NCBI RefSeq assembly: GCF_009913235.1
Contig: NZ_CP047897.1
Span: 1,426,001-1,490,000 of the forward strand
Direction of reading: 5' to 3'
DNA: 64,000 bases
Origin: Nibribacter ruber
Lineage (GTDB): Bacteria; Bacteroidota; Bacteroidia; Cytophagales; Hymenobacteraceae
In this document: in pieces, positions 1 to 64,000 of the stretch
Layout of the letters: every line of letters starts with the position of its first letter
How positions within the stretch are numbered: the stretch's first letter is position 1
The notes under the pieces: generated by a model
The model's input: the letters and a program-made list of their open reading frames with translations, nothing else
Told to the model about the DNA's origin: nothing
Databases searched by the model: none
Made by a program: the position numbers and the translations under genes

Positions 1-53
1 TGAAGTACCGCTTCGTGATTGACATGGCTACCCTGGAGCCTGAAAATGCGTAA
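1..53 (+). CDS. C-terminus of a zinc-type alcohol dehydrogenase (partial)
   Basis: Reading from base 3 gives KYRFVIDMATLEPENA followed by TAA at 51-53. The RFVIDMATL ending is typical of the last strand of zinc-dependent, NAD(P)-linked alcohol/aldehyde dehydrogenases (AdhP/YahK type). Only 16 residues are visible, so the family rests on this tail alone and the catalytic part lies outside the window. A hairpin terminator and a palindromic repeat follow the stop codon. Confidence 0.5.
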   Translation, partial: KYRFVIDMATLEPENA

Positions 54-71
54 GTGAAATAAATTTTAGGT

Positions 72-113
72 GCCAAGAGCCAGCCCTTACCAAAGGCTGG
101 CTCTTGGCGTTTT
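72..113 (+). terminator. Intrinsic terminator after the dehydrogenase tail
   Basis: The arms GCCAAGAGCCAGCC (72-85) and GGCTGGCTCTTGGC (95-108) are perfectly complementary across a 9-nt loop and are followed by GTTTTT. The T-run is the left arm of the 38-bp palindromic element that starts at 108. Confidence 0.8.
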
Positions 114-145
114 TGGCGTATTTTCCAGAAAAGAGGCTAAAAACG
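108..145. repeat. 38-bp palindromic element, copy 1
   Basis: This copy matches the family consensus (left half near CGTTTTTGGCYTGTTTTCC, right half near GGAAAACAGGCCAAAAACG). It is placed after a stop codon, and its left T5 tract doubles as the tail of the preceding terminator stem. Confidence 0.85.
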
Positions 146-419
146 ATGGCATGGGAGTAATCCGTTTTCAGATAGAAAGGGAGAAAATTTCTTGCTGTGA
201 GTTTGACGTAATGAGGCATCCATTGTAGTTTACAAGCGATTAGGTTGCACTGGCGTTGCGGAAGAAGTTGATGTGATTTTTTCACTTGGCAGCAACTGGT
301 AGGTTTTTTTTAACATCATCTGAATAAATACTGAATTTAGCAGTAAGCTGGCGGCAATGAGCAAAATGGGCGCTGAGTTCTTTACCTTCGGGGTCAAAAG
401 CAATTCCATCTTCTATTCC

Positions 420-1202
420 ATGAAAAAAGCATCCCTCCTACTCTTCTTCCTCTTGGTGCAATTAACCGTTTTTGCCCAGGAAGCCGCCGAACAAGAATTT
501 GAAACGGACCGGCCCAGCAAAACCGAGGCCTCCAGCCTGGTACCCAACGGCTATTTCCAGCTAGAAACGGGAGCACAGTTTGAAAGAAACGAATACGGAG
601 ATTTGGTAGGCAAAGAATGGCTATACCCCCAGGCACTGGTGCGGGTGGGCATCTCCTCCATAGTAGAGTTTCGCGCCGAAGGGACCTTCAGACGCCAGCA
701 GACCTGGTCTGGCGACCAGCTGGCCTACCAGCGCAAGGGACTGAGCACCGTGCGAGTGGGGTCAAAAGTGAACGTACTGCAAGAGAAGGGCTTGGTACCT
801 GAACTGTCTCTTTTGCTCATGTTGGAGCTGCCCTTGGGCAAAGAAGGGTACAAACCTGAAAACGTAGCACCAGAGTTCAAACTACTGCTTTCCAACCACC
901 TCACAGACAGGATTCAGCTGCAGTACAACGTTGGCTACAGAAAAGAGCCTGAGTACGGTGAAATGGAAGAAAAAATCCAGTACTCGGCTACTTTGAGCGG
1001 CAAACTAACGGATAGGATTTCTCTGTTTGGGGAGTATTTTGGCGAAAAGACCAACACCAATTCTGAAAACAACATTGACGGCGGCCTGCAGTTCTTGATT
1101 TTACCCAACCTGCAAATAGACGCGATCATAGGGACCAATCTTTCTCTGGACGTTCCCAATTTCTTTACCGGCGTCGGCCTTAGCCTGCGTCTGCCTCAGT
1201 AA
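420..1202 (+). CDS. Putative outer-membrane beta-barrel, MetA-pathway/transporter family
   Basis: A 260-residue exported protein. The ATG at 420 is chosen because it opens a clean signal peptide (MKKASLLLFFLLVQLTVFAQ, cleaved after FAQ); the in-frame ATGs upstream would add an uncharged leader. The mature start FETDRPSKTEASSLVPNGYFQLETG is diagnostic of the phenol-degradation MetA/transporter-like barrel family (PF13557) common in Bacteroidota. Alternating hydrophobic strands run to the C-terminal LSLRLPQ, consistent with an outer-membrane barrel. The substrate is unknown. The acetyltransferase gene follows after 26 bp and may be co-transcribed. Confidence 0.75.
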   Translation: MKKASLLLFFLLVQLTVFAQEAAEQEFETDRPSKTEASSLVPNGYFQLETGAQFERNEYGDLVGKEWLYPQALVRVGISSIVEFRAEGTFRRQQTWSGDQLAYQRKGLSTVRVGSKVNVLQEKGLVPELSLLLMLELPLGKEGYKPENVAPEFKLLLSNHLTDRIQLQYNVGYRKEPEYGEMEEKIQYSATLSGKLTDRISLFGEYFGEKTNTNSENNIDGGLQFLILPNLQIDAIIGTNLSLDVPNFFTGVGLSLRLPQ

Positions 1203-1228
1203 GCAGCAAGAAACTGACCTCTACCCTT

Positions 1229-1759
1229 ATGCCGCTAGAAACCGATTTTGTTGTAGAAACCGATCGCCTAACCTTAAGTAGGGTCACGCCCGCAGACGCT
1301 CCGTTTATCTTAGAGATCGTCAACAGTCCGGGCTGGCTAATGTACATAGGAGACAGGAACGTGCACACGCTGGAACAGGCCCATTTTTACATGGAGAACG
1401 CCTACTTCGGCAAATACCGGCTGCAGGGCTTCGGCATGTATCTGGTGCGCCGGAAGGAAGACCAGGCGGCCATGGGACTGTGTGGGTTGGTGCAACGCGA
1501 GTATCTACCGGGCCCAGACCTGGGCTATGCGTTTTTGCCTGGTTTTGGCGGAAAGGGATACGCCACCGAAGCGGCCCAAGGGGTGCTCACCTACGCCCGG
1601 GAAGAACTCAAAATCCCCCGCCTACTGGCCATGACCCTGCCAGACAATCACGCTTCCATCCGGTTGCTAGAGAAGCTTGGGTTTAGGTTCAACAACACGC
1701 TGCAGGACCCCAACACCCAGGAAGACCTGAACTTGTACAAGAAAGAGCTCTTGTCATGA
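1229..1759 (+). CDS. GNAT-family N-acetyltransferase (RimJ/RimL-like)
   Basis: A 176-residue protein with the layout of ribosomal-protein-type acetyltransferases (PF13302): an N-terminal ETDRLTLSRVTPADAPFILEIV strand-helix, a central GYAFLPGFGGKGYATEA acetyl-CoA pyrophosphate loop (about residues 108-124), and a C-terminal NHASIRLLEKLGF segment. It should transfer acetyl from acetyl-CoA to an amino group; the substrate cannot be told from sequence. Length is normal for the family. It is followed by a bidirectional terminator shared with the convergent lipoprotein gene. Confidence 0.85.
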   Translation: MPLETDFVVETDRLTLSRVTPADAPFILEIVNSPGWLMYIGDRNVHTLEQAHFYMENAYFGKYRLQGFGMYLVRRKEDQAAMGLCGLVQREYLPGPDLGYAFLPGFGGKGYATEAAQGVLTYAREELKIPRLLAMTLPDNHASIRLLEKLGFRFNNTLQDPNTQEDLNLYKKELLS

Positions 1760-1764
1760 AACGC

Positions 1765-1794
1765 AAAAGGCCACCAGAAAACTGGTGGCCTTTT
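1765..1794. terminator. Bidirectional terminator between convergent genes
   Basis: AAAAGGCCACCA (1765-1776) pairs perfectly with TGGTGGCCTTTT (1783-1794) across a 6-nt loop, giving an A-tract/T-tract stem that can stop transcription from both sides. Confidence 0.85.
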
Positions 1795-1816
1795 GTTAGT
1801 ATGGACTCTAGGAAAT

Positions 1817-2284
1817 TTAGCGCTTTACCTCTACCGGATGGTCTTCCAGCTGGGCGTAGTGCAGTTTCCAAGCGCCTTTGTCGTTCTTTTTCCAAATCAG
1901 CATGTAGTTGCCTTCGCCCTGGCCTCTTGGCAATTCGCGGCTTTCTGGGATTACATCAACGGTGAAAGTACCACCTTCAAAGGCAATTTTTTCATCGGCG
2001 CCTGTGCTGATGGCAGACGTTCTCAGGTTCTCAATCGTCCCCATGGTCTCGCGTACCCATTTCTGGGACACTTCGCTTTTTCCGTTGAAATGTACCTCGC
2101 CTTGCACAAAGTGGGCGTCTTCGGCCAGTAGGGTATCTAGCTGGGTAGAGTTTTTGCTGTTCCAGGCGCCAATAAACTGTTGGCTGAGTGTAGAAACGTT
2201 GAAGGGTTCTTTTTCTTCCATCTTGGTACAGGAAGAGAAACCTACTAACAGCACTACCAAGAACATTAACATATTTGATTTCAT
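1817..2284 (-). CDS. SnoaL/NTF2-like (DUF4440-type) lipoprotein
   Basis: 155 residues. The N-terminus MKSNMLMFLVVLLVGFSSC is a lipoprotein signal with lipobox GFSSC, so the protein is likely membrane-anchored on the periplasmic side or in the outer membrane. The rest (FIGAWNSKNSTQLDTLLAEDAHFV ... GNYMLIWKKNDKGAWKLHYAQ) has the cone-shaped NTF2-like fold pattern of DUF4440/SnoaL proteins: helix, loop with DxxF, then a beta-sheet ending in W+LHYAQ. No catalytic residues can be assigned. It is monocistronic, convergent with the acetyltransferase gene. Confidence 0.7.
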   Translation of the reverse strand: MKSNMLMFLVVLLVGFSSCTKMEEKEPFNVSTLSQQFIGAWNSKNSTQLDTLLAEDAHFVQGEVHFNGKSEVSQKWVRETMGTIENLRTSAISTGADEKIAFEGGTFTVDVIPESRELPRGQGEGNYMLIWKKNDKGAWKLHYAQLEDHPVEVKR

Positions 2285-2367
2285 AGAATCGGGTTTTAGT
2301 GATGGATATGCCTCATACTCCTTTTAAATATTAGGAGTTTCAAATATTTTACGATTTGGGTAAGAAA

Positions 2368-2394
2368 AAAGCCCAAGCACAGGGCCTGGGCTTT
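2368..2394 (-). terminator. Terminator of the glycine-zipper gene
   Basis: AAAGCCCA and TGGGCTTT pair at the ends of a 27-bp hairpin; on the minus strand it is followed by a T-rich tract (plus-strand AAGAAAAAA at 2362-2370). Confidence 0.7.
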
Positions 2395-2414
2395 CTAATT
2401 TTAAGCGGTATCGC

Positions 2415-2942
2415 TTACCAGCTCTTTCTTCTGTACTCTGTGTTAGAGTAAGGCTTAGAATAGTCACCGTAGTCTTCGTTCGGCAAAAAGGCCATGTTGT
2501 CCATGCTCATGATCTGTGGCTGGCCGGCAGTATAGCCCGTGTAGGCCATGGTAGCGGCGGGGGCAGCAACGGCAGCAGCTTTAGTAGTTGATGCTTTTCT
2601 GCTTGATCCGGCAGATCTGTTAGAAGAACTATAGGCATAGGCTCTGTTAGCGGCAACGTTTCTGTTGAACTCGGCTACACGCTCAGCCTCTCTTTTCTTT
2701 TGTTTGTTGTCAATGATCTTACCAACCCCATACCCAACGGCGGCTCCACCAACACCACCCACTACACCACCTACGGCGCGGTTTCTTTTGTGAATGATGG
2801 CCCCGGCAGCAGCTCCGGTAACACCGCCAATCACGGCACCTTTCGCTTGTGGGCTCCACTTTTTATCTTGTGCTTGAACAGATCCGCTTACTAGTAAAGC
2901 AATCATCAACACCAGGCTTAACATTACATTTACCTTTTTCAT
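2415..2942 (-). CDS. Glycine-zipper envelope protein
   Basis: 175 residues from the ATG at 2942. A start 39 bp upstream is possible but would bury the signal peptide MKKVNVMLSLVLMIALLVSGSVQAQ. The mature part opens with AKGAVIGGVTGAAAGAIIHKRNRAVGG and continues GGVGGAAVGYGVGKIID, the GxxxG-rich glycine-zipper pattern (YMGG-like, PF13488/PF13441) thought to form membrane-associated helical hairpins. A basic linker and an Ala/Ser/Thr-rich C-terminal half follow. Probably a periplasmic or outer-membrane stress-type protein; no enzymatic motif is seen. Confidence 0.7.
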   Translation of the reverse strand: MKKVNVMLSLVLMIALLVSGSVQAQDKKWSPQAKGAVIGGVTGAAAGAIIHKRNRAVGGVVGGVGGAAVGYGVGKIIDNKQKKREAERVAEFNRNVAANRAYAYSSSNRSAGSSRKASTTKAAAVAAPAATMAYTGYTAGQPQIMSMDNMAFLPNEDYGDYSKPYSNTEYRRKSW

Positions 2943-3387
2943 AACAGTTTCTTTTATTGTGGGAGATGTTTTTTCATTCACTCTGTTGTGGTTGACCTTA
3001 TTTCAAGTTCCGTGCCAATTTCTTGCAGAGCGTTTAAATCTTTTTGTTTCGTTCTGACAGTCATTATTCAAGTACCGTGCCAAAAAGCTAATGCGCGTTA
3101 CCTACCATCAGAAGGCTTATACTCCCTACACTGCATTTTAGATGCGTGCACAAGCCCCTACACTGGTCCATTCTCTCTGTTTGGGAGTTTTTATTTCGAT
3201 TAAAACATACGCTTACCTTCCTGACTATTAACCTTCTACCCGAATCCATTCCTTAACAGACCAGGTACTTTATAATATAGAATTTAATATATTCTAGTAC
3301 CTTAGGCTACACAATTTCTGGCAAAGCAAGGAATTACTTTATTATAAGAAGTAAAACAAATAATTGCTTGCCCGCTCAGTCTCACGT
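2943..3387. other. Intergenic region between divergent genes, 445 bp
   Basis: No convincing gene is seen. It holds a 17-bp near-exact direct repeat (TTCAAGTTCCGTGCCAA at 3002-3018 and TTCAAGTACCGTGCCAA at 3067-3083, starts 65 bp apart) close to the glycine-zipper start, plus an AT-rich stretch around 3268-3302 bounded by GGTAC/GTACC. It probably carries the promoters of both flanking genes. Confidence 0.5.
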
Positions 3388-3699
3388 ATGGAAAACACTG
3401 AAGAATACGCCCTGTTTGGGAAAATGACGGCCCAGCCCGGCCAACGCGAAGCACTCCTTTCTATCTTGCTGCAGGCGGCTCAACTGGTCTCCACCGCAAA
3501 AGGGTGCCACCAATACCTGGTTTACAAAGACACCCAGCACCAGGACTGTATCTGGATAAGCGAGATTTGGGACAGTAAAGCCGATCATGACGCCTCTTTG
3601 ACTATTGCGGGCTGTAAGGAATTGATCATGCAGGCCATGCCCCTGCTGGCGGGCAAACCTGAAAGAACTGAATTGACGTTGTCGGGAGGCAAGCGCTAA
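3388..3699 (+). CDS. ABM-type (antibiotic biosynthesis monooxygenase) quinol monooxygenase
   Basis: 103 residues from the ATG at 3388; a TTG start 24 bp upstream would only add a non-conserved leader. The sequence (EEYALFGKMTAQPGQREALLSILLQAA ... GCHQYLVYKDTQHQDCIWISEIWDSKADHDASL) is the ferredoxin-like dimeric alpha/beta barrel of the ABM/YgiN family (PF03992), with the conserved W.SE.WdskadHdaSL strand-helix. Such proteins oxidise quinols or degrade haem; the substrate here is unknown. Length is standard. The DUF885 peptidase gene starts 33 bp downstream. Confidence 0.8.
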   Translation: MENTEEYALFGKMTAQPGQREALLSILLQAAQLVSTAKGCHQYLVYKDTQHQDCIWISEIWDSKADHDASLTIAGCKELIMQAMPLLAGKPERTELTLSGGKR

Positions 3700-3732
3700 C
3701 TGACAGGTAACCTTAACAATCCTCCTTTTCAC

Positions 3733-5058
3733 ATGAGCGTAAGAAATCTCTGGCTGCTGCTGGCCATGCCTTTGTTTTTGGCTTGTTCTGGCCAAAAGAG
3801 CCCAAAAACGGATGACGTAGCAAAACTGAACCAACTGGCGGCAGAATACGTGCAACTCGGTTTAGGCATTGGCCAATATGATCCGGACTTTGTTGATGCT
3901 TATTACGGGCCAGACTCCTTAAAACCAACCGGACCCAAGCAGCCCACGTTCCCCAAAGACACCCTGCTGGTACAGGTTCATCATTTGCTTGGCCAGTTGA
4001 AGCCCTACACCACCGCAGAAACACCAGACAGCCTAAGAACGCGCGCCCACTGGATCTCTCAGCAATTGGTAGCCTTCGGGCGCCGCATCAAGATTATTTC
4101 TGGCGAGTACGCTTCCTTTGACGAAGAATCCAAGGACCTGTTTGGTGTGGTGGCTCCGCACTTCCCTGAGGGCACTTTTCCCGGCATTGTGAAGCAGTTG
4201 GACAGCCTGTTGCTAGGTTCCGGCACGGTGCAGGAGCGGTATCAGAAACTGGCCAGCAGTTTCTACCTTCCCAAAACCAAACTGGATACCGTCTTCAAAA
4301 CCGCCGTGGCTGAAGCCCGCCGCCGTACGCTGCAGCATTTTCAGCTTCCGGCGCAAGAGTCCTTTGTGATTGAATATGTCACCAACAAGCCCTGGTCTGG
4401 CTACAACTGGTACAAAGGCTATCAGCAGAGCGTGATTCAAGTGAACACAGACCTTCCCAAGAGCATCAATGACGCCATTCTACTGGCCTGCCATGAAGGC
4501 TACCCGGGCCACCACGTGTACAATGCCCTGCTGGAGAAAAACCTGTACCAAGACCAAGGCGGCATTGAAATATCACTGTATCCGTTGTTCAGTCCGCAGT
4601 CGTTTATTGCCGAGGGCAGCGCCAACTACGGCGTAAGCGTGGCCTTTCCGCCCGCCGAACACCAGCGCTACGCCCGGGAAGTCTTGTTACCTTTGGCTGG
4701 CCTGGATACGACTCACCTAAGCCTCTACTACAAGGCCAGCGCCTTAATGGGCAAACTCAACTACGTGCGAAATGAGGTAGGCAGAAAACTTCTGGCCGGT
4801 ACCATCACCCAGGCCCAGGCTGCGCAGCAACTGGTAGCGGAAGGCCTTTATGAAAAAGCATCGGCTGAGAAATCAGTAGACTTCATCCAAAAATACCGCA
4901 GCTACGTGATTAACTACAACTATGGCCAGGACCTGGTGAAGCAGTACATTGAGACCCAGGGCGGCACCGCCTCAGCCACAGACAAGCGCTGGCAATTGTT
5001 TGGTGAACTCCTCAGCAACCAGGTCACGCCCACCGACTTGCTCCAGAAAACAAAATAG
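3733..5058 (+). CDS. DUF885-family zinc peptidase-like lipoprotein
   Basis: 441 residues. N-terminus MSVRNLWLLLAMPLFLAC gives a lipobox LFLAC with Cys18. The key motif HEGYPGHH lies at residues 254-261, matching the modified HExxH zinc site of DUF885 proteins, and a downstream FIAEGSANYGVSVAFP holds the likely third zinc-binding Glu. DUF885 members are usually 550-600 residues, so this is a shorter variant. Predicted role is an envelope-located metal-dependent peptidase or hydrolase of unknown substrate. It may be co-transcribed with the monooxygenase gene upstream. Confidence 0.75.
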   Translation: MSVRNLWLLLAMPLFLACSGQKSPKTDDVAKLNQLAAEYVQLGLGIGQYDPDFVDAYYGPDSLKPTGPKQPTFPKDTLLVQVHHLLGQLKPYTTAETPDSLRTRAHWISQQLVAFGRRIKIISGEYASFDEESKDLFGVVAPHFPEGTFPGIVKQLDSLLLGSGTVQERYQKLASSFYLPKTKLDTVFKTAVAEARRRTLQHFQLPAQESFVIEYVTNKPWSGYNWYKGYQQSVIQVNTDLPKSINDAILLACHEGYPGHHVYNALLEKNLYQDQGGIEISLYPLFSPQSFIAEGSANYGVSVAFPPAEHQRYAREVLLPLAGLDTTHLSLYYKASALMGKLNYVRNEVGRKLLAGTITQAQAAQQLVAEGLYEKASAEKSVDFIQKYRSYVINYNYGQDLVKQYIETQGGTASATDKRWQLFGELLSNQVTPTDLLQKTK

Positions 5059-5511
5059 TCTGGTACTTCTATCTACCTAATTGCTTTCCTTAAGGGAAAA
5101 GAAAGCTGCTTTGCATATCCACAACTGACTGGTGGCGGCTTTGGCTGCACATTATACTTTCATATGATCATCAATGATAGGTAAATACCAATAGCCTCTA
5201 CTATAATGTTGTCATTTAGGAGATTGGAAGCAGGAAGCTTGCGTACATCGTTTTTGGTCTGTTCTCTTGAAAACAAGTCAAAAACGATGCATTAACGAAT
5301 TCTCTCGTGCCTCACCTTGCTAACTCTGTATTGCAAGGGGGTATGCTATTTTCCGTTTTATTGCTTTTCAGCCAGAGAATAAACCAAAGTGAGGCCTGGT
5401 GAGACATAAATGAGCTTAACAGAAAACCCAAATTCTTTTGGATTAATAATGCTAGTTTCGGCCGACGGCTGCCGACGCCGTTTAATATAACCGTTGGTCT
5501 TTCTTAGAAGA
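5059..5511. other. Intergenic region, 453 bp, with repeat copy 2
   Basis: No gene is seen. It contains one 38-bp palindromic element and, near its right edge, a GC-rich patch around 5460-5480 with GCCGACG twice, immediately before the AT-rich membrane gene. The sequence ACCGTTGG at 5490-5497 recurs inverted downstream of that gene. Confidence 0.5.
5249..5286. repeat. 38-bp palindromic element, copy 2
   Basis: CGTTTTTGGTCTGTTCTCTT and AAAACAAGTCAAAAACG halves; the flanks CAT/ATG extend the stem by a few pairs. It lies 190 bp after the DUF885 stop codon. Confidence 0.8.
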
Positions 5512-6465
5512 ATGAATTACATACAATATACAGGAGTTATATTTGGCGCTGTTTATGGCTTTATCTACAGGCTAATTTGCGAAAGAGAAGTAGTTGATAC
5601 TATTTATAATATCTATAATATTTATACTGTCTCCTTTGTTTGGGTCTTACCAATTGTCATTGCAATTATCCCAATTGTTTTTGCTAGGAAAGAACTTCTG
5701 AATTCAAAATGGAAACAGTTCGCATTTCCCTTCCTTAGCGTTCTAATTTTTTTCATCCTTACGCTATCAAGCGGAGTTGAAGATTGGCTTTGCATTCTCA
5801 TTATTTCATTTCCATTCTTAATAACAGCGGGAATAGTTGGCTTAGTTTTGGCACCTTTCATTAAGAACAGAAGCTCTAAAAAGCTTTACTCAATTATGCT
5901 TCTTCCATTTATTCTTAATCCGGTTGAGTCTCTTTTACCAAACAAGTCTGAGAAATTTCGTGTAGAAACTCAAATTGTCATCAATACCAATCAAGAAGTT
6001 GTTTGGGAAAACATTTTAGAAGTTCCAGAAATAAAGGAAGCAGAATATAATTATGGCTTACTGAACTGGATTGGCGTCCCAAGGCCTATTAAATCAAAAG
6101 TGTATACCACAGATGGCCAGAAAGTGAGGATCGGATATTTTTCAGAAGGTCTTAGGTTATATGAAAGCATCTCACAGATTGACACTCTTCATTATGTAGA
6201 GTTCAAAATCCTATTAGATAAGTCTAGATTAAGAGATTTACCTACAGATAAACATTTGCTACAAAGTGGCAATTTCTATTTTGATAAAATATATTACCGA
6301 CTTCACAAAATAAATAAAGATCAGACAAAACTTACCCTTACCTGTGACTATACTCTAAACTCGAAAATGAATGGGTATGCTAACTTTTGGGCAAATACAA
6401 TTATAAAAGACTTTGAAGTAAGGCTTCTAAATTCATTGAAGCATAAAATTGAAAAACAAATGTGA
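5512..6465 (+). CDS. AT-rich membrane protein with C-terminal SRPBCC-like domain
   Basis: 317 residues from the ATG at 5512. The first about 140 residues contain four probable membrane helices (GVIFGAVYGFIYRLI, TVSFVWVLPIVIAIIPIVF, FAFPFLSVLIFFILTL, LCILIISFPFLITAGIVGLVL). The soluble C-terminal half (VETQIVINTNQEVVWENILEVPEI ... YYRLHKINKDQTKLTLTCDYTL) resembles polyketide cyclase/SRPBCC folds. No specific function can be given. Base composition is clearly more AT-rich than the neighbours and codons favour A/T at the third position, suggesting recent transfer. It stands alone between inverted ACCGTTGG/CCAACGGT octamers. Confidence 0.6.
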   Translation: MNYIQYTGVIFGAVYGFIYRLICEREVVDTIYNIYNIYTVSFVWVLPIVIAIIPIVFARKELLNSKWKQFAFPFLSVLIFFILTLSSGVEDWLCILIISFPFLITAGIVGLVLAPFIKNRSSKKLYSIMLLPFILNPVESLLPNKSEKFRVETQIVINTNQEVVWENILEVPEIKEAEYNYGLLNWIGVPRPIKSKVYTTDGQKVRIGYFSEGLRLYESISQIDTLHYVEFKILLDKSRLRDLPTDKHLLQSGNFYFDKIYYRLHKINKDQTKLTLTCDYTLNSKMNGYANFWANTIIKDFEVRLLNSLKHKIEKQM

Positions 6466-6554
6466 ACAATGTGTAAAAACCATACGTTCGCCAACGGTCG
6501 GTACTCCGTTTACACCAGTTCCATAATAACTACCTTTAATAATTCCCCATCCTC

Positions 6555-6608
6555 CCAAAAACGACAAAGCCAGCCTTCCACCCAGAAGCTGGCTTTGTCG
6601 TTTTTGGG
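6555..6608. terminator. Long hairpin terminator sharing the left arm of repeat copy 3
   Basis: The arm CCAAAAACGACAAAGCCAGC (from 6555) pairs with GCTGGCTTTGTCGTTTTTGG ending at 6608, across a loop of about 14 nt. The second arm overlaps the left arm of repeat copy 3, which also supplies the T-tract. It lies between the AT-rich gene and sbcC. Confidence 0.7.
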
Positions 6609-6636
6609 GTATTTTCCCGGAAAGAGACCAAAAACG
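6599..6636. repeat. 38-bp palindromic element, copy 3 (three-armed)
   Basis: A full copy preceded by an extra right-arm half (CCAAAAACG at 6555-6563) and a unique stem. The left arm can pair either backwards with that half or forwards with its own right arm. Confidence 0.8.
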
Positions 6637-6703
6637 GAAATGCCGCCCTCCTATCCTTCCTCAAAACCTGTTATCTTTAGGGACTCGCTTAGTTTCCAAT
6701 CCC

Positions 6704-9700
6704 GTGAAGATAACGTCCGTCCGCTTCTATAACCTGAACTCGCTGCAGGGCGAGCACTTTATTGCCTTTCATTTGCCGCCTTTGAGTGAGAGCGGGTTGT
6801 TTGCCATAACGGGTCCCACGGGTGCGGGCAAGACCACCATTCTAGACGCCATCACGGTGGCCCTGTACGGACAAGTGCCGCGCCATGGCCGTGAGGTAGC
6901 CGAAATCATGACCCGCCACACCGGTGAGTGCTGGTCTGAAGTGGAATTTGAGGCTGAGGGTAAAAGCTATAGGGCGCGCTGGAGCCTTCGTAGAAGCCGA
7001 AGCAAGGCAGAGGGCAAGCTGCAAAGCCCCGTGATGGAACTCATTGACGCCACCACCCAGGAAGTGCTGGAGAGCCGCCTCTCTGAGACCCGCCAGCGCA
7101 TCATAGACTTGTGCGGCTTGGATTTTCAGCAGTTTCTACGGTCCGTCATGCTCAGTCAGGGAGATTTTACGCGTTTCCTGAAAGCCAGCGAAAGCGAGCG
7201 CAGCGAACTCCTGGAAAAGCTAACGGATACCCGCATCTACTCTCAGATTTCGGTGGCCGCCTTTGACAAGGCAAAAGCCGAGAAGCAGAAACTACAAGAC
7301 ATTGAACAGCGCCTTCAGCTAGACCAGCTCTTGTCTGAAGAAGACCGCACGGCCCTGCAAAAGGAAGTGCAGCGCCTGAAGGAAGAAGCCCAACTGGCCC
7401 AGAAGCGCAGCCAACAACACCATCAGGAGCAAATCTGGTTAGAGCATCTGCTGAAACTTCAAGCCAGGGAACAAACATACACCAGCCAGGTACAAGACGC
7501 CCAGGCCAGACAAGAAGCGTGGCTGCCGCAGCAACAAAAGCTGCAGCAGCATGAACAGGTACAGCCTTTCCAAAGCGATTTGGTCCGATTCACAGAGCTC
7601 AACCGTCAGTACCAGGCGCTGGAAGAAACGGTGCAACAGTTGCAGCACCAGGTACCGGCGCAGGAACAGAAAGTAGCAGGTCAGCAGGCATTGGCCGAGG
7701 CTGCTAAGACAGCACACACCCACGCCCAGCAGGCACTCACTACCGCTGAGCCCACCTTAGACCAGGTCCTGCAGCAAGATACCCAGATAGCGGCGCAGGA
7801 GCAGCAGCTTGAGAAAGACCAGCACACCACCGCCAGCCTGCAAACCCAGGTTCAATCCCTGGCATCTACCCTGGCCAGCCAACAGCTACATGAACAAAAG
7901 CTTCTGGAAGAAGGCAAGCAGCTAAAGGCCTGGCTGGCCGCGCACGCCCTAGACAAAGAACTGGCCCAGAGCCTTCCGGAAGGTAAATCTGAGTTGAAGA
8001 ACCTGGAGGAGGTTCACAGGCACAAAGCCAAGTACCAAAAAGAACAAGCTGGTTTTGCCCTGGAACTGGAAAAAGAGGCCAAAAACGGCGCCTCGGCCCA
8101 GACCCAGCTGGCCAGCACAGAACAAAAACTGACGGAGCAACAAACAGTACTCCTGCAATTACGGCAACAGGCAGAAACCGTCCTGTCGGGTCAACAGCCC
8201 GATGCCCTGGAACAACTCTGCCAAGACCTGCCTGCCCTCTGTAGCCAACTAGAAAAACAACTGGACCTTAGCAAAACGTACGTGCAGGCAGAGGAATCTA
8301 AAAAGAGCCTTCAGACTCAGGTAGACCAGCTGATACAACAAGTAAAGGAGCAACGCGCGCAGCTGGCAGGCACGTTGGCCCAGCAAGAACAAGCCCAGGA
8401 CAAGCTCCAGAACCTGCAACAGATTGTAGACCTGCAGCGCAAGATCCAGGAGTATGAAGAGGCTAGAACCCAGCTGCAGCCAGAACAGCCTTGCCCTTTG
8501 TGCGGCTCACAGCATCACCCGTTTGTCACAGAACATCAACCCCAGACCCTTTCTGAGGCAGAGCAAAAAGTACAGCTACAGCTGGCGCAGGTGAAACAGT
8601 TGCAGACCCAGGAGAGAGACCAAGCGGCGGCCGTCCATAAATTAGAACTAGCCCAGGAACATACCCAGCAGCAACTAACTGGCCTAGAGCAGCAGGCACA
8701 GCGCTTGCAAGAACAGTTCTCACAGTTGAACTCTGCCTTATCCATGGCACATGATATTGCCGCAGGCGAGGCAATTGAAAAAACCTGGACGGCGCGCAAA
8801 GAAGAATTGACCAAGGCCACCGCCGCCTTACAGCAGCTTAGGGGCGTGCGCACTCAGATAGAACAGGCCAAACAGCTAGAGCTCACCCTCCTGCAGGACA
8901 AACAACGTTTTGAGCATGTTTTGGAAAATTCCGCCCAAAAACGAGGACACCTTCAAAGTCAGTTAGATAAAACGATGGAAGAGTTGCAAGACCTTTCAGA
9001 ACAGGAGCAGGTGGTTTCCCAGACCTTGAAAGGATTCTTCCAGACGTACGGTGTACCGTTCACAGGCAGCAACGGCTTAGACTTGCTGGCACAATTAGAA
9101 GCCCGCAAGAACGCCTATGCCCAGAAAGATGCCGCTTTGCCAGAGCTGAGGGAAAGATACACCCAGGCCCAGGCCGAGCTGAAAGCCAGCACCGCCTCCC
9201 TGGCAGAAAAACAAGAAGACCTTCAAAAGCGCCTCGAGCAGGTTCAAATGGCTCAGAACAGCCTGCAGGAAATCAAGATGAAACGTTTTGGGTTGTTACC
9301 TGAGGGGCAGAATCCGCAGACTGAAAAGCAGCGCCTTCAACAAAACGTGCAGCACACCGCCCACGCCTGGCAGGCCGCAGAAGCCGTTTTGCACCAGGAG
9401 CAAAAGCAACTGGCCTTGCTCATCCATGAGCTGACGTCAAAGCAAAAAGACCAGGAGCGCACCCAGCAATTGTTAGCAAGCTTGGAGACAGAAATCCTCA
9501 CCCAGGCCCAACCGCTAGGTTTTCAATCCCTGGCCCAGCTACAGGCCATGCTGCTCCCCGACCAAGAGGCCCGAGCCCTGCGCCAGGAGCAGGAATCTTT
9601 GCGCAAAACCCTAAACGAGCTAGCGCACGGCCTGCAACAGGTAAAAGAAGAATATAGCACAGAGAAAGAACGCCACCTCACCGAGCTGACTCTGGAAGAA

Positions 9701-10375
9701 ATAAAACCGCTTCTGCTGGCCCTGGAGGAAGAGAAAAACCAATTGCAGGCCCAAAGAGGACAGCAGGAACTCAAGCTGCAACAAGACACACATCTTAGAG
9801 AAAAGCACCAGTTGCTCACGCAGCAGCTAGACGTGCAGAAAGGCGAAGCTGACCGTTGGGACAAACTGGCCCGCCTTATTGGGTCCGCTGATGGGAAGAA
9901 GTTCAGCAAATACGCGCAGAGCCTCACGTTGGCGCGCCTGGTAGAACTGGGTAACCGCCACCTGCACCGGCTCAACGACCGGTACCGCATTCTAAAAAGC
10001 CAGGACTTTGAACTGGAACTGCAGATCCTGGACACCTACCAGGGAGACGCCGTACGCTCCGTCAACTCCCTTTCCGGGGGCGAAAGCTTTTTGGTAAGTC
10101 TGGCCCTGGCATTGGGTTTGTCAGATTTAGCCAGTCACAAAGCTCAGATTCACTCATTGTTTATTGATGAGGGCTTCGGGACGCTGGATGCGGAGACGCT
10201 GGACATTGCCATGGACGCTTTGGAGAGCCTGCAGGCCAGCGGTAAAATGATTGGCATCATCTCGCACGTAGAGGCTTTGAAAGAACGCATCAGCACGCAG
10301 ATTATAGTCCAGAAGCAGGCAGGCGGCCGAAGTGAAATCAAGGTGGTCAGCAGCGCCGGGGTTTTGATGGACTAA
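6704..10375 (+). CDS. sbcC: SbcC/Rad50-type SMC nuclease ATPase
   Basis: 1223 residues, GTG start at 6704 (the conserved beginning KITSVRFYNLNSLQGE fixes it). Walker A GPTGAGKTT is at residues 37-45, the Q-loop region reads FLRSVMLSQGDFTRFLKA, the zinc hook CPLC has Cys597 and Cys600, the ABC signature LSGGES is at 1123-1128 and Walker B LFIDEG has Asp1155/Glu1156. Between them lie two long Gln/Glu/Lys-rich coiled coils. SbcC pairs with the nuclease SbcD to open hairpin- and protein-blocked DNA ends. No sbcD is next to it, unlike the usual sbcDC operon, so SbcD must be encoded elsewhere. In a genome full of palindromic repeats this hairpin-cleaving complex is of special interest. TATCTTTA at 6672-6679 is a possible -7 box. 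Confidence 0.93.
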   Translation: MKITSVRFYNLNSLQGEHFIAFHLPPLSESGLFAITGPTGAGKTTILDAITVALYGQVPRHGREVAEIMTRHTGECWSEVEFEAEGKSYRARWSLRRSRSKAEGKLQSPVMELIDATTQEVLESRLSETRQRIIDLCGLDFQQFLRSVMLSQGDFTRFLKASESERSELLEKLTDTRIYSQISVAAFDKAKAEKQKLQDIEQRLQLDQLLSEEDRTALQKEVQRLKEEAQLAQKRSQQHHQEQIWLEHLLKLQAREQTYTSQVQDAQARQEAWLPQQQKLQQHEQVQPFQSDLVRFTELNRQYQALEETVQQLQHQVPAQEQKVAGQQALAEAAKTAHTHAQQALTTAEPTLDQVLQQDTQIAAQEQQLEKDQHTTASLQTQVQSLASTLASQQLHEQKLLEEGKQLKAWLAAHALDKELAQSLPEGKSELKNLEEVHRHKAKYQKEQAGFALELEKEAKNGASAQTQLASTEQKLTEQQTVLLQLRQQAETVLSGQQPDALEQLCQDLPALCSQLEKQLDLSKTYVQAEESKKSLQTQVDQLIQQVKEQRAQLAGTLAQQEQAQDKLQNLQQIVDLQRKIQEYEEARTQLQPEQPCPLCGSQHHPFVTEHQPQTLSEAEQKVQLQLAQVKQLQTQERDQAAAVHKLELAQEHTQQQLTGLEQQAQRLQEQFSQLNSALSMAHDIAAGEAIEKTWTARKEELTKATAALQQLRGVRTQIEQAKQLELTLLQDKQRFEHVLENSAQKRGHLQSQLDKTMEELQDLSEQEQVVSQTLKGFFQTYGVPFTGSNGLDLLAQLEARKNAYAQKDAALPELRERYTQAQAELKASTASLAEKQEDLQKRLEQVQMAQNSLQEIKMKRFGLLPEGQNPQTEKQRLQQNVQHTAHAWQAAEAVLHQEQKQLALLIHELTSKQKDQERTQQLLASLETEILTQAQPLGFQSLAQLQAMLLPDQEARALRQEQESLRKTLNELAHGLQQVKEEYSTEKERHLTELTLEEIKPLLLALEEEKNQLQAQRGQQELKLQQDTHLREKHQLLTQQLDVQKGEADRWDKLARLIGSADGKKFSKYAQSLTLARLVELGNRHLHRLNDRYRILKSQDFELELQILDTYQGDAVRSVNSLSGGESFLVSLALALGLSDLASHKAQIHSLFIDEGFGTLDAETLDIAMDALESLQASGKMIGIISHVEALKERISTQIIVQKQAGGRSEIKVVSSAGVLMD

Positions 10376-10415
10376 TGCACATGCCTCAACCCTTTATTCC
10401 TTTTGCTGCTGAGGT

Positions 10416-10453
10416 CGTTTTTGCCGTATTTTCCAGAAAATAGGTCAAAAACG
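10416..10453. repeat. 38-bp palindromic element, copy 4
   Basis: CGTTTTTGCCGTATTTTCC and AGAAAATAGGTCAAAAACG halves, with GT/AC extending the stem outward; 41 bp after the sbcC stop codon. Confidence 0.85.
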
Positions 10454-10643
10454 ACTTCGTAAGAAAAAAGGCTAGTTGAAGAATACTTTTTAACAGAATG
10501 GCCAAGGCTACCAGATGGTTGAGCTGCCTTGGTTTTGAACCTAGCCCGTAAAAGACTAACGCCCAGAAAGAATAGAGGGAAGAGATACTCTTGCCTGCTA
10601 AAATCGTAACAGAAAAAGATTGCTACGTCATATCCCTACCCAC

Positions 10644-11390
10644 ATGAAAACCCAGCCTCGTTTTTTGTCTTCTTTCGCCTACTTTTTTTGGGTACTGCTG
10701 TTGCTGGGTTGCCAGCAGACGTCAGAAAAACAGGCCGAAGTAGCCACGGCTACAGAAGAAGGGTATGACCGGGTCATTGCCATCAAAGACGGTGACACCA
10801 TTGAACTGCTCAAAGACGGCAAACCACTTCGGGTAAGGCTGTATGGCATAGACGCGCCAGAAAAGAACCAGGACTTCGGGACCCGGTCGCGGCAGTTCAT
10901 CTCAGAGCTGTGCTTCGGGAAGGACGTGCGCCTGGAAGTGAAGAACCTGGACCGCTACGGCCGTACCGTGGGCATCGTTTATCTGCCAGACGGCCGCAAC
11001 GTGAATTATGAGATGGTGAAAAACGGATTTGCCTGGCACTATGTCGCTTACTCCAAAGACCCGCAGTTGGGCATTCTGGAAGCCGAGGCCCGCGCCAACA
11101 AAAGAGGCCTCTGGGACTGGCCCAACCCCGTGGCCCCCTGGGAATTCAGGAACGGCAGAAAGGCGAAGAACGCCAAAACAAAAACACAAAAGAAGATACA
11201 CTCCAATGACGCAGAACGGTCGGCCAGCGCTGGCGCGCCCGTTTACCTTTGTGACAGCCCCGGGGCCACCACCTATCACCTGGACAAAGACTGCCGCGCC
11301 CTTTCTACCTGCAAAAGCAAAATCATCAAAGCCACCTACACCCTCGCCGAAGAACGCAACCGCAAAGCCTGCCGCATTTGTGCCATTTAA
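10644..11390 (+). CDS. Thermonuclease (SNase)-like lipoprotein with C-terminal Cys-rich tail
   Basis: 248 residues from the ATG at 10644; an upstream TTG start adds only MLRHIPTH. The lipobox LLLGC near residue 23 predicts an anchored exported protein. The SNase domain follows (DRVIAIKDGDTIELL, VRLYGIDAPE, YGRTVGIVYLPDGRNVNYEMVKNGFAW, EARANKRGLWDW), with the catalytic Arg-Glu-Arg positions of the staphylococcal nuclease family apparent. The C-terminus YHLDKDCRALSTCKSK ... ACRIC resembles the Cys-containing tail found on several bacterial SNases and may bind zinc. Likely role: degradation of extracellular or periplasmic DNA/RNA. Monocistronic. Confidence 0.88.
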   Translation: MKTQPRFLSSFAYFFWVLLLLGCQQTSEKQAEVATATEEGYDRVIAIKDGDTIELLKDGKPLRVRLYGIDAPEKNQDFGTRSRQFISELCFGKDVRLEVKNLDRYGRTVGIVYLPDGRNVNYEMVKNGFAWHYVAYSKDPQLGILEAEARANKRGLWDWPNPVAPWEFRNGRKAKNAKTKTQKKIHSNDAERSASAGAPVYLCDSPGATTYHLDKDCRALSTCKSKIIKATYTLAEERNRKACRICAI

Positions 11391-11530
11391 TTGATGATTG
11401 TTGATTGTCGATTGTTGTTGGGCTAAAGGCTTCCATCTCCTCTTTCCTTTCATCGTTCTATTCTCTTTTCTTCCACTAGAATTATCCTTTGGAGGATACA
11501 ACAATTAACAATTAACAACCAGCAATTAAG

Positions 11531-12448
11531 TTAATGCTTTGATTTGAGGGTGATGATCACCACTGCGGTTACCAACAGGGCTGTGGCTACCAGGGTTTGC
11601 GCCGTAATTTCTTCGTTGGCCAGGGCCCAGCCTAAAAAGACGGCAATCACGGGGTTCACGTAGGCATAAGTAGATACCTGGGCTGGTGGGGCCACACGGG
11701 TGAGCCAGCTATAGGCGGTAAAGGCAATCAAGGACCCAAATACCACCAGGTACCCAAACGCCAACCAGGACTGTTGGCTTACCGCAGACCACTGGGTAGT
11801 TTGCCACTCGCCCGCCACCGTTCCTGCCAACAATAACAAGGCACCGCCGCACAGCATCTGCATGCCCGTGGTAAGGACTTGTGAGCTGGGCAAAGGAGCT
11901 TTGTTGGAATATAGAGAACCTAGGGCCCAGGCTCCCGCTGAAAAAAAGATGAGCACACAAGGGCCTAGGGCTATGTCTCCGGTGGATTTCCAGGGGCTTA
12001 CCAGCACCAACATGCCCACAATGCCAAGGAGCATTCCCAGGAGAACCGCCTTTTTGGGTTTGTTTTTCTCCTTACCCGCCCATTGCAGGGCTACTATCCA
12101 TAACGGTTCTGTGGTGACCAGCAGGGCGGCAATGCCAGAGGCTACGTGCTGCTCAGCCCAAACCACGGCTCCGTTGCCCACCAACAACAGCAGGCCGCCA
12201 ATGATGAAAGTGCTTCGCCAGTGAATAGGCGCCGGCGCCGTGTCTCCCCGCAGCCTGGCAAAGGTAAACAGCAAGGCCCCGGCCAGCAGAAAGCGCAAGC
12301 CCGCCATTAAGAAGGGTGGCAGGGTATCAATGGCGAAGACAATGGCCAGGTAGGTAGAACCCCATATAATGTAAATCGCGGCAAAAGCCGCGATCTTTAG
12401 CCAGCCGGCAGGCGCTGCCGGCCCACCAGAGGTGTTTTGCTTAGACAT
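11531..12448 (-). CDS. EamA-family drug/metabolite exporter (DMT superfamily)
   Basis: 305 residues with about ten membrane helices in two EamA halves. The first half opens IAAFAAIYIIWGSTYLAIVFAIDTLPPFLMAGLRFLLAGALL, the classic EamA start (WGSxY...PxxxAxxRF), and the second half runs WALGSLYSN ... AYSWLTRVAPPAQVSTYAYVNPVIAVFLGWAL. Similar to YedA-type exporters of metabolites or amino acids; substrate unknown. It starts 8 bp after the stop codon of the universal stress protein gene, so the two form an operon on the minus strand. Confidence 0.88.
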   Translation of the reverse strand: MSKQNTSGGPAAPAGWLKIAAFAAIYIIWGSTYLAIVFAIDTLPPFLMAGLRFLLAGALLFTFARLRGDTAPAPIHWRSTFIIGGLLLLVGNGAVVWAEQHVASGIAALLVTTEPLWIVALQWAGKEKNKPKKAVLLGMLLGIVGMLVLVSPWKSTGDIALGPCVLIFFSAGAWALGSLYSNKAPLPSSQVLTTGMQMLCGGALLLLAGTVAGEWQTTQWSAVSQQSWLAFGYLVVFGSLIAFTAYSWLTRVAPPAQVSTYAYVNPVIAVFLGWALANEEITAQTLVATALLVTAVVIITLKSKH

Positions 12449-12456
12449 AGAACTAC

Positions 12457-13299
12457 TTACTCTTCGGCGTGTAAGACCAGCAGCGGAAGCGTGGTTTGGT
12501 ACGTCATTTTCTCAGCCAGGCTCATGCTGAAGATGTTTTTGAAAAAGCTTCGGCGCTTCTTTAAGATGGCCAGCATGTTGCTTTGCGTGGTGCTAAGGTA
12601 CTCTTTCAGGCCGGTGTCTTCTTCTTTGTGAATGATTTCTCTGAACTGCACCGGGTACCCTGCTGTCTCTTCTTGCAGGCGCGCCATATGAGCCCTTCCC
12701 TTCTCTGCGGTCGCTTCATCGGCTTCCTCGGTTACATGTACTACTTCAACTTCGGCCTGAAATAGCGAGGCAAGGGCTACTACCTGCCGCATGGCCCTGG
12801 CATCTTCGGGCTGGAAATCTGAGGCGTACACAATACGGTGAATCTCGGGGAACCTGGCGTTGGCCGGAATAGCCAGCACCGGACATTTTACCTGGCTCAT
12901 GACGCTTTCAGTGTTGCTGCCAATCAGGATTTCCTCCAGGGTATTGCCGCCGCCGGTGGTGCCCATCACCACAAAATCAAAATCTTCTTCCTTGGTAAGG
13001 CGCTCAATGGCGTCTGCCAGAAACGCTTCCTGCACGCGGTAGTCAATGGCCATGGCCCCGGCGTTAGGCAGGGTTTGCAAATGCAGTGCCATGGCATGGA
13101 GCTTATCTGCACTGTAGCGGCGCTGCTCATCCAGCATCTGGCTGGCGACCATGGCAGACTCTGTGGTGTCTAACATGGGAAGGTGCAACACATGCAGCAA
13201 GGTGAGCGAAGCGTTGGTGCGCTGGGCTATCTGCAACGCGTACTCGGCGGCTTTGGTAGAAGGCTTGGAGAAGTCTACCGGACAAAGGATTTTTTTCAT
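12457..13299 (-). CDS. Tandem universal stress protein (UspA family)
   Basis: 280 residues from the ATG at 13299 (MKKILCPVDFSKPSTKAAEYAL); a start 18 bp upstream is possible. Two Usp domains: the first keeps the ATP-binding signature GTTGGGNTLEEILIGSNTESV (G-2x-G-9x-G-S), the second (RIVYASDFQPEDARAMRQVVALA ... AEKMTYQTTLPLLVLHAEE) lacks the glycine loop and is probably structural. Usp proteins are cytoplasmic and induced by stress or starvation. First gene of a two-gene operon with the EamA exporter. Confidence 0.88.
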   Translation of the reverse strand: MKKILCPVDFSKPSTKAAEYALQIAQRTNASLTLLHVLHLPMLDTTESAMVASQMLDEQRRYSADKLHAMALHLQTLPNAGAMAIDYRVQEAFLADAIERLTKEEDFDFVVMGTTGGGNTLEEILIGSNTESVMSQVKCPVLAIPANARFPEIHRIVYASDFQPEDARAMRQVVALASLFQAEVEVVHVTEEADEATAEKGRAHMARLQEETAGYPVQFREIIHKEEDTGLKEYLSTTQSNMLAILKKRRSFFKNIFSMSLAEKMTYQTTLPLLVLHAEE

Positions 13300-13405
13300 A
13301 GCGTTAGGAACGTTCAACTAGCTAGCTTTACGCATAGTTCTTCTCTCCGAAACGTGAAAACCGCACTTATGTTAATGACAGGAGCTAAATCTTAAGTTTA
13401 TGCCC

Positions 13406-13804
13406 TCACAGTTCGTCCAACCAACGCTCAGCGTCTTGCACGTTGTCAAAGAAATTAAGCGGAAAATCTGTTCGTTGGGCAATCTTGGACAGGTGCACCT
13501 CTACATCTTCTTTTTGGTACACCTCTGCCGCCTGGTGTATGCCCGCCTCCACCATGACGCGGTGTACATGCATGGTCAAGGCTTCTAAACTCTGGGAAAT
13601 GTAGCTTACCTGACTTAGGTCTGCCAGCAGCGTGAAACCGGGCTGCACCAATTCTAGCGCGTCTTCCCAGTCCCGGATGAAGTCTGGCACCTGATCTGGG
13701 TTTGACAGAGTCTCCTTGGCATTGAAATACACTCTGTTCTTACATGAGTCAACAGAGAGTTCGTACAAGGGCGTATTGGTGACGGGAACCATACCGGTAG
13801 ACAA
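13406..13804 (-). CDS. STAS/SpoIIAA-like small protein
   Basis: 132 residues (MSTGMVPVTNTPLYELSVDSC ... NVQDAERWLDEL). The alternation YELSVDS, NRVYFNAKETLSN, WEDALELVQPGFTLLADLSQVSYIS, MVEAGIHQAAEVYQ and FDNVQDAERWL is that of SpoIIAA-like/STAS folds found as stand-alone proteins in Cytophagales. There is no obvious enzymatic residue. The start may be either of the first two Met codons. It is separated from the Usp operon by 106 bp and appears monocistronic. Confidence 0.6.
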   Translation of the reverse strand: MSTGMVPVTNTPLYELSVDSCKNRVYFNAKETLSNPDQVPDFIRDWEDALELVQPGFTLLADLSQVSYISQSLEALTMHVHRVMVEAGIHQAAEVYQKEDVEVHLSKIAQRTDFPLNFFDNVQDAERWLDEL

Positions 13805-13910
13805 TAAAGTTTGGTGCTACTTTCTGACCAAGGCTATAAGAAAGGAATAATTCAATTCGCTAGCCACCTAAAGATAGGAGATTCAGGCCATATACGATAC
13901 CTCACCTTCC

Positions 13911-14978
13911 TTAAAACGATATTTTTTTATAGTGCGCTTTCATTTCGTCCCAGGTCCAGTATTGCTTAGCCGAAACCCCTGCAAAGCTCTCCCTTAAAAA
14001 GGCAAGGACGCTGTTCTGGAACGCTTCCAATGGAATGGAAGAAGCATACATCCTTCTTTCTGTGGGGTTGGCGTACTGTTCTGCCTTCCGGAGCTGCTGA
14101 TTCTCCAAGCGAAGAAGAGGGCCCGTATCCGTGGGGCTGGGAGCGTGCCAGGTAAAACCAGAAGTTTCCAGAGTATTTAAGCGGGCTGCCAATTTTCTCA
14201 AATCAGGTCGGGGCAAGGTGGGCCGGGTAGCCAGATCCACCCAAGTGGTGTACTTGCATTCCAGTTCGTAGCGCTGGCCAGCGTAGCAGCTGAGCACCAG
14301 GTCAAACCCCGTCGTTAAGCTGAACAAGGCGTAGTAATGCACCGGAACCGGCGTATCTATGACCACCAAGCCCAGTTCTGGATAGGGATGCACGCTGGTT
14401 GCTGGTTCTCTTACCTGCTGGTAGTGCTGCACTACCTGGGCGTATTCTGGCAGCCAGATCGCCTTGAACCGCTCTGGATGCACCAACACTTCGGTAAACG
14501 CCTCAAGAAAATAATGGAACTTGGGAATAGATGCGATGACCTCGTTTTCCTCTAACGCATCTGCCCCGAACGGCGGGTAGAAAAGGGCTTTTTCCTGGGC
14601 GTTCACCCAGCAGACCACCTTCAGGGCGGTGTCTGCCTCTGCAATGCTCAAGTCCAGTTCCCTGAAATCCCCGATTACGGCAATCTGCCGCAAGGTTTCT
14701 TCCTGTTCCAGCGTCAAATCAGGGTGCAGCAGGGCCCAAACACCCACCAGTGCATCAATATCGAAATGATTAGCCGTGACATAGTGGTAATTTTGCAGGG
14801 CTGGCCATGCTTGTTTGAGCGCCTGTAGCACCATGCCGGCACTGGTGTCTTCGCGCAGAAGGACCGGCGTGGCGGCTCCCCGCCAATGGGACAACACCAG
14901 TCCGTTGGGGTGAAAACTGTCTACTACCACGGCGGGCGTATGCTTTAATTCTGGAAAGGGAAGGTAACGGAACTCCAT
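13911..14978 (-). CDS. Conserved hypothetical protein, DUF6687-like
   Basis: 355 residues. The N-terminal part contains LVLSHWRGAATPVLLREDTSA followed by NHFDIDALVGVWALLHPDL, a SHW...NHFDxDALvsvwaLl pattern that I associate with DUF6687. The HFDIDAL element recalls the DHH-type DxD metal motif, but the rest of a DHH phosphoesterase is not evident. No signal peptide, so cytoplasmic. The function is unknown. Repeat copy 5 lies upstream, between this gene and the HNH gene on the same strand. Confidence 0.6.
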   Translation of the reverse strand: MEFRYLPFPELKHTPAVVVDSFHPNGLVLSHWRGAATPVLLREDTSAGMVLQALKQAWPALQNYHYVTANHFDIDALVGVWALLHPDLTLEQEETLRQIAVIGDFRELDLSIAEADTALKVVCWVNAQEKALFYPPFGADALEENEVIASIPKFHYFLEAFTEVLVHPERFKAIWLPEYAQVVQHYQQVREPATSVHPYPELGLVVIDTPVPVHYYALFSLTTGFDLVLSCYAGQRYELECKYTTWVDLATRPTLPRPDLRKLAARLNTLETSGFTWHAPSPTDTGPLLRLENQQLRKAEQYANPTERRMYASSIPLEAFQNSVLAFLRESFAGVSAKQYWTWDEMKAHYKKISF

Positions 14979-15065
14979 GTGAGCAGGATAAATTTCTTTG
15001 GATCTTGCCCAGACCCATGCTGCAATACTACAGAATCCGGAAGAAACCAGACGGTCGTTCTTTTC

Positions 15066-15103
15066 CGTTTTTGGCCAGTTTCCCAGAAAATAGCCAAAAA
15101 ACG
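15066..15103. repeat. 38-bp palindromic element, copy 5
   Basis: CGTTTTTGGCCAGTTTCCC and AGAAAATAGCCAAAAAACG halves; it ends 7 bp before the stop codon of the leftward HNH gene, i.e. just 3' of that gene. Confidence 0.85.
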
Positions 15104-15110
15104 ATGCCCA

Positions 15111-15428
15111 CTAGCGCCTCCTGCGTCCTCTGCCCCGCCGGTTGGTGATTTTGTCTAGCCGCTTGTTCTTCACCCAAGACAGGTATTTTTGCAGCCCTTC
15201 AGACGCCCGCAAGGCACGCACACTGTTGTAAAGGACGGCCAGTTCTTTGTTGGTGTAGGTAAGGTGCACGGTACTGTGGCAGGGCTGGCACAGCGGTACG
15301 GTGGGCCCGTGAGCGCCGCCTTCCTCCCGGGGCACCAAATGATGTAGCGTAGTGAAGCCCACCTCCCGTTCACACAAGCCGCAGACGGGGTCTGCACTCT
15401 CCTGGATTTGTTTTTTACGTTTCGCCAC
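15111..15428 (-). CDS. Small HNH-type nuclease-like protein
   Basis: 105 residues. CGLC (Cys16/19) and a later CQPCHSTVH motif form the zinc knuckle, and LHHLVPREEGG is the H-H part of the beta-beta-alpha metal finger, all arranged as in compact HNH endonucleases (PF01844). The C-terminus is strongly basic (NRRGRGRRRR). It probably binds or cuts nucleic acid; no partner restriction or phage gene is nearby. Divergent from the MFS gene. Confidence 0.75.
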   Translation of the reverse strand: MAKRKKQIQESADPVCGLCEREVGFTTLHHLVPREEGGAHGPTVPLCQPCHSTVHLTYTNKELAVLYNSVRALRASEGLQKYLSWVKNKRLDKITNRRGRGRRRR

Positions 15429-15571
15429 GCCTGAACTTGTCTCCTGCTTTTACAACAATTGCCTACTCCCAGATCTTTGTTACTCCACCACTGGCCTAAT
15501 GGCTTTTCTTTTACCTTCGTGGCCGGGGTTTCAATCTCTAACCAGACGCCTCTGATTGCGTACAGTAGTGC

Positions 15572-15588
15572 GGTTACCGGTGGTAACC
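15572..15588. promoter_or_regulatory. 17-bp operator-like palindrome before the MFS gene
   Basis: GGTTACC-GGT-GGTAACC is a perfect inverted repeat with 7-bp arms, ending 15 bp before the ATG of the transporter. Position and symmetry suit a dimeric repressor site; the regulator is unknown. Confidence 0.4.
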
Positions 15589-15603
15589 ATTTTTTATTTA
15601 CCC

Positions 15604-16824
15604 ATGTTACTGAATTCTTCTCCTTCTTCTGCTCCCGCGCTGCGTGAAAGCTGGCTGCTGTTCATTCTGGCGGCCATCCAGTTTACGCACATCATGGACT
15701 TTGTGATTATGATGCCGCTGGGGCCGCAACTCATGCGGGTCTTCCAGATAAGTCCGCGGGAGTTTGGTTTTCTGGTGTCTGCCTATACGTTCAGTGCCGC
15801 TCTTTCTGGGTTCCTGAGCGCCTTTTTCATTGACCGCTTTGACCGCAAGTACGCGCTTTTGGGACTCTACCTGGGGTTCACCCTGGGAACGCTGGCCTGC
15901 GCACTGGCGCCCAACTTTAGCTTTCTCCTGATTGCGCGGGTGCTGGCCGGCGCGTTTGGAGGGGTGCTGGGGGCGTTGGTACTGGCCATCATTGGTGACT
16001 CAGTGCCAGAGGAACGCCGCGGGGCTGCAACTGGTAAGGTCATGGCGGCTTTTTCCATCGCCTCCATTGGCGGAATTCCTATTGGTTTGTACCTGGCCAG
16101 CCACGCCAGCTGGCACGCGCCCTTTTACCTGCTCACCGGCTTATGCGTGCTGGTGCTCATATTGGCCTGGCGCATGCTGCCTCCTATGCGAGAACATTTG
16201 CTTCACCACCTTCCGCAGCATCCGGGCCAGGTCATGCTCACCATCTTTACCAGGGCCAACTGCCTGTGGGCTTTTACGCTTATGGTCACGCTTTCTTTGG
16301 CCGGCTTTACGGTGGTGCCCTTCCTGAGCCCGTACATGGTGGCCAACGTGGGTTTTGAAGAAGCCGAACTCAGCTACATCTACCTCTTTGGCGGGCTGGC
16401 TACGGTGGTCACCTCCCAATGGGCAGGCCGCCTCGCCGATAAATTCGGGAAGAAAAAGGTATTCATGGCCGCGGCGCTTTTCTCAGTGGTTCCCATTCTA
16501 ATCGTGACTAATTTGCCGCAGGTGCCGCATTGGCAGGCGTTTGTGGTGACCACGCTGTTTTTCATCGTGTTCGGGGCCAGGTTTGTGCCGGCCATGTCCA
16601 TGATCACCTCCAGCATTGAACCCAGGCTGCGCGGAAGCTTCATGAGTGTCAATTCTTCTGTTCAGCAGCTGGCCTCTGGGCTGGCAGCGTTTCTCTCAGG
16701 GCTCCTTATCACCAACGCTCCCGGCCAGGATGACCTGATAGGATTTGGCACGGTGGGTCTCATTGCCGCTTTCTTCACGCTGGTGTCAATGTGGGTAGTG
16801 ACCAAGCTAAAGGCGGTGAGCTAG
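15604..16824 (+). CDS. MFS transporter (DHA1-like)
   Basis: 406 residues from the ATG at 15604; an upstream TTG would put the palindromic operator inside the gene. About 12 membrane helices. The first loop reads FQISPREFGFLVSAYTFSAALSGFLSAFFIDRFDRKYAL, the motif A region (G.l.DRfdRk) of the major facilitator superfamily, repeated in degenerate form after helix 8 (QWAGRLADKFGKKKVF). Proton-driven export of a small molecule is likely; substrate unknown. Repeat copy 6 begins 3 bp after the stop codon. Confidence 0.9.
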   Translation: MLLNSSPSSAPALRESWLLFILAAIQFTHIMDFVIMMPLGPQLMRVFQISPREFGFLVSAYTFSAALSGFLSAFFIDRFDRKYALLGLYLGFTLGTLACALAPNFSFLLIARVLAGAFGGVLGALVLAIIGDSVPEERRGAATGKVMAAFSIASIGGIPIGLYLASHASWHAPFYLLTGLCVLVLILAWRMLPPMREHLLHHLPQHPGQVMLTIFTRANCLWAFTLMVTLSLAGFTVVPFLSPYMVANVGFEEAELSYIYLFGGLATVVTSQWAGRLADKFGKKKVFMAAALFSVVPILIVTNLPQVPHWQAFVVTTLFFIVFGARFVPAMSMITSSIEPRLRGSFMSVNSSVQQLASGLAAFLSGLLITNAPGQDDLIGFGTVGLIAAFFTLVSMWVVTKLKAVS

Positions 16825-16826
16825 CC

Positions 16827-16864
16827 CGTTTTTAGCCTAAATTCTGGAAAATAGGCCAAAAACG
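16827..16864. repeat. 38-bp palindromic element, copy 6
   Basis: CGTTTTTAGCCTAAATTCT and GGAAAATAGGCCAAAAACG halves; begins 3 bp after the MFS stop codon. Confidence 0.85.
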
Positions 16865-16942
16865 GCACCGCAGAATCCTTTGAAAGGAGAAGCCAAACCT
16901 GCCCAAGAATCGTATAGAAAAAAGAAAAACTAAAGAAGAACC

Positions 16943-17251
16943 ATGGCTAAGAAATCCTTCACTGATCTTATCAACAGCCCCGGCATGCCCGTGCTGGTAG
17001 ACTTCTACGCCGACTGGTGCGGCCCCTGCAAAACCATGGCCCCCATTCTGCAACAAGTAGCCCAGCAATACCAGGGTAAACTCAAGGTGATTAAGATAGA
17101 CGTGGATAAGAACCAGGCCATCGCGCAGCAGTACCGTGTACAAGGCATTCCCACCCTTATATTATTTCACCAAGGCAAATCCCTCTGGCGCCAATCCGGT
17201 GTAGTCCCTGCCCCGCAACTCAGCCAGATTGTGCAGCAGCATTTACCATAG
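16943..17251 (+). CDS. trxA: Thioredoxin
   Basis: 102 residues, normal thioredoxin length. The active site WCGPC is complete (Cys26, Cys29), preceded by PVLVDFYAD and followed by the cis-Pro loop VQGIPTLILF. No signal peptide, so it is the cytoplasmic disulfide reductase donating electrons to ribonucleotide reductase, peroxiredoxins and similar partners (the Cys-type glutathione peroxidase at 62.4 kb would typically use a thioredoxin). The ATG lies in an A-rich tract (AAAGAAGAACC) typical of weak-SD Bacteroidota starts. Confidence 0.95.
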   Translation: MAKKSFTDLINSPGMPVLVDFYADWCGPCKTMAPILQQVAQQYQGKLKVIKIDVDKNQAIAQQYRVQGIPTLILFHQGKSLWRQSGVVPAPQLSQIVQQHLP

Positions 17252-17467
17252 AAAACCTGCGGTTTTCAGTAAGAGTTGAGAGGAAAGGTGATACCTGCCC
17301 GGCGGTAAAGGGTTATTTTCATCTATCATGCTAACACCTCCCTTCGTTCTGCCAGGGGAGAATCTGCGTGGCGAAAAGGCATCGCCCTGAGTAAGCTATT
17401 ATAGACTAAGAACTCGCTTGTCATCCCCCTGCAAAGAGGGACTCAAAACCTCTTTTAAAATGAAACC

Positions 17468-17505
17468 AGTTTTTGGTCTGATTCCTGAAAAACTGCCCAA
17501 AAACG
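17468..17505. repeat. 38-bp palindromic element, copy 7
   Basis: Left end AG instead of CG, otherwise AGTTTTTGGTCTGATTCCT and AAAAACTGCCCAAAAACG; it sits between the convergent thioredoxin and histidine kinase genes, 37 bp from the kinase stop codon. Confidence 0.75.
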
Positions 17506-17541
17506 GAAGGACACCCATACCCTGCCCATAAAAAAAGGGTA

Positions 17542-18930
17542 TTACTCCCTCCCTTTCTCCACCAACAACGGAAGCGTTAAAAAGAAAGTAGTCTGCGGAT
17601 GCGGCAGAGACGTAAAATGCAGATTACCGCCATGCTGCCGCACCATCTGCCTGGACAAACTCAACCCGATGCCCGAGCCTTGCGGCTTGGTGGTATAGAA
17701 AGGAATGAACACATGGTCTTGCGCATCTGGGGCAATGCCAGCGCCGTTGTCCACTACCTCAATCCGGACCAGATGTTCGGCTTTGGGATCTTTGTGGGCA
17801 CGCAGGAGAATGCGGCGTTCAGAAACCTGGCTGCAGGATTCCATGGCGTTTTTGAGCAGGTTCAGAAGGACCTGTTCCAGTTGCTCAGCATCGGCGTTCA
17901 GCCATAGAACTTCCTCCGGGAGCTGCATCAGGAAGGCAATGTGCTGGTCTTTCATCTGGGCTTCCACCAGCTTGCAGACATGGCTGCACAGGGCCTGGAT
18001 GTTGAGCGGTGCCCGGCGCGGCGGCGGCACGCGGGTAAGGCGGCGGTAATTCTCCACGAAGTGCTGCATGCCGCGTGTGCGCTTTTCTATGGTACGCAGC
18101 CCCAACTGCAGATCTTCCATGGTGTCTTCTTCCAAGTGACCCGCCTCAGTGACCGGGGTTAACTCAGATGCCACTAAATCACTAATGGAAGAGGTAAGCG
18201 AGATGATGGGCGTGACAGAGTTCATGATCTCATGCGTCAGCACGCTGATTAGCTTTTTCCAGGCTTCCAGCTCCTGGGCCTCCATCTCAGAGCGTATGTT
18301 TTGGAAAGACATGATCCTGATTTCTTCCTGCTGAAGGCGTAGAATGGACACTTGCACGGTGAGTAAGACTTCCTCAGTGAGTTGCTTGAGCTTGATGAGC
18401 TTGCCTTCCTGCGTAGGCTCCCCGAAGGCGACTTCAGTAAGGTTGGGATACAGGCGGGTGGCGGCGTTCAGGTTCTGCAGAAAAGGCAAATCCAGGAGCC
18501 GGTGGGCGGCCTTGTTCATGAGCTGAATCTGCCCCGTCTTGTCAAAGGTGATAAGGCCAATGCGCAAATGCTCCACCACGCCCTGCAGGTACTGGTGGTG
18601 CACTTCCTTTTCGGCCTTCACCTGGGCAAAGGACTCCGTGATTTCATTGAAAAGGCGGTGCAATTCGCGGTACTGGGGCGGGGCTCCTTCCACGGCAAAC
18701 CGCAGCGTGAAGTCTGAGTGCTTAATGGCCAGCAGAAACCGAAGCATGTCCTGGTGGGTGCGCTTTACGTAATGCACCAGCTCGGCCACCATGGCCACCG
18801 CAATGGCCAGCAGGCAACACATGGAGATGTACCACTCAAACCTGAACCCAATGTACAAGGCCAGCAACAGGGTAAGCCCCAGGCTGGCCACGCGCGCAAT
18901 CACCCGCAGGTTAAAGGGACTAAAGGCCAT
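17542..18930 (-). CDS. Membrane sensor histidine kinase (NtrB-like, partner of sigma-54 regulator)
   Basis: 462 residues from the ATG at 18930, which overlaps the end of the regulator gene by 11 bp. Two N-terminal membrane helices (ARVASLGLTLLLALYIGFRF, WYISMCCLLAIAVAMVAELV), a HAMP-less linker, a PAS-like segment (HLRIGLITFDKTGQIQLMNKAAHRLLDLPFL), the H-box ISVLTHEIMNSVTPI, an N-box LLNLLKNAMES, and G-boxes VDNGAGI and GSGIGLSL. It should phosphorylate the adjacent regulator in response to an envelope signal. The overlap implies translational coupling. Confidence 0.93.
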   Translation of the reverse strand: MAFSPFNLRVIARVASLGLTLLLALYIGFRFEWYISMCCLLAIAVAMVAELVHYVKRTHQDMLRFLLAIKHSDFTLRFAVEGAPPQYRELHRLFNEITESFAQVKAEKEVHHQYLQGVVEHLRIGLITFDKTGQIQLMNKAAHRLLDLPFLQNLNAATRLYPNLTEVAFGEPTQEGKLIKLKQLTEEVLLTVQVSILRLQQEEIRIMSFQNIRSEMEAQELEAWKKLISVLTHEIMNSVTPIISLTSSISDLVASELTPVTEAGHLEEDTMEDLQLGLRTIEKRTRGMQHFVENYRRLTRVPPPRRAPLNIQALCSHVCKLVEAQMKDQHIAFLMQLPEEVLWLNADAEQLEQVLLNLLKNAMESCSQVSERRILLRAHKDPKAEHLVRIEVVDNGAGIAPDAQDHVFIPFYTTKPQGSGIGLSLSRQMVRQHGGNLHFTSLPHPQTTFFLTLPLLVEKGRE

Positions 18931-20299
18931 ACTTCTCAATTCTTCGGTACAAGGCCGTACGGGTAATGCCTAGTTCTTTGGAAGCATGGGTGATGTTGCC
19001 GTTGTTTTTGAGCAGGGCCTGCTGCACCAGTGTTTTCTCTACGTTGCCCAGGGTCTGGTCTTTGGCCAGGGTGAGTTCCTCCATGTCTACGGTGTCCTCA
19101 GCCAGGTAAATGTCTGAAGGATGCAGATGACCAGACTCACACATGATCATGGCCCGTTCCATGGTATGCTCCAACTCCCGTATGTTACCCGGCCAGCTAT
19201 AGGATTGTAGTTTCTGCAGCACCGCCTTTGACAGTTGCACCGGTGGTTTTTGGTACTTTTTGGCGAAAGTAGCCAAAAAACGCTCGGCCAGCGGTTGTAT
19301 GTCTTCTTTGCGCTCGCGCAGGGGCGGCAACTGAACCTCAACCGTGTTGATACGGTACAGCAAATCCTGCCTGAACCTGCCTTGCTTCACCATGTCATAC
19401 AAGGGCATGTTGGTGGCGCAGATCAATCGGATGTCCACCAGCTTTCCTCTGTTGGAACCCACGGGGGTCACCACCCGGCTTTGCAAAGCAGTCAACAACT
19501 TAGCCTGCAGCGGCAGCGACACGTTCCCGATCTCATCCAGGAAAAGCGTACCACCTGAGGCTACCTCAAAGCGCCCGATGCGGTCTTCTTTGGCGTCTGT
19601 GAACGCGCCTTTCATGTGCCCGAACAGTTCACTCTCAAAAAGCGTCTCGGTCACGGCCCCCAAGTCTACGGGAATGAACACTTCTTTGGCTCTTTTGGAA
19701 AGACGGTGCAGAAGGCGGGCCGCTACTTCCTTGCCGGTGCCGTTTTCGCCCAAGATTAAGACGTTGGCGTCTGTGGATGCTACTTTCTCCAGGGTCTGGT
19801 ACACCTTCTGCATGGCCGGTGAGGTGCCCACCAGCTCCACGCCCACTTGGTTGAGGGCTTCATTGAGGTGCTGCTGCTTGTTTCTAAGGTGCAACACTTC
19901 TGAGGTAGACTGGCTGAGTTTGCTAGCGGCCGTGATGGTGGCCAGCAGCTTTTCATTGTGCCAAGGCTTGACTACAAAATCTGAGGCCCCCAGCTTAAGC
20001 GCCTGCACGGCCAGGTCAATGTCACCGTAGGCGGTCATCATGACAACCACGGCCTGCGGGTCTATTTGCAGGATCTTCTGGAGAAGGTCCAGTCCTTCGC
20101 GGCTGGAGGTGGCGCCGGCCGTGTAGTTCATGTCCAGCAAGATGACGTCATAGGGTTCTTTGAGCAGCAGGTCTGTCAGGCGCTCGGGCCGTATTTCTGT
20201 GCGCACCAGGGAGAAATGCTGCTTTAAAAAGATGCGCCCGGCGGTGAGAATGTCTTCCTGGTCATCTACAATTAATATACGGCAGTTGGTTTTGCTCAT
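18920..20299 (-). CDS. Sigma-54-dependent response regulator (NtrC/AtoC family)
   Basis: 459 residues from the ATG at 20299 (MSKTNCRILIVDDQ); the reading frame extends upstream but those residues are not receiver-like. Receiver domain with phospho-acceptor Asp56 in LLDMNY; AAA+ domain with Walker A GENGTGKE, the sigma-54 contact loop as GAFTDA, and second-region CATNMPL; C-terminal Fis-type helix-turn-helix ITHASKELGITRTALYRRIEK. It activates RNA polymerase carrying sigma-54 from distant sites. First gene of the operon with its kinase; divergent from the FtsX permease, the likely target as in other Bacteroidota. Confidence 0.94.
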   Translation of the reverse strand: MSKTNCRILIVDDQEDILTAGRIFLKQHFSLVRTEIRPERLTDLLLKEPYDVILLDMNYTAGATSSREGLDLLQKILQIDPQAVVVMMTAYGDIDLAVQALKLGASDFVVKPWHNEKLLATITAASKLSQSTSEVLHLRNKQQHLNEALNQVGVELVGTSPAMQKVYQTLEKVASTDANVLILGENGTGKEVAARLLHRLSKRAKEVFIPVDLGAVTETLFESELFGHMKGAFTDAKEDRIGRFEVASGGTLFLDEIGNVSLPLQAKLLTALQSRVVTPVGSNRGKLVDIRLICATNMPLYDMVKQGRFRQDLLYRINTVEVQLPPLRERKEDIQPLAERFLATFAKKYQKPPVQLSKAVLQKLQSYSWPGNIRELEHTMERAMIMCESGHLHPSDIYLAEDTVDMEELTLAKDQTLGNVEKTLVQQALLKNNGNITHASKELGITRTALYRRIEKYGL

Positions 20300-20438
20300 A
20301 CAGTAAAGGAAAAAGGGTTCTGGCAGAGGAATAAACACGCACAAAGAAAGTGCCACACCAAACGCTGGCCCAGACCAATGGGTGAGAAGCTGTAGGTCAA
20401 CTAGTTACAAAACCACTTAACAAATATCGCTCTTTTCT

Positions 20439-20476
20439 ATGTACGGTTCCAGACGAATAAATGTACGTTTCCGGAC
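20439..20476. promoter_or_regulatory. Pair of 16-bp direct repeats 22 bp apart (possible enhancer sites)
   Basis: ATGTACGGTTCCAGAC (20439-20454) and ATGTACGTTTCCGGAC (20461-20476) match at 14 of 16 positions with a 22-bp period, i.e. two helical turns on the same face. They lie 140-180 bp before the regulator ATG and 65-100 bp before a -24/-12-like element, the usual placement of NtrC-type enhancer sites. Binding by the adjacent regulator is inferred. Confidence 0.45.
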
Positions 20477-20540
20477 ACTAGATTGCAACCTAGCGCATAT
20501 CTAAACTGACATTCCGCTTGAAATCAGGGGTTTATAAAAC

Positions 20541-20555
20541 TGGCATCTAGTTTGG
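20541..20555 (+). promoter_or_regulatory. Weak sigma-54 promoter candidate
   Basis: TGGCAT-CTAGT-TTGG resembles the -24/-12 consensus TGGCAC-N5-TTGC, but the important -12 C is a G. It points rightward towards the small reading frame at 20582 and the FtsX permease. Confidence 0.3.
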
Positions 20556-20581
20556 ATGAGAATTTCCACAACCCCACCACT

Positions 20582-20779
20582 ATGCAATACTCTGCCCCGC
20601 TCCCAGACCAGACGGCCTTGTCCCTGGCAAAGCCCAAACACCCACGTACGCCAGCCTTGCTAATACCCATGCCAAGGACCGGGCTACCTGAACTGGAAGA
20701 GCTTCGCGCCCAATTTGACCAAAGGACTTCTTCCACCACAGTAGAAGCCACAATTCAATGGATCCACGGTGCCACCTGA
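20582..20779 (+). CDS. Possible small protein (65 aa)
   Basis: MQYSAPLPDQTALSLAKPKH... ends LPELEELRAQFDQRTSSTTVEATIQWIHGAT. Third codon positions are GC-rich like the neighbours, the ATG sits 27 bp after the weak sigma-54 promoter candidate, and a palindromic repeat begins 5 bp after the stop codon, the same spacing as behind real genes. No domain is recognised and an antisense reading frame of similar size exists, so this is tentative. Confidence 0.35.
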   Translation: MQYSAPLPDQTALSLAKPKHPRTPALLIPMPRTGLPELEELRAQFDQRTSSTTVEATIQWIHGAT

Positions 20780-20783
20780 ACCT

Positions 20784-20821
20784 TGTTTTTGGCTTGTTTT
20801 CCAGGAAATAGCCCAAAAACA
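20784..20821. repeat. 38-bp palindromic element, copy 8
   Basis: Ends TG/CA instead of CG/CG (a compensated pair), core TTTTTGGCTTGTTTTCC and GGAAATAGCCCAAAAA. Located between the small reading frame and the FtsX gene. Confidence 0.8.
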
Positions 20822-20942
20822 GAAGCCTGGCGCGGCAAAGCCTGGAAATGCCTGGCGCCATTGAGCCGCCAAATGAATTAAACGTATTTTTGAGGAACCT
20901 GCCTGCTGTAAAATCTGCCTATGGCCCTTGTCTACCAAACAC

Positions 20943-23366
20943 ATGCTGAAGAATTACTTTAAGATAGCCTGGCGCAACCTGCTCCGGAACCCGGCCTACT
21001 CTGCCATTAACATTGTGGGGTTGGCTACGGGCATTTCGGCGTGTCTGCTCATTTTTCTGTTTGTGCAGCATGAACTCACCTATGACCATGAGATACCGGG
21101 CTCTGAGAACATTTACCGCATCAACAGCAACATCAACTTTCAGGGCAAGAATGACCACTTTGGCCTTTCTCCCCGCCCCTTGGCGCAGGCCATCAAGGAG
21201 GTCATCCCAGAGGTGAAGCAAAGCACCCGCCTTTCTACCATAGACAAGCAGACCCTCTGGGTTGACCAGAAACCCTTTTTGGAGGACCATCTGGTTTTCG
21301 CGGACAGCACGTTCTTTGAGGTGATTCCTTACACGTTTCTGGCCGGTGACCCCGCTACCGCCCTGGATGCTCCTAAAACCATTGTCCTCACTGAGGAACT
21401 GGCCACCAAACTCTTTGGCGGCGCACAGCAAGCCATGGGGCAGTTTATTTCCTTCACCCGAAACACGCACCAGGTGACGGGCGTGGTCAAGGGATACAAG
21501 CACTCCCACTTGCCCATCAGCGCGTTCCTGTCCCAGACCACCCGCGAAGAGGCCCTTAGGCTGGGCAAAGACTCTACGGCCGCCGTTTTTGAGGAAAGCC
21601 ACTGGCTGGCCATCGGGTACTACACATATTTCACGCTGTACACGCCTGAGAGCATGCCGGTTTTTGAGCAGAAGCTGGCCCAGCTGGTCAAGAGCACCAT
21701 TGAACCCTGGATCAGGGAGCAGAAACTGAGTGCCACCATGCGGTTTGAGGTGCAGCCCATCCGGGAGATTCATTTGGGCGGCCAGTTTGAACATGAGCTC
21801 TCCCCGCCCGGTAACAAGGCGTACGTGTACATTTTCAGTCTGGTGGCCGTCTTTCTGCTCTTGATTGCCTGCATCAATTACATGAACCTGGCCACGGCCC
21901 GGTCTGCCAAGCGCGCCCGCGAGGTGGGCCTGCGCAAAGTAGTGGGCGCCGACCGCTACCAGATCATCAAGCAGTTTCTAGGCGAATCCATCCTGCTCAC
22001 CTTGCTATCGCTGATTCTGGCCCTGGCCATGACCGAGATTTCCATCCCCCTTTTCAACCAGCTCACCGACAAGGAATTCACGCTGTCTTCTTTTCTCAGC
22101 CGTAACTTTATTCTCACGTTGTTGGGCATTCTGCTGTTTGTGGGTTTGGCGGCGGGCAGCTATCCGGCGTTCTTCTTGTCCAGTTTCAGGCCGGTGGAGG
22201 TGCTCAAGTCTGACAAGAGCCCCAGAAGCGGCAGTTCCTGGCTGCGGCGCACGCTGGTGGTGTTGCAGTTTACCATTTCTTTGGTGCTCATCATTGGCAC
22301 GGCCGTGGTGTACAGCCAGCTGCAGTTTCTGAAAAACAAGAACCTGGGCTTTGACAAGGAGCATGTACTGGCCATTAACCTGCCCGCCGGAGACACCACC
22401 GTGGCCCGGCATCTCAACGTGGTCATGGACCAACTCAGGCAGCACCCCAACATCACCTCCGTGGCCCGCACCGGCAACATTCCCGGCGAGGACCTGGGCC
22501 GCCTACTGGTGTTGGTAGAGGATGAGAAGGGCCAGCAACCGGTAGACAAGACCATGAACGTGATGTTTGTGGAGGAAGGCTACCTGGAACTGCTGGGCAT
22601 TCAACTGAAGGAAGGGCGCTATTTTGACCAGGACCTTGCCTCAGATGAGAAAGGCGCGGTCATTTTGAACGAAGCCGCCGCCCAATGGCTGGGCTATGCG
22701 CAACCGCTGGGCAAGAAGATTCAATTGATTGACTATGACGCCCGGGTGATTGGCGTGACCAAGGACTTTCACTACGCCTCGTTGCACAGCTCCATTGAAC
22801 CGCTCATTCTGGTGCCCATCAAAAACTCCAACGGGTACCTGCTCACCAAGATGAAGGCCGCAGACATGGCCCAGACCGTGGCGTTTGTAGAGCAGAAATG
22901 GAAGGCGTTTGCGCCCCGCTACCCCATGGAGTCTTTTTTCCTGGATGATTACTTTGCCCAGCAGTACCGCGCCGAAGAAAAGATGTTGGCCATCTTCGGG
23001 TATTTTGCGGCGCTCACCATTCTCATTGCCTGCCTGGGCTTGTTTGGTTTGGCGTCTTTCACGGCAGAGCAGCGCACCAAGGAGATAGGCATTAGAAAAG
23101 TGTTGGGCTCTACCGTTTGGGAGATTGTGCTGCTGCTGTCCAAGGATTTTGCCCTGCTGGTGATGGTGGCCATTGGTCTGGCACTGCCCCTGGCCTGGCT
23201 GGGCATGCGGTACTGGTTGCAGGACTTCGCCTATAGAGTTCCCATGAGTGCCTGGCTGTTTGTGTCTGCCGCGTTGGTGGCCCTGTGCATTGCCCTTATG
23301 ACGGTGGGCGTACAGGCGGCCAGAGCGGCCTGGCTCAATCCCATCAAAGCCCTGCGGAGCGAGTAA
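20943..23366 (+). CDS. FtsX/MacB-type ABC transporter permease
   Basis: 807 residues from the ATG at 20943 (MLKNYFKIAWRNLLRNPAYSAINIVGLATGI, the standard start of Bacteroidota FtsX-like permeases; the TTG 15 bp upstream is less likely). Layout: one helix, a periplasmic MacB_PCD domain, three helices (VYIFSLVAVFLLLIACINYMNLATARSAKRAREVGLRKVVGA ...), a second periplasmic domain and three more helices with the repeat of the coupling motif (RTKEIGIRKVLGSTVWEIV). Such duplicated permeases work with a LolD-like ATPase in antibiotic or peptide export or envelope stress; no ATPase is adjacent. Divergent from the sigma-54 system, which probably controls it. Confidence 0.92.
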   Translation: MLKNYFKIAWRNLLRNPAYSAINIVGLATGISACLLIFLFVQHELTYDHEIPGSENIYRINSNINFQGKNDHFGLSPRPLAQAIKEVIPEVKQSTRLSTIDKQTLWVDQKPFLEDHLVFADSTFFEVIPYTFLAGDPATALDAPKTIVLTEELATKLFGGAQQAMGQFISFTRNTHQVTGVVKGYKHSHLPISAFLSQTTREEALRLGKDSTAAVFEESHWLAIGYYTYFTLYTPESMPVFEQKLAQLVKSTIEPWIREQKLSATMRFEVQPIREIHLGGQFEHELSPPGNKAYVYIFSLVAVFLLLIACINYMNLATARSAKRAREVGLRKVVGADRYQIIKQFLGESILLTLLSLILALAMTEISIPLFNQLTDKEFTLSSFLSRNFILTLLGILLFVGLAAGSYPAFFLSSFRPVEVLKSDKSPRSGSSWLRRTLVVLQFTISLVLIIGTAVVYSQLQFLKNKNLGFDKEHVLAINLPAGDTTVARHLNVVMDQLRQHPNITSVARTGNIPGEDLGRLLVLVEDEKGQQPVDKTMNVMFVEEGYLELLGIQLKEGRYFDQDLASDEKGAVILNEAAAQWLGYAQPLGKKIQLIDYDARVIGVTKDFHYASLHSSIEPLILVPIKNSNGYLLTKMKAADMAQTVAFVEQKWKAFAPRYPMESFFLDDYFAQQYRAEEKMLAIFGYFAALTILIACLGLFGLASFTAEQRTKEIGIRKVLGSTVWEIVLLLSKDFALLVMVAIGLALPLAWLGMRYWLQDFAYRVPMSAWLFVSAALVALCIALMTVGVQAARAAWLNPIKALRSE

Positions 23367-23370
23367 AAAT

Positions 23371-23408
23371 CGTTTTTGGGCAGTTTTCTGAGAAATAGCC
23401 TAAAAACG
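23371..23408. repeat. 38-bp palindromic element, copy 9
   Basis: CGTTTTTGGGCAGTTTTCT and AGAAATAGCCTAAAAACG halves with AT/AT flanks; 5 bp after the permease stop codon. Confidence 0.85.
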
Positions 23409-23506
23409 ATGGAAGGCGCTGGCAGAAAGGGCAAGGAATTTGCAAGGTTCTATATCTAAATTCCCTATTATTTCGTTGTTCTCTTACTCCCTTCTCATAA
23501 AGCTGT

Positions 23507-25372
23507 ATGGTTAGATCATTTATAGCGGCCCTTGGCCTTGCCGTGTTGGTGCAGTTGCCTGCGTTGGCACAGAACCCAAAGAACCCAACCTACCGGTTCT
23601 CCATTGACCTGAAACAGGTAAGCAATGACAAACTGCCGGTGACCCTGCTGGTAGATGACCTGGACCAGCACGAGGTGCTCTACAAGCTGCCCAAGATGGT
23701 GCCGGGCACGTACGCCGTCTATGACTTCGGGAAGTTCATCTCAGACTTCAAGGCGCTGGACAAGAAAGGGAGAAAGCTGCCCGTAGAAAAGGTAGACGTG
23801 AACACCTGGCGCATCAAGGACGCCAAAAAACTCACCAAGATCACCTACCTGGTAGATGACACCTGGGACACGCCCAAGCGCGAAGACATCGTGTTTGAGC
23901 CTGCCGCCACAGACATTGAGGCCGGAAAGGTGTTCCTGATCAACACGCACGGGTTCTTCGGGTATTTTGAGGGCATGACCAAGGAGCCGTACCAGGTGGT
24001 GGTGAACAAGCCCCAGGATTTCTACGGAGCCACGCCGCTGAGAGCCTCGGCCACTACGCCCACCGCAGACACCTACCTGCTGCACAACTACAATGACCTG
24101 GTAGACGCGCCCATGCTGTACAGCAAGCCAGACACCGCCATGCTCAAAGTAGGCAACGCAGACGTCTTGATTGCCACCTACGCCGGTGGCGGCGGACAAC
24201 GCTCCAAGAACCTGGCCAGCAACATCAAAACCATCTTGGACGCGCAAAGAATCTACCTGGGCGGCACCCTGCCGGTAGACAAATACGCCTTCCTGATCTA
24301 TATTGACAACAAGCAGAACCGCACCGGGGCCTATGGCGCGCTGGAGCACTCGTATTCCTCCATGTATTATTTCCCCGAGATGCCCCCGGCCATGCTGGCA
24401 GAGCAGGTGCGCAGCATCTCGGCGCATGAGTTCTTCCACATTGTCACGCCCTTGAACATTCATTCAGAGGAGATCGGCAATTTCAACTTCTCTCAGCCCA
24501 AGATGTCCAAGCACCTGTGGCTCTATGAAGGCGTGACCGAGTACTTTGCCCACCACGTGCAAGTAAACCAGAAGTTGATTGAGGTAGACGCCTTTATGGA
24601 AGAGATGCGAAGCAAGATCATCGCCTCTAAGGAAGAATACAATGACAGCCTGCCCTTCACTGAACTGAGCCTGGGTGCCCTGGACAAGTATGAGAAACAG
24701 TACGGCAACGTTTACCAGAAAGGCGCCCTCATTGGCATGGCCCTGGACATTAGGCTGCGTGAACTTTCTGGCGGAAAATACGGCGTACGCAACCTCATGA
24801 AAGACCTGAGCCAGACCTATGGCAAGGACAAATCCTTTAAGGACGAGGAGCTGTTTGACAAGATCACGGCCCTCACCTTCCCAGAAATCAGGGATTTTTT
24901 CAGACGCTATGTAGAAGGCGCCGAGCCATTACCGTACACAGAGCTGTTCAAGAAAGTGGGCGTCATTTATAAACCGGCCGGCGTGGAGAAGCGTCTTTCT
25001 CTGGGTAGACCCACCTTGGGCTATGACCAGGCTTCTGGTAGAATCATTGTGGCCAGCGTAGAAACCCTCACCCCTTTTGGCAAGCAATTGGGCTATAAGG
25101 CAGAAGACCAGCTGCTGGCCATTAACGGCGAAGACCTTACCCTGCAAAACGCCACAGACTTGTTCCGGAAACACATTGCCAACGGCAAGGAAGGCAGCAT
25201 GCTCACCATCACGGTGGGTCGCAAGGACGCCAGCGGCAAGGTGAAGCCCGTAGAGCTCAAAGCCAAACTGGTACCCACAGAGGAAATGGTGGCGCACTCG
25301 CTTGCTCCAGACCCTACCGCGACAGACGCCCAGCTGGCCCTGCGCACCGCCTGGCTGTTTTCCAGTCTGTAA
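23507..25372 (+). CDS. M61-family peptidase with PDZ domain
   Basis: 621 residues. Signal peptide MVRSFIAALGLAVLVQLPALAQ. The N-terminal beta domain (FSIDLKQVSNDKLPVTLLVDDLDQHEVLYKLPKMVPGTY) is typical of glycyl-aminopeptidase-like M61 proteins. The catalytic zinc site is HEFFH at residues 307-311 with downstream Glu341 in WLYEGVTEYFAHH. A PDZ domain follows (about residues 505-590, PTLGYDQASGRIIVASVETLTPFGKQLGYKAEDQLLAINGEDL). Predicted periplasmic or surface zinc aminopeptidase. Length is normal. The following perfect palindrome may terminate it. Confidence 0.92.
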   Translation: MVRSFIAALGLAVLVQLPALAQNPKNPTYRFSIDLKQVSNDKLPVTLLVDDLDQHEVLYKLPKMVPGTYAVYDFGKFISDFKALDKKGRKLPVEKVDVNTWRIKDAKKLTKITYLVDDTWDTPKREDIVFEPAATDIEAGKVFLINTHGFFGYFEGMTKEPYQVVVNKPQDFYGATPLRASATTPTADTYLLHNYNDLVDAPMLYSKPDTAMLKVGNADVLIATYAGGGGQRSKNLASNIKTILDAQRIYLGGTLPVDKYAFLIYIDNKQNRTGAYGALEHSYSSMYYFPEMPPAMLAEQVRSISAHEFFHIVTPLNIHSEEIGNFNFSQPKMSKHLWLYEGVTEYFAHHVQVNQKLIEVDAFMEEMRSKIIASKEEYNDSLPFTELSLGALDKYEKQYGNVYQKGALIGMALDIRLRELSGGKYGVRNLMKDLSQTYGKDKSFKDEELFDKITALTFPEIRDFFRRYVEGAEPLPYTELFKKVGVIYKPAGVEKRLSLGRPTLGYDQASGRIIVASVETLTPFGKQLGYKAEDQLLAINGEDLTLQNATDLFRKHIANGKEGSMLTITVGRKDASGKVKPVELKAKLVPTEEMVAHSLAPDPTATDAQLALRTAWLFSSL

Positions 25373-25386
25373 CCTTACCAAGGAAA

Positions 25387-25440
25387 GCCACTCCCGTTTT
25401 TGGGCTGTTTTCATGAAAACAGCCCAAAAACGGGAGTGGC
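25387..25440. repeat. 54-bp perfect palindrome built on repeat copy 10
   Basis: The arms are fully complementary over 27 bp: GCCACTCCCGTTTTTGGGC then TGTTTTCA, mirrored by TGAAAACA and the complement. The core is the 38-bp family; the outer 8 bp (GCCACTCC/GGAGTGGC) are unique to this copy. It is followed by TTTTTT, so it can also act as a terminator for the M61 gene 15 bp upstream. Confidence 0.9.
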
Positions 25441-25449
25441 TTTTTTAGA

Positions 25450-25457
25450 TATATTTA
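25450..25457 (+). promoter_or_regulatory. -7 box adjoining the start codon (possible leaderless promoter)
   Basis: TATATTTA followed by CACC and the ATG at 25462. This is close to the Bacteroidota -7 consensus TAnnTTTG, and the spacing leaves almost no 5' untranslated region. The same TTTrCACCATG arrangement precedes the ABC-F gene. Confidence 0.45.
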
Positions 25458-25461
25458 CACC

Positions 25462-25776
25462 ATGAACCCAGAGTCCCGCCAAAAGCTGCTAGCCTTCATA
25501 GACACGGCCCACACCGCCGTAGAAGTGTCTTACCCTACCGCCCCGGTGTACATAGGCACCCCAGAATACCTGGAGAAAAGACGCCTGTTGCTGGCAGATT
25601 TGTCGTTGCATCTGGCCCAGGACGCCCTGCACGGGGAGAGCCTCCAACCCGAAAAAGCACGTCAGCGCCTGTTTGCCATTACCAGATTGTACGCAGAGCT
25701 TTATCCAGAACATGGGTTCTCAGCGGCGGCCCAGGCGCTTTCTCCCGAGGTCATTGAAAACATCTCGGCTGGGTAG
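25462..25776 (+). CDS. Conserved hypothetical small protein
   Basis: 104 residues (MNPESRQKLLAFIDTAHTAVEVSYPTAPVYIG ... ALSPEVIENISAG), mostly helical, no signal peptide or membrane segment and no recognised domain. The ATG is supported by an adjoining -7-like box and by codon use like the neighbours. It lies between the M61 peptidase and the TonB receptor on the same strand but has its own terminator upstream, so it is probably transcribed separately. Confidence 0.65.
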   Translation: MNPESRQKLLAFIDTAHTAVEVSYPTAPVYIGTPEYLEKRRLLLADLSLHLAQDALHGESLQPEKARQRLFAITRLYAELYPEHGFSAAAQALSPEVIENISAG

Positions 25777-25838
25777 GCGTTATGCTTTCGGGAAATTAGA
25801 GTAATATCATCGTACCCATCTGGTCACCGTCACTGCCT

Positions 25839-28151
25839 ATGTCTCTTGCCTTGCGCCTTCTGCTCTCTTTTACACTCCTGCTTTGCCTGAGCTTCTCTGC
25901 CGCTGCCCAGGACAAAGCCACGTTGAGCGGCATTCTGAGAGACGCTAAAACGGGGGAACCCTTAATTGGGGCGAACGTGGGCCTGCTGGGCACCACCGCC
26001 GGCGTGACCACCAACACCAATGGCTTCTACAGCCTCACCACTGCCCCTGGCACCTACCGCGTGCAGTTTTCTTACCTGGGCTACCAGACCCAAGTGCAGG
26101 AAATAGCTTTAAACAATGACCAACGCCTGAATCTGGAGCTGGCCCTGCTCAACACTGAGCTCAAAGAAGTAGTAGTGGAAGGCGAGCGCAACACCTTTCA
26201 AGACCGCCTCACCACTCCCCAGATGAGCATGGAAACCCTCTCCAGCCGGGAGGCCAAACTGCTGCCCGCTCTTTTTGGCGAAGTAGACATCATCAAAACC
26301 CTGCAATTGAAACCGGGCATCCAGTCTGGGGGCGAGGGAACCAGCGGCCTGTTTGTACGCGGCGGAAGCAATGACCAGAACCTGGTGTTATTGGAAGACG
26401 CGCTAGTGTACAACCCCAGCCACTTGTTCGGGTTTTTCTCAGTGTTCAACCCAGACGCGGTGCGCAACGTGGAGCTGTACAAAGGTGGCTTTCCGGCGCA
26501 GTTTGGCGGCCGGCTCTCCAGTGTGCTGGACGTGAAAATGCGTGACGGTAATAGAAAGGAATATGACGTATCAGGGGGATTGGGTTTGATTGCCTCTAGG
26601 TTGACTGTGGAGGGTCCCATACAAAAAGAAAAATCTTCGTTTCTGGTGTCTGGCCGGAGAACCTACGTGGACGTGTTCACGCGCATGATCAACAAAGCCA
26701 AAGAAGACGACCCAGACTGGAGCCCCATCCCCGACTATTACTTTTATGACTTCAACGCGAAGGCCACTTTTGAGCTAGGGCCCAATGACCGGCTGTTTGT
26801 GAACGGCTACTACGGGCGCGACTTCTTTACCTTCAATGATGAGAACTTCAACTTCAATTTCAACTGGGGAAACCGCGTGGCCAGTGCCCGGTGGGCGCAT
26901 CAGTTCTCGCCCCGGTTCTTTGTCAACACCACCTTCTCCACCTCCAACTATGAATATGAGATAGCCAACCAACTGGACATCTTCAGCTTCAACCTTACCT
27001 CCAGCATTACGGACTACACCCTGAAAACTGACTTTGAGTACCTGCCCAATGAGCGGCACCATGTTCGGTTTGGCGGTTCAGCCACGGAGCACCAATTCAC
27101 GGTGGGCCGCCTGCAGGCCAGCAGCCAGGACGGTTCTGTGAACGTGCAGGCCGGCAATGATTACCAGGGACAAGAGTTTGGCGTCTATGCCTCAGATGAC
27201 TGGAGTTTCTCCCCGCTCCTCACGGTAAGCTACGGGCTGCGCCTGTCGGGTTTTAGAAACGACAAGACGTTTGTAGGGTTGGAGCCGCGTCTGTCGGCTA
27301 ACTATCGGTTCACGGAAACCCTTTCCTTGAAGGCCAATTACACGCGCATGTACCAGTATGTGCATTTGGTGTCCAACTCAGGTGCCTCCCTGCCCACGGA
27401 TATCTGGTACCCGTCCAGCCCGGGCGTGAAGCCGCAGCGTTCAAACCAGTTGGCAATTGGGTTGACCAAACTATACAAAGACACCTACCTGTTCAGCACA
27501 GAGGCCTACTACAAAGACATGCAACGCCAGCTGGATTTGCGGGACGGCGCCCAGATCTTCGGGAATGCAGAGCTGGAAAAGGAGTTTGTCTTTGGCACCG
27601 GTGAAAGCTACGGACAGGAGTTTTACGTGGAGAAGAAAGAAGGCAAAACCACCGGATGGATAGGCTACACCCTTTCCTGGACCAACCGTACCTTCCCAGA
27701 CATCAACAACGGCAAGACCTTTCCTACCCGCTTTGACCGCCGCCATGACCTTTCTGTGGTGGCCATCCATGAGTTCAGCGAGCGCATGAGCGCCACGGCC
27801 ACATTTGTGTACGGGACCGGAAACGCCTATTCCCTTCCGGTGCAGCGGTTTATTTTCCAGGATGTGAACGGCGAGGACTATACGGTGATCCCCGTGTACA
27901 CTGAGCGCAACTCGTTCAGGCTGGCGGCTTACCATAGGCTGGACCTGGGGCTGGTGTACAAACTCAAACCCAAGCGCGGCACCTCAGACCTCACCTTCAG
28001 CGTGTACAACGTCTATAACCGCCGCAACCCGTACTTCGTGTATTTTGAAACCCTTAAGGATGAGGAAACCGAGCAAATCACGGGCTTTGTGGCCAAGCAA
28101 GTGTCTTTGTTCCCGGTTATCCCTTCCATTACTTATAATTTCAAGTTTTAA
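25839..28151 (+). CDS. TonB-dependent outer-membrane receptor with carboxypeptidase-like N-domain
   Basis: 770 residues. Signal peptide MSLALRLLLSFTLLLCLSFSAAAQ; carboxypeptidase-D regulatory-like domain (ATLSGILRDAKTGEPLIGANVGLLGTTAGVTTNTNGFYSL, about residues 27-105); plug domain with VDIIKTLQLKPGIQSGGEGTSGLFVRGGSNDQNLVLLEDALVYNPSHLFGFFSVFN; then a beta-barrel ending in PVIPSITYNFKF. It imports a large substrate using TonB energy. The size is small for the family, close to the FecA/DUF4249-associated receptors. The DUF4249 lipoprotein starts 2 bp after its stop, forming a receptor-accessory pair. Confidence 0.93.
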   Translation: MSLALRLLLSFTLLLCLSFSAAAQDKATLSGILRDAKTGEPLIGANVGLLGTTAGVTTNTNGFYSLTTAPGTYRVQFSYLGYQTQVQEIALNNDQRLNLELALLNTELKEVVVEGERNTFQDRLTTPQMSMETLSSREAKLLPALFGEVDIIKTLQLKPGIQSGGEGTSGLFVRGGSNDQNLVLLEDALVYNPSHLFGFFSVFNPDAVRNVELYKGGFPAQFGGRLSSVLDVKMRDGNRKEYDVSGGLGLIASRLTVEGPIQKEKSSFLVSGRRTYVDVFTRMINKAKEDDPDWSPIPDYYFYDFNAKATFELGPNDRLFVNGYYGRDFFTFNDENFNFNFNWGNRVASARWAHQFSPRFFVNTTFSTSNYEYEIANQLDIFSFNLTSSITDYTLKTDFEYLPNERHHVRFGGSATEHQFTVGRLQASSQDGSVNVQAGNDYQGQEFGVYASDDWSFSPLLTVSYGLRLSGFRNDKTFVGLEPRLSANYRFTETLSLKANYTRMYQYVHLVSNSGASLPTDIWYPSSPGVKPQRSNQLAIGLTKLYKDTYLFSTEAYYKDMQRQLDLRDGAQIFGNAELEKEFVFGTGESYGQEFYVEKKEGKTTGWIGYTLSWTNRTFPDINNGKTFPTRFDRRHDLSVVAIHEFSERMSATATFVYGTGNAYSLPVQRFIFQDVNGEDYTVIPVYTERNSFRLAAYHRLDLGLVYKLKPKRGTSDLTFSVYNVYNRRNPYFVYFETLKDEETEQITGFVAKQVSLFPVIPSITYNFKF

Positions 28152-28153
28152 GC

Positions 28154-28987
28154 ATGGCACGTATTCAATCAATTGGCTGGTTCTGGGTTCTGCTGTTGCT
28201 GGTGGGCTTTTCGGCCTGTGACATGGAGCAGGAAATTGAAGTGCAGCTGCCGGTCCTGCCTCCTGAGTTGGTGGTGGAATGTTACCTGGAAGAAGGCAAA
28301 CCCATCAGGCTGGCCCTGTCTGAGACCTCGGGCTATTTTGAAGGCGCCCAGCCGGTGGTGGTGAACAATGCCACCGTCACCATCACCAAGAACAACTCAT
28401 TGGTAATTCCTTTGCGGTTTAGCGTAGAGGTAGACAACAAGAACGAGAAAGTCACCAACTACCAAAGCCGGCACGTCATCAACAGCCAACCCGGCGATGT
28501 GTACACCCTCACCATCACAGACCCCAAAGGCCGAAAGCTTACAGGTTTTACCACCGTGCTGCCGCCTGCGCCGCTAGACAGCGTGGGCTACAAGTTCAAT
28601 GACAAACCCACTGAAAGCCAGGAAGCGTACCTGTTCATACGGTGGCAGGATGACCCCACCCGCGAAAACTACTACCGTCTGCTGGCGCATAAAAATGACA
28701 GTACCGGCGTGGAAAGCGAAATGGACGCCGAGATCAACGACCGCCTGCGCAACGGCGAGAAGATCACCTACACCACCACTTACCGCTTTGAACGGGGAGA
28801 CACGCTCAACATCAAGCTTTTTCACATTGACAAGGCCTATTATGAGTTCATCAGTAGCGTAGAAGATGCCCGCCGCTCCAACGGCAACCCGTTTGCCCAA
28901 CCGGTGTCCATCAAGCCCACCGTCACGGGCGGCTTTGGCGTTTTCACTCACCTGAACTATGCCAGCAAAGAGCTCATCATAAAGTAA
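28154..28987 (+). CDS. DUF4249-family lipoprotein
   Basis: 277 residues. Lipobox GFSAC near residue 23 (SIGWFWVLLLLVGFSAC). The sequence LVVECYLEEGKPIRLALSETSGYF ... VVNNATVTITKNN ... HVINSQPGDVYTLTITDPKGRKLTGFTTVLPPAPLDSVGYK follows the DUF4249 pattern seen almost always next to TonB receptors of this type in Bacteroidota. Probably an outer-membrane, surface-exposed accessory of the receptor. Only 2 bp separate the genes, so they are co-transcribed. A large hairpin follows the stop. Confidence 0.9.
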   Translation: MARIQSIGWFWVLLLLVGFSACDMEQEIEVQLPVLPPELVVECYLEEGKPIRLALSETSGYFEGAQPVVVNNATVTITKNNSLVIPLRFSVEVDNKNEKVTNYQSRHVINSQPGDVYTLTITDPKGRKLTGFTTVLPPAPLDSVGYKFNDKPTESQEAYLFIRWQDDPTRENYYRLLAHKNDSTGVESEMDAEINDRLRNGEKITYTTTYRFERGDTLNIKLFHIDKAYYEFISSVEDARRSNGNPFAQPVSIKPTVTGGFGVFTHLNYASKELIIK

Positions 28988-28992
28988 AACCC

Positions 28993-29055
28993 AATAGCCT
29001 AAAAACGAGAAGCCCTGCAGCACAACGCTGCAGGGCTTCTCGTTTTTAGGCTATT
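28993..29055. terminator. 28-bp-arm hairpin between convergent DUF4249 and nucleoside phosphorylase genes
   Basis: AATAGCCTAAAAACG plus AGAAGCCCTGCAG (28993-29020) is perfectly complementary to 29028-29055 across a 7-nt loop. The outer part of each arm is one arm of the 38-bp element; the inner part is unique. It would stop transcription from both sides. Confidence 0.8.
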
Positions 29056-29078
29056 TTCTGGGAAACAGGCCAAAAACG
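29041..29078. repeat. 38-bp palindromic element, copy 11 (three-armed)
   Basis: CGTTTTTAGGCTATTTTCT and GGGAAACAGGCCAAAAACG halves. Its left arm is shared with the preceding hairpin, and its right end is 1 bp from the stop codon of the leftward phosphorylase gene. Confidence 0.85.
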
Positions 29079-29079
29079 C

Positions 29080-29901
29080 CTATTCCTGAAGCTTGATGAG
29101 TTCTTTGATGAGCAGGGTCATGTTGGGTTCTGCCTGGGCGGCGGCCTCCAGAATGTCTTGCAGCTTCACTTTCTTAATCTTGCCTGGCACACACAGGTCT
29201 GTGATTACAGATACGGCAAAGCAAGGCAGGTTCATGTGCACGGCGGCAATGACCTCTGGCACGGTGCTCATGCCCACGGCATCTGCTCCAATGGCGGCCA
29301 GGTACTTGTATTCTGCCTTGGTTTCCAGCATGGGCCCCGGCACACTCACGTACACACCGCTTTTCACGTTCAATTTAAAATGATCAGACAAATCCAGGGC
29401 CTGCTGGATCATGCGGTCTTCATACGGTTCGCTCATGTCTGGGAAGCGCGGTCCCAGCTCGTCTATGTTCTTCCCAATCAATGGGTTGGTTGGCTGCAGG
29501 TTGATGTGGTCTGTGATCACCATCAGGTCTGAGGTGTTGAACTCAGGGTTGAGGCCACCGGCGGCGTTGCTCACAAACAGGCGCTTTACGCCCAGCAGTT
29601 TCATGACCCGCACCGGAAACACCACCTGCTCCATGGTATAGCCTTCATAGTAATGGAACCGACCCTGCATCACCACCACGCGGCGCCCGCCCAGATCCCC
29701 GAAGATGAGTTTACCGGAATGGCTTTCTACCGTAGACACCGGAAAATGAGGAATGTCTGAATAGTTGAGGCTGTGCCGAATCTCCAGATCTTTGACCAGT
29801 GCGCCCAACCCCGTACCCAGAATTATTCCGAACTCAGGCTCATATTGATGGTTGATCTGTTCTTTTATGTAAGCGGTGGCTTCCTGTAAGGCTTGTATCA
29901 T
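29080..29901 (-). CDS. punA: Purine-nucleoside phosphorylase
   Basis: 273 residues from the ATG at 29901; longer starts would translate a palindromic repeat. FGIILGTGLGALVKDLE carries the phosphate-binding loop, FHYYEGYTMEQVVFPVRVMKLLGVKRLFVSNAAGGLNPEF is the PNP signature of the trimeric, inosine/guanosine-type enzymes, and VYVSVPGPMLETKAEYKYLAAIGADAVGMSTVPEVIAA forms the substrate pocket (Glu and Met of ETxAE and GMSTVPE). It splits purine nucleosides with phosphate in the salvage pathway. The symbol is by family. Separated from sppA upstream by a terminator and repeat copy 12, so independently transcribed. Confidence 0.94.
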   Translation of the reverse strand: MIQALQEATAYIKEQINHQYEPEFGIILGTGLGALVKDLEIRHSLNYSDIPHFPVSTVESHSGKLIFGDLGGRRVVVMQGRFHYYEGYTMEQVVFPVRVMKLLGVKRLFVSNAAGGLNPEFNTSDLMVITDHINLQPTNPLIGKNIDELGPRFPDMSEPYEDRMIQQALDLSDHFKLNVKSGVYVSVPGPMLETKAEYKYLAAIGADAVGMSTVPEVIAAVHMNLPCFAVSVITDLCVPGKIKKVKLQDILEAAAQAEPNMTLLIKELIKLQE

Positions 29902-29919
29902 GATGGTAGAGTAAAAGGT

Positions 29920-29957
29920 CGTTTTTGGCTTGTTTTCTGGGAAACAGGCCAAAAACG
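29920..29957. repeat. 38-bp palindromic element, copy 12
   Basis: CGTTTTTGGCTTGTTTTCT and GGAAACAGGCCAAAAACG halves; 18 bp upstream of the phosphorylase ATG, where it would lie in the 5' leader. Confidence 0.85.
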
Positions 29958-30016
29958 GGTTTGTTTACCGCTGCAAGGTCTTAATTTTTTATGAAACTGT
30001 AAGACCCGGCCTGTTT

Positions 30017-30065
30017 CTTTCCCCACAAAAAAGGCCGCCAATGGCAGCCTTTTTTGTGGGGAAAG
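30017..30065 (-). terminator. Terminator of sppA
   Basis: CTTTCCCCACAAAAAAGGC (30017-30035) and GCCTTTTTTGTGGGGAAAG (30047-30065) are perfectly complementary with an 11-nt loop; it lies 15 bp after the sppA stop. Confidence 0.8.
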
Positions 30066-30079
30066 CTCTATGTTTAACT

Positions 30080-31846
30080 TTATTGAATGGCAATGTCATA
30101 TGGCAGACGCGCCTGCACTCCCTGCATTCTTTCCAATTGCTGGTACTGTTGGTAGTACGGCAGCATGGTGCCCAGTTCTTTCTGCAGGCTGTAGGTACGC
30201 ACCTGCGCCTCTGCGTCATCAAAGAAGTTGGTCAGGAAAGATTTCTGCTCTGGGTAAGAACGCAGACGGTACTCGTCTTTCTTGAGGCCCGCTTTTTTGG
30301 CAGCAATGGCAACGGCATCATCCAGTCCGCCAAACACGTCTATCAGACCTCGCTGCTTGGCCTCTGTACCAGACCAAACGCGGCCAGAAGCCACCTTTCT
30401 CAAGGCTTCTACAGACATGTTCCTTGACTTGGCGGCCTTGGTGGTGAAGTCTGCGTAAATGCGCTCCACCTCGCGCTGAATGTGCATCTTCTCGTATTCG
30501 GTCATTTCACGGGTCACAGAAGGAACGTCAGAGAACTTGCCGGTCTTCACGCGGTCTACGGTTACGCCCAGCTTGTTTTTCAGGAAGTTCTCGGCGTTGA
30601 ACAGCATGCCAAACACGCCAATGCTGCCGGTAATGGTGTTGGGGTGCGCCACAATGGTGTCACAGGCCATGGCAATGTAATAGCCGCCAGAGGCAGCCAC
30701 GTCAGACATGGAGGCGATGACCGGTTTCACTTTCTTGGTGAGCATGACTTCGCGCCAGATCACGTCTGAGGCCAGGGAACTGCCGCCCGGCGAGTTGATG
30801 CGCAAGACCACGGCTTTCACGTTCTTGTCCAGTCGCGCCTTTCTGATTGCCTCTGACATGCCTTCGCCACCTATGGTGTTCTCGTCACCTTTGCCGCCTA
30901 CGATCTCTCCAGAGGCGTAGATGATGGCAATCTTGTTTTTAGACGAACCAGACTTCTTGTTGACATCTGCCACCTTGCGGTACTTGCCCAGGTTCACCAC
31001 GTTGAGTTCTTCTTTCTTCTGGGTGCCGGTCTTGGTCTTCATGTAGTCCATGGCCTCGTCATAATAGCCCAGGTGCGTCACCAGGCCATATTTAAGAGCG
31101 TCCTGGGCGTTGTGCACCAGCATGGAGTCAGAGATGTTCTTCACCTCGGCAAAGGACTTGTTGCGTGCCTTGGCCAGGTTCTGCAGCATGAAATCATTCA
31201 GGGAATTCAGGAAGGAGGTCGTCTGGGCCCGGCTGGGCTCGCTCATTTTGTCTAAGATGAACGGCTCCACAGCGCTCTTGTATTCGCCCACCTTAAAGAT
31301 ATACGGCTGAATGTCCAGCTTCTCCAGGGTGCCTTTGAAGAACATAACCTCAGAACTAAGTCCGTTCAACTCCAGCGTTCCTGATGGGTTCAGGTAGATG
31401 CGGTCTGCCACCGAGGACAGGTAATAGGCTTTTTCTGTAGCCACCTCACTGTAGGCCACCACAAACTTCTTAGACTTCTTGAAATCCACCAGCTCGTTTC
31501 TAATCTCTTCCAGCGACGCCATGCCCACTTGCATGAACTCCAGGTTCAAGAGGATGCCTTTGATGTTGTCATCTGTCTTGGCTTTCCTGATGGAGGCTTT
31601 GATTTCATCCAGGCCAATGCCCGTCTCCCCTAACACGTCTGACAACCCCAACTCAGCGAACGGGCTGCGGGGGCTGCGCTCTAGGATAGGCTCATTCAGC
31701 TTGAGTTCCAGCACAGACTTTTCTTCAATCTTCACGGTGTCATCTGTAGACGCCGCCGCTATGCCTGCCAGAATAATAAAGCCCAGCACCATGAACAGGA
31801 GCAGGCCCACAATTGTGGCCAATACGTATTTCAAAAATTGTAACAT
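30080..31846 (-). CDS. sppA: Signal peptide peptidase SppA, 67-kDa type
   Basis: 588 residues, full length for the duplicated form. One N-terminal membrane anchor (LATIVGLLLFMVLGFIILAGIAAA) places the enzyme on the outer face of the inner membrane. Two S49 domains: the N-terminal one supplies the catalytic Lys190 in VGEYKSAVEPF and the C-terminal one the nucleophile Ser386 in SDVAASGGYY, matching the Lys/Ser dyad of E. coli SppA. It degrades cleaved signal peptides in the membrane. Monocistronic with its own terminator. Confidence 0.95.
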   Translation of the reverse strand: MLQFLKYVLATIVGLLLFMVLGFIILAGIAAASTDDTVKIEEKSVLELKLNEPILERSPRSPFAELGLSDVLGETGIGLDEIKASIRKAKTDDNIKGILLNLEFMQVGMASLEEIRNELVDFKKSKKFVVAYSEVATEKAYYLSSVADRIYLNPSGTLELNGLSSEVMFFKGTLEKLDIQPYIFKVGEYKSAVEPFILDKMSEPSRAQTTSFLNSLNDFMLQNLAKARNKSFAEVKNISDSMLVHNAQDALKYGLVTHLGYYDEAMDYMKTKTGTQKKEELNVVNLGKYRKVADVNKKSGSSKNKIAIIYASGEIVGGKGDENTIGGEGMSEAIRKARLDKNVKAVVLRINSPGGSSLASDVIWREVMLTKKVKPVIASMSDVAASGGYYIAMACDTIVAHPNTITGSIGVFGMLFNAENFLKNKLGVTVDRVKTGKFSDVPSVTREMTEYEKMHIQREVERIYADFTTKAAKSRNMSVEALRKVASGRVWSGTEAKQRGLIDVFGGLDDAVAIAAKKAGLKKDEYRLRSYPEQKSFLTNFFDDAEAQVRTYSLQKELGTMLPYYQQYQQLERMQGVQARLPYDIAIQ

Positions 31847-32082
31847 GTCTTATAATTCTACAGCAAAGAGTGTCCCTGCACCAATGTTTCTACATTAGTC
31901 GAATATAAGCCTTAAGACTTACAACCTTTTCTGAATATTGGAATTTTTCTTGTCCGGGGGTGAGTAAAAACCCAGCCAGCCAGCCCATACATCTGTCTAT
32001 ATACATGAGTATCAGCCGCTTTTAAAACACCTGTTTTAATCTAGGCAAAGCAAAAATCAGTATTAGCCGTATACCTGCACAC

Positions 32083-32670
32083 ATGCGCACCTGGACTCTA
32101 CTCCTGCTCTTGTTCCTGATTGCCCTGCCGGGACAGGCCCAACTGCGCCGCAACGTAAGCCTCAAGTATTTTGGATTAACCCTGCACCCCAAAGGAGACG
32201 ACAACGCCGACCTGATGCCCCTCAACCCAGACGGCAAAGGATATTTTGTGGTGAATTTAGGCGGAAGCGTAAGCTATGAGCAGTTTCTAAAGGGAGACAA
32301 GTTTTCTATAAAAGCTATTCAGGCCCTCTACGCAGACTGTGCGCTGCAACTGGCCGGCTTCACGCATTTAGGCGTACGCGCCGTCATTTTTGAGCTGGGC
32401 CGTCATTCCTTAAACGGGGGACTTGGTCCCACCCTGGTCTACCGCCGAAACTGGTCTACTCTGGACGGTTACAACATGTCTACTTCTTTCTTTGCAGGTG
32501 ACCCCAACGATGCCTGGCAGTACAAGATGATTTGGTACGCCGGCGAACTGGAATACAACTACCGCCTCTCTGACCGCACAGACCTGTCCACCTCCTTCGT
32601 GCCCGGCTACCCCAACATCATGAGTTTGTCTTTTGGCGTGCGGGTGTGGTTGGGTTCAATGAGTGAATGA
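32083..32670 (+). CDS. Hypothetical exported protein, probable outer-membrane barrel
   Basis: 195 residues. Signal peptide MRTWTLLLLLFLIALPGQAQ. The mature part alternates short amphipathic strands rich in aromatic and small residues (KGYFVVNLGGSVSYEQFLKG, GGLGPTLVYRRNWSTLDGYNMS, AGELEYNYRLSDRTDLSTSFVPGYPNIMSLSFGVRVWLG), as in small beta-barrels. No family is recognised. The stop codon is the first unit of a GAATG-type simple repeat that runs into the intergenic region. Confidence 0.6.
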   Translation: MRTWTLLLLLFLIALPGQAQLRRNVSLKYFGLTLHPKGDDNADLMPLNPDGKGYFVVNLGGSVSYEQFLKGDKFSIKAIQALYADCALQLAGFTHLGVRAVIFELGRHSLNGGLGPTLVYRRNWSTLDGYNMSTSFFAGDPNDAWQYKMIWYAGELEYNYRLSDRTDLSTSFVPGYPNIMSLSFGVRVWLGSMSE

Positions 32671-32814
32671 GTGGTTGAGTGAATGGATGAATGACATTGA
32701 AAGGTGTGAAAATTGGTAATAAGGGCTAGATGATTGCATTTTCCAATCTCCACATTTTCAAATTCTCACATTTAAAACCATTCACTCATTCATTCAATCT
32801 CTCATTCAATCATT
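32659..32814. repeat. Inverted GAATG/CATTC simple-repeat tracts between convergent genes
   Basis: 32659-32695 is a run of GAGTGAATGAG- and GGATGAATG-like units; 32780-32814 is a run of TTCACTCATTCATTCAATC-like units, roughly its reverse complement. The ends can pair into a long imperfect hairpin spanning the whole gap between the barrel gene and rarA. Confidence 0.6.
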
Positions 32815-32816
32815 AG

Positions 32817-34097
32817 TTAATACCCATACCACTCGCCCCACTGGTTGCGTAGGTTCTTGCGCATCTCGTTTTCGCGGGCATTGTTGCCGGGATTAAAGAA
32901 GACGGTGCCCTTGAGTTCTTCGGGGAGGAAGTTCTGGGCCACGAAGTTGCCTTCATAGTCATGCGAGTACTTGTATTCATTGCCGTAGCCAATCTCCTTC
33001 ATGAGTTTGGTGGGCGCGTTGCGTAAATTCAGCGGCACGGGCGGGCTCCCTTGTTCGCGTACCATGGCCCGGGCCGTTCTGATGGCTTTGTACGCTGCGT
33101 TGCTTTTAGGCGAGGTGGCCAGGTAAATAGCGCACTGCGACAGGATGATGTCACACTCTGGGTAGCCAATCACATTCACCGCCTGAAAACACTCATTGGC
33201 CATGATGATGGCCGTTGGGTTGGCGTTCCCTATGTCCTCAGAAGCCATGATGAGCATGCGACGGGCAATAAATTTAGGGTCTTCGCCGCCTTCAATCATG
33301 CGGGCCAGCCAGTACACCGTGGCGTTAGGGTCTGAGCCGCGCATGGACTTGATGAACGCCGAGATGATGTCATAGTGGGCCTCGCCGCCCTTGTCATACA
33401 GGGCTAGGTTCTGCTGGGCAATCTGCTTGACTAGCTCATTGGTGATGACCAATTTCTCCAGCGGATTAGAGGTGCTTCCGTCAATGACAATCTCCAGGAG
33501 GTTGAGCAGTTTGCGCGCATCGCCTCCTGAGATGGTCAACAATGCCTCGTACTCCTGCACATCAATCTCGCGCTTCTTCAGAATCTCATCCTCAGTCAAA
33601 GCCTTCTGCACCAGGTCAATAAGCTCCTTCTTTTCCAGCGACTTGAGAATGTACACCTGGCAGCGCGACAGTAACGCGGGAATCACCTCAAATGATGGGT
33701 TTTCTGTGGTGGCGCCAATGAGCGTGACAATGCCTTTCTCCACGGCGCCCAATAGAGCGTCTTGCTGTGATTTGTTGAAGCGGTGAATCTCGTCTATGAA
33801 GAGCACGGTGCCCTGTCGTTTCTTGGCCTGGTCTATCACCTCCCTGATGTCTTTTACGCCCGCGTTGATGGCGCTCATGGCCACGAACGGCACCTTTAAT
33901 TGACCGGCAATGATGTTGGCCAACGTAGTCTTGCCCACGCCCGGCGGTCCCCAGAAAATCATGGACGGCACCATGCCCGCCTCAATGTAGCGGCGCAGGA
34001 CGCCTTTGGGCCCTACCAGATGTTGCTGGCCGGCGTATTGGTCTAAATTAGCGGGGCGCATGCGCTCCGGCAAAGGCGCTTTGGAGGTTGGAAACAT
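32817..34097 (-). CDS. rarA: Replication-associated recombination protein A (MgsA/RarA), AAA+ ATPase
   Basis: 426 residues from the ATG at 34097 (MFPTSKAPLPERMRPANLDQYAGQQHL, the conserved RarA beginning); the frame continues upstream into a palindromic repeat. Walker A GPPGVGKTT, Walker B VLFIDEIHRF, sensor ATTENPSFEV, arginine-finger region ALLSRCQVY, then the MgsA_C tetramerisation domain (DIISAFIKSMRGSDPNATVYWLARMIEGGEDPKFIARRM). It acts at stalled replication forks. It appears to be transcribed from the gap containing repeat copy 13. Confidence 0.95.
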   Translation of the reverse strand: MFPTSKAPLPERMRPANLDQYAGQQHLVGPKGVLRRYIEAGMVPSMIFWGPPGVGKTTLANIIAGQLKVPFVAMSAINAGVKDIREVIDQAKKRQGTVLFIDEIHRFNKSQQDALLGAVEKGIVTLIGATTENPSFEVIPALLSRCQVYILKSLEKKELIDLVQKALTEDEILKKREIDVQEYEALLTISGGDARKLLNLLEIVIDGSTSNPLEKLVITNELVKQIAQQNLALYDKGGEAHYDIISAFIKSMRGSDPNATVYWLARMIEGGEDPKFIARRMLIMASEDIGNANPTAIIMANECFQAVNVIGYPECDIILSQCAIYLATSPKSNAAYKAIRTARAMVREQGSPPVPLNLRNAPTKLMKEIGYGNEYKYSHDYEGNFVAQNFLPEELKGTVFFNPGNNARENEMRKNLRNQWGEWYGY

Positions 34098-34172
34098 GGC
34101 AAGCTCTCTCTGGGAAAACAATGGTGCTATATACGCACCAGAAACCAAAAGCGAAGGTACTTCTTTCTCTTC

Positions 34173-34210
34173 CGTTTTTGGGCTGTTTTCTGGAAACCAC
34201 GCCAAAAATG
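34173..34210. repeat. 38-bp palindromic element, copy 13
   Basis: CGTTTTTGGGCTGTTTTCT and GGAAACCACGCCAAAAATG, with TTC/GAA extending the stem; in the gap between the SH3-like gene's 3' end and rarA. Confidence 0.75.
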
Positions 34211-34283
34211 GAAGACACCCTCCACCTCAACTAACTTGTGAAGCGCCTAGAAAGAATCTCTCGTTTAGCTAAAAGGGAAAATT

Positions 34284-34976
34284 TTAATCAAAAGGAGCTA
34301 CAGAGACAATCTTGAAGCCGGTGCCCTCTTTCACTATCTGCACGGTTATGCCCGAGGCCGCGTACACGTCTTTCCATTGCACAAAGCCCTGCACTTTCTT
34401 GTCAAACGTATGCACTTTGGCCCAGACAGGGTCCTCGTGGTCACCGTCTTCGGCAATCTCCAGGAGCGGGTACGCCAGCACGGCCGCTTTGGGGGCCTTC
34501 AAGGAGGGCTTTGCGTATACCGGCAGCAATGGTTTTAACCCGATGACCGTGGCATATAAATCTACGTCAAAGTTGTCTAGCTGCGGGCTATAGAATCTCT
34601 GCGATTGCACATACGGGAACTGGTACACCTCTCTGCCTTCTTCCTTCTCAATGGTGCCGCCCAACGCAAGCGCTTCTTTCAGGCTAGTGAATCCCTCCAT
34701 CTTTTTAAGGAAATCCTCTAAAAAGTCTGCTTTGCCGTAAGACCCGCCCCCATGCGAAACGGCCACGCTGTCGCCTACCGCATTCATTAAGAAGACCGTG
34801 TCTTTTTGCGCACAGGCCGTAATGACTTGCTGGACAAATGCGGCTAATTCTGGCACAGCCTTGGTTTCATTGACAGGTTTACAGGAAAAGGTAGCATGCG
34901 TCACTTTCTGCTGGGCAAACCCAGTAGAAACAGATAAGAAAAGCAGAAGACCGAAAAAGGAAAGTACGCGCGCCAT
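34284..34976 (-). CDS. Exported hypothetical protein with SH3-like C-terminal region
   Basis: 230 residues from the ATG at 34976 (MARVLSFFGLLLFLSVSTGFAQ, a signal peptide). The N-terminal two thirds include AFVQQVITACAQKDTVFLMNAVGDSVAVSHGG and YGKADFLEDFLKKM, a pattern seen in Bacteroidota proteins of unknown role. Residues about 150-210 (VYAKPSLKAPKAAVLAYPLLEIAEDGDHEDPVWAKVHTFDKKVQGFVQWKDVY) look like a bacterial SH3 domain that binds wall or protein ligands. Function unknown; likely periplasmic. Monocistronic. Confidence 0.6.
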   Translation of the reverse strand: MARVLSFFGLLLFLSVSTGFAQQKVTHATFSCKPVNETKAVPELAAFVQQVITACAQKDTVFLMNAVGDSVAVSHGGGSYGKADFLEDFLKKMEGFTSLKEALALGGTIEKEEGREVYQFPYVQSQRFYSPQLDNFDVDLYATVIGLKPLLPVYAKPSLKAPKAAVLAYPLLEIAEDGDHEDPVWAKVHTFDKKVQGFVQWKDVYAASGITVQIVKEGTGFKIVSVAPFD

Positions 34977-35047
34977 GCAACAATTTACCAAAATTTAAGA
35001 ACGAAAGGAAGCCTTGGAAAGTGTTTTGCCTAAGAAAGATTCAACCT

Positions 35048-35086
35048 CGTTTTTGGCCTACTTTCTAGAAAACAGGCCAAAACTCG
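35048..35086. repeat. 38-bp palindromic element, copy 14 (right end interrupted)
   Basis: CGTTTTTGGCCTACTTTCT and AGAAAACAGGCCAAAA are intact, but the terminal AACG is replaced by CTCG, the left end of the inverted-repeat element that begins at 35083. Confidence 0.75.
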
Positions 35087-35204
35087 CTCGCCTCTGGCGA
35101 GTGTGAGGAACGTACGGCGTCCCGCCGCTACTAAATTGATGACGGTTACGTCGCGAAGCGGCCCAAAGGCCACAGAATGCCCACACTCGCCAGAGGCGAG
35201 CGAG
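35083..35204. mobile_element. 122-bp inverted-repeat (MITE/REP-like) element
   Basis: The ends CTCGCTCGCCTCTGGCGAGT.. (35083-35105) and 35182-35204 are perfectly complementary over 23 bp. Each end also folds on itself (CTCGCC-TCT-GGCGAG). Two internal hairpins are visible: GTACGGCG-TCC-CGCCGCTAC and GGCC-CAAA-GGCC. No protein is encoded. The left end coincides with the truncated end of repeat copy 14, suggesting insertion there; no clear target duplication is seen. Confidence 0.65.
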
Positions 35205-35292
35205 AGAATTTTCATGTCTTTATAAGAAGTACAACTGGGCTCATAGAAAAGAAGAGTGCTTCTGAAGTTTAAAGCCATAAAGTGCCAACTTC

Positions 35293-35330
35293 GTTTTTAG
35301 CTTCTTTTCCAGAAAACAGACCAAAAACGC
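35293..35330. repeat. 38-bp palindromic element, copy 15
   Basis: CGTTTTTAGCTTCTTTTCC and AGAAAACAGACCAAAAACG halves; its right end directly abuts the stop codon of nuoI. Confidence 0.85.
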
Positions 35331-35957
35331 TTATTCCCCCTTCTGCTGTTGACGGGCTTTCATGGCTTCGGCTTTGGCCACAGCAATGGCTTCCTGCTGG
35401 TCGGCCCAGAGTTTTTTCTTTTCCTCGGCTTGTTCTGGCGTGAGGTCTGTGAAATGGTAAATCATGTTTTTGATGTCCACTTCCGCGAAGTCATAGACCT
35501 TGGTCATGGTGAGGCAGTCGGTGGGGCACACGGTGGTGCAGAGGCCGCAGTAACAGCACTTGGCCAGGTCAATGTCGAAGACGGGTGCGTAGAGACGCTT
35601 CTTGGTACCGTCAGAGGTTTCGCCTATTTCTTCTGTGGCTTTCACAGACTCAATGGTGATGCAGTCCACGGGGCAGATTTTGGCGCAGAGGTCGCAGACT
35701 ATGCAGTCATCAATTTCATTGTGCAGACGGTAGCGCCCATTCTCGGGCACCGGCAAGGATTCATAAGGATAGGTAAGTGTCACCACGCCCGTGTCTTGCT
35801 GGAAGTAGTTGGGGTCTGCGATGTGCAGGGGCGAACGTCGCTCCCGTGCCTGGAACAGGTGTCTCCAGGTGAGGCCCAGGCCCTGCCACAAGGATTGGAG
35901 GTCCCGCCAAAAGCCGCGGCGCTGCAAACTGCCTATTTTCTCCTGAGGGTTCTCCAT
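35331..35957 (-). CDS. nuoI: NADH-quinone oxidoreductase subunit I (NuoI)
   Basis: 208 residues. Two [4Fe-4S] motifs of the TYKY subunit: CIVCDLCAKICPVDC and CCYCGLCTTVCPTDC, separated by the expected spacer containing FDIDLAKC. The N-terminal LWQGLGLTWRHLFQ helix anchors the subunit to the membrane arm. It passes electrons along the peripheral arm of complex I. The C-terminal tail is Ala/Lys/Gln-rich. It begins 4 bp after nuoH. No other nuo gene is in the window, so nuoHI is detached from the rest of the complex. Confidence 0.93.
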   Translation of the reverse strand: MENPQEKIGSLQRRGFWRDLQSLWQGLGLTWRHLFQARERRSPLHIADPNYFQQDTGVVTLTYPYESLPVPENGRYRLHNEIDDCIVCDLCAKICPVDCITIESVKATEEIGETSDGTKKRLYAPVFDIDLAKCCYCGLCTTVCPTDCLTMTKVYDFAEVDIKNMIYHFTDLTPEQAEEKKKLWADQQEAIAVAKAEAMKARQQQKGE

Positions 35958-35961
35958 GAGT

Positions 35962-37065
35962 TTAAATCATCAACAAGCGCCAGACGGCGGCTATTAAAAC
36001 CAACACTAAGGCGGCCGGCGTGAGTATTTTCCAGCACAGGTGCATGAGTTGGTCTACGCGCATACGCGGGAACGTCCAACGCAACCACACCTGCACCACC
36101 ATCAACACCAAGGCCTTATTCACCAGCCAGAAAAAAGCCCATAAATTCCCGGACCAGGCACCTAGCGTTCCGGTGGTCCAATCGGCTAGTCTCACAGGCC
36201 CCATGTTGGGGAAAGGCGTATTCCAGCTACCTAAAAACAGAATGACGGCCACCAGACTCACCAACAGCATCATGGCGTACTCGGCTAGGAACAGCGTGGC
36301 AAACCTAAATCCACTGTATTCTACGTGAAAACCGGCCACCAACTCAGACTCGGCCTCCGGAATGTCAAAGGGCGCGCGGTTACACTCGGCTAAAGACGCT
36401 ATAAAGTAGATGATGAACCCGAGGCTCAGCAAAGGCACACGAACAATGTTCCAGCTTAGGATTCCGCCCACGTGGGTCACGTCTATGCCCAGCTCCTTCA
36501 ACCCGAACAGGTAATTCACCTCCTGCGCATACCCCGGAAACTGTTGCAGATGCACGCCCTGCTGAAAACTGATTTCCTGCAAGTCCAGGCTCTGACCGAT
36601 GATGACCACGCTCAAAATAGCCAGTCCCGCCGGAATCTCATAGGACACAATCTGCGCCACCGACCGCATAGCGCCCAGCAAAGCATATTTGTTATTAGAA
36701 CCCCAACCGGCCATGAGCAAGCCAATGACATCAAGTGACACAATGGCCAGCAGAAAAAACAAACCAATGGGCGTGCCAGATGGGACCAAATCAGGTGTTA
36801 AAGGAATGACCGCGAAGCCCGCCAGCACCGAGGCAAAGATGACCAGCGGCGCATATTTGAACAGCATTTTGTCTGCCGCAGCGGGCACAATATCTTCTTT
36901 CTGGAGGAGCTTGAGTAAATCAGCGGCGAATTGCAAGGTGCCGTAAGGACCGGCTTCCATGGGCCCTAAGCGGTCTTGCATGAAGGCAGAGAGCTTCCGT
37001 TCGGCGTAGAAGATGATGACCACCACGCCCAAAATGAGAAGAAGTACCAACGGCAGTGCCCACAT
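35962..37065 (-). CDS. nuoH: NADH-quinone oxidoreductase subunit H (NuoH)
   Basis: 367 residues, about eight membrane helices. Conserved ND1 features: AERKLSAFMQDRLGPMEAGPYGTLQFAADLLKLLQKEDIVPA near the N-terminus, RSVAQIVSYEIPAGLAIL, and the quinone-site loop AECNRAPFDIPEAESELVAGFHVEYSG. It forms the quinone chamber of complex I with NuoI and NuoB/D. First gene of the nuoHI pair, with a TACCTTTG -7 box 22 bp upstream. Confidence 0.95.
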   Translation of the reverse strand: MWALPLVLLLILGVVVIIFYAERKLSAFMQDRLGPMEAGPYGTLQFAADLLKLLQKEDIVPAAADKMLFKYAPLVIFASVLAGFAVIPLTPDLVPSGTPIGLFFLLAIVSLDVIGLLMAGWGSNNKYALLGAMRSVAQIVSYEIPAGLAILSVVIIGQSLDLQEISFQQGVHLQQFPGYAQEVNYLFGLKELGIDVTHVGGILSWNIVRVPLLSLGFIIYFIASLAECNRAPFDIPEAESELVAGFHVEYSGFRFATLFLAEYAMMLLVSLVAVILFLGSWNTPFPNMGPVRLADWTTGTLGAWSGNLWAFFWLVNKALVLMVVQVWLRWTFPRMRVDQLMHLCWKILTPAALVLVLIAAVWRLLMI

Positions 37066-37087
37066 GCGCTCAAGGAGTTGACTAGTT

Positions 37088-37120
37088 CAAAGGTACATTT
37101 ATTCAGGGTTGATTGGCAAC
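37088..37120 (-). promoter_or_regulatory. nuoHI promoter candidate
   Basis: On the minus strand TTG (37118-37120), 22 bp, then TACCTTTG (37088-37095), a perfect TAnnTTTG -7 box of the Bacteroidota primary sigma factor, 22 bp before the nuoH ATG. Confidence 0.55.
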
Positions 37121-37146
37121 AGGATTTAGGTCCATTTTATGAATTG

Positions 37147-37184
37147 CGTTTTTAGCCTGAAATTCAGAAATCAGCCTAAAAACG
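37147..37184. repeat. 38-bp palindromic element, copy 16
   Basis: CGTTTTTAGCCTGAAATTC and AGAAATCAGCCTAAAAACG halves; lies between divergent genes (nuoH and the LolA-like gene), upstream of the nuoH promoter candidate. Confidence 0.85.
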
Positions 37185-37278
37185 ATTCTGCCGCTTTGGG
37201 CTATCATTCACTTCTCTAAGGCTTTTTAAGAATCAGATAATCTCTCTATTTTAGACTCCTACAAATGACGCTTTCTGT

Positions 37279-38016
37279 ATGTTTTTGAATCTGTTGTTGC
37301 CTTTGTTCTTGTCTTGGTCTACCCTTTTCGCTTCTGAACCTGCTCAATTAACGGGCCAGGAGGTGCTGGAGAAGATGCATAAAAAATATGCGGGCAAGTT
37401 TGACCCGTATTTCACGTTTGACCAGACGGCCATTCTGTATAAATCTCCCACAGATTCCAGCAAACAGGTGTGGCATGAGGCCATCGCGTTTCCGGGGAAG
37501 CTAGTTATCAAGTTTGAAGACTTCGCGGCGGGCAATGGGGCCATCTATGCGCAGGACAGCCAGTTTGTGTTTAAGGACAATGTGCTGCAGAACAGACGCC
37601 GCCGGGTGCATGAGCTGTTGGTGCTGGCGTTTGACGTGTACCACCAGCCGGTGTCTAGAAGCGTGGCGCAGTTGCAGGAAGCGGGCATAGATTTGACCAA
37701 GGCCTTTGCCACCACTTGGCAGGGCAAAAAAGTATATGTGGTGGGTGTGACGTCTCTAAACCAGAATGCCAGCCATTTCATCATAGACCAGAAAAACCTG
37801 TGGCTGCTGAAAACTGTTCGGCAAGTCGGCCAGAACCAGAGCGTGGTAGATGTGAAAGGTTACCAGCACGTGCAAGGCAACTGGATTGCCACGGATCTTA
37901 CCTTCACCAACAACGGCCAACCGGTCATGCATGAACTCTACTACAATATGAAATTCCCGAAGTCATTGCCTCAGGTGATGTTCATGGTAGAGGGTTTCAA
38001 AACCGCTCGCTGGTAA
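37279..38016 (+). CDS. LolA-like periplasmic protein
   Basis: 245 residues. Signal peptide MFLNLLLPLFLSWSTLFASE. EVLEKMHKKYAGKFDPYFTFDQTAILYKSPTDSS opens like outer-membrane lipoprotein-sorting proteins, and the remaining strands (HEAIAFPGKLVIKFEDF, QFVFKDNVLQNRR, KKVYVVGVTSLNQNASHFIIDQKNLWLLKTVRQ, NWIATDLTFTNNGQPVMHELYYNMKF) fit the open beta-barrel LolA/LolB fold. It may bind a lipid or lipoprotein; it is not necessarily the main LolA. Repeat copy 17 starts 4 bp after the stop. Confidence 0.6.
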   Translation: MFLNLLLPLFLSWSTLFASEPAQLTGQEVLEKMHKKYAGKFDPYFTFDQTAILYKSPTDSSKQVWHEAIAFPGKLVIKFEDFAAGNGAIYAQDSQFVFKDNVLQNRRRRVHELLVLAFDVYHQPVSRSVAQLQEAGIDLTKAFATTWQGKKVYVVGVTSLNQNASHFIIDQKNLWLLKTVRQVGQNQSVVDVKGYQHVQGNWIATDLTFTNNGQPVMHELYYNMKFPKSLPQVMFMVEGFKTARW

Positions 38017-38019
38017 GCC

Positions 38020-38057
38020 CGTTTTTAGCCTCTTTCCCAGAAAACAGCTCAAAATCG
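38020..38057. repeat. 38-bp palindromic element, copy 17
   Basis: CGTTTTTAGCCTCTTTCCC and AGAAAACAGCTCAAAATCG halves (partly decayed right arm); 4 bp after a stop codon. A short AACAATCAACAATTAGCAATC simple tract follows. Confidence 0.8.
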
Positions 38058-38104
38058 AATTCCAAACAACAATCAACAATTAGCAATCAACAAATAACGA
38101 ATTC

Positions 38105-38710
38105 ATGGCTACTTCGGTAAAATTGACGCCCGCTCAACAGGAAGAAAAGATTAATGCGTTTTTCACCAATGCGCCGGCGTTTGCGCAGCCTATCTGTGAG
38201 AAACTGCGCGAAGCCATTGCCGCGGCAGACCCAGAACTGCAGCCGTCCTGGAAGTGGGGCACGCCGGTGTATGAAAAGAAAGGCCACACCATGGTGTGTG
38301 CCATCAGTGCGCACAAACAACATGTGAACATGACCTTCTTTCAGGGTGCTTTGATACCAGACACCTATGCCCTTTTCACAACCGGACTAGACGCCAAAAA
38401 CATGCGCACCATCAAGTATACAGATGCGTCTCAGGTGAATGAAGAGCAGGTGATGGAATACGTGAAAGCCGCCGCGCAAATAAAGACAGCACCAGCTTCC
38501 AAATCAACGGAACGCGCCGTTATTGAGATCCCCCAAGATTTAAAGCAAGCGCTTTCTGAGGCACGGCAGTTAGAAGCTTTTGAGAAGATGGCCTATACGC
38601 ACCGCAAAGAGTACGTGCGCTGGGTATCAGAAGCCAAACGTCCAGAAACCCGCAACAACCGCATTGCCAAGACCGTGGAGCGCATCTCTGAGGGCAAGAA
38701 ATTCAGCTAG
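38105..38710 (+). CDS. DUF1801 / YdeI-OmpD-associated family protein
   Basis: 201 residues. N-terminal DUF1801 domain (AFAQPICEKLREAIAAADPELQPSWKWGTPVYEKKGHTMVCAISAHKQHVNMTFFQGALIPD) and C-terminal OmdA-like tail (VIEIPQDLKQALSEARQLEAFEKMAYTHRKEYVRWVSEAKRPETRNNRIAKTVERISEGKK), a common two-part arrangement of bacterial YdeI-like proteins. Cytoplasmic; biochemical role unknown, sometimes linked to peptide resistance. It ends 1 bp before the convergent flavodoxin-family gene. Confidence 0.85.
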   Translation: MATSVKLTPAQQEEKINAFFTNAPAFAQPICEKLREAIAAADPELQPSWKWGTPVYEKKGHTMVCAISAHKQHVNMTFFQGALIPDTYALFTTGLDAKNMRTIKYTDASQVNEEQVMEYVKAAAQIKTAPASKSTERAVIEIPQDLKQALSEARQLEAFEKMAYTHRKEYVRWVSEAKRPETRNNRIAKTVERISEGKKFS

Positions 38711-38711
38711 G

Positions 38712-39233
38712 CTATTGGAGGGCATCCTGAATTTCACGCAGGAATTCGCGGTGGTTGCCTAAGTGGTAAATGTCGGTTTCCAGTTCTTGGGTGGAGGCGT
38801 AGAGACTGCTGCCGTACTGCATGTGCAGGTATTTGGCAGTGAGCTTGAAGGGAACTTCAAAGCCGTCGGGCAAGGCATCATCGGCACCTACGGCCATCAG
38901 AAACACATATTTGCCTTCCAATTGTCGGCCTAAGGATTTCTGAACGGTCACCAAATCCGTCAGGCGGTCGAAGAAGGTTTTGAGGCCACCGCTCATGGCA
39001 TACCAATACACAGGCGTGGCCAGGACAATCACTTGGTGCTGTAAGAGCTGGTCTATCAGCTTCAGGAATTCATCCTCAATGGGGTAATCATTCTCATACC
39101 GGTACGGCCCTACGTGGTAATCTAGCAAATCCAGCAGCGTGTGCGGCGTGTCTTGAAACACCTTCTGCACAAAGGCCGCCGTATCGCTTTCCTTTCGGGC
39201 GCTGGCTAAGAGGATGAGAGGCTGGTTTGCCAT
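38712..39233 (-). CDS. Flavodoxin-fold NAD(P)H-dependent FMN reductase-like protein
   Basis: 173 residues. LILLASARKESDTAAFVQKVF gives the phosphate-binding start of the flavodoxin fold (SAR/S at the FMN phosphate), and VIVLATPVYWYAMSGGLKTFFDRLTDL is the second FMN loop shared by NADPH-dependent FMN reductases and WrbA-like proteins. Predicted to bind FMN and reduce a small acceptor. Its ATG follows the stop of the YcxB-like gene with no gap, so it is the last gene of the YgiB/YgiC-like operon. Confidence 0.85.
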   Translation of the reverse strand: MANQPLILLASARKESDTAAFVQKVFQDTPHTLLDLLDYHVGPYRYENDYPIEDEFLKLIDQLLQHQVIVLATPVYWYAMSGGLKTFFDRLTDLVTVQKSLGRQLEGKYVFLMAVGADDALPDGFEVPFKLTAKYLHMQYGSSLYASTQELETDIYHLGNHREFLREIQDALQ

Positions 39234-39695
39234 TTAGCTTGCAACTACACTTCTTCTTCTAAATTCCTGCATTTGCGCTTCGGTTAGAATGCGTTTGGGG
39301 ATCCTGATGCGCTGCGTAGAGGAAATGATGAAAAGAAAGTAAAAAGTCTGTTCTTTTATCTCTTGAAAGGTATTCCAGACAATCTTGCTTTCGTTGTTAA
39401 GACTGTCCTGAACAATAAGCGCTTCTTCTGTCACAGTCACGGCAATTTCCTCCGTTTTATATTGCGAGAGCCTAAACAGAAACCACAAGAAGGGCTTAAG
39501 GATGTAATAAATTGCGTACAAGATGACGGCCCACTTGATTTTGGAGGCATCATCCATCACCAATCCACCCAGGAGCATGATGGGGCCGGCAAAAATCCTC
39601 ATGGCGGTCACGTACTTTCCATACCCTACATAATAGTCATGGATAAACGCGAGAATCTTCTCTTTTCTGGATATAACCTGCAGTTGCTCTACCAT
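39234..39695 (-). CDS. YcxB-like membrane protein
   Basis: 153 residues from the ATG at 39695, whose A is shared with the TAA stop of the upstream gene (TAATG overlap). Two adjacent membrane helices (YVTAMRIFAGPIMLLGGLVM, IKWAVILYAIYYILKPFLWFLF) followed by a soluble part (AVTVTEEALIVQDSLNNESKIVWNTFQEIKEQTFYFLFIISSTQRIRIPKRILTEAQMQEFRR) that matches the YcxB-like pattern (bacterial PH-like fold). Function unknown. Translational coupling to the YgiC-like gene suggests a shared role. Confidence 0.7.
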   Translation of the reverse strand: MVEQLQVISRKEKILAFIHDYYVGYGKYVTAMRIFAGPIMLLGGLVMDDASKIKWAVILYAIYYILKPFLWFLFRLSQYKTEEIAVTVTEEALIVQDSLNNESKIVWNTFQEIKEQTFYFLFIISSTQRIRIPKRILTEAQMQEFRRRSVVAS

Positions 39696-40870
39696 TATTC
39701 TACCAAGTGGGCCACAAACTGAGATAAATTGGTAATGATGCCGCGCTCGCGCCGGAACCCAATGGCACAGCCTTCGCCGGCCCAGAAAACGCCGGCCTGG
39801 TAATAGAAGCCTCGGGGATCTTGCGGCAGGTCTGCCCATTCCTGGTAAATATGTGCTTGGTTGCCGTACTGCCCAGTGGTGGAGCTTACGTCTGTGTTCT
39901 CGCGTAATTGTATGTTCTGCCCTTCGCGCCCGAAGATGGGTTTCTGCACCGTCTTGCCAGAAAACGACTTGAACTCAGTGCGCAACAACAGCGGATGGTA
40001 CGGAAACTGCTGCCACAACACCGCCAGCATGGCTTTACTCTGGAAGATGAGTGAGTAGGCCGGGTTGGCAATCATGACGTTTCTGGAGGATTGCAAGGCT
40101 ACCAGGTCCTCGCACAAGTCTGGTTCCTGCTGGGCCAGCATCTCCCAGGGCACTAGCTTAAACAAGAAGGAGAATTTCTGCCATTGTTCTGCTCCGGTCT
40201 GGGCCCAGATGCCGCGCTCTACGCCCACCAGAGATACTTCCATCTCATGCACCGGGCAGACATGGGCCATGAAACCAGCTTCTCGGGCGGCTTCAGCCAG
40301 CACCTCGCAGTTGGTACGGTCCTCGCTGCTTTCGCCCAGATAGACCAGCAACAAAGCCGGGTCTACGTCTGAGTTCAAGCCTTTCCAGGTCTGAAACTGC
40401 TCTACCAAAGCCTCATACAAACCGTTGGCCTGCTGCGCGTCTTGTTTGCCGGCGGCCGCCAGGCTGGCCCACTGCACCACAGAAGTTTCTGGAATAGAGG
40501 TGGCCGTGTCTGCGTTGAATTCCAGGAGCTTGATGCCGTCTGGGGTCTGCGCCAGGTCAAAGCGGCCGTACAGGTGCCAGTGGCGGTCATCATTCCAGGA
40601 ATGGCGCACGGCCCGCCACAACTTCTCCGGAATACCCACCTTGCGCAGGAAATCATCTGGTAACTCATCAGGCACCGCCTCTACCATCATCTGGTAAATG
40701 GTGGTGGCCGCATCCAACAAATCATCTGCGCTGGCTTGGGGCAGGACTACCGCCTCACCACTTAAGTACGTCTGACATTCCTCCTCCACTACCCACTGCC
40801 ATCCCATCTGGTTCACCATGGAAGTCACATCGCCGTGGTGCGGCATCAATTTTACAGGAAGTGAAGGCAT
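39695..40870 (-). CDS. Glutathionylspermidine-synthase-like ATP-grasp protein (YgiC/YjfC type)
   Basis: 391 residues, the length of YgiC/YjfC. Conserved blocks: W.WVVEEECQTYLSGEAVVLP, GRFDLAQTPDGIKLLEFNADTATSIPETSVVQW (ATP-grasp core with LEFNADT), FKLVPWEMLAQQEPDL, KAMLAVLWQQFPYHPLLLRTEFKS, KPIFGREGQNIQL, and a final YYQAGVFWAGEGCAIGFRRERGIITNLSQFVAHLV. These proteins carry the synthetase half of Gsp without the amidase; a peptide- or polyamine-ligase activity is presumed. The YgiB-like lipoprotein gene lies upstream, the same pairing as ygiB-ygiC in E. coli. Confidence 0.9.
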   Translation of the reverse strand: MPSLPVKLMPHHGDVTSMVNQMGWQWVVEEECQTYLSGEAVVLPQASADDLLDAATTIYQMMVEAVPDELPDDFLRKVGIPEKLWRAVRHSWNDDRHWHLYGRFDLAQTPDGIKLLEFNADTATSIPETSVVQWASLAAAGKQDAQQANGLYEALVEQFQTWKGLNSDVDPALLLVYLGESSEDRTNCEVLAEAAREAGFMAHVCPVHEMEVSLVGVERGIWAQTGAEQWQKFSFLFKLVPWEMLAQQEPDLCEDLVALQSSRNVMIANPAYSLIFQSKAMLAVLWQQFPYHPLLLRTEFKSFSGKTVQKPIFGREGQNIQLRENTDVSSTTGQYGNQAHIYQEWADLPQDPRGFYYQAGVFWAGEGCAIGFRRERGIITNLSQFVAHLVE

Positions 40871-40956
40871 AGATTTTATTAAAAATTAGAAATGGGCGAT
40901 GACCAGTAACGAAAGTGGGAATACGTCTTGGTTTTATAAGCCAATGAAAGGAAAGC

Positions 40957-40994
40957 CGTTTTTGGCCTGTTTCCTGGAAAACTGGCCAAAAACG
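40957..40994. repeat. 38-bp palindromic element, copy 18
   Basis: CGTTTTTGGCCTGTTTCCT and GGAAAACTGGCCAAAAACG halves; between the YgiB-like stop and the YgiC-like start. Confidence 0.85.
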
Positions 40995-41034
40995 ATTTCA
41001 AACCTCTCGAACAACGAACAACCAATAATGAATT

Positions 41035-41682
41035 TTAACCGCCAAAACCACCTGAGCGGCCAGAGGAGCGTCCGCCGAACCAACCGGAGCGGCTGGAGCT
41101 GGGGCGCGTGGACCGGGTGGTAGTTGTGGAAGGCCGGGTGCTATACGGGCCCGATGTACTTTTGAAGGCCTGGGCCCCTCTGGAGCGCTCTTGGGTAGTT
41201 TGCTGGCGCCAGGCATCGTTGCGTTGAATGGTGTTTGGATTGGCGTAGTAGCGCGGGTTAGGCGACAGCATACGGCCGGCCATGTAGCCAATGCTGCTCC
41301 ACATGAGCACGTTCATCATGCTAAAGCCAGAACCGTTCTGGGGGTTCACCTGCGCGTATTCTTTCATTCTGGTTTCCAGCTCAGGTCCTTGCAGGGTGTC
41401 TATTTTCCCATCTTGGTGCTTGAGAATGGCCATTACCTGTCCGGCGGCGGCAGGCTGCTCATCTGTGATCTTCCAGTTGTCAGGGCCTACCTCGGTCAAT
41501 TCTGTGACCACGCCCTGGCTGTAGGCGGGTACGGCTTCTTCGCCGGCGTTCCATTCTGTGGAGGTTTCTTGGGCAGAGCGATTGTCTGAGCAGGAGACGG
41601 TGGTTAGTCCCAGGCAGGCGGCGGCGCTCACCAGCAACATGTTGCGGGAGAAATCACCAACTTTAAAATATCTCTTCTTCAT
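41035..41682 (-). CDS. YgiB/DUF1190-like lipoprotein
   Basis: 215 residues from the ATG at 41682; longer starts would run into repeat copy 19. Signal/lipobox region LLVSAAACLGLTTVSC (Cys about 31). The middle has the short hydrophobic GFSMMNVLMWSSIGYMAGRMLSP, like the MxGYMxGR segment of E. coli YgiB, and the C-terminus is Ser/Thr/Arg/Gly-rich ending SSGRSGGFGG, as YgiB ends in a Ser/Arg/Gly tail. Assignment rests on this layout and on the neighbouring YgiC-like gene. An envelope lipoprotein of unknown role. Confidence 0.65.
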   Translation of the reverse strand: MKKRYFKVGDFSRNMLLVSAAACLGLTTVSCSDNRSAQETSTEWNAGEEAVPAYSQGVVTELTEVGPDNWKITDEQPAAAGQVMAILKHQDGKIDTLQGPELETRMKEYAQVNPQNGSGFSMMNVLMWSSIGYMAGRMLSPNPRYYANPNTIQRNDAWRQQTTQERSRGAQAFKSTSGPYSTRPSTTTTRSTRPSSSRSGWFGGRSSGRSGGFGG

Positions 41683-41692
41683 GGCAGACCGG

Positions 41693-41730
41693 CGTTTTTG
41701 GCTTGTTTTTATAAAAATAGGCCAAAAACG
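41693..41730. repeat. 38-bp palindromic element, copy 19
   Basis: CGTTTTTGGCTTGTTTTTA and AAAAATAGGCCAAAAACG halves; 10 bp upstream of the YgiB-like ATG and 28 bp after the murI stop. Confidence 0.85.
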
Positions 41731-41758
41731 ACAAGGCCGCAAACCAAACAGCAGCTAT

Positions 41759-42574
41759 TTACTCCCAGAGCGGGTAATGCTCCAGCCGCACCGCCCGCTG
41801 AAAGAAGATTCTGGTAGAAGCCTCAAACGATGCCGTGTAGTCAGAAACGTAGAAGTGGGCCTCGCCCTGAAGGGTGGTTGCCGCCAGGTTCAGTCGTTGC
41901 AGTTCCTCGCCCACGTGCCGGGCTACCAGTTCAGAAGAATCCAGCACGGCCACGCGGCCCTGGTAGAAGCGTTCAATCTGTTCTTTGATTAAGGGATAAT
42001 GCGTACAGCCCAGGATCAAGGCCTCAATGTCTTGCAAGCTGGGGTCTGAGAGGTAGGTTTGGATGACGCTCTCAGAGATGGTGTTGTTAAAAAAGCCTTC
42101 CTCTACCATAGGCGCCAGCAAAGGCGTGGCCAGAGAATGCAGCACTATGCCCTGGTCCAAGTTGTCAATCTTCTTTTTGTAGACGTTGGAGTTGACGGTT
42201 TGCTTGGTGCCAATGAGCCCAATGGTTCTATGCGCGTACGCCTGCCCCACAAACTGCACCACCGGGTCAATCACGTTGAGCACATGCGCCTTGCTGCCCA
42301 CGTATTCTCTCACCAGTTCATACGCCGCCGCCGATGCCGAATTACACGCAATCAGAATTATTTTACATTGCTGGCGCAACAACAAATCACAGATTTTTAC
42401 TGCGTAGGCCTGGATGGCCGCCGTACTTTTATCACCATACGGCAGGTGCGCCGTGTCCCCGAAATAGATGAGCTGTTCTTGCGGTAAAAGGGCTTTGATG
42501 GCTTTGGCAACGGTTAAGCCGCCAATGCCACTGTCAAAAATACCTATGGGCCGGTCTCTTGGTTCTGTCTGCAT
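41759..42574 (-). CDS. murI: Glutamate racemase
   Basis: 271 residues. IGIFDSGIGGLTVAKAI is the conserved start; the two catalytic cysteines are Cys77 in ACNSAS and Cys190 in GCTHYPL. YFGDTAHLPYGDKS and VIDPV complete the active site. It makes D-glutamate for peptidoglycan, an essential cytoplasmic step. Normal length. Separated from the YgiB-like gene by repeat copy 19. Confidence 0.96.
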   Translation of the reverse strand: MQTEPRDRPIGIFDSGIGGLTVAKAIKALLPQEQLIYFGDTAHLPYGDKSTAAIQAYAVKICDLLLRQQCKIILIACNSASAAAYELVREYVGSKAHVLNVIDPVVQFVGQAYAHRTIGLIGTKQTVNSNVYKKKIDNLDQGIVLHSLATPLLAPMVEEGFFNNTISESVIQTYLSDPSLQDIEALILGCTHYPLIKEQIERFYQGRVAVLDSSELVARHVGEELQRLNLAATTLQGEAHFYVSDYTASFEASTRIFFQRAVRLEHYPLWE

Positions 42575-42721
42575 GCGGCTGCAATTTACAAAATACTCTC
42601 CGTGTTTCCCGCACGCCCCTCATCTTAGCAAAATACAAAACAGAATTGCACCATTTTGAAACAAGAGGCCGCAAAAAGCGTAAAAAGCCATATAACACAA
42701 ACCTAAAATAGGAGAAACATT

Positions 42722-43126
42722 ATGAAATTACTTTCAACCCGTACCCACGGGATAATGGATTATCTAGTGGGTGCTCTACTGATTGCGGCTCCGTTCATTT
42801 TGGATTTTGACCGCGGAGGCGCAGAAACCTGGGTGCCTATGATTGTAGGTGCCGTGATTATACTACAAGCCTTGATGACCAATTTTGAAGTGGGTATGTT
42901 TAGAGTAATGTCTATGAACATGCACTTGAACATGGACTACCTGATTGGTATCTTCCTGGCAGCATCACCATGGATCTTCAATTTTGACGAATATGTTTAC
43001 CTGCCTCACCTGATTGTAGGTATCATGATTGTCTTGGAAGCCATGATGACCAGAGTGTCTCCAGAACATGGAGCCGCTACGCACAACCCGCTGAGAGGCG
43101 GCATGCACCACGGCCATACCCATTAA
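42722..43126 (+). CDS. SPW-repeat membrane protein
   Basis: 134 residues, four membrane helices in two repeats: THGIMDYLVGALLIAAPFILDF then VPMIVGAVIILQALMTNFEV, and MNMDYLIGIFLAASPWIFNFDEYV then PHLIVGIMIVLEAMMTRVSP. The AASPWIF motif is the SPW signature. The C-terminus is His-rich (GGMHHGHTH), perhaps metal-binding. An AGGAG ribosome site 8 bp before the ATG is one of the few strong SD sites in the window. Function unknown. Followed by a strong terminator. Confidence 0.85.
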   Translation: MKLLSTRTHGIMDYLVGALLIAAPFILDFDRGGAETWVPMIVGAVIILQALMTNFEVGMFRVMSMNMHLNMDYLIGIFLAASPWIFNFDEYVYLPHLIVGIMIVLEAMMTRVSPEHGAATHNPLRGGMHHGHTH

Positions 43127-43165
43127 GGGGCAGCCTGGTAGAATTAAGTTAAAGAAAAAGCAGAG

Positions 43166-43196
43166 AAAGGCCGGGCCACGCATCCCGGCCTTTTTT
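43166..43196 (+). terminator. Intrinsic terminator of the SPW gene
   Basis: AAAGGCCGGG (43166-43175) pairs with CCCGGCCTTT, followed by a run of six T. Confidence 0.9.
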
Positions 43197-43217
43197 ATGT
43201 CTATACATTACCAACGG

Positions 43218-43251
43218 TTGTGGTTTCCCCTGCCTTGTTTGCGTACCTTTG
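43218..43251 (+). promoter_or_regulatory. Promoter of the ABC-F gene, possibly leaderless
   Basis: TTG (43218-43220), 23 bp, then TACCTTTG (43244-43251), a perfect TAnnTTTG box, followed by CACC and the ATG at 43256. The start of transcription would fall at or next to the start codon. Confidence 0.6.
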
Positions 43252-43255
43252 CACC

Positions 43256-45151
43256 ATGAATTACCTATCAGCAGATTCTATCTCTAAAAGCTTTGGAGAC
43301 CGGTGGCTTTTCCAGAACCTCACCTTCGGCTTAAACCGCGGCCAGCGCATTGCCTTGATTGGGGCCAACGGAGCCGGTAAAACCACGCTTCTTAAAATAT
43401 TAGCCGGCAGCATTCCGCCAGACAACGGTTCTGTGAGCGTGCGCAAAGGCATTAAAGTAGGCTACCTGTGGCAACAGCCCGAGTTTCCGGCGGGCGCCAG
43501 CGTACAGGAGGCCATTTTCTCTGGTCAGACCGAAGTACTGGACGCCATCAGGGACTATGAGGCCTGCTTGGAAGACCCCAACACCTCAGATGACCGCATG
43601 CAGAAAGTGATGGAGCGCATGGAAACCCTCCACGCCTGGGAATACGAGGTGCGCACCAAGCAGATTCTGGGCAGACTGGGCATTCAGAACCTGGACGTAC
43701 TGGTAGACCATCTCTCCGGAGGTCAGAAAAAGCGTGTGGCTATGGCCCGCGTCTTAATTGAAGAGCCAGACTTATTGATTCTGGACGAGCCTACCAACCA
43801 CTTGGACCTGGAGACCATTGAATGGTTTGAGAACCTGCTCACCACTGAGCAAACCACTTTGTTGATGGTCACCCACGACCGTTACTTCCTGGACCAGGTG
43901 GCCAATGAGATTGCAGAGTTAGACCGAGGCCAGGTATACAGCTACAAAGGCAATTACAGCTATTACGTAGAGAAAAAGGCCGAACAAGAAGAAGCCAACT
44001 CCGCGGAAATGGGCAAGGCCAAGCAACTCCTCAAGAAAGAACTGGACTGGATGCGCAAGCAGCCCCGCGCCCGCGGCACCAAGTCCAAGTCCAGGGTAGA
44101 CGCGTTTTATGATTTAAAGGACAAGACCTCCCAGAAAGACACCCGCACCGCCTTGGAGCTGTCCGTGAAGACTTCGCGCCAGGGCAACCAGATTCTGGAG
44201 ATTGACCATTTAAGCAAGCGCTTCGGAGAGAAAGTGGTGTTGGATGACTTCAGCTATGTGTTTAGAAAGAAGGACCGCGTGGGCATTGTAGGCCCCAACG
44301 GCGCCGGCAAAACCACATTCCTGAACATGCTCACGGGCAAGATGGCCCCAGACAGCGGCGAGATCATTGCCGGACAGACCACGGTTTTTGGTTATTACAC
44401 CCAGACAGAGCTCACGTTCAATGAAAACCAACGCGTAATTGACGTGGTGAAGGAAGTAGCCGAGGTAGTGGAAACCGGCAATGGTGAGGTCATCACGGCC
44501 AGCCAGTTCCTGCAGCACTTCCAGTTTCCGCCGGCCCAGCAATATACGTTTGTGAGCAAGCTCAGCGGTGGCGAGAAACGCAGACTACAACTCTTGCGCG
44601 TACTCATCAAGAACCCCAACTTCTTGATCCTGGATGAGCCTACCAATGACCTGGACATTCAGACGCTCAACATTCTGGAAGACTTCCTGCTGCAGTTTGG
44701 TGGTTCCTTATTGATTGTGTCGCATGATAGATACTTCATGGACCGTCTGGTGGAGCACTTGTTTGTGTTTGAAGAGAACGGCCACCTCCGCGACTTCCCG
44801 GGCAACTACACAGACTACCGTGAGTGGGCCAAAGAACGCGAGTCTTTGAAAGCACAGGAAGAGGCCAAACAAGCCGCCAAACCGGCCCCCGTTGAAAAGC
44901 CTGCCGCCGCTGCGCCTGTTGTAGAAGCAGCGCCAAAACGCAAAGCCTCGTTCAAAGAGAAACAAGAATACGAACGCCTGGAAAAGGAAATTGAACAGCT
45001 GGAGGAAGAAAAAGAAACCGTTCTGGCTGAAATGAACAGTGGCGCAGCAGACCATAAACGCCTGGCAGAGATTGCCCAGCGGGTACAGGAAATCACGCAC
45101 CTGGTAGAAACCAAGACGGAGCGCTGGCTTGAACTCGCTGACTTCGTGTAG
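43256..45151 (+). CDS. ABC-F family ATPase (Uup-like)
   Basis: 631 residues from the ATG at 43256; the longer frame would include the promoter. Two ABC domains: GANGAGKTT, LSGGQKKR, LILDEPTNHLDL in the first; GPNGAGKTT, LSGGEKRR, LILDEPTNDLDI in the second, joined by a charged linker. The C-terminus (residues about 550-631) is a Lys/Glu coiled coil after an Ala/Pro-rich spacer, as in Uup. No membrane part: it acts on ribosomes or on DNA-linked processes. Monocistronic. Confidence 0.93.
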   Translation: MNYLSADSISKSFGDRWLFQNLTFGLNRGQRIALIGANGAGKTTLLKILAGSIPPDNGSVSVRKGIKVGYLWQQPEFPAGASVQEAIFSGQTEVLDAIRDYEACLEDPNTSDDRMQKVMERMETLHAWEYEVRTKQILGRLGIQNLDVLVDHLSGGQKKRVAMARVLIEEPDLLILDEPTNHLDLETIEWFENLLTTEQTTLLMVTHDRYFLDQVANEIAELDRGQVYSYKGNYSYYVEKKAEQEEANSAEMGKAKQLLKKELDWMRKQPRARGTKSKSRVDAFYDLKDKTSQKDTRTALELSVKTSRQGNQILEIDHLSKRFGEKVVLDDFSYVFRKKDRVGIVGPNGAGKTTFLNMLTGKMAPDSGEIIAGQTTVFGYYTQTELTFNENQRVIDVVKEVAEVVETGNGEVITASQFLQHFQFPPAQQYTFVSKLSGGEKRRLQLLRVLIKNPNFLILDEPTNDLDIQTLNILEDFLLQFGGSLLIVSHDRYFMDRLVEHLFVFEENGHLRDFPGNYTDYREWAKERESLKAQEEAKQAAKPAPVEKPAAAAPVVEAAPKRKASFKEKQEYERLEKEIEQLEEEKETVLAEMNSGAADHKRLAEIAQRVQEITHLVETKTERWLELADFV

Positions 45152-45165
45152 ATTTATGATTTGAC

Positions 45166-45203
45166 CGTTTTTGGCTTGTTTTCCAGAAAAGAAGCCAAAA
45201 ACG
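45166..45203. repeat. 38-bp palindromic element, copy 20
   Basis: CGTTTTTGGCTTGTTTTCC and AGAAAAGAAGCCAAAAACG halves; 14 bp after the ABC-F stop, directly followed by a terminator hairpin. Confidence 0.85.
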
Positions 45204-45204
45204 A

Positions 45205-45236
45205 AAAGAGGCACCCCGGGAACGAGGTGCCTCTTT
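45205..45236. terminator. Bidirectional terminator between convergent genes
   Basis: AAAGAGGCACC (45205-45215) pairs with GGTGCCTCTTT (45226-45236) around a 10-nt loop, serving the ABC-F gene and the convergent gene at 45260. Confidence 0.8.
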
Positions 45237-45259
45237 CTATTAGTAGGGTCTTCATGTGC

Positions 45260-45943
45260 CTAGTACATGGGCGCTTTCTTCTGCTGGAAACTAAATGAGA
45301 AACCCACCTTCTGCGGAGTGCTCACCATCTGTTCTTCCAGTTTCTGTTTCACGGTGATTTTTCTTATTTCGTCTACGTCTGGGGCCACCAGGTCATTGTT
45401 GACAGAGGCAATCATGGCGCTCTCAGTGAACAGCCGCAGGGTCTCCTCCGTGATCAGGTTTTTAGACATGTCAGAGTAATTGAGGTCCAGCTGCTTCACG
45501 CCTTCCAGGTAGAAATGATTGTCTATGTTGATGAGCACGCGGCCCAACAGGTATCCTGGATCATTCAGACGGTTGTACTTAATGGAGTCTGCCATGAAGT
45601 TATAGGCCATGATGTGCCCAAAGAACCGCCGCCTGAAGTCTTCTTCCACGTATCGGCTGCGCATGAGTTCATGTTCGTCTGGGAGGGTGATTACGTTGGA
45701 GTGCATCACAAAGATGAGCAGGTCGCCGGAGAACTTGATGTGAAACTCAAAATCGTTGATGCTTCTATATTCAATGACCACAGTGGTGTCTATGGTGGCC
45801 AGGCGTTCCGTTAATTTGCCCACCAGTTCAATAGAAACCGCCCGAAGCCGGTCAAATGCATCTTGGGTGTTCCGGAAAATGGCCTGCTTGGAGGACGACT
45901 TCTGCTGAAGGCCCTCAAATATGGATTCCAATCTATCTTCCAT
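45260..45943 (-). CDS. Conserved hypothetical cytoplasmic protein
   Basis: 227 residues (MEDRLESIFEGLQQKSSSKQAIFRNTQDAFDRL ... VGFSFSFQQKKAPMY). No signal peptide or membrane helix. A central stretch (FEFHIKFSGDLLIFVMHSNVITLPDEHELMRSRYVEEDFRRRFFGHIMAYNFMADSIKYNRLNDPGYLLGRVLINIDNHFYLEG) is well structured and rich in aromatic residues, suggesting a globular alpha/beta fold; no named family is recognised. Codon use fits the genome and the long uninterrupted frame is convincing. Monocistronic. Confidence 0.7.
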   Translation of the reverse strand: MEDRLESIFEGLQQKSSSKQAIFRNTQDAFDRLRAVSIELVGKLTERLATIDTTVVIEYRSINDFEFHIKFSGDLLIFVMHSNVITLPDEHELMRSRYVEEDFRRRFFGHIMAYNFMADSIKYNRLNDPGYLLGRVLINIDNHFYLEGVKQLDLNYSDMSKNLITEETLRLFTESAMIASVNNDLVAPDVDEIRKITVKQKLEEQMVSTPQKVGFSFSFQQKKAPMY

Positions 45944-46047
45944 AGTGTGTAGTTTAGTATGGGGAGTTCCCTGCCAAATGAGCGTGAGAACATCTGTTAT
46001 AGTACCTTTTACGGAGCAAATTAGTTATCCTTTTCGTGAAACGCCGG

Positions 46048-47244
46048 TTAGAGGACTACTCCTTCCTGAGTTAACTTCTGCACTTTGGCCGCGCTAAGAC
46101 CTGCCCATTCCTGCAAGATTTGTTGAGTATGCTGGCCCAAACCAGGAGGCGGAAGAAGGTTGAGCTGCTCTTGTTCTAAGTCCTTAAAAGCCACCTGCCG
46201 CAATCCGCGCAGACCGGTAGCAGCGTCCTGCACCAACTGTTCCTGGGCTTGGGGCATGGCCAAGGCTTCTGGGATGGTATGCACCGCCCCGGCGGGCACC
46301 TGCTGTTCTTGCAGTGCCGTTAGAAACAAGTTACGGTTTTGCAGTGCTATCTGGTTTCTGAGCAAGGTATTGAGCGCCCCTCTGTTTTGAACGCGCGCTT
46401 TGTTGGTAGCAAACTGTGGATCTAAGGCTATCTCGGGTTTACCCAGCACCTTGCAAAGGTTGGTGAACTGCCGGTCATCGCCTACCGCCAACACCACCTC
46501 CTTCTGGTCTGCCGTTGTAAACACCGTTCCATAGGGTGCAATGTTGGGATGCTCTGACCCCATGCGTTGAGGCTCCTCTCCTGCCACCAAATAATTGGTA
46601 GCCTGGTTGGCCAATGAGGCAATGGCCGCCCGAACCAGGGAAACCTCCACGTACTGCCCTTTGTTGGTCTTCTCTCTGTTCCATAAAGCTGCTAACAAAC
46701 CTTCCTTTAACTGATGGGCCGCCAGCAGGTCTATCAGGGCCACCGGCATCTTGACGGGAGGGCCGCCTGGTTCTCCATTTAGGTACATAAAGCCTGCCTC
46801 TGCCTGTAGAACCGCGTCATACCCGGCGCGGGATACCTGACTGCCGTACCCGGTAATGGCCCCATACAACAAGCGATGGTTTCTGGCAGAAAGCGTGGCA
46901 AAATCCATGCGCAGCTTCTCAGCATCGCCGGGTTTAAAACTGGTAAGCGCCACGTCTGCCTTGTCCAGTAACGCATAGGCTATTTCTTTTCCCTCTGGCA
47001 GAGAAAGGTCCACAGCTATAGATTTTTTGCCCCAGTTGGCAGAGGCGAAGTACGCTGATACGTCCTGGAAGGCGGCTTCAGAGGGAAGTTTCCAGCGACG
47101 GGTAACATCTCCCTTGGTTTTAAGATTCTCTACTTTAATCACGGTGGCTCCCAACTCTGCAAAAAACTGTCCTACACTGGGGCCTGCCAGTACGCTTGCC
47201 AGTTCAACTACCAATAAACCGGTCCCTATGCCTTCTTGTGCCAT
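46048..47244 (-). CDS. CaiB/BaiF-type CoA-transferase (family III)
   Basis: 398 residues from the ATG at 47244; upstream codons are repeat copy 21. LLVVELASVLAGPSVGQFFAELGATVIKVENLKTKGD is the family start; LTSFKPGDAEKLRMDF, GAITGYG, RAGYDAVLQAEAGFMYLNGEPGGPPVKMPVALIDLLAAHQLKEGLLAALWNRE (with the catalytic Asp in IDLLA) and the C-terminal PGLGQHTQQILQEW are all present. It moves CoA between carboxylic acids. Substrate unknown; no partner genes. Confidence 0.92.
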   Translation of the reverse strand: MAQEGIGTGLLVVELASVLAGPSVGQFFAELGATVIKVENLKTKGDVTRRWKLPSEAAFQDVSAYFASANWGKKSIAVDLSLPEGKEIAYALLDKADVALTSFKPGDAEKLRMDFATLSARNHRLLYGAITGYGSQVSRAGYDAVLQAEAGFMYLNGEPGGPPVKMPVALIDLLAAHQLKEGLLAALWNREKTNKGQYVEVSLVRAAIASLANQATNYLVAGEEPQRMGSEHPNIAPYGTVFTTADQKEVVLAVGDDRQFTNLCKVLGKPEIALDPQFATNKARVQNRGALNTLLRNQIALQNRNLFLTALQEQQVPAGAVHTIPEALAMPQAQEQLVQDAATGLRGLRQVAFKDLEQEQLNLLPPPGLGQHTQQILQEWAGLSAAKVQKLTQEGVVL

Positions 47245-47246
47245 GT

Positions 47247-47284
47247 CGTTTTTGGGCTGTTTCCGGTAAAATAGCCCAAAAACG
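47247..47284. repeat. 38-bp palindromic element, copy 21
   Basis: CGTTTTTGGGCTGTTTCCG and TAAAATAGCCCAAAAACG halves; only 2 bp upstream of the CoA-transferase ATG, so the whole ribosome-binding region is made of repeat. Confidence 0.85.
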
Positions 47285-47321
47285 GCTGGTTTAAAAACTG
47301 GCCTAACAGAAGCCATAAAAA

Positions 47322-47347
47322 AAGGCAACGACTTATGCCGTTGCCTT
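47322..47347 (-). terminator. Terminator of the first T9SS gene
   Basis: AAGGCAACG (47322-47330) pairs with CGTTGCCTT (47339-47347); on the minus strand a run of T (plus-strand AAAAAAA) follows. Confidence 0.8.
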
Positions 47348-47373
47348 CCTTTCGTGGGTTTCTATTACTGTGC

Positions 47374-48768
47374 TTATTGAATGAGGATTCTTTGCACCTG
47401 GGCGTTTCCTGCTGAGGTAACAGTTGCCAAGTACATTCCCTTCTTCACCTGGTTTGGATTGAATTCAACCCGTATCTCTTGCCCAGTTGGGTCCAGTTGT
47501 TTCTTGAATACCACCTTCCCGCTCAAATCTGTGAGGGAAAGCTCTACGGCGCCTTTGTCACTTGAATAATTCTTTAACCTGATAGAAAGGAGATTTTCAA
47601 CCACCGGGTTAGGAGACAGTACCGCCTCAAAATTGGTACCGGCCTGAGCAGTTTTCACCGCTATTACTTTTGAGTACTCATATTGCAGGTCATAGTCCAC
47701 TTGTTTAAGCCGGTAGTACGTGGTACCAGACAAAGGGCTGCTGTCCAGGAACTGATAATGCAGTAACACGCTGCTGTTTCCTGCTCCTGTTACCGTGCCT
47801 ATCTTCAGGAAGTCACGGCCATTGGCGCTGCGCTCTACCTCATACCGGTCATTGTTTTTCTCAGAAGCCGTGCTCCAAGACAACTCCACTGCCCCGCTTT
47901 TGGCTACTCCTGCAAATTTCACTAGTTCTACCGGCAGTGGGTTAGGGAATGGTGAAACAGCCAGTGTCCTGATGATGCTGTTCCCTGTTTTTTGACCTTG
48001 TGCGTTTAGTTCCTCTAACCTTACCCACAAAGTCCCTGCCTGCGCACCCACCTTCGCAGACATTGGATTGATAATATTATTATTAATTGTCCAATCAGTT
48101 CCTGGAGCAAACCAAGTATAGGCTGAAGGGGAGCTAGTTACTGAGTAAATAGAAGTGCTTCCGGACATAGGGCTTTCCAGACCGTCAATTCCAGAAGCTG
48201 TTATAGAGGCAAAGCTAGGAGTAGCTGGCTGACAATACAATGGTTGGCCTGCGGTATCCCTCAGGTTAAAGGTTATTTTAATAGGTTGTGTGATTCTAGC
48301 ATGCTTTGCTGTAACGGTAAGGGTGTTCATCTGCGAGAACTCGTAAGCACTCATTTCATATGTGAAATCATCATAGCCCAGGCTCTTAAAAATACCATGA
48401 GCAGAAGTCATACTATATTTGATAGAATACTCTGGTAATCTGGCAGGGTTTTCTACTGAGTAAGTAATATTTGTTGATGTCTTTGATGTTACACTTTGAG
48501 TTGCCAAGCCAGGAGTTATAGCAGCATTTTTACCTGGAAGCTGAAAGGCCACATACTCAAAGTTGCCGTTCTTGTTGCCGTTGACCACTCTAAAAGTAAG
48601 CTTCGCTTTCCCATCAGAAAACGAAACACTCTTAAAAGTTATGTCCATTTCTCCGCTTGAAATGGTAGTTGGTGTAGTAGAACAAGTCTGTGCCTGAGTA
48701 TGGAAGCTAAAAAGAGCTAGACATACAAATGAAAACCAGTAATTACGTAAAAGTCTTTTCATATTCAT
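47374..48768 (-). CDS. T9SS-sorted surface protein A
   Basis: 464 residues. Signal peptide (MNMKRLLRNYWFSFVCLALFSFHTQAQ; an ATG two codons in is equally possible). An N-terminal domain (MDITFKSVSFSDGKAKLTFRVVNGNKNGNFEYVAFQLP ... TYEMSAYEFSQMNTLTVTAKH) is paralogous to that of the gene at 51315. Then a PKD-like region ending IIRTLAVSPFPNPLPVELVKFAG, a fibronectin-like stretch (ELSWSTASEKNNDRYEVERSANGRDFLKIGTV ... TTYYRLKQVDYD), and a type A T9SS sorting signal (LSPNPVVENLLSIRL ... LSGKVVFKKQ ... GMYLATVTSAGNAQVQRILIQ). Exported by T9SS and likely attached to the cell surface. Confidence 0.88.
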   Translation of the reverse strand: MNMKRLLRNYWFSFVCLALFSFHTQAQTCSTTPTTISSGEMDITFKSVSFSDGKAKLTFRVVNGNKNGNFEYVAFQLPGKNAAITPGLATQSVTSKTSTNITYSVENPARLPEYSIKYSMTSAHGIFKSLGYDDFTYEMSAYEFSQMNTLTVTAKHARITQPIKITFNLRDTAGQPLYCQPATPSFASITASGIDGLESPMSGSTSIYSVTSSPSAYTWFAPGTDWTINNNIINPMSAKVGAQAGTLWVRLEELNAQGQKTGNSIIRTLAVSPFPNPLPVELVKFAGVAKSGAVELSWSTASEKNNDRYEVERSANGRDFLKIGTVTGAGNSSVLLHYQFLDSSPLSGTTYYRLKQVDYDLQYEYSKVIAVKTAQAGTNFEAVLSPNPVVENLLSIRLKNYSSDKGAVELSLTDLSGKVVFKKQLDPTGQEIRVEFNPNQVKKGMYLATVTSAGNAQVQRILIQ

Positions 48769-48931
48769 TTTCTATGATAAAATAGGATGTCTTTTTCTTT
48801 AGCGTGTAGCAGGTAGTGTTAGACAGCGGAAGGAACCGAGGCTTCTAAAAGATTGGATGTAATGAATTCTATTAGAACCCATTGAAGCTCAATCAACTAC
48901 TGTAAACAGAATACTTGCTGGTAAAAATGAA

Positions 48932-48965
48932 TTGCTAAACCTCACCTGCCAGGGGGCATACAGGC
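48932..48965 (-). promoter_or_regulatory. Conserved T9SS-gene leader hairpin (copy A)
   Basis: On the minus strand GCCTG and CAGGT form a stem closing a C-rich loop with CCCCC, followed by TTTAGCAA. It lies 164-197 nt upstream of the ATG. The same arrangement occurs before two other genes of the cluster. Confidence 0.45.
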
Positions 48966-49311
48966 TGGCGGAGTCTCAAAAAGGGAGTTTTAAGATGATG
49001 CTTTAGGTGAACGTAGGCTCAATGCCAACAGCACCTAAGCAAAACAAAAAACTTTGTTAGAACCTTCCTAAAATTCCATAGTGTAATACTAACTATCTAA
49101 AGTGACAAAGGCAATAGCTAATGCATATAAAATTAATATTTTTATTCGCAAAACACCAAAACCAGTATTTATACATACGAATACCTATAAATAATATAGA
49201 TTTTCATAGAACAAGCGATTAATACTTACACTTTCCTTCCTCAATCAATAAATCGTGAAACTTCCATGACAAGGGGATTTCTAAGTTTTTACCTGATTTT
49301 ACTCCTAGAAT

Positions 49312-49341
49312 AAAAAAAGCAGCGGCCACTGGCCACTGCTT
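49312..49341 (-). terminator. Terminator of T9SS surface protein B
   Basis: AAGCAGCGGCC-ACT-GGCCACTGCTT hairpin (one mismatch) with seven T following on the minus strand; related in sequence to the terminators at 51259 and 53404. Confidence 0.75.
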
Positions 49342-49370
49342 CTCCCGTTATCCATACTTGGTATTAATCG

Positions 49371-50801
49371 TTATTGAATAATGATTCTATGCATTTGAGA
49401 CTCGTTTTCTGCGGTAAGAGATACCAGGTATAACCCTTTTCGTAAGCCCAAGTCCTTCAGGGACAAAGAGGCTTCTTGCGTATTAGAAGCCAAGGTAGTA
49501 GCGTACATCACTTTTCCGCTCATATCCCGAAGCTGTACTTGTACTGGCGCATTATTGATGGGTAGCCGTTCCATTTTAAGCGTGAGTATGCCGTCTGCTA
49601 TGGGATTAGGATATAGTTTTACTGACATCCCCTGGTTGCCTGCCCGGGCATGCTGTACGGCTATTACTTTTGAGTACTCATGACTGCCGTCAAAGTCTAT
49701 CTGGTTAAGACGATAATAGACAGTGCCTTCGCTGGCCTCCATGTCTGAAAAGGAATACGTCTGTAGCGTATTACTGGTACCTGCCCCATGCACGGTACCA
49801 ATGACACTAAATTCTTTGCCGTCCATGCTTCGCTCCACTTCAAACCTGTCATTGTTTATTTCGGTGGCCGTTGTCCATTTCAATTCAACCCTATTGCCTC
49901 TGGAGATGCCTTCAAACAAGGCAAGTTCTACTGGTAGAGGATCACCTCCTGGTCCACTGGATTCGCCGGGTTCACAATTCTGGTCACGCAGGGTAACGTT
50001 TAAGGTACTTATGCTTGAGTTACAGCCGTTAGAGGTCACCAAGGTGATGGTCTGGATGGAGTCCACTTCTTCGGGAATAAAGAAAGAAACCGCGCTCACA
50101 GAATCTTCTCCTCTGCTCAACTCTATAAAGCCTTCAGGGAGCATGATGTCATAGGTGAGACCCTCCTCAGGATTCTCCACTTTGAATACGTAGGGGGCTT
50201 CTACGACTTCATAAATATAACACACTACCTCTGGGCCAGTGAGAGTGCCAGATGGTGCGGAACAGGTACCACTACAACCATTCTTAGGAGTTACCGGGAT
50301 GGTCTGCACGCCTTTACCACACCGTTTGTGCTCAACTGCAAGCTTGATGGTACCGGCCTTTTCGCCAGCTCGCACTTTAATGCTGTTGGTTCCCTGGCCA
50401 GAGATAATCATCCAGTCAGAACTCATATTGCCTGTATTGGAGCGGGGCATTTCCCATTCATAAGAGGTAAAATCTGGATTAGCGTCTACAGAATACGTTA
50501 AGACTACTCCTGGGCATGGGTCTGAGACAGAACTTCTTATTTCTGAGGGCTTGCTATCTTTGCAACCATCCAGCATTTCCGGAGGAGCCAATGAAACTTC
50601 AGGTTTTAGCACCAAGGCCTGATCTTGTTCCAGATTGTTAGTATTAAGGTGCAGTTCCTCTTTGTCTGGAGACATATACTCCAAAGAAGACGTTTTATAA
50701 AAAGTTTCCCGGGCACCAGTGCTTTGCGCCTGCGGACTGACAGGGATGTTGAAAAACAAAAGGTATAGGGCCGCGACCCATATTAGTATGAGATTTTTCA
50801 T
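49371..50801 (-). CDS. T9SS-sorted surface protein B with PKD-like domain
   Basis: 476 residues. Signal peptide MKNLILIWVAALYLLFFNIPVSPQAQ. A PKD-like domain (SVSDPCPGVVLTYSVDANPDFTSYEWEMPRS ... WMIISGQGTNSIKVRAGEKAGTIKLAVEHKRCGKG) with paired Cys is followed by a second Ig-like domain and the shared cassette (PLPVELALFEGISRGNRVELKWTTATEINNDRFEVERSMDGKEFSVIGTVHGAG ... YYRLNQIDFDGSHEYSKVI). The sorting signal is KLYPNPIADGILTLKM ... MSGKVMYATTL ... LRKGLYLVSLTAENESQMHRIIIQ. Monocistronic. Confidence 0.88.
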   Translation of the reverse strand: MKNLILIWVAALYLLFFNIPVSPQAQSTGARETFYKTSSLEYMSPDKEELHLNTNNLEQDQALVLKPEVSLAPPEMLDGCKDSKPSEIRSSVSDPCPGVVLTYSVDANPDFTSYEWEMPRSNTGNMSSDWMIISGQGTNSIKVRAGEKAGTIKLAVEHKRCGKGVQTIPVTPKNGCSGTCSAPSGTLTGPEVVCYIYEVVEAPYVFKVENPEEGLTYDIMLPEGFIELSRGEDSVSAVSFFIPEEVDSIQTITLVTSNGCNSSISTLNVTLRDQNCEPGESSGPGGDPLPVELALFEGISRGNRVELKWTTATEINNDRFEVERSMDGKEFSVIGTVHGAGTSNTLQTYSFSDMEASEGTVYYRLNQIDFDGSHEYSKVIAVQHARAGNQGMSVKLYPNPIADGILTLKMERLPINNAPVQVQLRDMSGKVMYATTLASNTQEASLSLKDLGLRKGLYLVSLTAENESQMHRIIIQ

Positions 50802-51314
50802 GATTACCGTAGGATAGCAAGGGATAAAGAGCAGCTAGGAAGTGCCTACCCTGATTGGACACAGACACTTACTTTGGGACGGGTGTTTGCCAGTTAAACT
50901 GACACGTAGGGTAGAAGTGAGAACAAAGAATTGATTTACTGATTAGTACACGTCTCCAGAAGGAAGCACCAACCCTTAAAGGCTGATGAGAAAGGGGGCA
51001 ACCCTGCTGGCGTTGAATAGGATGAACTCCCTGCAACAGCCACTACAGTACTAAGTTCAGCTAGCCTTACAGAGGGTAGACTAGTTCTTTATGATTTGTT
51101 TAACGCCCTGGCTGCTAAGGTGTTTCGGTTTTATGGCTCTTCACCTCAAGAGTGCAATGAGGTTCTGTAAATCTTTATAAGGAAGTAGGGTTTATGACGG
51201 CGCGGTTACTTTTCTGTCTATTCTTATATCAGCGTCATTTGAACTGGTAACGGGGCACAAAAAAGCAGCGGCTAAGAGCCGCTGCCTTTCCCATAGCATC
51301 CTATTGCTAACTCT
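50802..51314. other. 513-bp leader/intergenic region of surface protein B
   Basis: No gene. A G-run (50994-50998, C-run in the transcript) lies 193 nt before the ATG, at the position of the leader hairpin of the paralogues, but the hairpin itself is less clear here. The promoter-proximal segment CTTCCTAGCTGCTCTTTAT.. is related to that of the gene at 51315. The terminator of the next gene is at 51259-51285. Confidence 0.5.
51259..51285 (-). terminator. Terminator of T9SS surface protein C
   Basis: GCAGCGGCT-AAG-AGCCGCTGC, a perfect 9-bp stem, followed on the minus strand by TTTTTT. Confidence 0.9.
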
Positions 51315-52790
51315 TTACTGTATTAAGAAGCGTAGCCTTTGCACATGGCTGCCCGTAGCAAGGTTAACTAGGTATAAGCCTTTCCTCAGGCCTAGCTGTC
51401 CAACTTCTAAGTTAACTTCACCGGCGGTATTATCTACTACTCTGGAGTACACCACCCGCCCGTTTAAATCCACTAGTTGCAAGGTACTTTGGCTGATGGA
51501 AGCGTTTGAAGGATATTTAATGGTCACCGTCCCTTGCGTAATAGGGTTAGGAAATATGCTTAGTGCGCCATGTGAAATAGCCTTGGCCGTTTTCACGGAG
51601 ATCACTTTAGAATACTCCTGATCCTGGTCAAAATCAATCTGGTTGAGTCTATAGTAATAAATACCCGCCGGTGCCTGACCGTCTTTGAAGAAATAGGTTT
51701 GCAAGGTGTTGCTGTTGCCGGTGCCTTTTACTTCGCCAATTTTCACGAAGTTCTTACCGTCTATGCTGCGCTCTACCTCAAAGCGATCATTGTCTATTTC
51801 TGTGGCGGTAGACCAACGTAGGTGCACCCCGTCAGGTTGAGCCACGCCCTCAAACTGGACTAATTCTACAGGCAATGGATTAGGAACTACGGTGACCGGC
51901 ATGGTGCGGACGTTTGTTCTGGCACCTAAAGGCAAGGAAGGATCTGTCACTTCTACACGCATGGAGCCACTACCATTCCCTACTTTCACGGTTACTGTAT
52001 TTGTGCCCTGCCCTCCCAAAATCTGCCAACCAGGTGAAGTGCCTAACGCATCATTAACATCTGGCACCCCCCAATTATAAGTTAACTGAGGCCGGTCAGA
52101 ATCTTGGGGAATAGTATACTGCACAATGTCTCCAGCCATGGGCGTACTTAAACCAGAAGCCAAGGCAATCTTTTTGGGTGTAAAGGCTGCCAATTTTGCA
52201 CTAAACCCGCTTTTACAGCTTGAAACATCAATTAGAACCGGAAAAAACTTCTCATTTCCCCCGCCACCGCCATCGCCGCCTGCCCGTACTGCCAGCTTAA
52301 GAGAGTTAAGCAAACTAAACTCATATAGGCTCATGTCAATAGTGTAGATGTTATTATTAGGCAGGGCGGCTCCAGATTTGAATTGGCTTTTTTCATCTAT
52401 TGATACCAGTTTGACGCCATAAAAAAGGTTCTGATTCTTATTAGTGACATTGGTCCCATTTTGAATCTCAAAAATGAGCGAGGATGGAGATTTAAACGAT
52501 ACTCCGGAGGATACAACTCCTGCCCCATCGGGCATTTGACAGCCTAGATAATCCATACCAGCGTTTTGGTAGTAATTCACTACTTTAAAGGTGAGTCTGA
52601 TGTAGTATTCATTCAACACAGACGCACTCAAATAGTAAACATCAAAACCTGAACTATTCTTACCAGTAGGGGGCACAGTCCCCGCGTATGATCTAAAAAT
52701 AGTAGTTGAGCTGGGACATTGTGCAAAGGATGGGTGAGCAAACAGGAATACGAATAGGGTAATTACCCAAGAAAGTAATAATTTTCTCAT
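51315..52790 (-). CDS. T9SS-sorted surface protein C
   Basis: 491 residues from the ATG at 52790 (MRKLLLSWVITLFVFLFAHPSFAQ); the frame is open further upstream but those codons overlap the leader region. The N-terminal domain (EYYIRLTFKVVNYYQNAGMDYLGCQMP ... IDMSLYEFSLLNSLKLAVRAGG) is paralogous to that of the gene at 47374. A PKD-like segment (YNWGVPDVNDALGTSPGWQILGGQGTNTVTVKVGNGSG) and the shared cassette follow, ending with SIFPNPITQGTVTIKY ... LNGRVVYSRVVD ... LRKGLYLVNLATGSHVQRLRFLIQ. Confidence 0.88.
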   Translation of the reverse strand: MRKLLLSWVITLFVFLFAHPSFAQCPSSTTIFRSYAGTVPPTGKNSSGFDVYYLSASVLNEYYIRLTFKVVNYYQNAGMDYLGCQMPDGAGVVSSGVSFKSPSSLIFEIQNGTNVTNKNQNLFYGVKLVSIDEKSQFKSGAALPNNNIYTIDMSLYEFSLLNSLKLAVRAGGDGGGGGNEKFFPVLIDVSSCKSGFSAKLAAFTPKKIALASGLSTPMAGDIVQYTIPQDSDRPQLTYNWGVPDVNDALGTSPGWQILGGQGTNTVTVKVGNGSGSMRVEVTDPSLPLGARTNVRTMPVTVVPNPLPVELVQFEGVAQPDGVHLRWSTATEIDNDRFEVERSIDGKNFVKIGEVKGTGNSNTLQTYFFKDGQAPAGIYYYRLNQIDFDQDQEYSKVISVKTAKAISHGALSIFPNPITQGTVTIKYPSNASISQSTLQLVDLNGRVVYSRVVDNTAGEVNLEVGQLGLRKGLYLVNLATGSHVQRLRFLIQ

Positions 52791-52982
52791 GATGTAAGCG
52801 GGTAAGCAGAAAGTAGGAAGGATACTAAGGCATAAAGTACTGCTGAGGAAGCAGGTAAGCGGAGCGGCATTTCTTACGCAAGAGATGGTAAGAGGAAAGC
52901 GTAATTTTACAACATGTCTAGCACCTGCCGGGCAGATACAAGGGAGCGCAATGAACGAATAACACGTTTTTTCTGGACTACA

Positions 52983-53015
52983 TTGCAAACATCTGCCGGA
53001 GGGGGAGTATGGCAG
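52983..53015 (-). promoter_or_regulatory. Conserved T9SS-gene leader hairpin (copy C)
   Basis: Minus strand CTGCC, loop ATACTCCCCCTCC, GGCAG, then ATG-TTTGCAA; 193-225 nt upstream of the start codon. The stem differs in sequence from copies A and D but keeps pairing, the C-rich loop and the TTTGCAA tail. Confidence 0.45.
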
Positions 53016-53403
53016 TAAGGAGAGGTTTATCTAGCCTGATTAGTTATACAGGCGCTATTGGAATCACTAGAAGATTACTTTCTAATTTCTCCCAAATAAA
53101 TCATATACATTCCTTAACGTATTACTATTAAAGCAGTTACATATATTTAGATTCCTTTTTAAAATAGGCTTCTAAGAAATTAAGCACTTTTATCATTATA
53201 GGAAAGGAACTCATCTTAATGGCTTGTTTGCCAATTATCCTCCCTCCTCCATTCTATGCTGCAGGCTAAATTTAAAATTTAGATATACCAGGAAATTATA
53301 TAATGCTTCTTATAAATGTTTTATCCCAATAAGCCCCAAATATTCCATGAAGGGCTGGTTTGGTATGCTTCTACTCTTGACGGACGTCTAGTATCTATAA
53401 AAT

Positions 53404-53428
53404 AAAAGCAGCGGCCAATGGCCGCTGC
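53404..53428 (-). terminator. Terminator of the giant YDG-repeat gene
   Basis: GCAGCGGCC-AAT-GGCCGCTGC perfect 9-bp stem with TTTT on the minus strand. The flank CTTTCCCTATAGCATCCTA closely matches that of the terminator at 51259, pointing to duplication of the 3' regions. Confidence 0.85.
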
Positions 53429-53479
53429 CTTTCCCTATAGCATCCTACTGCTAGTATTAAAAAGTACTTAGGTCATAGT

Positions 53480-56400
53480 TTATCTTTTCACCACTCTCAG
53501 GAAGGTATTCACCTCTTTGCCGGTAAGTTTCAAGAGGTAAGTACCGTTGGCCAAAGCGGTCAGGTCCAGGGTGTGAATGTGTCCGCCAGGCACTTCTTGG
53601 GTTTGAACAACATGGCCGTCCAGAGACAACACCTGTATCAGTACCAAAGCATTGCTTAGGTGGGCAAAATCCAGTTGGACTTTGTCTGTGGTTGGGTTGG
53701 GATAGGCTTTCACGGTAATGGAAGTAGGAGCGGTTCCTTTCACCTGCACAGAAATCACTTTGCTGTACTCAAACTTGCCGTCATAATCCACTTGTTTCAA
53801 GCGGTAGTACCCAATGGCGTCTAGTGGGCTGGCATCCTGGAAGGTATAATTCATAACCATGCTGCTGTTGCCAGAGCCTTTCACCTTGCCTATGACATTG
53901 AAGTTCTTGCCGTCTGCACTTCTCTCTACCTGAAAATACTCATTGTTGATTTCAGTGGCAGTGGTCCAGTTTAAGATTACCTGATTTTTCTGAGCCTTGC
54001 CAGTGAAGCTTACCAGAGTGACTGGCAGCGGATTGATGATGTCTGCCGCGGCATTTGCAATGGAAGTCAATACATAGTTAGCTCTTTGCAAGCCAGAGAG
54101 TTGCGCGCTCGTAAAGTCAAAGACTACGGGCTTATCTTCTCCCATGTCTGCGTCTATAAAGTTTGCTTTTCCTGAAAAGCTCACATCATCCGCTCCCACG
54201 CGTCCGTTTATCGTCACTGAGGTAACTCTGGCAATGGTGGTGCCGTCCCAGAGCTTATCTTCTGCCGTGAAGGAACCTGTCACTGCTTTAGGATTAATGC
54301 GCATAGCCATATTCACCGGGAGCGTAAAGGTATAATTACCAGCGTCCGTTCCTCCGTGCGTTAATCCGGCAAGAGTGACTACTCTGCTGCCAGCGTCTTT
54401 GCTGTCACAAATACCACTTGCTGTACCCACTAAATTCAAGTTGTCTCCAGCCACCATGTTCACAAAGGCGGCCGTACCAGTAAAGCCTAAAACATTTGCT
54501 ATACCATCATACTCCTTATCATTGGCAGTTAGGCCATTAATAGTCAAAGGTCTCTTAGTAATGGTGCCCGTAGCTGATACCGGAGTGGTAGGCAATACGT
54601 AATTGGCTGCTTTTGTGCCACTGATAGCTAAACCTGCAATAGAAATGGGTTTGTTGGTTCCTGCATTCTTATTATCAAATTTGGCAGACGCATAGGTGAT
54701 GGTAATATCATCTCCGGCAATCCGGTTGTCAGAGAAACTAACAGAAGCCACATCATCACCATCATACACCTTATTTGCTCCACTGGCAGACACGGCCAAA
54801 GATCTGGCAGTAACCCTAATATTGGCGTAAGCCGTGTTGGGTGAGAGATCATAGTTGTTCTTATCTGTAGAACCTATGGACAAGGACAATGGAATTGCCT
54901 GGTATTCGCCTACATTCACGTTTATTAGGCTGAAATTGATGTAAAGGCTTACAAAGTCTGGTGAAATTACGCCTGTCAAGCCTCGGGTGGAAATGGTTAC
55001 GTCTGGCGTGCCACCATACTCAATAGTGTAATATGCTTCTACTATGGGTGTAAGCACTTTAGGAAGAATTTTGGCGCTCAGGCCGCTAGGTGAAGTCAAG
55101 TTGAGGGAATAATTTCCTGCGTGTATACCACCCAGGCTTCCGTTGTTATAGGCTACCGGAATTGGATCTACCGGGTCATTTTGGTTTTGTCTGTTTACCC
55201 TGGCAGAAGCAAAGGTTCCTGTTCCATCCCATACTACTACGTCACCTGCTAAAACGCCAGTCAAATCTCCCTTAATGACCGCCGCGGTGGTTCTGTCATA
55301 GATTTTATCTTGAGCTTTCACGTTGGCAATGGTAAGGCCTCTTGGCGTAATGTTAGCCTTTAATCCAGTAGGAATATTCAAAGTATAATTACCTGACTTG
55401 GCTCCAGTCAAGCCACCTGTGAAGGTGACCTCTATACCTGTTCCAACATTAACAGATGCAAAGGTGCCTGTTGGGGTATAGGAGACTACGTCACTGCCCG
55501 CCAAGCCTGTTAAATTTCCGGTGATGGTAGCGGCATTCGTTTTATCGTAAGTCTTAGATTGCGCCACCGGGCTAGTGATAGAAAGGGCCTTTCTAAGGAT
55601 GTCTGCTTTTATGCCTGTGGGCTGCGTAAGGACATAGTTTCCGGCATCTCCTCCAGCCAAGGTGCTGGTAGAGTTTACCGTGATGCCAGTGCCTGCATCT
55701 GGCGAGACGAAGTTGGCTACCTTACTCAGGGTTACGGCATCTCCAGAGATCACTCCACTCATAGAGCCATTCAATGTGGCACTTGTGGTTGCATCATACA
55801 CTTTGTTATTGACACTCGCAGAAAGAATAGTGACTGGTTTGGCCGTTATGGTGGCGGTAAGGCCGGTTAACTGGCTAAAAGTATAATTACCGGCATCTGT
55901 TCCAGTAAGGGCGTTTCCGGAGACACTTACAGGTTTATTCACTCCCACTGTCTTGTCTGTAAAGCTGGCGGTAAGCAGGTTAGGGTTAAAGGCCACATTA
56001 TCTCCACTGATTACCCCCGTGAGTACTGGAGTTCCTTGTAGCTTAGCGATAGTGGTTCTATCATACTCTCTACTAATAGCTGTCACTCCAGAAACAGTTA
56101 AGCCTTTTGGAGTAATATTAGCGGCCAAGCCTGTAACCTCTGCTAAATCATAATTGATGGCTCTAGAACCGGCTAGGGTACCTGTAACCGTAATTGGTTT
56201 ACCTGTTCCTACATTTTTATTGTTGAACGCACCCACCAGGCTAAGGCTTACGGCCCCAATATCCTCTGACTCTACTCCGGTTAGTGCCCCATTTACCGCG
56301 GCGTCAACTGTACCATCATACTCTTTGCTTTGGGCCGTAGGACTAGATACACTAATTGGCTTAGGAGTAATAGTGGCAAACAAACCACCAGGCTGCGTGA

Positions 56401-58840
56401 GTAGAACATAATTCCCAGCATTGGCTCCGCTGATGGTAATGTTAGGCGTCACTGAGCGGTACCCTACCGTAGATGATTGAAAAGTACCTTTCCCAACCAA
56501 AGTCACCACATCTGGTGCTATCACCCCATCCAAGGTTGCGGTAATGGTAGTGGCTCTATTGGCATTATAAACCTTGTCTTGAGCAATTGCATTTACCACT
56601 GTAAGTTCTTTGGGCGTGATGTTGGCCTTTAAACCCGCGGGTTGGGCAATGCTATAATTGCCAGCGTCAGCACCGGAAAGGGTACTCGTTACACTCACCG
56701 GGATGTCAATTCCTACATTCACGGAGTTAAAAGCACCTGCATGGGCTACAGCCACTTCATCCTCTGAGATTACTCCCACCAGGTCACCTGAAATTATTGC
56801 TGCATTGGTCCGGTCATACACTTTGTCATTGGCCGAGGCATTTGCCAGCGTTAGCGCTTTTTTGCTAATAGTGGCCGTGCCTGAGGCCTCGGCTCCGGTG
56901 GGAATCTCATAATTATCCCGATCTGTGCCTACAAACGTGATGCCTGAAACTGTGACGGCATGGGTACCCACATTTTTGCTGGCGAAGGTAGCATCACCAT
57001 ATTCAACTCCCAGGTTGTCACCCGCCAGGATATTGGTTGAAATAGTTGCGGACGCATTGGTGGTGCCATCATAATCCCGGTTTTGAGCGTGCACGGTGAG
57101 CACAACTGCTCTAGGAGCAATATCTGCCGTGGTAGTGGCTGTTGCGTTTACGGTGTAGTTTCCAGCATCTGCTCCTGATAAGCCAAGGCCTGTCACCGTT
57201 ACCATCTTGCCAGTGCCTACATTCTCATCTTCAAAAGAAGCAGTGCCACCTACCAAGGAAACAACGTCATTCCCAATCTTTCCCTCTAGGCTCTTAGAAG
57301 AGATAGACCCCGTAGTAGTTTTATCATACACTTTGTTACCCACGGTCACCACACCTGTAATGGCAAGCGGCGTTATTGCACCTTTTACATTGGTAGTGAG
57401 CGTATAATTTATCTTGTCATTGCCGGTGAGCGCCGCAGTTGGGTTAGTAATTAAAATTGCTTTGTTAACTCCTACTGTCTTGGTGTCAAAAGCGGCAGCC
57501 ATTGAAGAAATGTCCACCGAAATATCATCTGTACTTATGGCATCAGGCAAAGAAGGCGAACCTACCAGGGCAGCCATGGTTGAACCATCATATACCTTAG
57601 TTTCAGCAGAAACGCCACTAAGGCTTAACGCTTTTCTAGTGATGGATGCCACCGCCGTGGTTGAGGTGTTGAACAAAGTATAGTTAGTGGCTCCGGCTCC
57701 GGACATTGAAATTCCAGTAATTGAGACGGTTTTACCTGTTCCAGCGTTTTTATCTGAAAATTCGGCGGCACCATAGGATAGAGAAATAATATCTTCCCCA
57801 ATTTTGTCTGACGCAAGAATGGCTGTGGTGGCAGTGGTGCCATCATATGTTTTACCCGAGGCGGTGGCAGTTACTTTAAGTGGTCTTGCCGTGATGGAGG
57901 CAGAACCTGTAGCAGAAGTAGTAGAAAGGGTATAATTACTCCCCTGCCCTCCTGCTGCTATGGAAATACCAGCAACAGTTACCACCTTATTAGGCCCAAC
58001 GTTCTTATCAGCAAAAGTGGCACCCGTAGAGGCAAGATTTACCACGTCACTCCCTAATGCATTATGAGACAGGGAAGCATTAGCGGAGGTTGTGCCGTCA
58101 TAAACTTTATCCTGGGCTGTAACAGTAACGGTTAAGGCTTTTTTATTGATGGTTAGTCTTACAGCGGTTCTAGAGGGGCTCACAAATCCACAGCTGTTCC
58201 TGGCCTCCGCGTAATAGGTATACGTAGAACCGGCAGCCGTTACGGTGGGCATGTAGGACGTGGTATTGGATATCAGCGGCGTACCCCCTGTTGCAGAAGC
58301 ATACCAGGTAATGCTTTGCCCAGTGGCAGCAGAAGCCGTTAAAGCCGGATTAGCAGTGCCGTAAGTTATTGTTTTATCTCCACCACTGATGGGTGCGCTT
58401 GGTGCTCCGGTTACACTAAAGGAGGTAGAAAAAGTGGAATTATTGCCATTTGTAACTCTAATATACCTTCCACTGCCAATAGACTCATTCGTTAAATTAA
58501 ATGAGGCAGAACCTCTACCAGGGTTAGAACTACCGTTTCCGGTTGTTATAGTAGCAGTAACAGACTGAACTACTCCAGCACCTGCAGCATTTCCATCAGT
58601 TACGGCTATGGCATAAGTGTTATTATTCCCCCCGCCCGTGATGGTCACTGTCATGCTATTGCCTACACAGAAAGGCCCGGCAGGTGAAAAGGTCACCGTC
58701 TGTGCTTGCACAAACGAAGCAGACAATAGAAAGAAAAACAGAAGAAATAGGGCTTTGCCGTAGCGGAGAAATGAATTTTGGGTAATGTAAAAAAGAGATG
58801 GCAGACGGGTGCCTACCCATGAAAGTAGAAGTTTTTCCAT
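53480..58840 (-). CDS. Giant T9SS-sorted protein with 16 YDG repeats
   Basis: 1786 residues from the ATG at 58840 (MEKLLLSWVG..., signal region ending ASFVQAQ about residue 47). An Ig-like N-terminal part (residues about 48-230, with ITYGTANPALTASAATGQSITWYASATGG) is followed by 16 tandem YDG domains of about 86 residues (residues 232-1603; KVYDGTT...VGTG..v.vtG..lsGadAGNYtl...a.IT) and the 183-residue shared cassette with sorting signal (KAYPNPTTDKVQLDF ... TYLLKLTGKEVNTFLRVVKR). Repeats 7, 13 and 16 have degenerate YDG cores (YNAN, EYGG, LWDG). Likely a long surface adhesin fibre, perhaps for gliding or biofilm. Repeat sequences are diverged, so the array is old. Confidence 0.93.
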   Translation of the reverse strand: MEKLLLSWVGTRLPSLFYITQNSFLRYGKALFLLFFFLLSASFVQAQTVTFSPAGPFCVGNSMTVTITGGGNNNTYAIAVTDGNAAGAGVVQSVTATITTGNGSSNPGRGSASFNLTNESIGSGRYIRVTNGNNSTFSTSFSVTGAPSAPISGGDKTITYGTANPALTASAATGQSITWYASATGGTPLISNTTSYMPTVTAAGSTYTYYAEARNSCGFVSPSRTAVRLTINKKALTVTVTAQDKVYDGTTSANASLSHNALGSDVVNLASTGATFADKNVGPNKVVTVAGISIAAGGQGSNYTLSTTSATGSASITARPLKVTATASGKTYDGTTATTAILASDKIGEDIISLSYGAAEFSDKNAGTGKTVSITGISMSGAGATNYTLFNTSTTAVASITRKALSLSGVSAETKVYDGSTMAALVGSPSLPDAISTDDISVDISSMAAAFDTKTVGVNKAILITNPTAALTGNDKINYTLTTNVKGAITPLAITGVVTVGNKVYDKTTTGSISSKSLEGKIGNDVVSLVGGTASFEDENVGTGKMVTVTGLGLSGADAGNYTVNATATTTADIAPRAVVLTVHAQNRDYDGTTNASATISTNILAGDNLGVEYGDATFASKNVGTHAVTVSGITFVGTDRDNYEIPTGAEASGTATISKKALTLANASANDKVYDRTNAAIISGDLVGVISEDEVAVAHAGAFNSVNVGIDIPVSVTSTLSGADAGNYSIAQPAGLKANITPKELTVVNAIAQDKVYNANRATTITATLDGVIAPDVVTLVGKGTFQSSTVGYRSVTPNITISGANAGNYVLLTQPGGLFATITPKPISVSSPTAQSKEYDGTVDAAVNGALTGVESEDIGAVSLSLVGAFNNKNVGTGKPITVTGTLAGSRAINYDLAEVTGLAANITPKGLTVSGVTAISREYDRTTIAKLQGTPVLTGVISGDNVAFNPNLLTASFTDKTVGVNKPVSVSGNALTGTDAGNYTFSQLTGLTATITAKPVTILSASVNNKVYDATTSATLNGSMSGVISGDAVTLSKVANFVSPDAGTGITVNSTSTLAGGDAGNYVLTQPTGIKADILRKALSITSPVAQSKTYDKTNAATITGNLTGLAGSDVVSYTPTGTFASVNVGTGIEVTFTGGLTGAKSGNYTLNIPTGLKANITPRGLTIANVKAQDKIYDRTTAAVIKGDLTGVLAGDVVVWDGTGTFASARVNRQNQNDPVDPIPVAYNNGSLGGIHAGNYSLNLTSPSGLSAKILPKVLTPIVEAYYTIEYGGTPDVTISTRGLTGVISPDFVSLYINFSLINVNVGEYQAIPLSLSIGSTDKNNYDLSPNTAYANIRVTARSLAVSASGANKVYDGDDVASVSFSDNRIAGDDITITYASAKFDNKNAGTNKPISIAGLAISGTKAANYVLPTTPVSATGTITKRPLTINGLTANDKEYDGIANVLGFTGTAAFVNMVAGDNLNLVGTASGICDSKDAGSRVVTLAGLTHGGTDAGNYTFTLPVNMAMRINPKAVTGSFTAEDKLWDGTTIARVTSVTINGRVGADDVSFSGKANFIDADMGEDKPVVFDFTSAQLSGLQRANYVLTSIANAAADIINPLPVTLVSFTGKAQKNQVILNWTTATEINNEYFQVERSADGKNFNVIGKVKGSGNSSMVMNYTFQDASPLDAIGYYRLKQVDYDGKFEYSKVISVQVKGTAPTSITVKAYPNPTTDKVQLDFAHLSNALVLIQVLSLDGHVVQTQEVPGGHIHTLDLTALANGTYLLKLTGKEVNTFLRVVKR
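54032..58147 (-). repeat. Array of 16 YDG-domain coding repeats
   Basis: Each unit is about 258 bp and encodes a domain beginning with a K-x-L-T-V strand and the K-x-Y-D-G/R/K-T-T core and closing with GNYxL...ITPK. Counted by eye from the protein. Nucleotide identity between units is low. Confidence 0.8.
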
Positions 58841-59528
58841 GACTGTACTTAAAAAAAGAGAAAGCGTGTAGGAAGCAGTAAAGCAGACACCTGTACACAG
58901 GCGGAGGAGGCGCAATAGGAATCTTACTATGTAGTCTGAGTAGCCAAAAGGCTATGCCAAACCAAGAGAATTATGGAACGGAGGATTCAGGAGAGAACCT
59001 TTAAAACTTGCTAACCTGGTGGGGAGTCAGGCTATAGGCAGCAATCCATCAACACGTGTGCAAACTTCACAACGACCAAGGCTCTGAAAGAAGAAATAAG
59101 CTAAACGGCACTCAAAATAAAGGAGAATAATACCAACTAAGACACTGGCTGGCACATCTTATAAATCCCTAACGGCAATCTTGCAACACAGTTACAATCA
59201 TCTTAATTTTTCTTTATTAAATACAAATAATAAAGATTTTATCTCTCTTTAAGTGCAAATAATAATAAATATCACTAGAAAAACCCTATAACCCGTTTAT
59301 TCAAAATTCTACTTGGCTATTTCCTTGGCTTTATAAGATTTCGACCACCTTCTACCCCGAAGCCATCCTTTGAACTACGCTATTCCAAGAAAAGAAACAG
59401 CAAAACCACCTATCATCCCATGGTAAGAGCCTAGTTCTTGCACTATAGTGTGGCAAGAAAACCTTATCTTTACTAAACTTAGCCCCGTGGCAACGGCCAC
59501 CGGAAGAAGTAACTAGATAAAAAGATAA
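58841..59528. other. 688-bp intergenic region between the giant gene and the DEAD-box helicase
   Basis: Divergent promoters are expected here. It holds leader hairpin copy D at 59008-59032, an AT-rich middle (59155-59320) and, at 59465-59472, TATCTTTA, a possible -7 box of the helicase gene with about 56 nt of leader. No gene is seen. Confidence 0.5.
59008..59032 (-). promoter_or_regulatory. Conserved T9SS-gene leader hairpin (copy D)
   Basis: Minus strand GCCTG, loop ACTCCCCAC, CAGGT, overlapping TTAGCAA; 168-192 nt upstream of the ATG of the giant gene. Confidence 0.45.
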
Positions 59529-60989
59529 ATGAGCGTTACATTCGATGATTTCAACCTGCAGACCGATTTGCTGGACGGCATACGGTCTATGGGTTACAAA
59601 CAAGCCACTCCCATTCAGGCACAGGCCATTCCGCATATACTAGAATCAAAAGACCTGATTGCCTGCGCCCAGACCGGTACCGGCAAAACGGCCGCGTTCC
59701 TGGTGCCTACCCTCAGTAAGATCGCCGAGGCCAAATTTGATTTCACCAGCACCTTAATTTTAGTACCTACCCGTGAACTGGCCAAACAGATAGATGACCA
59801 GGTAGAAGGCTTAAGCTACTTTACCGGTGCCACCTCCATTGCCATTTACGGCGGTAACAACGCCCAGAACTGGGACCAACAGAAACACGCCCTCACCAGC
59901 GGCGCAGACATCATCATCGCCACGCCCGGCCGTCTCATCGCGCACATGCAGATGGGGTACGTGAAGCTAGACCAACTCAAGTATCTCATTCTGGACGAAG
60001 CCGATAAAATGCTGGACATGGGTTTCATGGATGACCTCATGAAGATCATCAACCAGCTGCCCAAAGAGCGCCAGACCCTGCTTTTCTCGGCTACTATGCC
60101 ACCTAAAATCAGAGAGTTTGCCCGTAAGATCCTGCAGCAGCCAGAAGAAATAAGTCTTTCTATTTCTAAACCCGCCGCCAACATTGACCAGCAGATTTAC
60201 CTGGTGTATGACCAGCAGAAACTAAAACTGTTGCAGCATATCTTAAAGGACGCCGAAGTACAGACCATGATTTTGTTCACTTCGCGCAAGTCTGCCGTGA
60301 ACGAGATTGTGCGCGCCCTGCAGAAAATGGGCTTTGAGGCCGAGGGCATCAGTTCAGACCGCACCCAGGACGAGCGCGAGGCCACCTTGCAGAAGTTCAG
60401 AAACAAGCAGCTACAGGTACTGGTAGCCACCGACGTAATGTCCAGAGGCATTGACGTAGACAACATCAGCCACGTAGTCAATTTTGACGTGCCGCAGGAC
60501 GCCGAGGACTATGTTCACCGCATTGGTCGTACGGCCCGCGCCGGTACCAAAGGCATGGCCATCACCTTCGTGAATGAGCGCGACCAGGAACGCCTGGTAA
60601 AAATTGAGAAATTGATTGAGCGCGAACTGCCCAAGCTTACCTTGCCAGAAGCCGTTGGCGAGAGCCCAGCCTATGACCCCGTTGGAAACCGCAGCAAGTT
60701 CAGCCGTGACAAAGGCGGCCGAGGCGGAAGCCGTAGCGGAGGCGGGCCCAGAAGAGAAGGTAGCACCGGAGGTAGCGGGGACCGTAACCGAAGCCAAAAG
60801 CCAAGAGGCGAACGTCCAGCCGCAGCTGCTCCGGCAGGTGAACGCCCCTCGCAAGCAAACCAGGCCACCGGAACCCCAACGTCGGCTACCGGTGAGGTAA
60901 AGAAAAAGAAACGCCGTAAAAAGCCATTCAGACCAAAGAACACTGAAGGCGGAACTTCCTCTGCACCTGCCACCCCGGCAGCAGAATAG
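59529..60989 (+). CDS. DEAD-box RNA helicase (RhlE-like)
   Basis: 486 residues. Q-motif FDDFNLQTDLLDGIRSMGYKQATPIQ, motif I AQTGTGKT, Ia PTRELAKQ, Ib TPGRL, II DEAD (LDEADKMLDMGF), III SAT, IV ILFTSRKS, V VATDVMSRGIDV, VI HRIGRTARAG: a complete helicase core ending near residue 365. The C-terminal about 100 residues are basic and low-complexity (RDKGGRGGSRSGGGPRREG ... KKKKRRKKPFRPKN), an RNA-binding tail typical of Bacteroidota RhlE proteins. Role in RNA unwinding, ribosome assembly or cold adaptation. Confidence 0.95.
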   Translation: MSVTFDDFNLQTDLLDGIRSMGYKQATPIQAQAIPHILESKDLIACAQTGTGKTAAFLVPTLSKIAEAKFDFTSTLILVPTRELAKQIDDQVEGLSYFTGATSIAIYGGNNAQNWDQQKHALTSGADIIIATPGRLIAHMQMGYVKLDQLKYLILDEADKMLDMGFMDDLMKIINQLPKERQTLLFSATMPPKIREFARKILQQPEEISLSISKPAANIDQQIYLVYDQQKLKLLQHILKDAEVQTMILFTSRKSAVNEIVRALQKMGFEAEGISSDRTQDEREATLQKFRNKQLQVLVATDVMSRGIDVDNISHVVNFDVPQDAEDYVHRIGRTARAGTKGMAITFVNERDQERLVKIEKLIERELPKLTLPEAVGESPAYDPVGNRSKFSRDKGGRGGSRSGGGPRREGSTGGSGDRNRSQKPRGERPAAAAPAGERPSQANQATGTPTSATGEVKKKKRRKKPFRPKNTEGGTSSAPATPAAE

Positions 60990-61010
60990 AACAGGTTTCA
61001 TCTAAATAAT

Positions 61011-61066
61011 AGAAGTGGTCGTTTTTGGCCTGTTTTCTAGGAAACAGGCCAAAAACGACCACTTCT
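61011..61066. repeat. 56-bp near-perfect palindrome built on repeat copy 22
   Basis: Outer arms AGAAGTGGT/ACCACTTCT are specific to this copy; core CGTTTTTGGCCTGTTTTC and GAAACAGGCCAAAAACG. One mismatched pair near the centre. It starts 21 bp after the helicase stop. Confidence 0.9.
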
Positions 61067-61217
61067 ACTTTAGCTCAAATGTTAGGCGAAGAGACCTTCC
61101 CTCAGAAACTGTCCAACCAGAAAGGAAACCAAAGAAAGAGGTTGATGAAGGCGATGCGTCAGGATTGGCCAAGAAAACTTTGGTGCTAGCCATAACCTGA
61201 TCAGCGTTTCATCCTAA

Positions 61218-61279
61218 AAGCCCTGGGCCCGTTTTTGGCTTGTTTTCCGGAAAACAAGCCAAAAACGGGCCCAGGGCTT
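61218..61279. repeat. 62-bp perfect palindrome built on repeat copy 23
   Basis: Two 31-bp arms with no unpaired base: AAGCCCTGGGCCCG, TTTTTGGCTTGTTTTCC, then the exact complement. The outer 12 bp per side (AAGCCCTGGGCC) are unique to this copy. The centre is CC|GG, with no spacer. Confidence 0.92.
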
Positions 61280-61359
61280 CAATACAAAATTTGCCGTAGA
61301 ATGAAAAATCCATCAAAGACGCTTCTAAAACCAGCAAAAGACTGGCAACTGGAAACTGT

Positions 61360-61397
61360 CGTTTTTAGGCTGTTTTCCAGGGAATAGCCCAAAAACG
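61360..61397. repeat. 38-bp palindromic element, copy 24
   Basis: CGTTTTTAGGCTGTTTTCC and GGGAATAGCCCAAAAACG halves; 29 bp from the menA stop codon. Confidence 0.85.
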
Positions 61398-61426
61398 CGT
61401 GGAGCACTGGTCTTAAGGGTATAGAA

Positions 61427-62329
61427 TTATCTGCTTAATAGAAGCCCTACCCCAAACAGCAACACAAAGATCAGGGTAGACATAGCCATTTGCTTGAGCA
61501 AGGGGTCTAACTCTACGGCAGCCTGCCGGCGCTGCACTTCACGGCCGTTATAGAGTACAAGAGGAAGAGCGGCGACAAACAACCACTTCCAGAGAGACAA
61601 TTCTTCGCGCTGCAGAACAAACAACACCGCGCACAGAATACCGCCCACCAACAAAAACCAATGGTAGCGCCTAGCCCTGGTTGGCCCCAGCCGCACAGGT
61701 AGGGAACGCTTGCCGGCCAGTTCATCTGAGGCAATGTCCCGTATGTTGTTCACGTTCAAGACCGCCGCCGAAAAGAAACCCAGCGTAGAAGCGGGCAGCA
61801 GCATCTCAGAGAAAAAGCGTTGGGTTTGCAGAAAGTACGTGCCCATCACCCCCACCCAGCCAAAGAAGAAGAACACCGATATATCACCCAGACCGGCGTA
61901 GCCATAAGGTTTCTTGCCGTTGGTGTAACTAATGGCTGCCCAGATGGAAGCTAACCCTAGCAGTAAGAAGAAGAGGAACAGGTAAATGCCTTCGGTGCCC
62001 AGGGCTATCCAGAGCAAGGCAATGCCAGATACCAAAGACAGCAAACTGAACACGCCAATGGCGGCTTTCATCTGAGAGGCCGAAATATGACCTGCCTGTA
62101 CGGCGCGTTTCGGTCCCTGGCGGTCTACGCTGTCGGCGCCGTGCTGGCTGTCTCCGTAGTCATTGGCCAGGTTGGATAAAATTTGCAGGAACAAGGTGGT
62201 GAGCACGCATAACAACAAAACAGGCCACCTGGAAAGATGGTCTGCCGCCGCTAAAAATCCGCCCATGCCTATGCAGGAAAGAGACAGGGGCAGCGTCCGT
62301 AATCTGAACGCCGACACCCATGTACCCAC
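61427..62329 (-). CDS. menA: 1,4-dihydroxy-2-naphthoate polyprenyltransferase (MenA)
   Basis: 300 residues from a GTG at 62329, giving VGTWVSAFRLRTLPLSLSCIGMGGFLAA, the usual MenA beginning (RxRTLPLslasi). A longer GTG start at 62365 would translate repeat copy 25. The prenyl-diphosphate motif is NLANDYGDSQHGAD (Asp-rich NDYxD), followed by RAVQAG; a second Asp motif is NNIRDIASDELAGKRSLPVRLG. About eight membrane helices. It attaches the isoprenoid chain in menaquinone synthesis, consistent with the respiratory complex I genes in the window. Confidence 0.93.
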   Translation of the reverse strand: MGTWVSAFRLRTLPLSLSCIGMGGFLAAADHLSRWPVLLLCVLTTLFLQILSNLANDYGDSQHGADSVDRQGPKRAVQAGHISASQMKAAIGVFSLLSLVSGIALLWIALGTEGIYLFLFFLLLGLASIWAAISYTNGKKPYGYAGLGDISVFFFFGWVGVMGTYFLQTQRFFSEMLLPASTLGFFSAAVLNVNNIRDIASDELAGKRSLPVRLGPTRARRYHWFLLVGGILCAVLFVLQREELSLWKWLFVAALPLVLYNGREVQRRQAAVELDPLLKQMAMSTLIFVLLFGVGLLLSR

Positions 62330-62336
62330 CGCAGGC

Positions 62337-62374
62337 CGTTTTTGGCCTGTTTTTTCAGAATTCACTCAAAAACG
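62337..62374. repeat. 38-bp palindromic element, copy 25
   Basis: CGTTTTTGGCCTGTTTTTT and CAGAATTCACTCAAAAACG halves (decayed right arm). It fills the 49-bp gap between the glutathione peroxidase stop and the menA start. Confidence 0.8.
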
Positions 62375-62378
62375 AGAA

Positions 62379-62969
62379 TTAGCCGTTGATGTCTCTGAGC
62401 AACTCTTCGCTCAACGGAGACACTTTAGAAGGATAGAATTTCACTAAATGGCCTTTCTCGTCAATCAAGTACTTGCAGAAGTTCCAGCTAGGCGCCTGGT
62501 CATTAGTACCGTTCACGCTTTTGTCAGTCAACCACTTGTAGAGCGGTTGCATGTCATCGCCTTTCACAGAGGCTTTAGAGAACATTGGGAACGTCACCCC
62601 GAAGTTCTTCTGACAGAACTGGGCAATTTCTTCGTTAGTCCCTTTTTCCTGACCGCCAAAGTTATTGGCCGGGAAACCCAATACCACTACTTTGTCACCG
62701 TGCAGTTTGTGTAGCTTCTCCAGGTCTGCGTATTGCGGCGTGTACCCGCACTCAGAGGCCACGTTCACAATCAGGAGCTTTTTGCCTTTGAACTTATCCA
62801 GAGAGGTAGGCTTACCGTCAATGGTGGTCAAGGGAATGTCATAAATGGATTTGGCAGCGGCTTGTTCCATAGTCGTTTTTTCAGTGGTGGACGTCCCGGA
62901 CACCGGTGCGCTTGGCGTGGCGCAGGCCCCCAGAAACAAAAAGGATAATATGTACAATAGGTTGAACAT
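62379..62969 (-). CDS. Glutathione-peroxidase-family lipoprotein (Cys type)
   Basis: 196 residues from the ATG at 62969, which opens a lipoprotein signal MFNLLYILSFLFLGAC (Cys16). The peroxidase tetrad is Cys74 (ASECGYTPQY), Gln107 (NNFGGQE), Trp162 and Asn163 (SWNF). The active site is cysteine, not selenocysteine, so thioredoxin-like reductants rather than glutathione are the likely electron source. Membrane anchoring suggests peroxide defence at the envelope. Probably in one transcript with menA (49-bp gap). Confidence 0.92.
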   Translation of the reverse strand: MFNLLYILSFLFLGACATPSAPVSGTSTTEKTTMEQAAAKSIYDIPLTTIDGKPTSLDKFKGKKLLIVNVASECGYTPQYADLEKLHKLHGDKVVVLGFPANNFGGQEKGTNEEIAQFCQKNFGVTFPMFSKASVKGDDMQPLYKWLTDKSVNGTNDQAPSWNFCKYLIDEKGHLVKFYPSKVSPLSEELLRDING

Positions 62970-63042
62970 GGCAGTGGTTTTTTCTTGTGTAACCTGTAAT
63001 CTAGTATTTTGTTTCAAACTAAAGACTGTCGTTTTGGACGGC

Positions 63043-64000
63043 CTACATTCTGTCTGGCACCGCTATTCCCAGCAGAGCCATGGTCTGCTTCAAGGTCTTG
63101 GCCACCTGGCGGGAGAAGGCAATTCTAAAGCTTAACACCTGGGCATTGCTCTCCTGGAAAATGGGCACCTCTGTATAGAATCTGTTATACGCTTTTGCCA
63201 AATCAAAGGCGTATTGAGCCACTATGGAAGGGGCATAGTTGCGAGCCGCATCTTCCACCACCTGGCCAGCCGTATTCAACAAGATCAAGGCGTCGCGCTC
63301 GGTTTCATGCAACACTTCTATTGCAGCAAAATCCTGAGTCTCAGAAGAAATGCCCAGTTCGCTTGCTTTGCGCAGAATGGCGGCAATACGGGCGTGCGTG
63401 TACTGAATGAACGGACCCGTGTGGCCTTTAAAGTCAATGGACTCCTCTGGATTGAAGAGCATGCGTTTCTTAGGATCTACTTTTAGCAGGAAGTACTTTA
63501 ATGCGCCCATGGCCAGGGTGTGGTACAACTGCTCTGCCTCTTCTTTGGAGAAGCCGTCAATCTTGCCCAACTCATTGGTCTTCTGACGAGCGGTTTCAAT
63601 CATTTCGGCCACCAACTCATCTGCGTCCACTACCGTTCCTTCTCTGGACTTCATCTTGCCGCTTGGTAAATCCACCATGCCGTAAGACAAGTGGAAGATG
63701 CCGTCTGCGTAAGGTTTGCCCAGTTTCTTGAGCGTAGCTTTCAATACCTGGAAATGGTAGTTCTGCTCATCTGCCACCACGTAGATAGACTGATCATAAT
63801 GAAAGTCCTCATATTTAAGCTCAGCGGTGCCCAGGTCTTGGGTGATGTACACCGAGGTGCCGTCAGCTCTCAATAAGAGTTTTTCGTCTAAGCCTTGATC
63901 CGTCAGGTCTACCCAGACAGAACCATCCTCTTTCTTAAAGAACACGCCCTTGGCCAAGCCTTCCTCCACGCGGTCTTTGCCCAGCATGTACGTGCCCGAC
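63043..64000 (-). CDS. argS: Arginyl-tRNA synthetase, C-terminal part (cut by window edge)
   Basis: The frame is open to base 64000 (…SGTYMLGKDRVEEGL at the edge), giving about 318 C-terminal residues. DGTSVYITQDLGTAELKY, VVADEQNYHFQVLKATLKKLG, the KMSKS-like KMKSREGTVVDADELVAEM loop and the DALR anticodon-binding domain (HTGPFIQYTHARIAAILRKA ... VVEDAARNYAPSIVAQYAFDLAKAYNRFYTE ... RIAFSRQVAKTLKQTMALLGIAVPDRM) are all visible. It charges tRNA-Arg. The catalytic HIGH region lies outside the window. Confidence 0.95.
   Translation of the reverse strand, partial: SGTYMLGKDRVEEGLAKGVFFKKEDGSVWVDLTDQGLDEKLLLRADGTSVYITQDLGTAELKYEDFHYDQSIYVVADEQNYHFQVLKATLKKLGKPYADGIFHLSYGMVDLPSGKMKSREGTVVDADELVAEMIETARQKTNELGKIDGFSKEEAEQLYHTLAMGALKYFLLKVDPKKRMLFNPEESIDFKGHTGPFIQYTHARIAAILRKASELGISSETQDFAAIEVLHETERDALILLNTAGQVVEDAARNYAPSIVAQYAFDLAKAYNRFYTEVPIFQESNAQVLSFRIAFSRQVAKTLKQTMALLGIAVPDRM

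What the first reader, a model, noticed from the sequence alone, without database searches (positions are those of the whole stretch)
108..62374. A 38-bp palindromic intergenic repeat occurs 25 times in 64 kb
Seen directly: 25 copies with left half near CGTTTTTGGCYTGTTTTCC and right half near GGAAAACAGGCCAAAAACG, about one per 2.5 kb, listed individually. Every one is between genes; many begin 2-5 bp after a stop codon (16827, 20784, 23371, 38020) or abut one (35293, 29041). Several end pairs are compensated (e.g. TG/CA at 20784), so pairing itself seems selected. The T5 lies in the 5' arm, so it is not a classic terminator alone. REP/RAYT-type families are known, but no transposase is here. 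Role could be 3'-end protection, bidirectional termination, nucleoid binding, or a non-autonomous mobile palindrome.
Basis: partly seen in the sequence, partly recalled or inferred. Interest (0 to 1): 0.8.

Follow-up and report, generated by a model that had tools for sequence, protein, structure and literature searches.

The report
Genome-wide intergenic DNA palindrome in Rufibacter
This Rufibacter genome carries an estimated 1,700 copies of a 38-letter two-fold symmetric DNA site, usually one per gap between genes, kept at the same places in related species but respelled from species to species, which looks like the landing site of an unidentified DNA-binding protein rather than a jumping element or a simple RNA hairpin.

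Summary
In detail: 25 intergenic 38-bp palindromes in the window, plus one inside a gene. A 774-kb sample gives 300 copies, about 1,690 per 4.35-Mb genome. The model hits 16 of 16 genus (Rufibacter) genomes and 2 of 82 other relatives, weakly. Positions are conserved: of 154 orthologous gaps compared with G007 (88% protein identity), 90 have it in both, 58 in neither, 6 in one. Flanks differ at 47-66% of bases (ungapped), the T4-T6 core at 0-2%. Sampled species have their own "dialects", matching in both arms. Within the genome the arms vary independently, G-T and A-C mismatches are equal on the transcribed strand, and self-complementary centres are avoided, so RNA pairing is not what is kept in most copies. 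About 13% extend flush into flanking stems, some of them terminators, and do covary. Half-sites almost never occur alone; one foreign island has none. Y1/RAYT-like genes exist, but G007 has none and keeps the set. Best reading: duplex-DNA site of an unidentified symmetric protein at transcription-unit boundaries. The protein was not found; the boundary role is inference.

The parts
108..145 (.). 38-bp palindrome copy
   Evidence: weight-matrix score 55.9 bits
3773..3810 (.). copy inside a coding sequence (lipoprotein-like signal region of gene 3733-5058)
   Evidence: 39.2 bits; gene
5249..5286 (.). 38-bp palindrome copy
   Evidence: 46.6 bits
6599..6636 (.). 38-bp palindrome copy; its left arm also pairs with an upstream flank (I7)
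   Evidence: 49.1 bits
10416..10453 (.). 38-bp palindrome copy
   Evidence: 49.6 bits
15066..15103 (.). 38-bp palindrome copy
   Evidence: 52.9 bits
16827..16864 (.). 38-bp palindrome copy, 2 bp after a stop codon
   Evidence: 52.5 bits
17468..17505 (.). 38-bp palindrome copy, convergent gap
   Evidence: 42.3 bits
20784..20821 (.). 38-bp palindrome copy, divergent gap
   Evidence: 52.2 bits; genes
23371..23408 (.). 38-bp palindrome copy, 4 bp after a stop codon
   Evidence: 51.6 bits
25384..25443 (+). copy 25395-25432 nested in the loop of a terminator-like stem (AAAGCCACTCC / GGAGTGGCTTT, then TTT)
   Evidence: nested at the orthologous site of G007 too
28993..29078 (.). partial half-site, terminator-like hairpin, then full copy 29041-29078
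29920..29957 (.). 38-bp palindrome copy
   Evidence: 61.7 bits
34173..34210 (.). 38-bp palindrome copy
   Evidence: 49.8 bits
35048..35085 (.). 38-bp palindrome copy, right end degenerate
   Evidence: 41.6 bits
35292..35329 (.). 38-bp palindrome copy, 1 bp from the stop of the minus-strand gene
   Evidence: 55.4 bits
37147..37184 (.). 38-bp palindrome copy, divergent gap
   Evidence: 40.7 bits
38020..38057 (.). 38-bp palindrome copy, 3 bp after a stop codon
   Evidence: 47.9 bits
40957..40994. 38-bp palindrome copy; the same gap carries one in 7 further genus members printed and in G007
   Evidence: 60.1 bits
41693..41730 (.). 38-bp palindrome copy next to murI
   Evidence: 52.7 bits
45166..45203. 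copy in the convergent gap after the ABC-F gene; separate hairpin at 45205-45236; 7 further species printed, and G007, have a site in this gap (the G005 one is weak)
47247..47284 (.). 38-bp palindrome copy next to a start codon (47244 by the codon-based caller)
   Evidence: 54.0 bits
61010..61067 (.). copy 61020-61057 with 10-bp flush stem extension
61218..61279 (.). copy 61230-61267, perfect palindrome with 12-bp flush stem extension
61360..61397 (.). 38-bp palindrome copy (third within 380 bp)
   Evidence: 51.5 bits
62337..62374 (.). copy with a poor right arm; G007 has a near-identical one in this gap, G013 and G006 have weak sites there
   Evidence: 37.2 bits

Best explanation
Shown: the palindrome is a sequence-specific, two-fold symmetric site under purifying selection at conserved intergenic positions, an estimated 1,690 per genome, roughly one per gap, found in all 16 genus genomes searched, with species dialects in which both arms differ together. 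Inferred: it is read as duplex DNA by an abundant symmetric protein (dimer or dimer of dimers; each 19-bp half holds two GTTTT boxes 11 bp apart, about one helical turn), not as an RNA hairpin, and the protein's specificity has shifted between species, dragging the sites with it. Most speculative step: bound sites act at transcription-unit boundaries as insulators or roadblocks and/or nucleoid anchors. A minority of copies also form the apex of terminator-like stems and there keep their pairing.
For: 300 copies in 774 kb; half-sites of 20 bits or more are paired 516 times and single 8 times (6 single at a looser cut). One per gap: variance/mean 0.47 in 129 co-directional gaps of 120-600 bp (p 1e-4) and 0.28 in 38 convergent gaps of 60-250 bp (p 0.004); 0.55 in 28 divergent gaps, not significant (p 0.16). 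Gaps G000 v G007: 90 both, 4 and 2 one-sided, 58 neither. Divergence in 124 matched pairs: 0-1.6% at T4-T6, 4-6% at T15-T16, 12-19% at columns 1-3, 7, 9, 12, 25-41% at the other columns, 47-66% in ungapped flanks. Orthologous copies differ less than random pairs (7.0 v 9.1 of 38). Arms show no excess pairing (217 copies, z -1.6); flush-extended copies z +6.6 (n 32), the others z -4.1 (n 185); same direction in G007 and G005, weaker in G013, and in G006 only for the extended ones. GT 145 v AC 140 on the transcribed strand. Self-complementary centres 56 v 105 expected of 300, also low in G007, G013 and G005, hardly so in G006. Dialects CGTTTTTGGCCTGTTTTC, CGTTTTcGGGCTCATTTC, CGTTTAGgGGCTnTTTTT at the same gaps. 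791 near-consensus palindromes in the genome, 0 in the 394 other class genomes drawn (no other genus member among them).
Against: No binding protein was found; ParB and HU show no genus-specific extra copy, and no other family was screened. All functional steps are inferred. Copies occur in divergent gaps (37 of 300), so a pure boundary role is too simple, and gaps over 600 bp often hold two (7 of 21 convergent, 18 of 54 co-directional with two or more; some of these gaps may hide genes). Convergent copies pair slightly better than shuffled (z +2.1, n 57), G006 as a whole shows covariation (z +4.0, n 43), and both-side changes between G000 and G007 are slightly above independence (102 v 89). 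Separate intrinsic terminators are not clearly depleted beside copies (odds 0.49, p 0.05 co-directional; 0.66, p 0.28 convergent; stems nested around a copy were masked and not counted). In several species the dialect matrix is weak (12-16 bits). Genes came from a crude codon-based caller.
Confidence: 0.55

Rival explanations
1. REP/REPIN-like family: a palindrome once spread by a Y1 (HUH) RAYT transposase, now domesticated and slowly refreshed by it; dialects reflect different RAYT specificities.
For: Three Y1 genes in the genome with NHLH, WQ and YIHQNP (two of them) or YLHHNP (the third, L006), close to the motifs given for subclass 2.6 of Bacteroidetes, whose genes are described as flanked by 'atypical secondary structures' with copies elsewhere in the genome (PMC6006769, passages and one section read). 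L006 has a copy on both sides. Of 16 anchored Y1 loci all have a site on at least one side and 5 on both, against 326 and 74 of 469 ordinary genes (weak matrices in several species, and the background is not limited to single-gene units).
Against: G007 has no Y1 match by family or by protein yet carries the set at equal density and similar strength. Y1 matches occur in 18 of the 21 same-family genomes of other genera searched, which lack the palindrome. Positions are nearly fixed. No GTAG or CGTC foot. No copy in the one foreign island sampled.
Confidence: 0.2
2. RNA hairpin acting as bidirectional terminator or mRNA 3'-end protector.
For: Strong predicted folds (z -5.6 to -14, five chosen sites); enrichment in convergent gaps and near stop codons; nested copies in both G000 and G007 at 10 of 133 pairs, several with compensated outer stems; convergent copies z +2.1.
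Against: No excess pairing in ordinary copies, no excess of G-U over A-C, few self-complementary centres, invariant T4-T6 where compensated pairs would do for RNA. An A-tract, not a T-tract, ends the 3' arm. 37 of 300 copies in divergent gaps. In the Pontibacter and Hymenobacter loci looked at, the gap after the ABC-F gene has a plain hairpin or none (38 of 80 loci examined in all).
Confidence: 0.13
3. A palindromic DNA-uptake signal spread and kept by biased transformation, with dialects as known for Neisseria and Pasteurellaceae.
For: Copy number, genus restriction and dialects resemble DUS/USS (their features recalled; listings only).
Against: Uptake signals work as single directional words and are common in genes (recalled); here 516 paired v 8 single half-sites and 15 of 300 inside genes.
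Confidence: 0.07
4. Neutral fossils of an old MITE burst.
For: A decayed perfect palindrome would also lose arm covariation.
Against: Column-specific constraint beside strongly diverged flanks, and conserved positions with dialect shifts.
Confidence: 0.03

Closest known systems
REP / BIME / REPIN with RAYT (TnpA-REP)
   Same: short intergenic palindrome in high copy, mostly between convergent or co-directional genes, Y1 genes in 15 of 16 of these genomes
   Different: no GTAG/CGTC foot; 38-bp dyad whose halves are 19-bp words; an estimated 1,690 copies at nearly fixed positions; set kept in G007, where no Y1 gene was found
DNA uptake sequences (DUS/USS) and their dialects (recalled)
   Same: about a thousand or more copies, genus-wide with species dialects
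   Different: unit is the whole palindrome; single half-sites nearly absent; almost all intergenic
Chromosome-architecture sites (parS, Noc sites, matS, KOPS; recalled)
   Same: protein-site-like word dispersed on one chromosome
   Different: far more copies, in 19 of the 20 spaced 20-kb stretches sampled, about one per gap; a single ParB_N match and no Noc-like paralog
Intrinsic terminators
   Same: near 3' ends; some copies sit inside terminator-like stems
   Different: A-tract at the end of the 3' arm, no excess arm pairing in most copies, also in divergent gaps

Membership tests
REP/REPIN | short palindromic intergenic repeat in many copies | tested here: met
   300 copies in 774 kb, 15 inside called genes
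REP/REPIN | conserved GTAG/GTGG (or CGTC) tetranucleotide at the foot of the hairpin | tested here: not met
   half-site consensus CGTTTTTGGCCTGTTTTCC, next outer base only Y/R
REP/REPIN | cognate RAYT in the genome | tested here: not met
   15 of 16 genus genomes have Y1 homologs; G007 has none at E 0.001 by two searches but keeps the palindromes; a recent loss in G007 is not excluded
REP/REPIN | RAYT gene flanked by its repeats (REPtron) | tested here: inconclusive
   16 anchored loci: 5 both sides, 11 one side; background 74 both, 252 one, 143 none of 469 genes
REP/REPIN | mobility between sites | tested here: not met
   6 of 154 orthologous gaps differ between G000 and G007; slow mobility is not excluded
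Intrinsic terminator | stem followed by T-tract | tested here: not met
   core ends AAAAACG; T-runs after the outer stem only at some of the nested minority
Intrinsic terminator | compensatory pairing | tested here: not met
   ordinary copies z -4.1; flush-extended copies z +6.6
DUS/USS | single directional words | tested here: not met
   516 paired v 8 single half-sites
ParB/Noc site | extra ParB-family protein in the genus | tested here: not met
   one ParB_N match in each of the 16 genus genomes
Operator-like site of a genome-wide DNA-binding protein | a protein that binds it | not testable with these tools
   HU family not expanded; no systematic screen of DNA-binding proteins was made

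The most novel reading that the evidence does not exclude
A new kind of bacterial chromatin boundary system: one genus-specific architectural protein that occupies most transcription-unit boundaries through about 1,700 dyad sites, and whose specificity has shifted several times within the genus, with the set of sites rewritten in place each time (dialects), so that protein and sites co-evolve across a whole genome.
Probability: 0.33. Interest if true: 0.9.

Novelty: new variant of a known kind. Interest (0 to 1): 0.72.

Why it matters
If a protein reads these sites, Rufibacter has a very dense sequence-specific site set on its chromosome, about one per gene boundary, and a natural series of species in which the same sites have been respelled. 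That would make co-evolution of a DNA-binding protein with over a thousand sites directly testable, and would point to a transcription-boundary or nucleoid mechanism that I did not meet in the listings of ten literature searches (open-licence library only, a handful of terms). It also warns that intergenic palindromes should not be read as RNA hairpins or REPs without testing arm covariation.

Tried and rejected
RNA families: no Rfam match in the window at gathering scores. RNA-hairpin selection: rejected for ordinary copies by arm-shuffle tests, GT/AC symmetry and centre asymmetry; kept for the flush-extended minority. RAYT mobilisation: Y1 genes found and compared, not decisive, weakened by G007. 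ParB/Noc idea, prompted by a recalled likeness of the centre to parS: one ParB only. HU expansion: none. A seeming second lineage, G060 of another family with 80 half-site pattern hits: its five matches in the two 20-kb stretches read belong to an unrelated dispersed repeat, and the matrix found no palindrome in 60 kb. Uptake-signal idea: half-sites are almost never single. Terminator replacement: only weak anti-correlation. Centre polarity against transcription: 58 v 37, p 0.04, left as a lead. Clusters of three or more copies were read for a regulator gene; none stood out by eye. Literature: nothing on such repeats in Rufibacter or Cytophagales was seen; for only listings with the starts of abstracts (19 had no hit); papers were opened for passages: PMC6006769 (and one section), PMC3733652, PMC8049555, PMC5771137.

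Cautions on counts: dialect matrices were re-estimated starting from the G000 matrix; G001, G002, G003, G008, G010, G011 and G015 rest on 11-20 kb each and G012 on 40 kb. In one search, 16 of 157 copies could not be mapped and were left out, and the flank cut-off excluded none; copies inside called genes were dropped (124 of 133 pairs used), and flanks were compared without gaps, so small indels inflate their divergence. The RNA-model search scores at most 68 candidates per genome, so its counts are floors. In one search two of 18 loci (L004, L005) were not anchored properly and are left out of the 16. In one search, 38 of the 80 loci were examined. In one search only the first few matched gaps per species were printed.
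Full report
What is there. The window lies in a single 4,352,178-bp chromosome. Consensus: CGTTTTTGGCCTGTTTTCC, then GGAAAACAGGCCAAAAACG. The window holds 25 intergenic copies and one inside a lipoprotein-like gene, plus three weak sites in coding sequence. A 464-kb sample had 184 sites at 16 bits or more and none in the reversed control; a 774-kb sample had 300 at 22 bits or more, an estimated 1,690 per genome. A strict palindrome pattern with up to two mismatches finds 791 in the whole genome and none in the 394 other genomes drawn from the class, which included no other genus member. The covariance model hits 16 of 16 genus genomes and 2 of 82 others, with one or two hits each.

Where it sits. 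Of 300 copies, 78 are in convergent, 159 in co-directional and 37 in divergent gaps, 15 inside called genes and 11 at edges of the stretches. Presence by gap: convergent 60-250 bp 29 of 38; co-directional 20-60 bp 2 of 33, 120-250 bp 37 of 68; divergent 60-250 bp 3 of 18, 250-600 bp 15 of 28. Gaps carry about one each, with fewer doubles than Poisson (co-directional 120-600 bp: 5 gaps with two or more v 17.9 expected; convergent 60-250 bp: 1 v 7.1; divergent 250-600 bp: 1 v 3.2, not significant). In gaps over 600 bp doubles are common (7 of 21 convergent, 18 of 54 co-directional with two or more), though such gaps may hide uncalled genes. Half-sites over 20 bits are paired 516 times and single 8 times. 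Of 20 spaced 20-kb stretches one, L039, has no copy, where about 8 would be average; it is a 42%-GC island with ABC-three-component, STAND, Macro-domain and integrase genes.

It is conserved in place. G007 is collinear with G000 here at 80% DNA identity and 88% mean protein identity. Of 157 copies, 141 could be mapped and 133 have a copy at the matching place. Of 154 orthologous gaps of 45 bp or more, 90 have it in both, 4 only in G000, 2 only in G007, 58 in neither. In 124 matched pairs the ungapped flanks differ at 47-66% of bases, yet T4-T6 differ at 0-1.6% and T15-T16 at 4-6%, with 25-41% at the free columns. Flanks that diverged beside a core this constrained speak for purifying selection on the sequence.

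Dialects. Re-estimated matrices give CGTTTTTGGCCTGTTTTC (G000, G007), CGTTTTcGGGCTCATTTC (G013), CGTTTAGgGGCTnTTTTT (G005) and cGTTTTnGGcCTGTTTTc (G006), from 30 to 73 sampled copies each; other species are weaker or thinly sampled variants around GTTTT-n5-6-CTGTTTT. The same gaps carry each species' own spelling: with G013, 9 of the 11 gaps that have it in G000 (p 0.07); with G006, 13 of 14 (p 0.0005); the other eight more distant species compared have 3 to 11 informative gaps each, too few to test singly. The gaps at window 40957 and 45166 show a site in 7 further species as printed, and in G007. In the Pontibacter and Hymenobacter loci examined, the 45166-type gap has a plain terminator-like hairpin or nothing found. 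Both arms differing together in all sampled copies of a species is what a shifting DNA-binding specificity would do; it could also come from in-place conversion, but orthologous copies of G000 and G007 are more alike (7.0 differences) than random pairs of copies (9.1).

Not an RNA hairpin in most copies. Within G000 the arms pair no better than shuffled arms (217 copies, z -1.6). By context: co-directional z -2.7, convergent +2.1, divergent -0.3. Splitting by flanks only: 32 copies whose stem extends flush by 4 or more have z +6.6; the other 185 have z -4.1. With cuts of 5 or more and 2 or less the same split gives +6.9 and -3.8 in a larger G000 sample, +4.8 and -2.0 in G007, +3.0 and -0.9 in G013, +3.9 and -2.3 in G005, +5.6 and +0.8 in G006; G006 as a whole has +4.0 (8 extended copies each in the last three). 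On the transcribed strand G-T and A-C mismatches are equal (145, 140), whereas RNA would favour G-U. The central dinucleotide is CA or TG in 180 of 300 and self-complementary in 56 against 105 expected; self-complementary centres are also low in G007 (29 v 49), G013 (9 v 19) and G005 (3 v 11), hardly in G006 (10 v 13). Central asymmetry is known to hinder cruciform extrusion (recalled), so the hairpin looks like something avoided. Against this, both-side changes between G000 and G007 are slightly above independence (102 v 89).

The flush-extended minority. Of 225 copies 29 have flush stems of 5 or more, against about 1 in shuffled flanks. In 10 of 133 ortholog pairs both species are extended, several with different but compensated outer stems and a T-run after them: probable terminators with the palindrome at their apex. 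In 16 pairs only one species is extended. Half-sites on the far side of a terminator hairpin (window 28993-29078; G007 after the ABC-F gene) suggest template switching at hairpins as one source of perfect arms.

Mobile or domesticated? The genome has three Y1 genes with motifs close to tnpA-REP subclass 2.6 (PMC6006769 passages and one section). One (L006) has copies on both sides. But G007 has no Y1 match by two searches and keeps the set; 18 of 21 same-family genomes of other genera have Y1 matches without the palindrome. A mobile origin followed by capture remains possible. PMC3733652 (passages) reports REPs mainly between convergent and co-directional genes, so location alone does not separate the two readings.

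Mechanism. I commit to a duplex-DNA site for an unidentified symmetric protein present throughout the genus. Each half has two GTTTT boxes 11 bp apart, so the whole site offers four boxes on neighbouring helical turns. Occupying about one site per gap, it would act as a boundary or roadblock and/or nucleoid anchor. Shown: site, constraint, positions, dialects, lack of an RNA signature in most copies. Inferred: the protein. Speculative: the boundary role. Single-copy ParB and unexpanded HU make two easy candidates unlikely; nothing else was screened.

Noticed in passing
L039 (G000:C1:2640001-2660000): Low-GC (42.5%) island with ABC-3C C-terminal domain, sub-threshold Cap4 nuclease match, Macro domain, STAND-type NTPase and rve integrase; no palindromes.
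   Followed up: partly
L195:2805, 14023; L196:2139, 4405, 7739 (G060): An unrelated dispersed repeat in a genome of another family, containing TTTTTAGCCTRTTTT followed by GTCAAATAAYTGGC or close variants, which mimicked the half-site pattern.
   Followed up: partly
L004:2254-2291: Next to one Y1 gene of G000 lies a palindrome whose arms (TCATTT / AAATGA) fit the dialect of G013, as if gene and site came together from such a species.
   Followed up: no
window 28993-29078 and the G007 gap after the ABC-F gene (L007 near 13112): Half-site on the far side of a terminator hairpin: likely template-switch products.
   Followed up: partly
window 61020-61397: Three copies within 380 bp between a DEAD-box-helicase-like gene and the minus-strand gene 61427-62206; two have counterparts in G007.
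   Followed up: partly
own-genome sample, co-directional gaps: Central CA v TG of the copy shows a weak bias against transcription direction (58 v 37, p 0.04).
   Followed up: no
L045:46-3633: One long gene contains three palindrome-like sites in its coding sequence.
   Followed up: no
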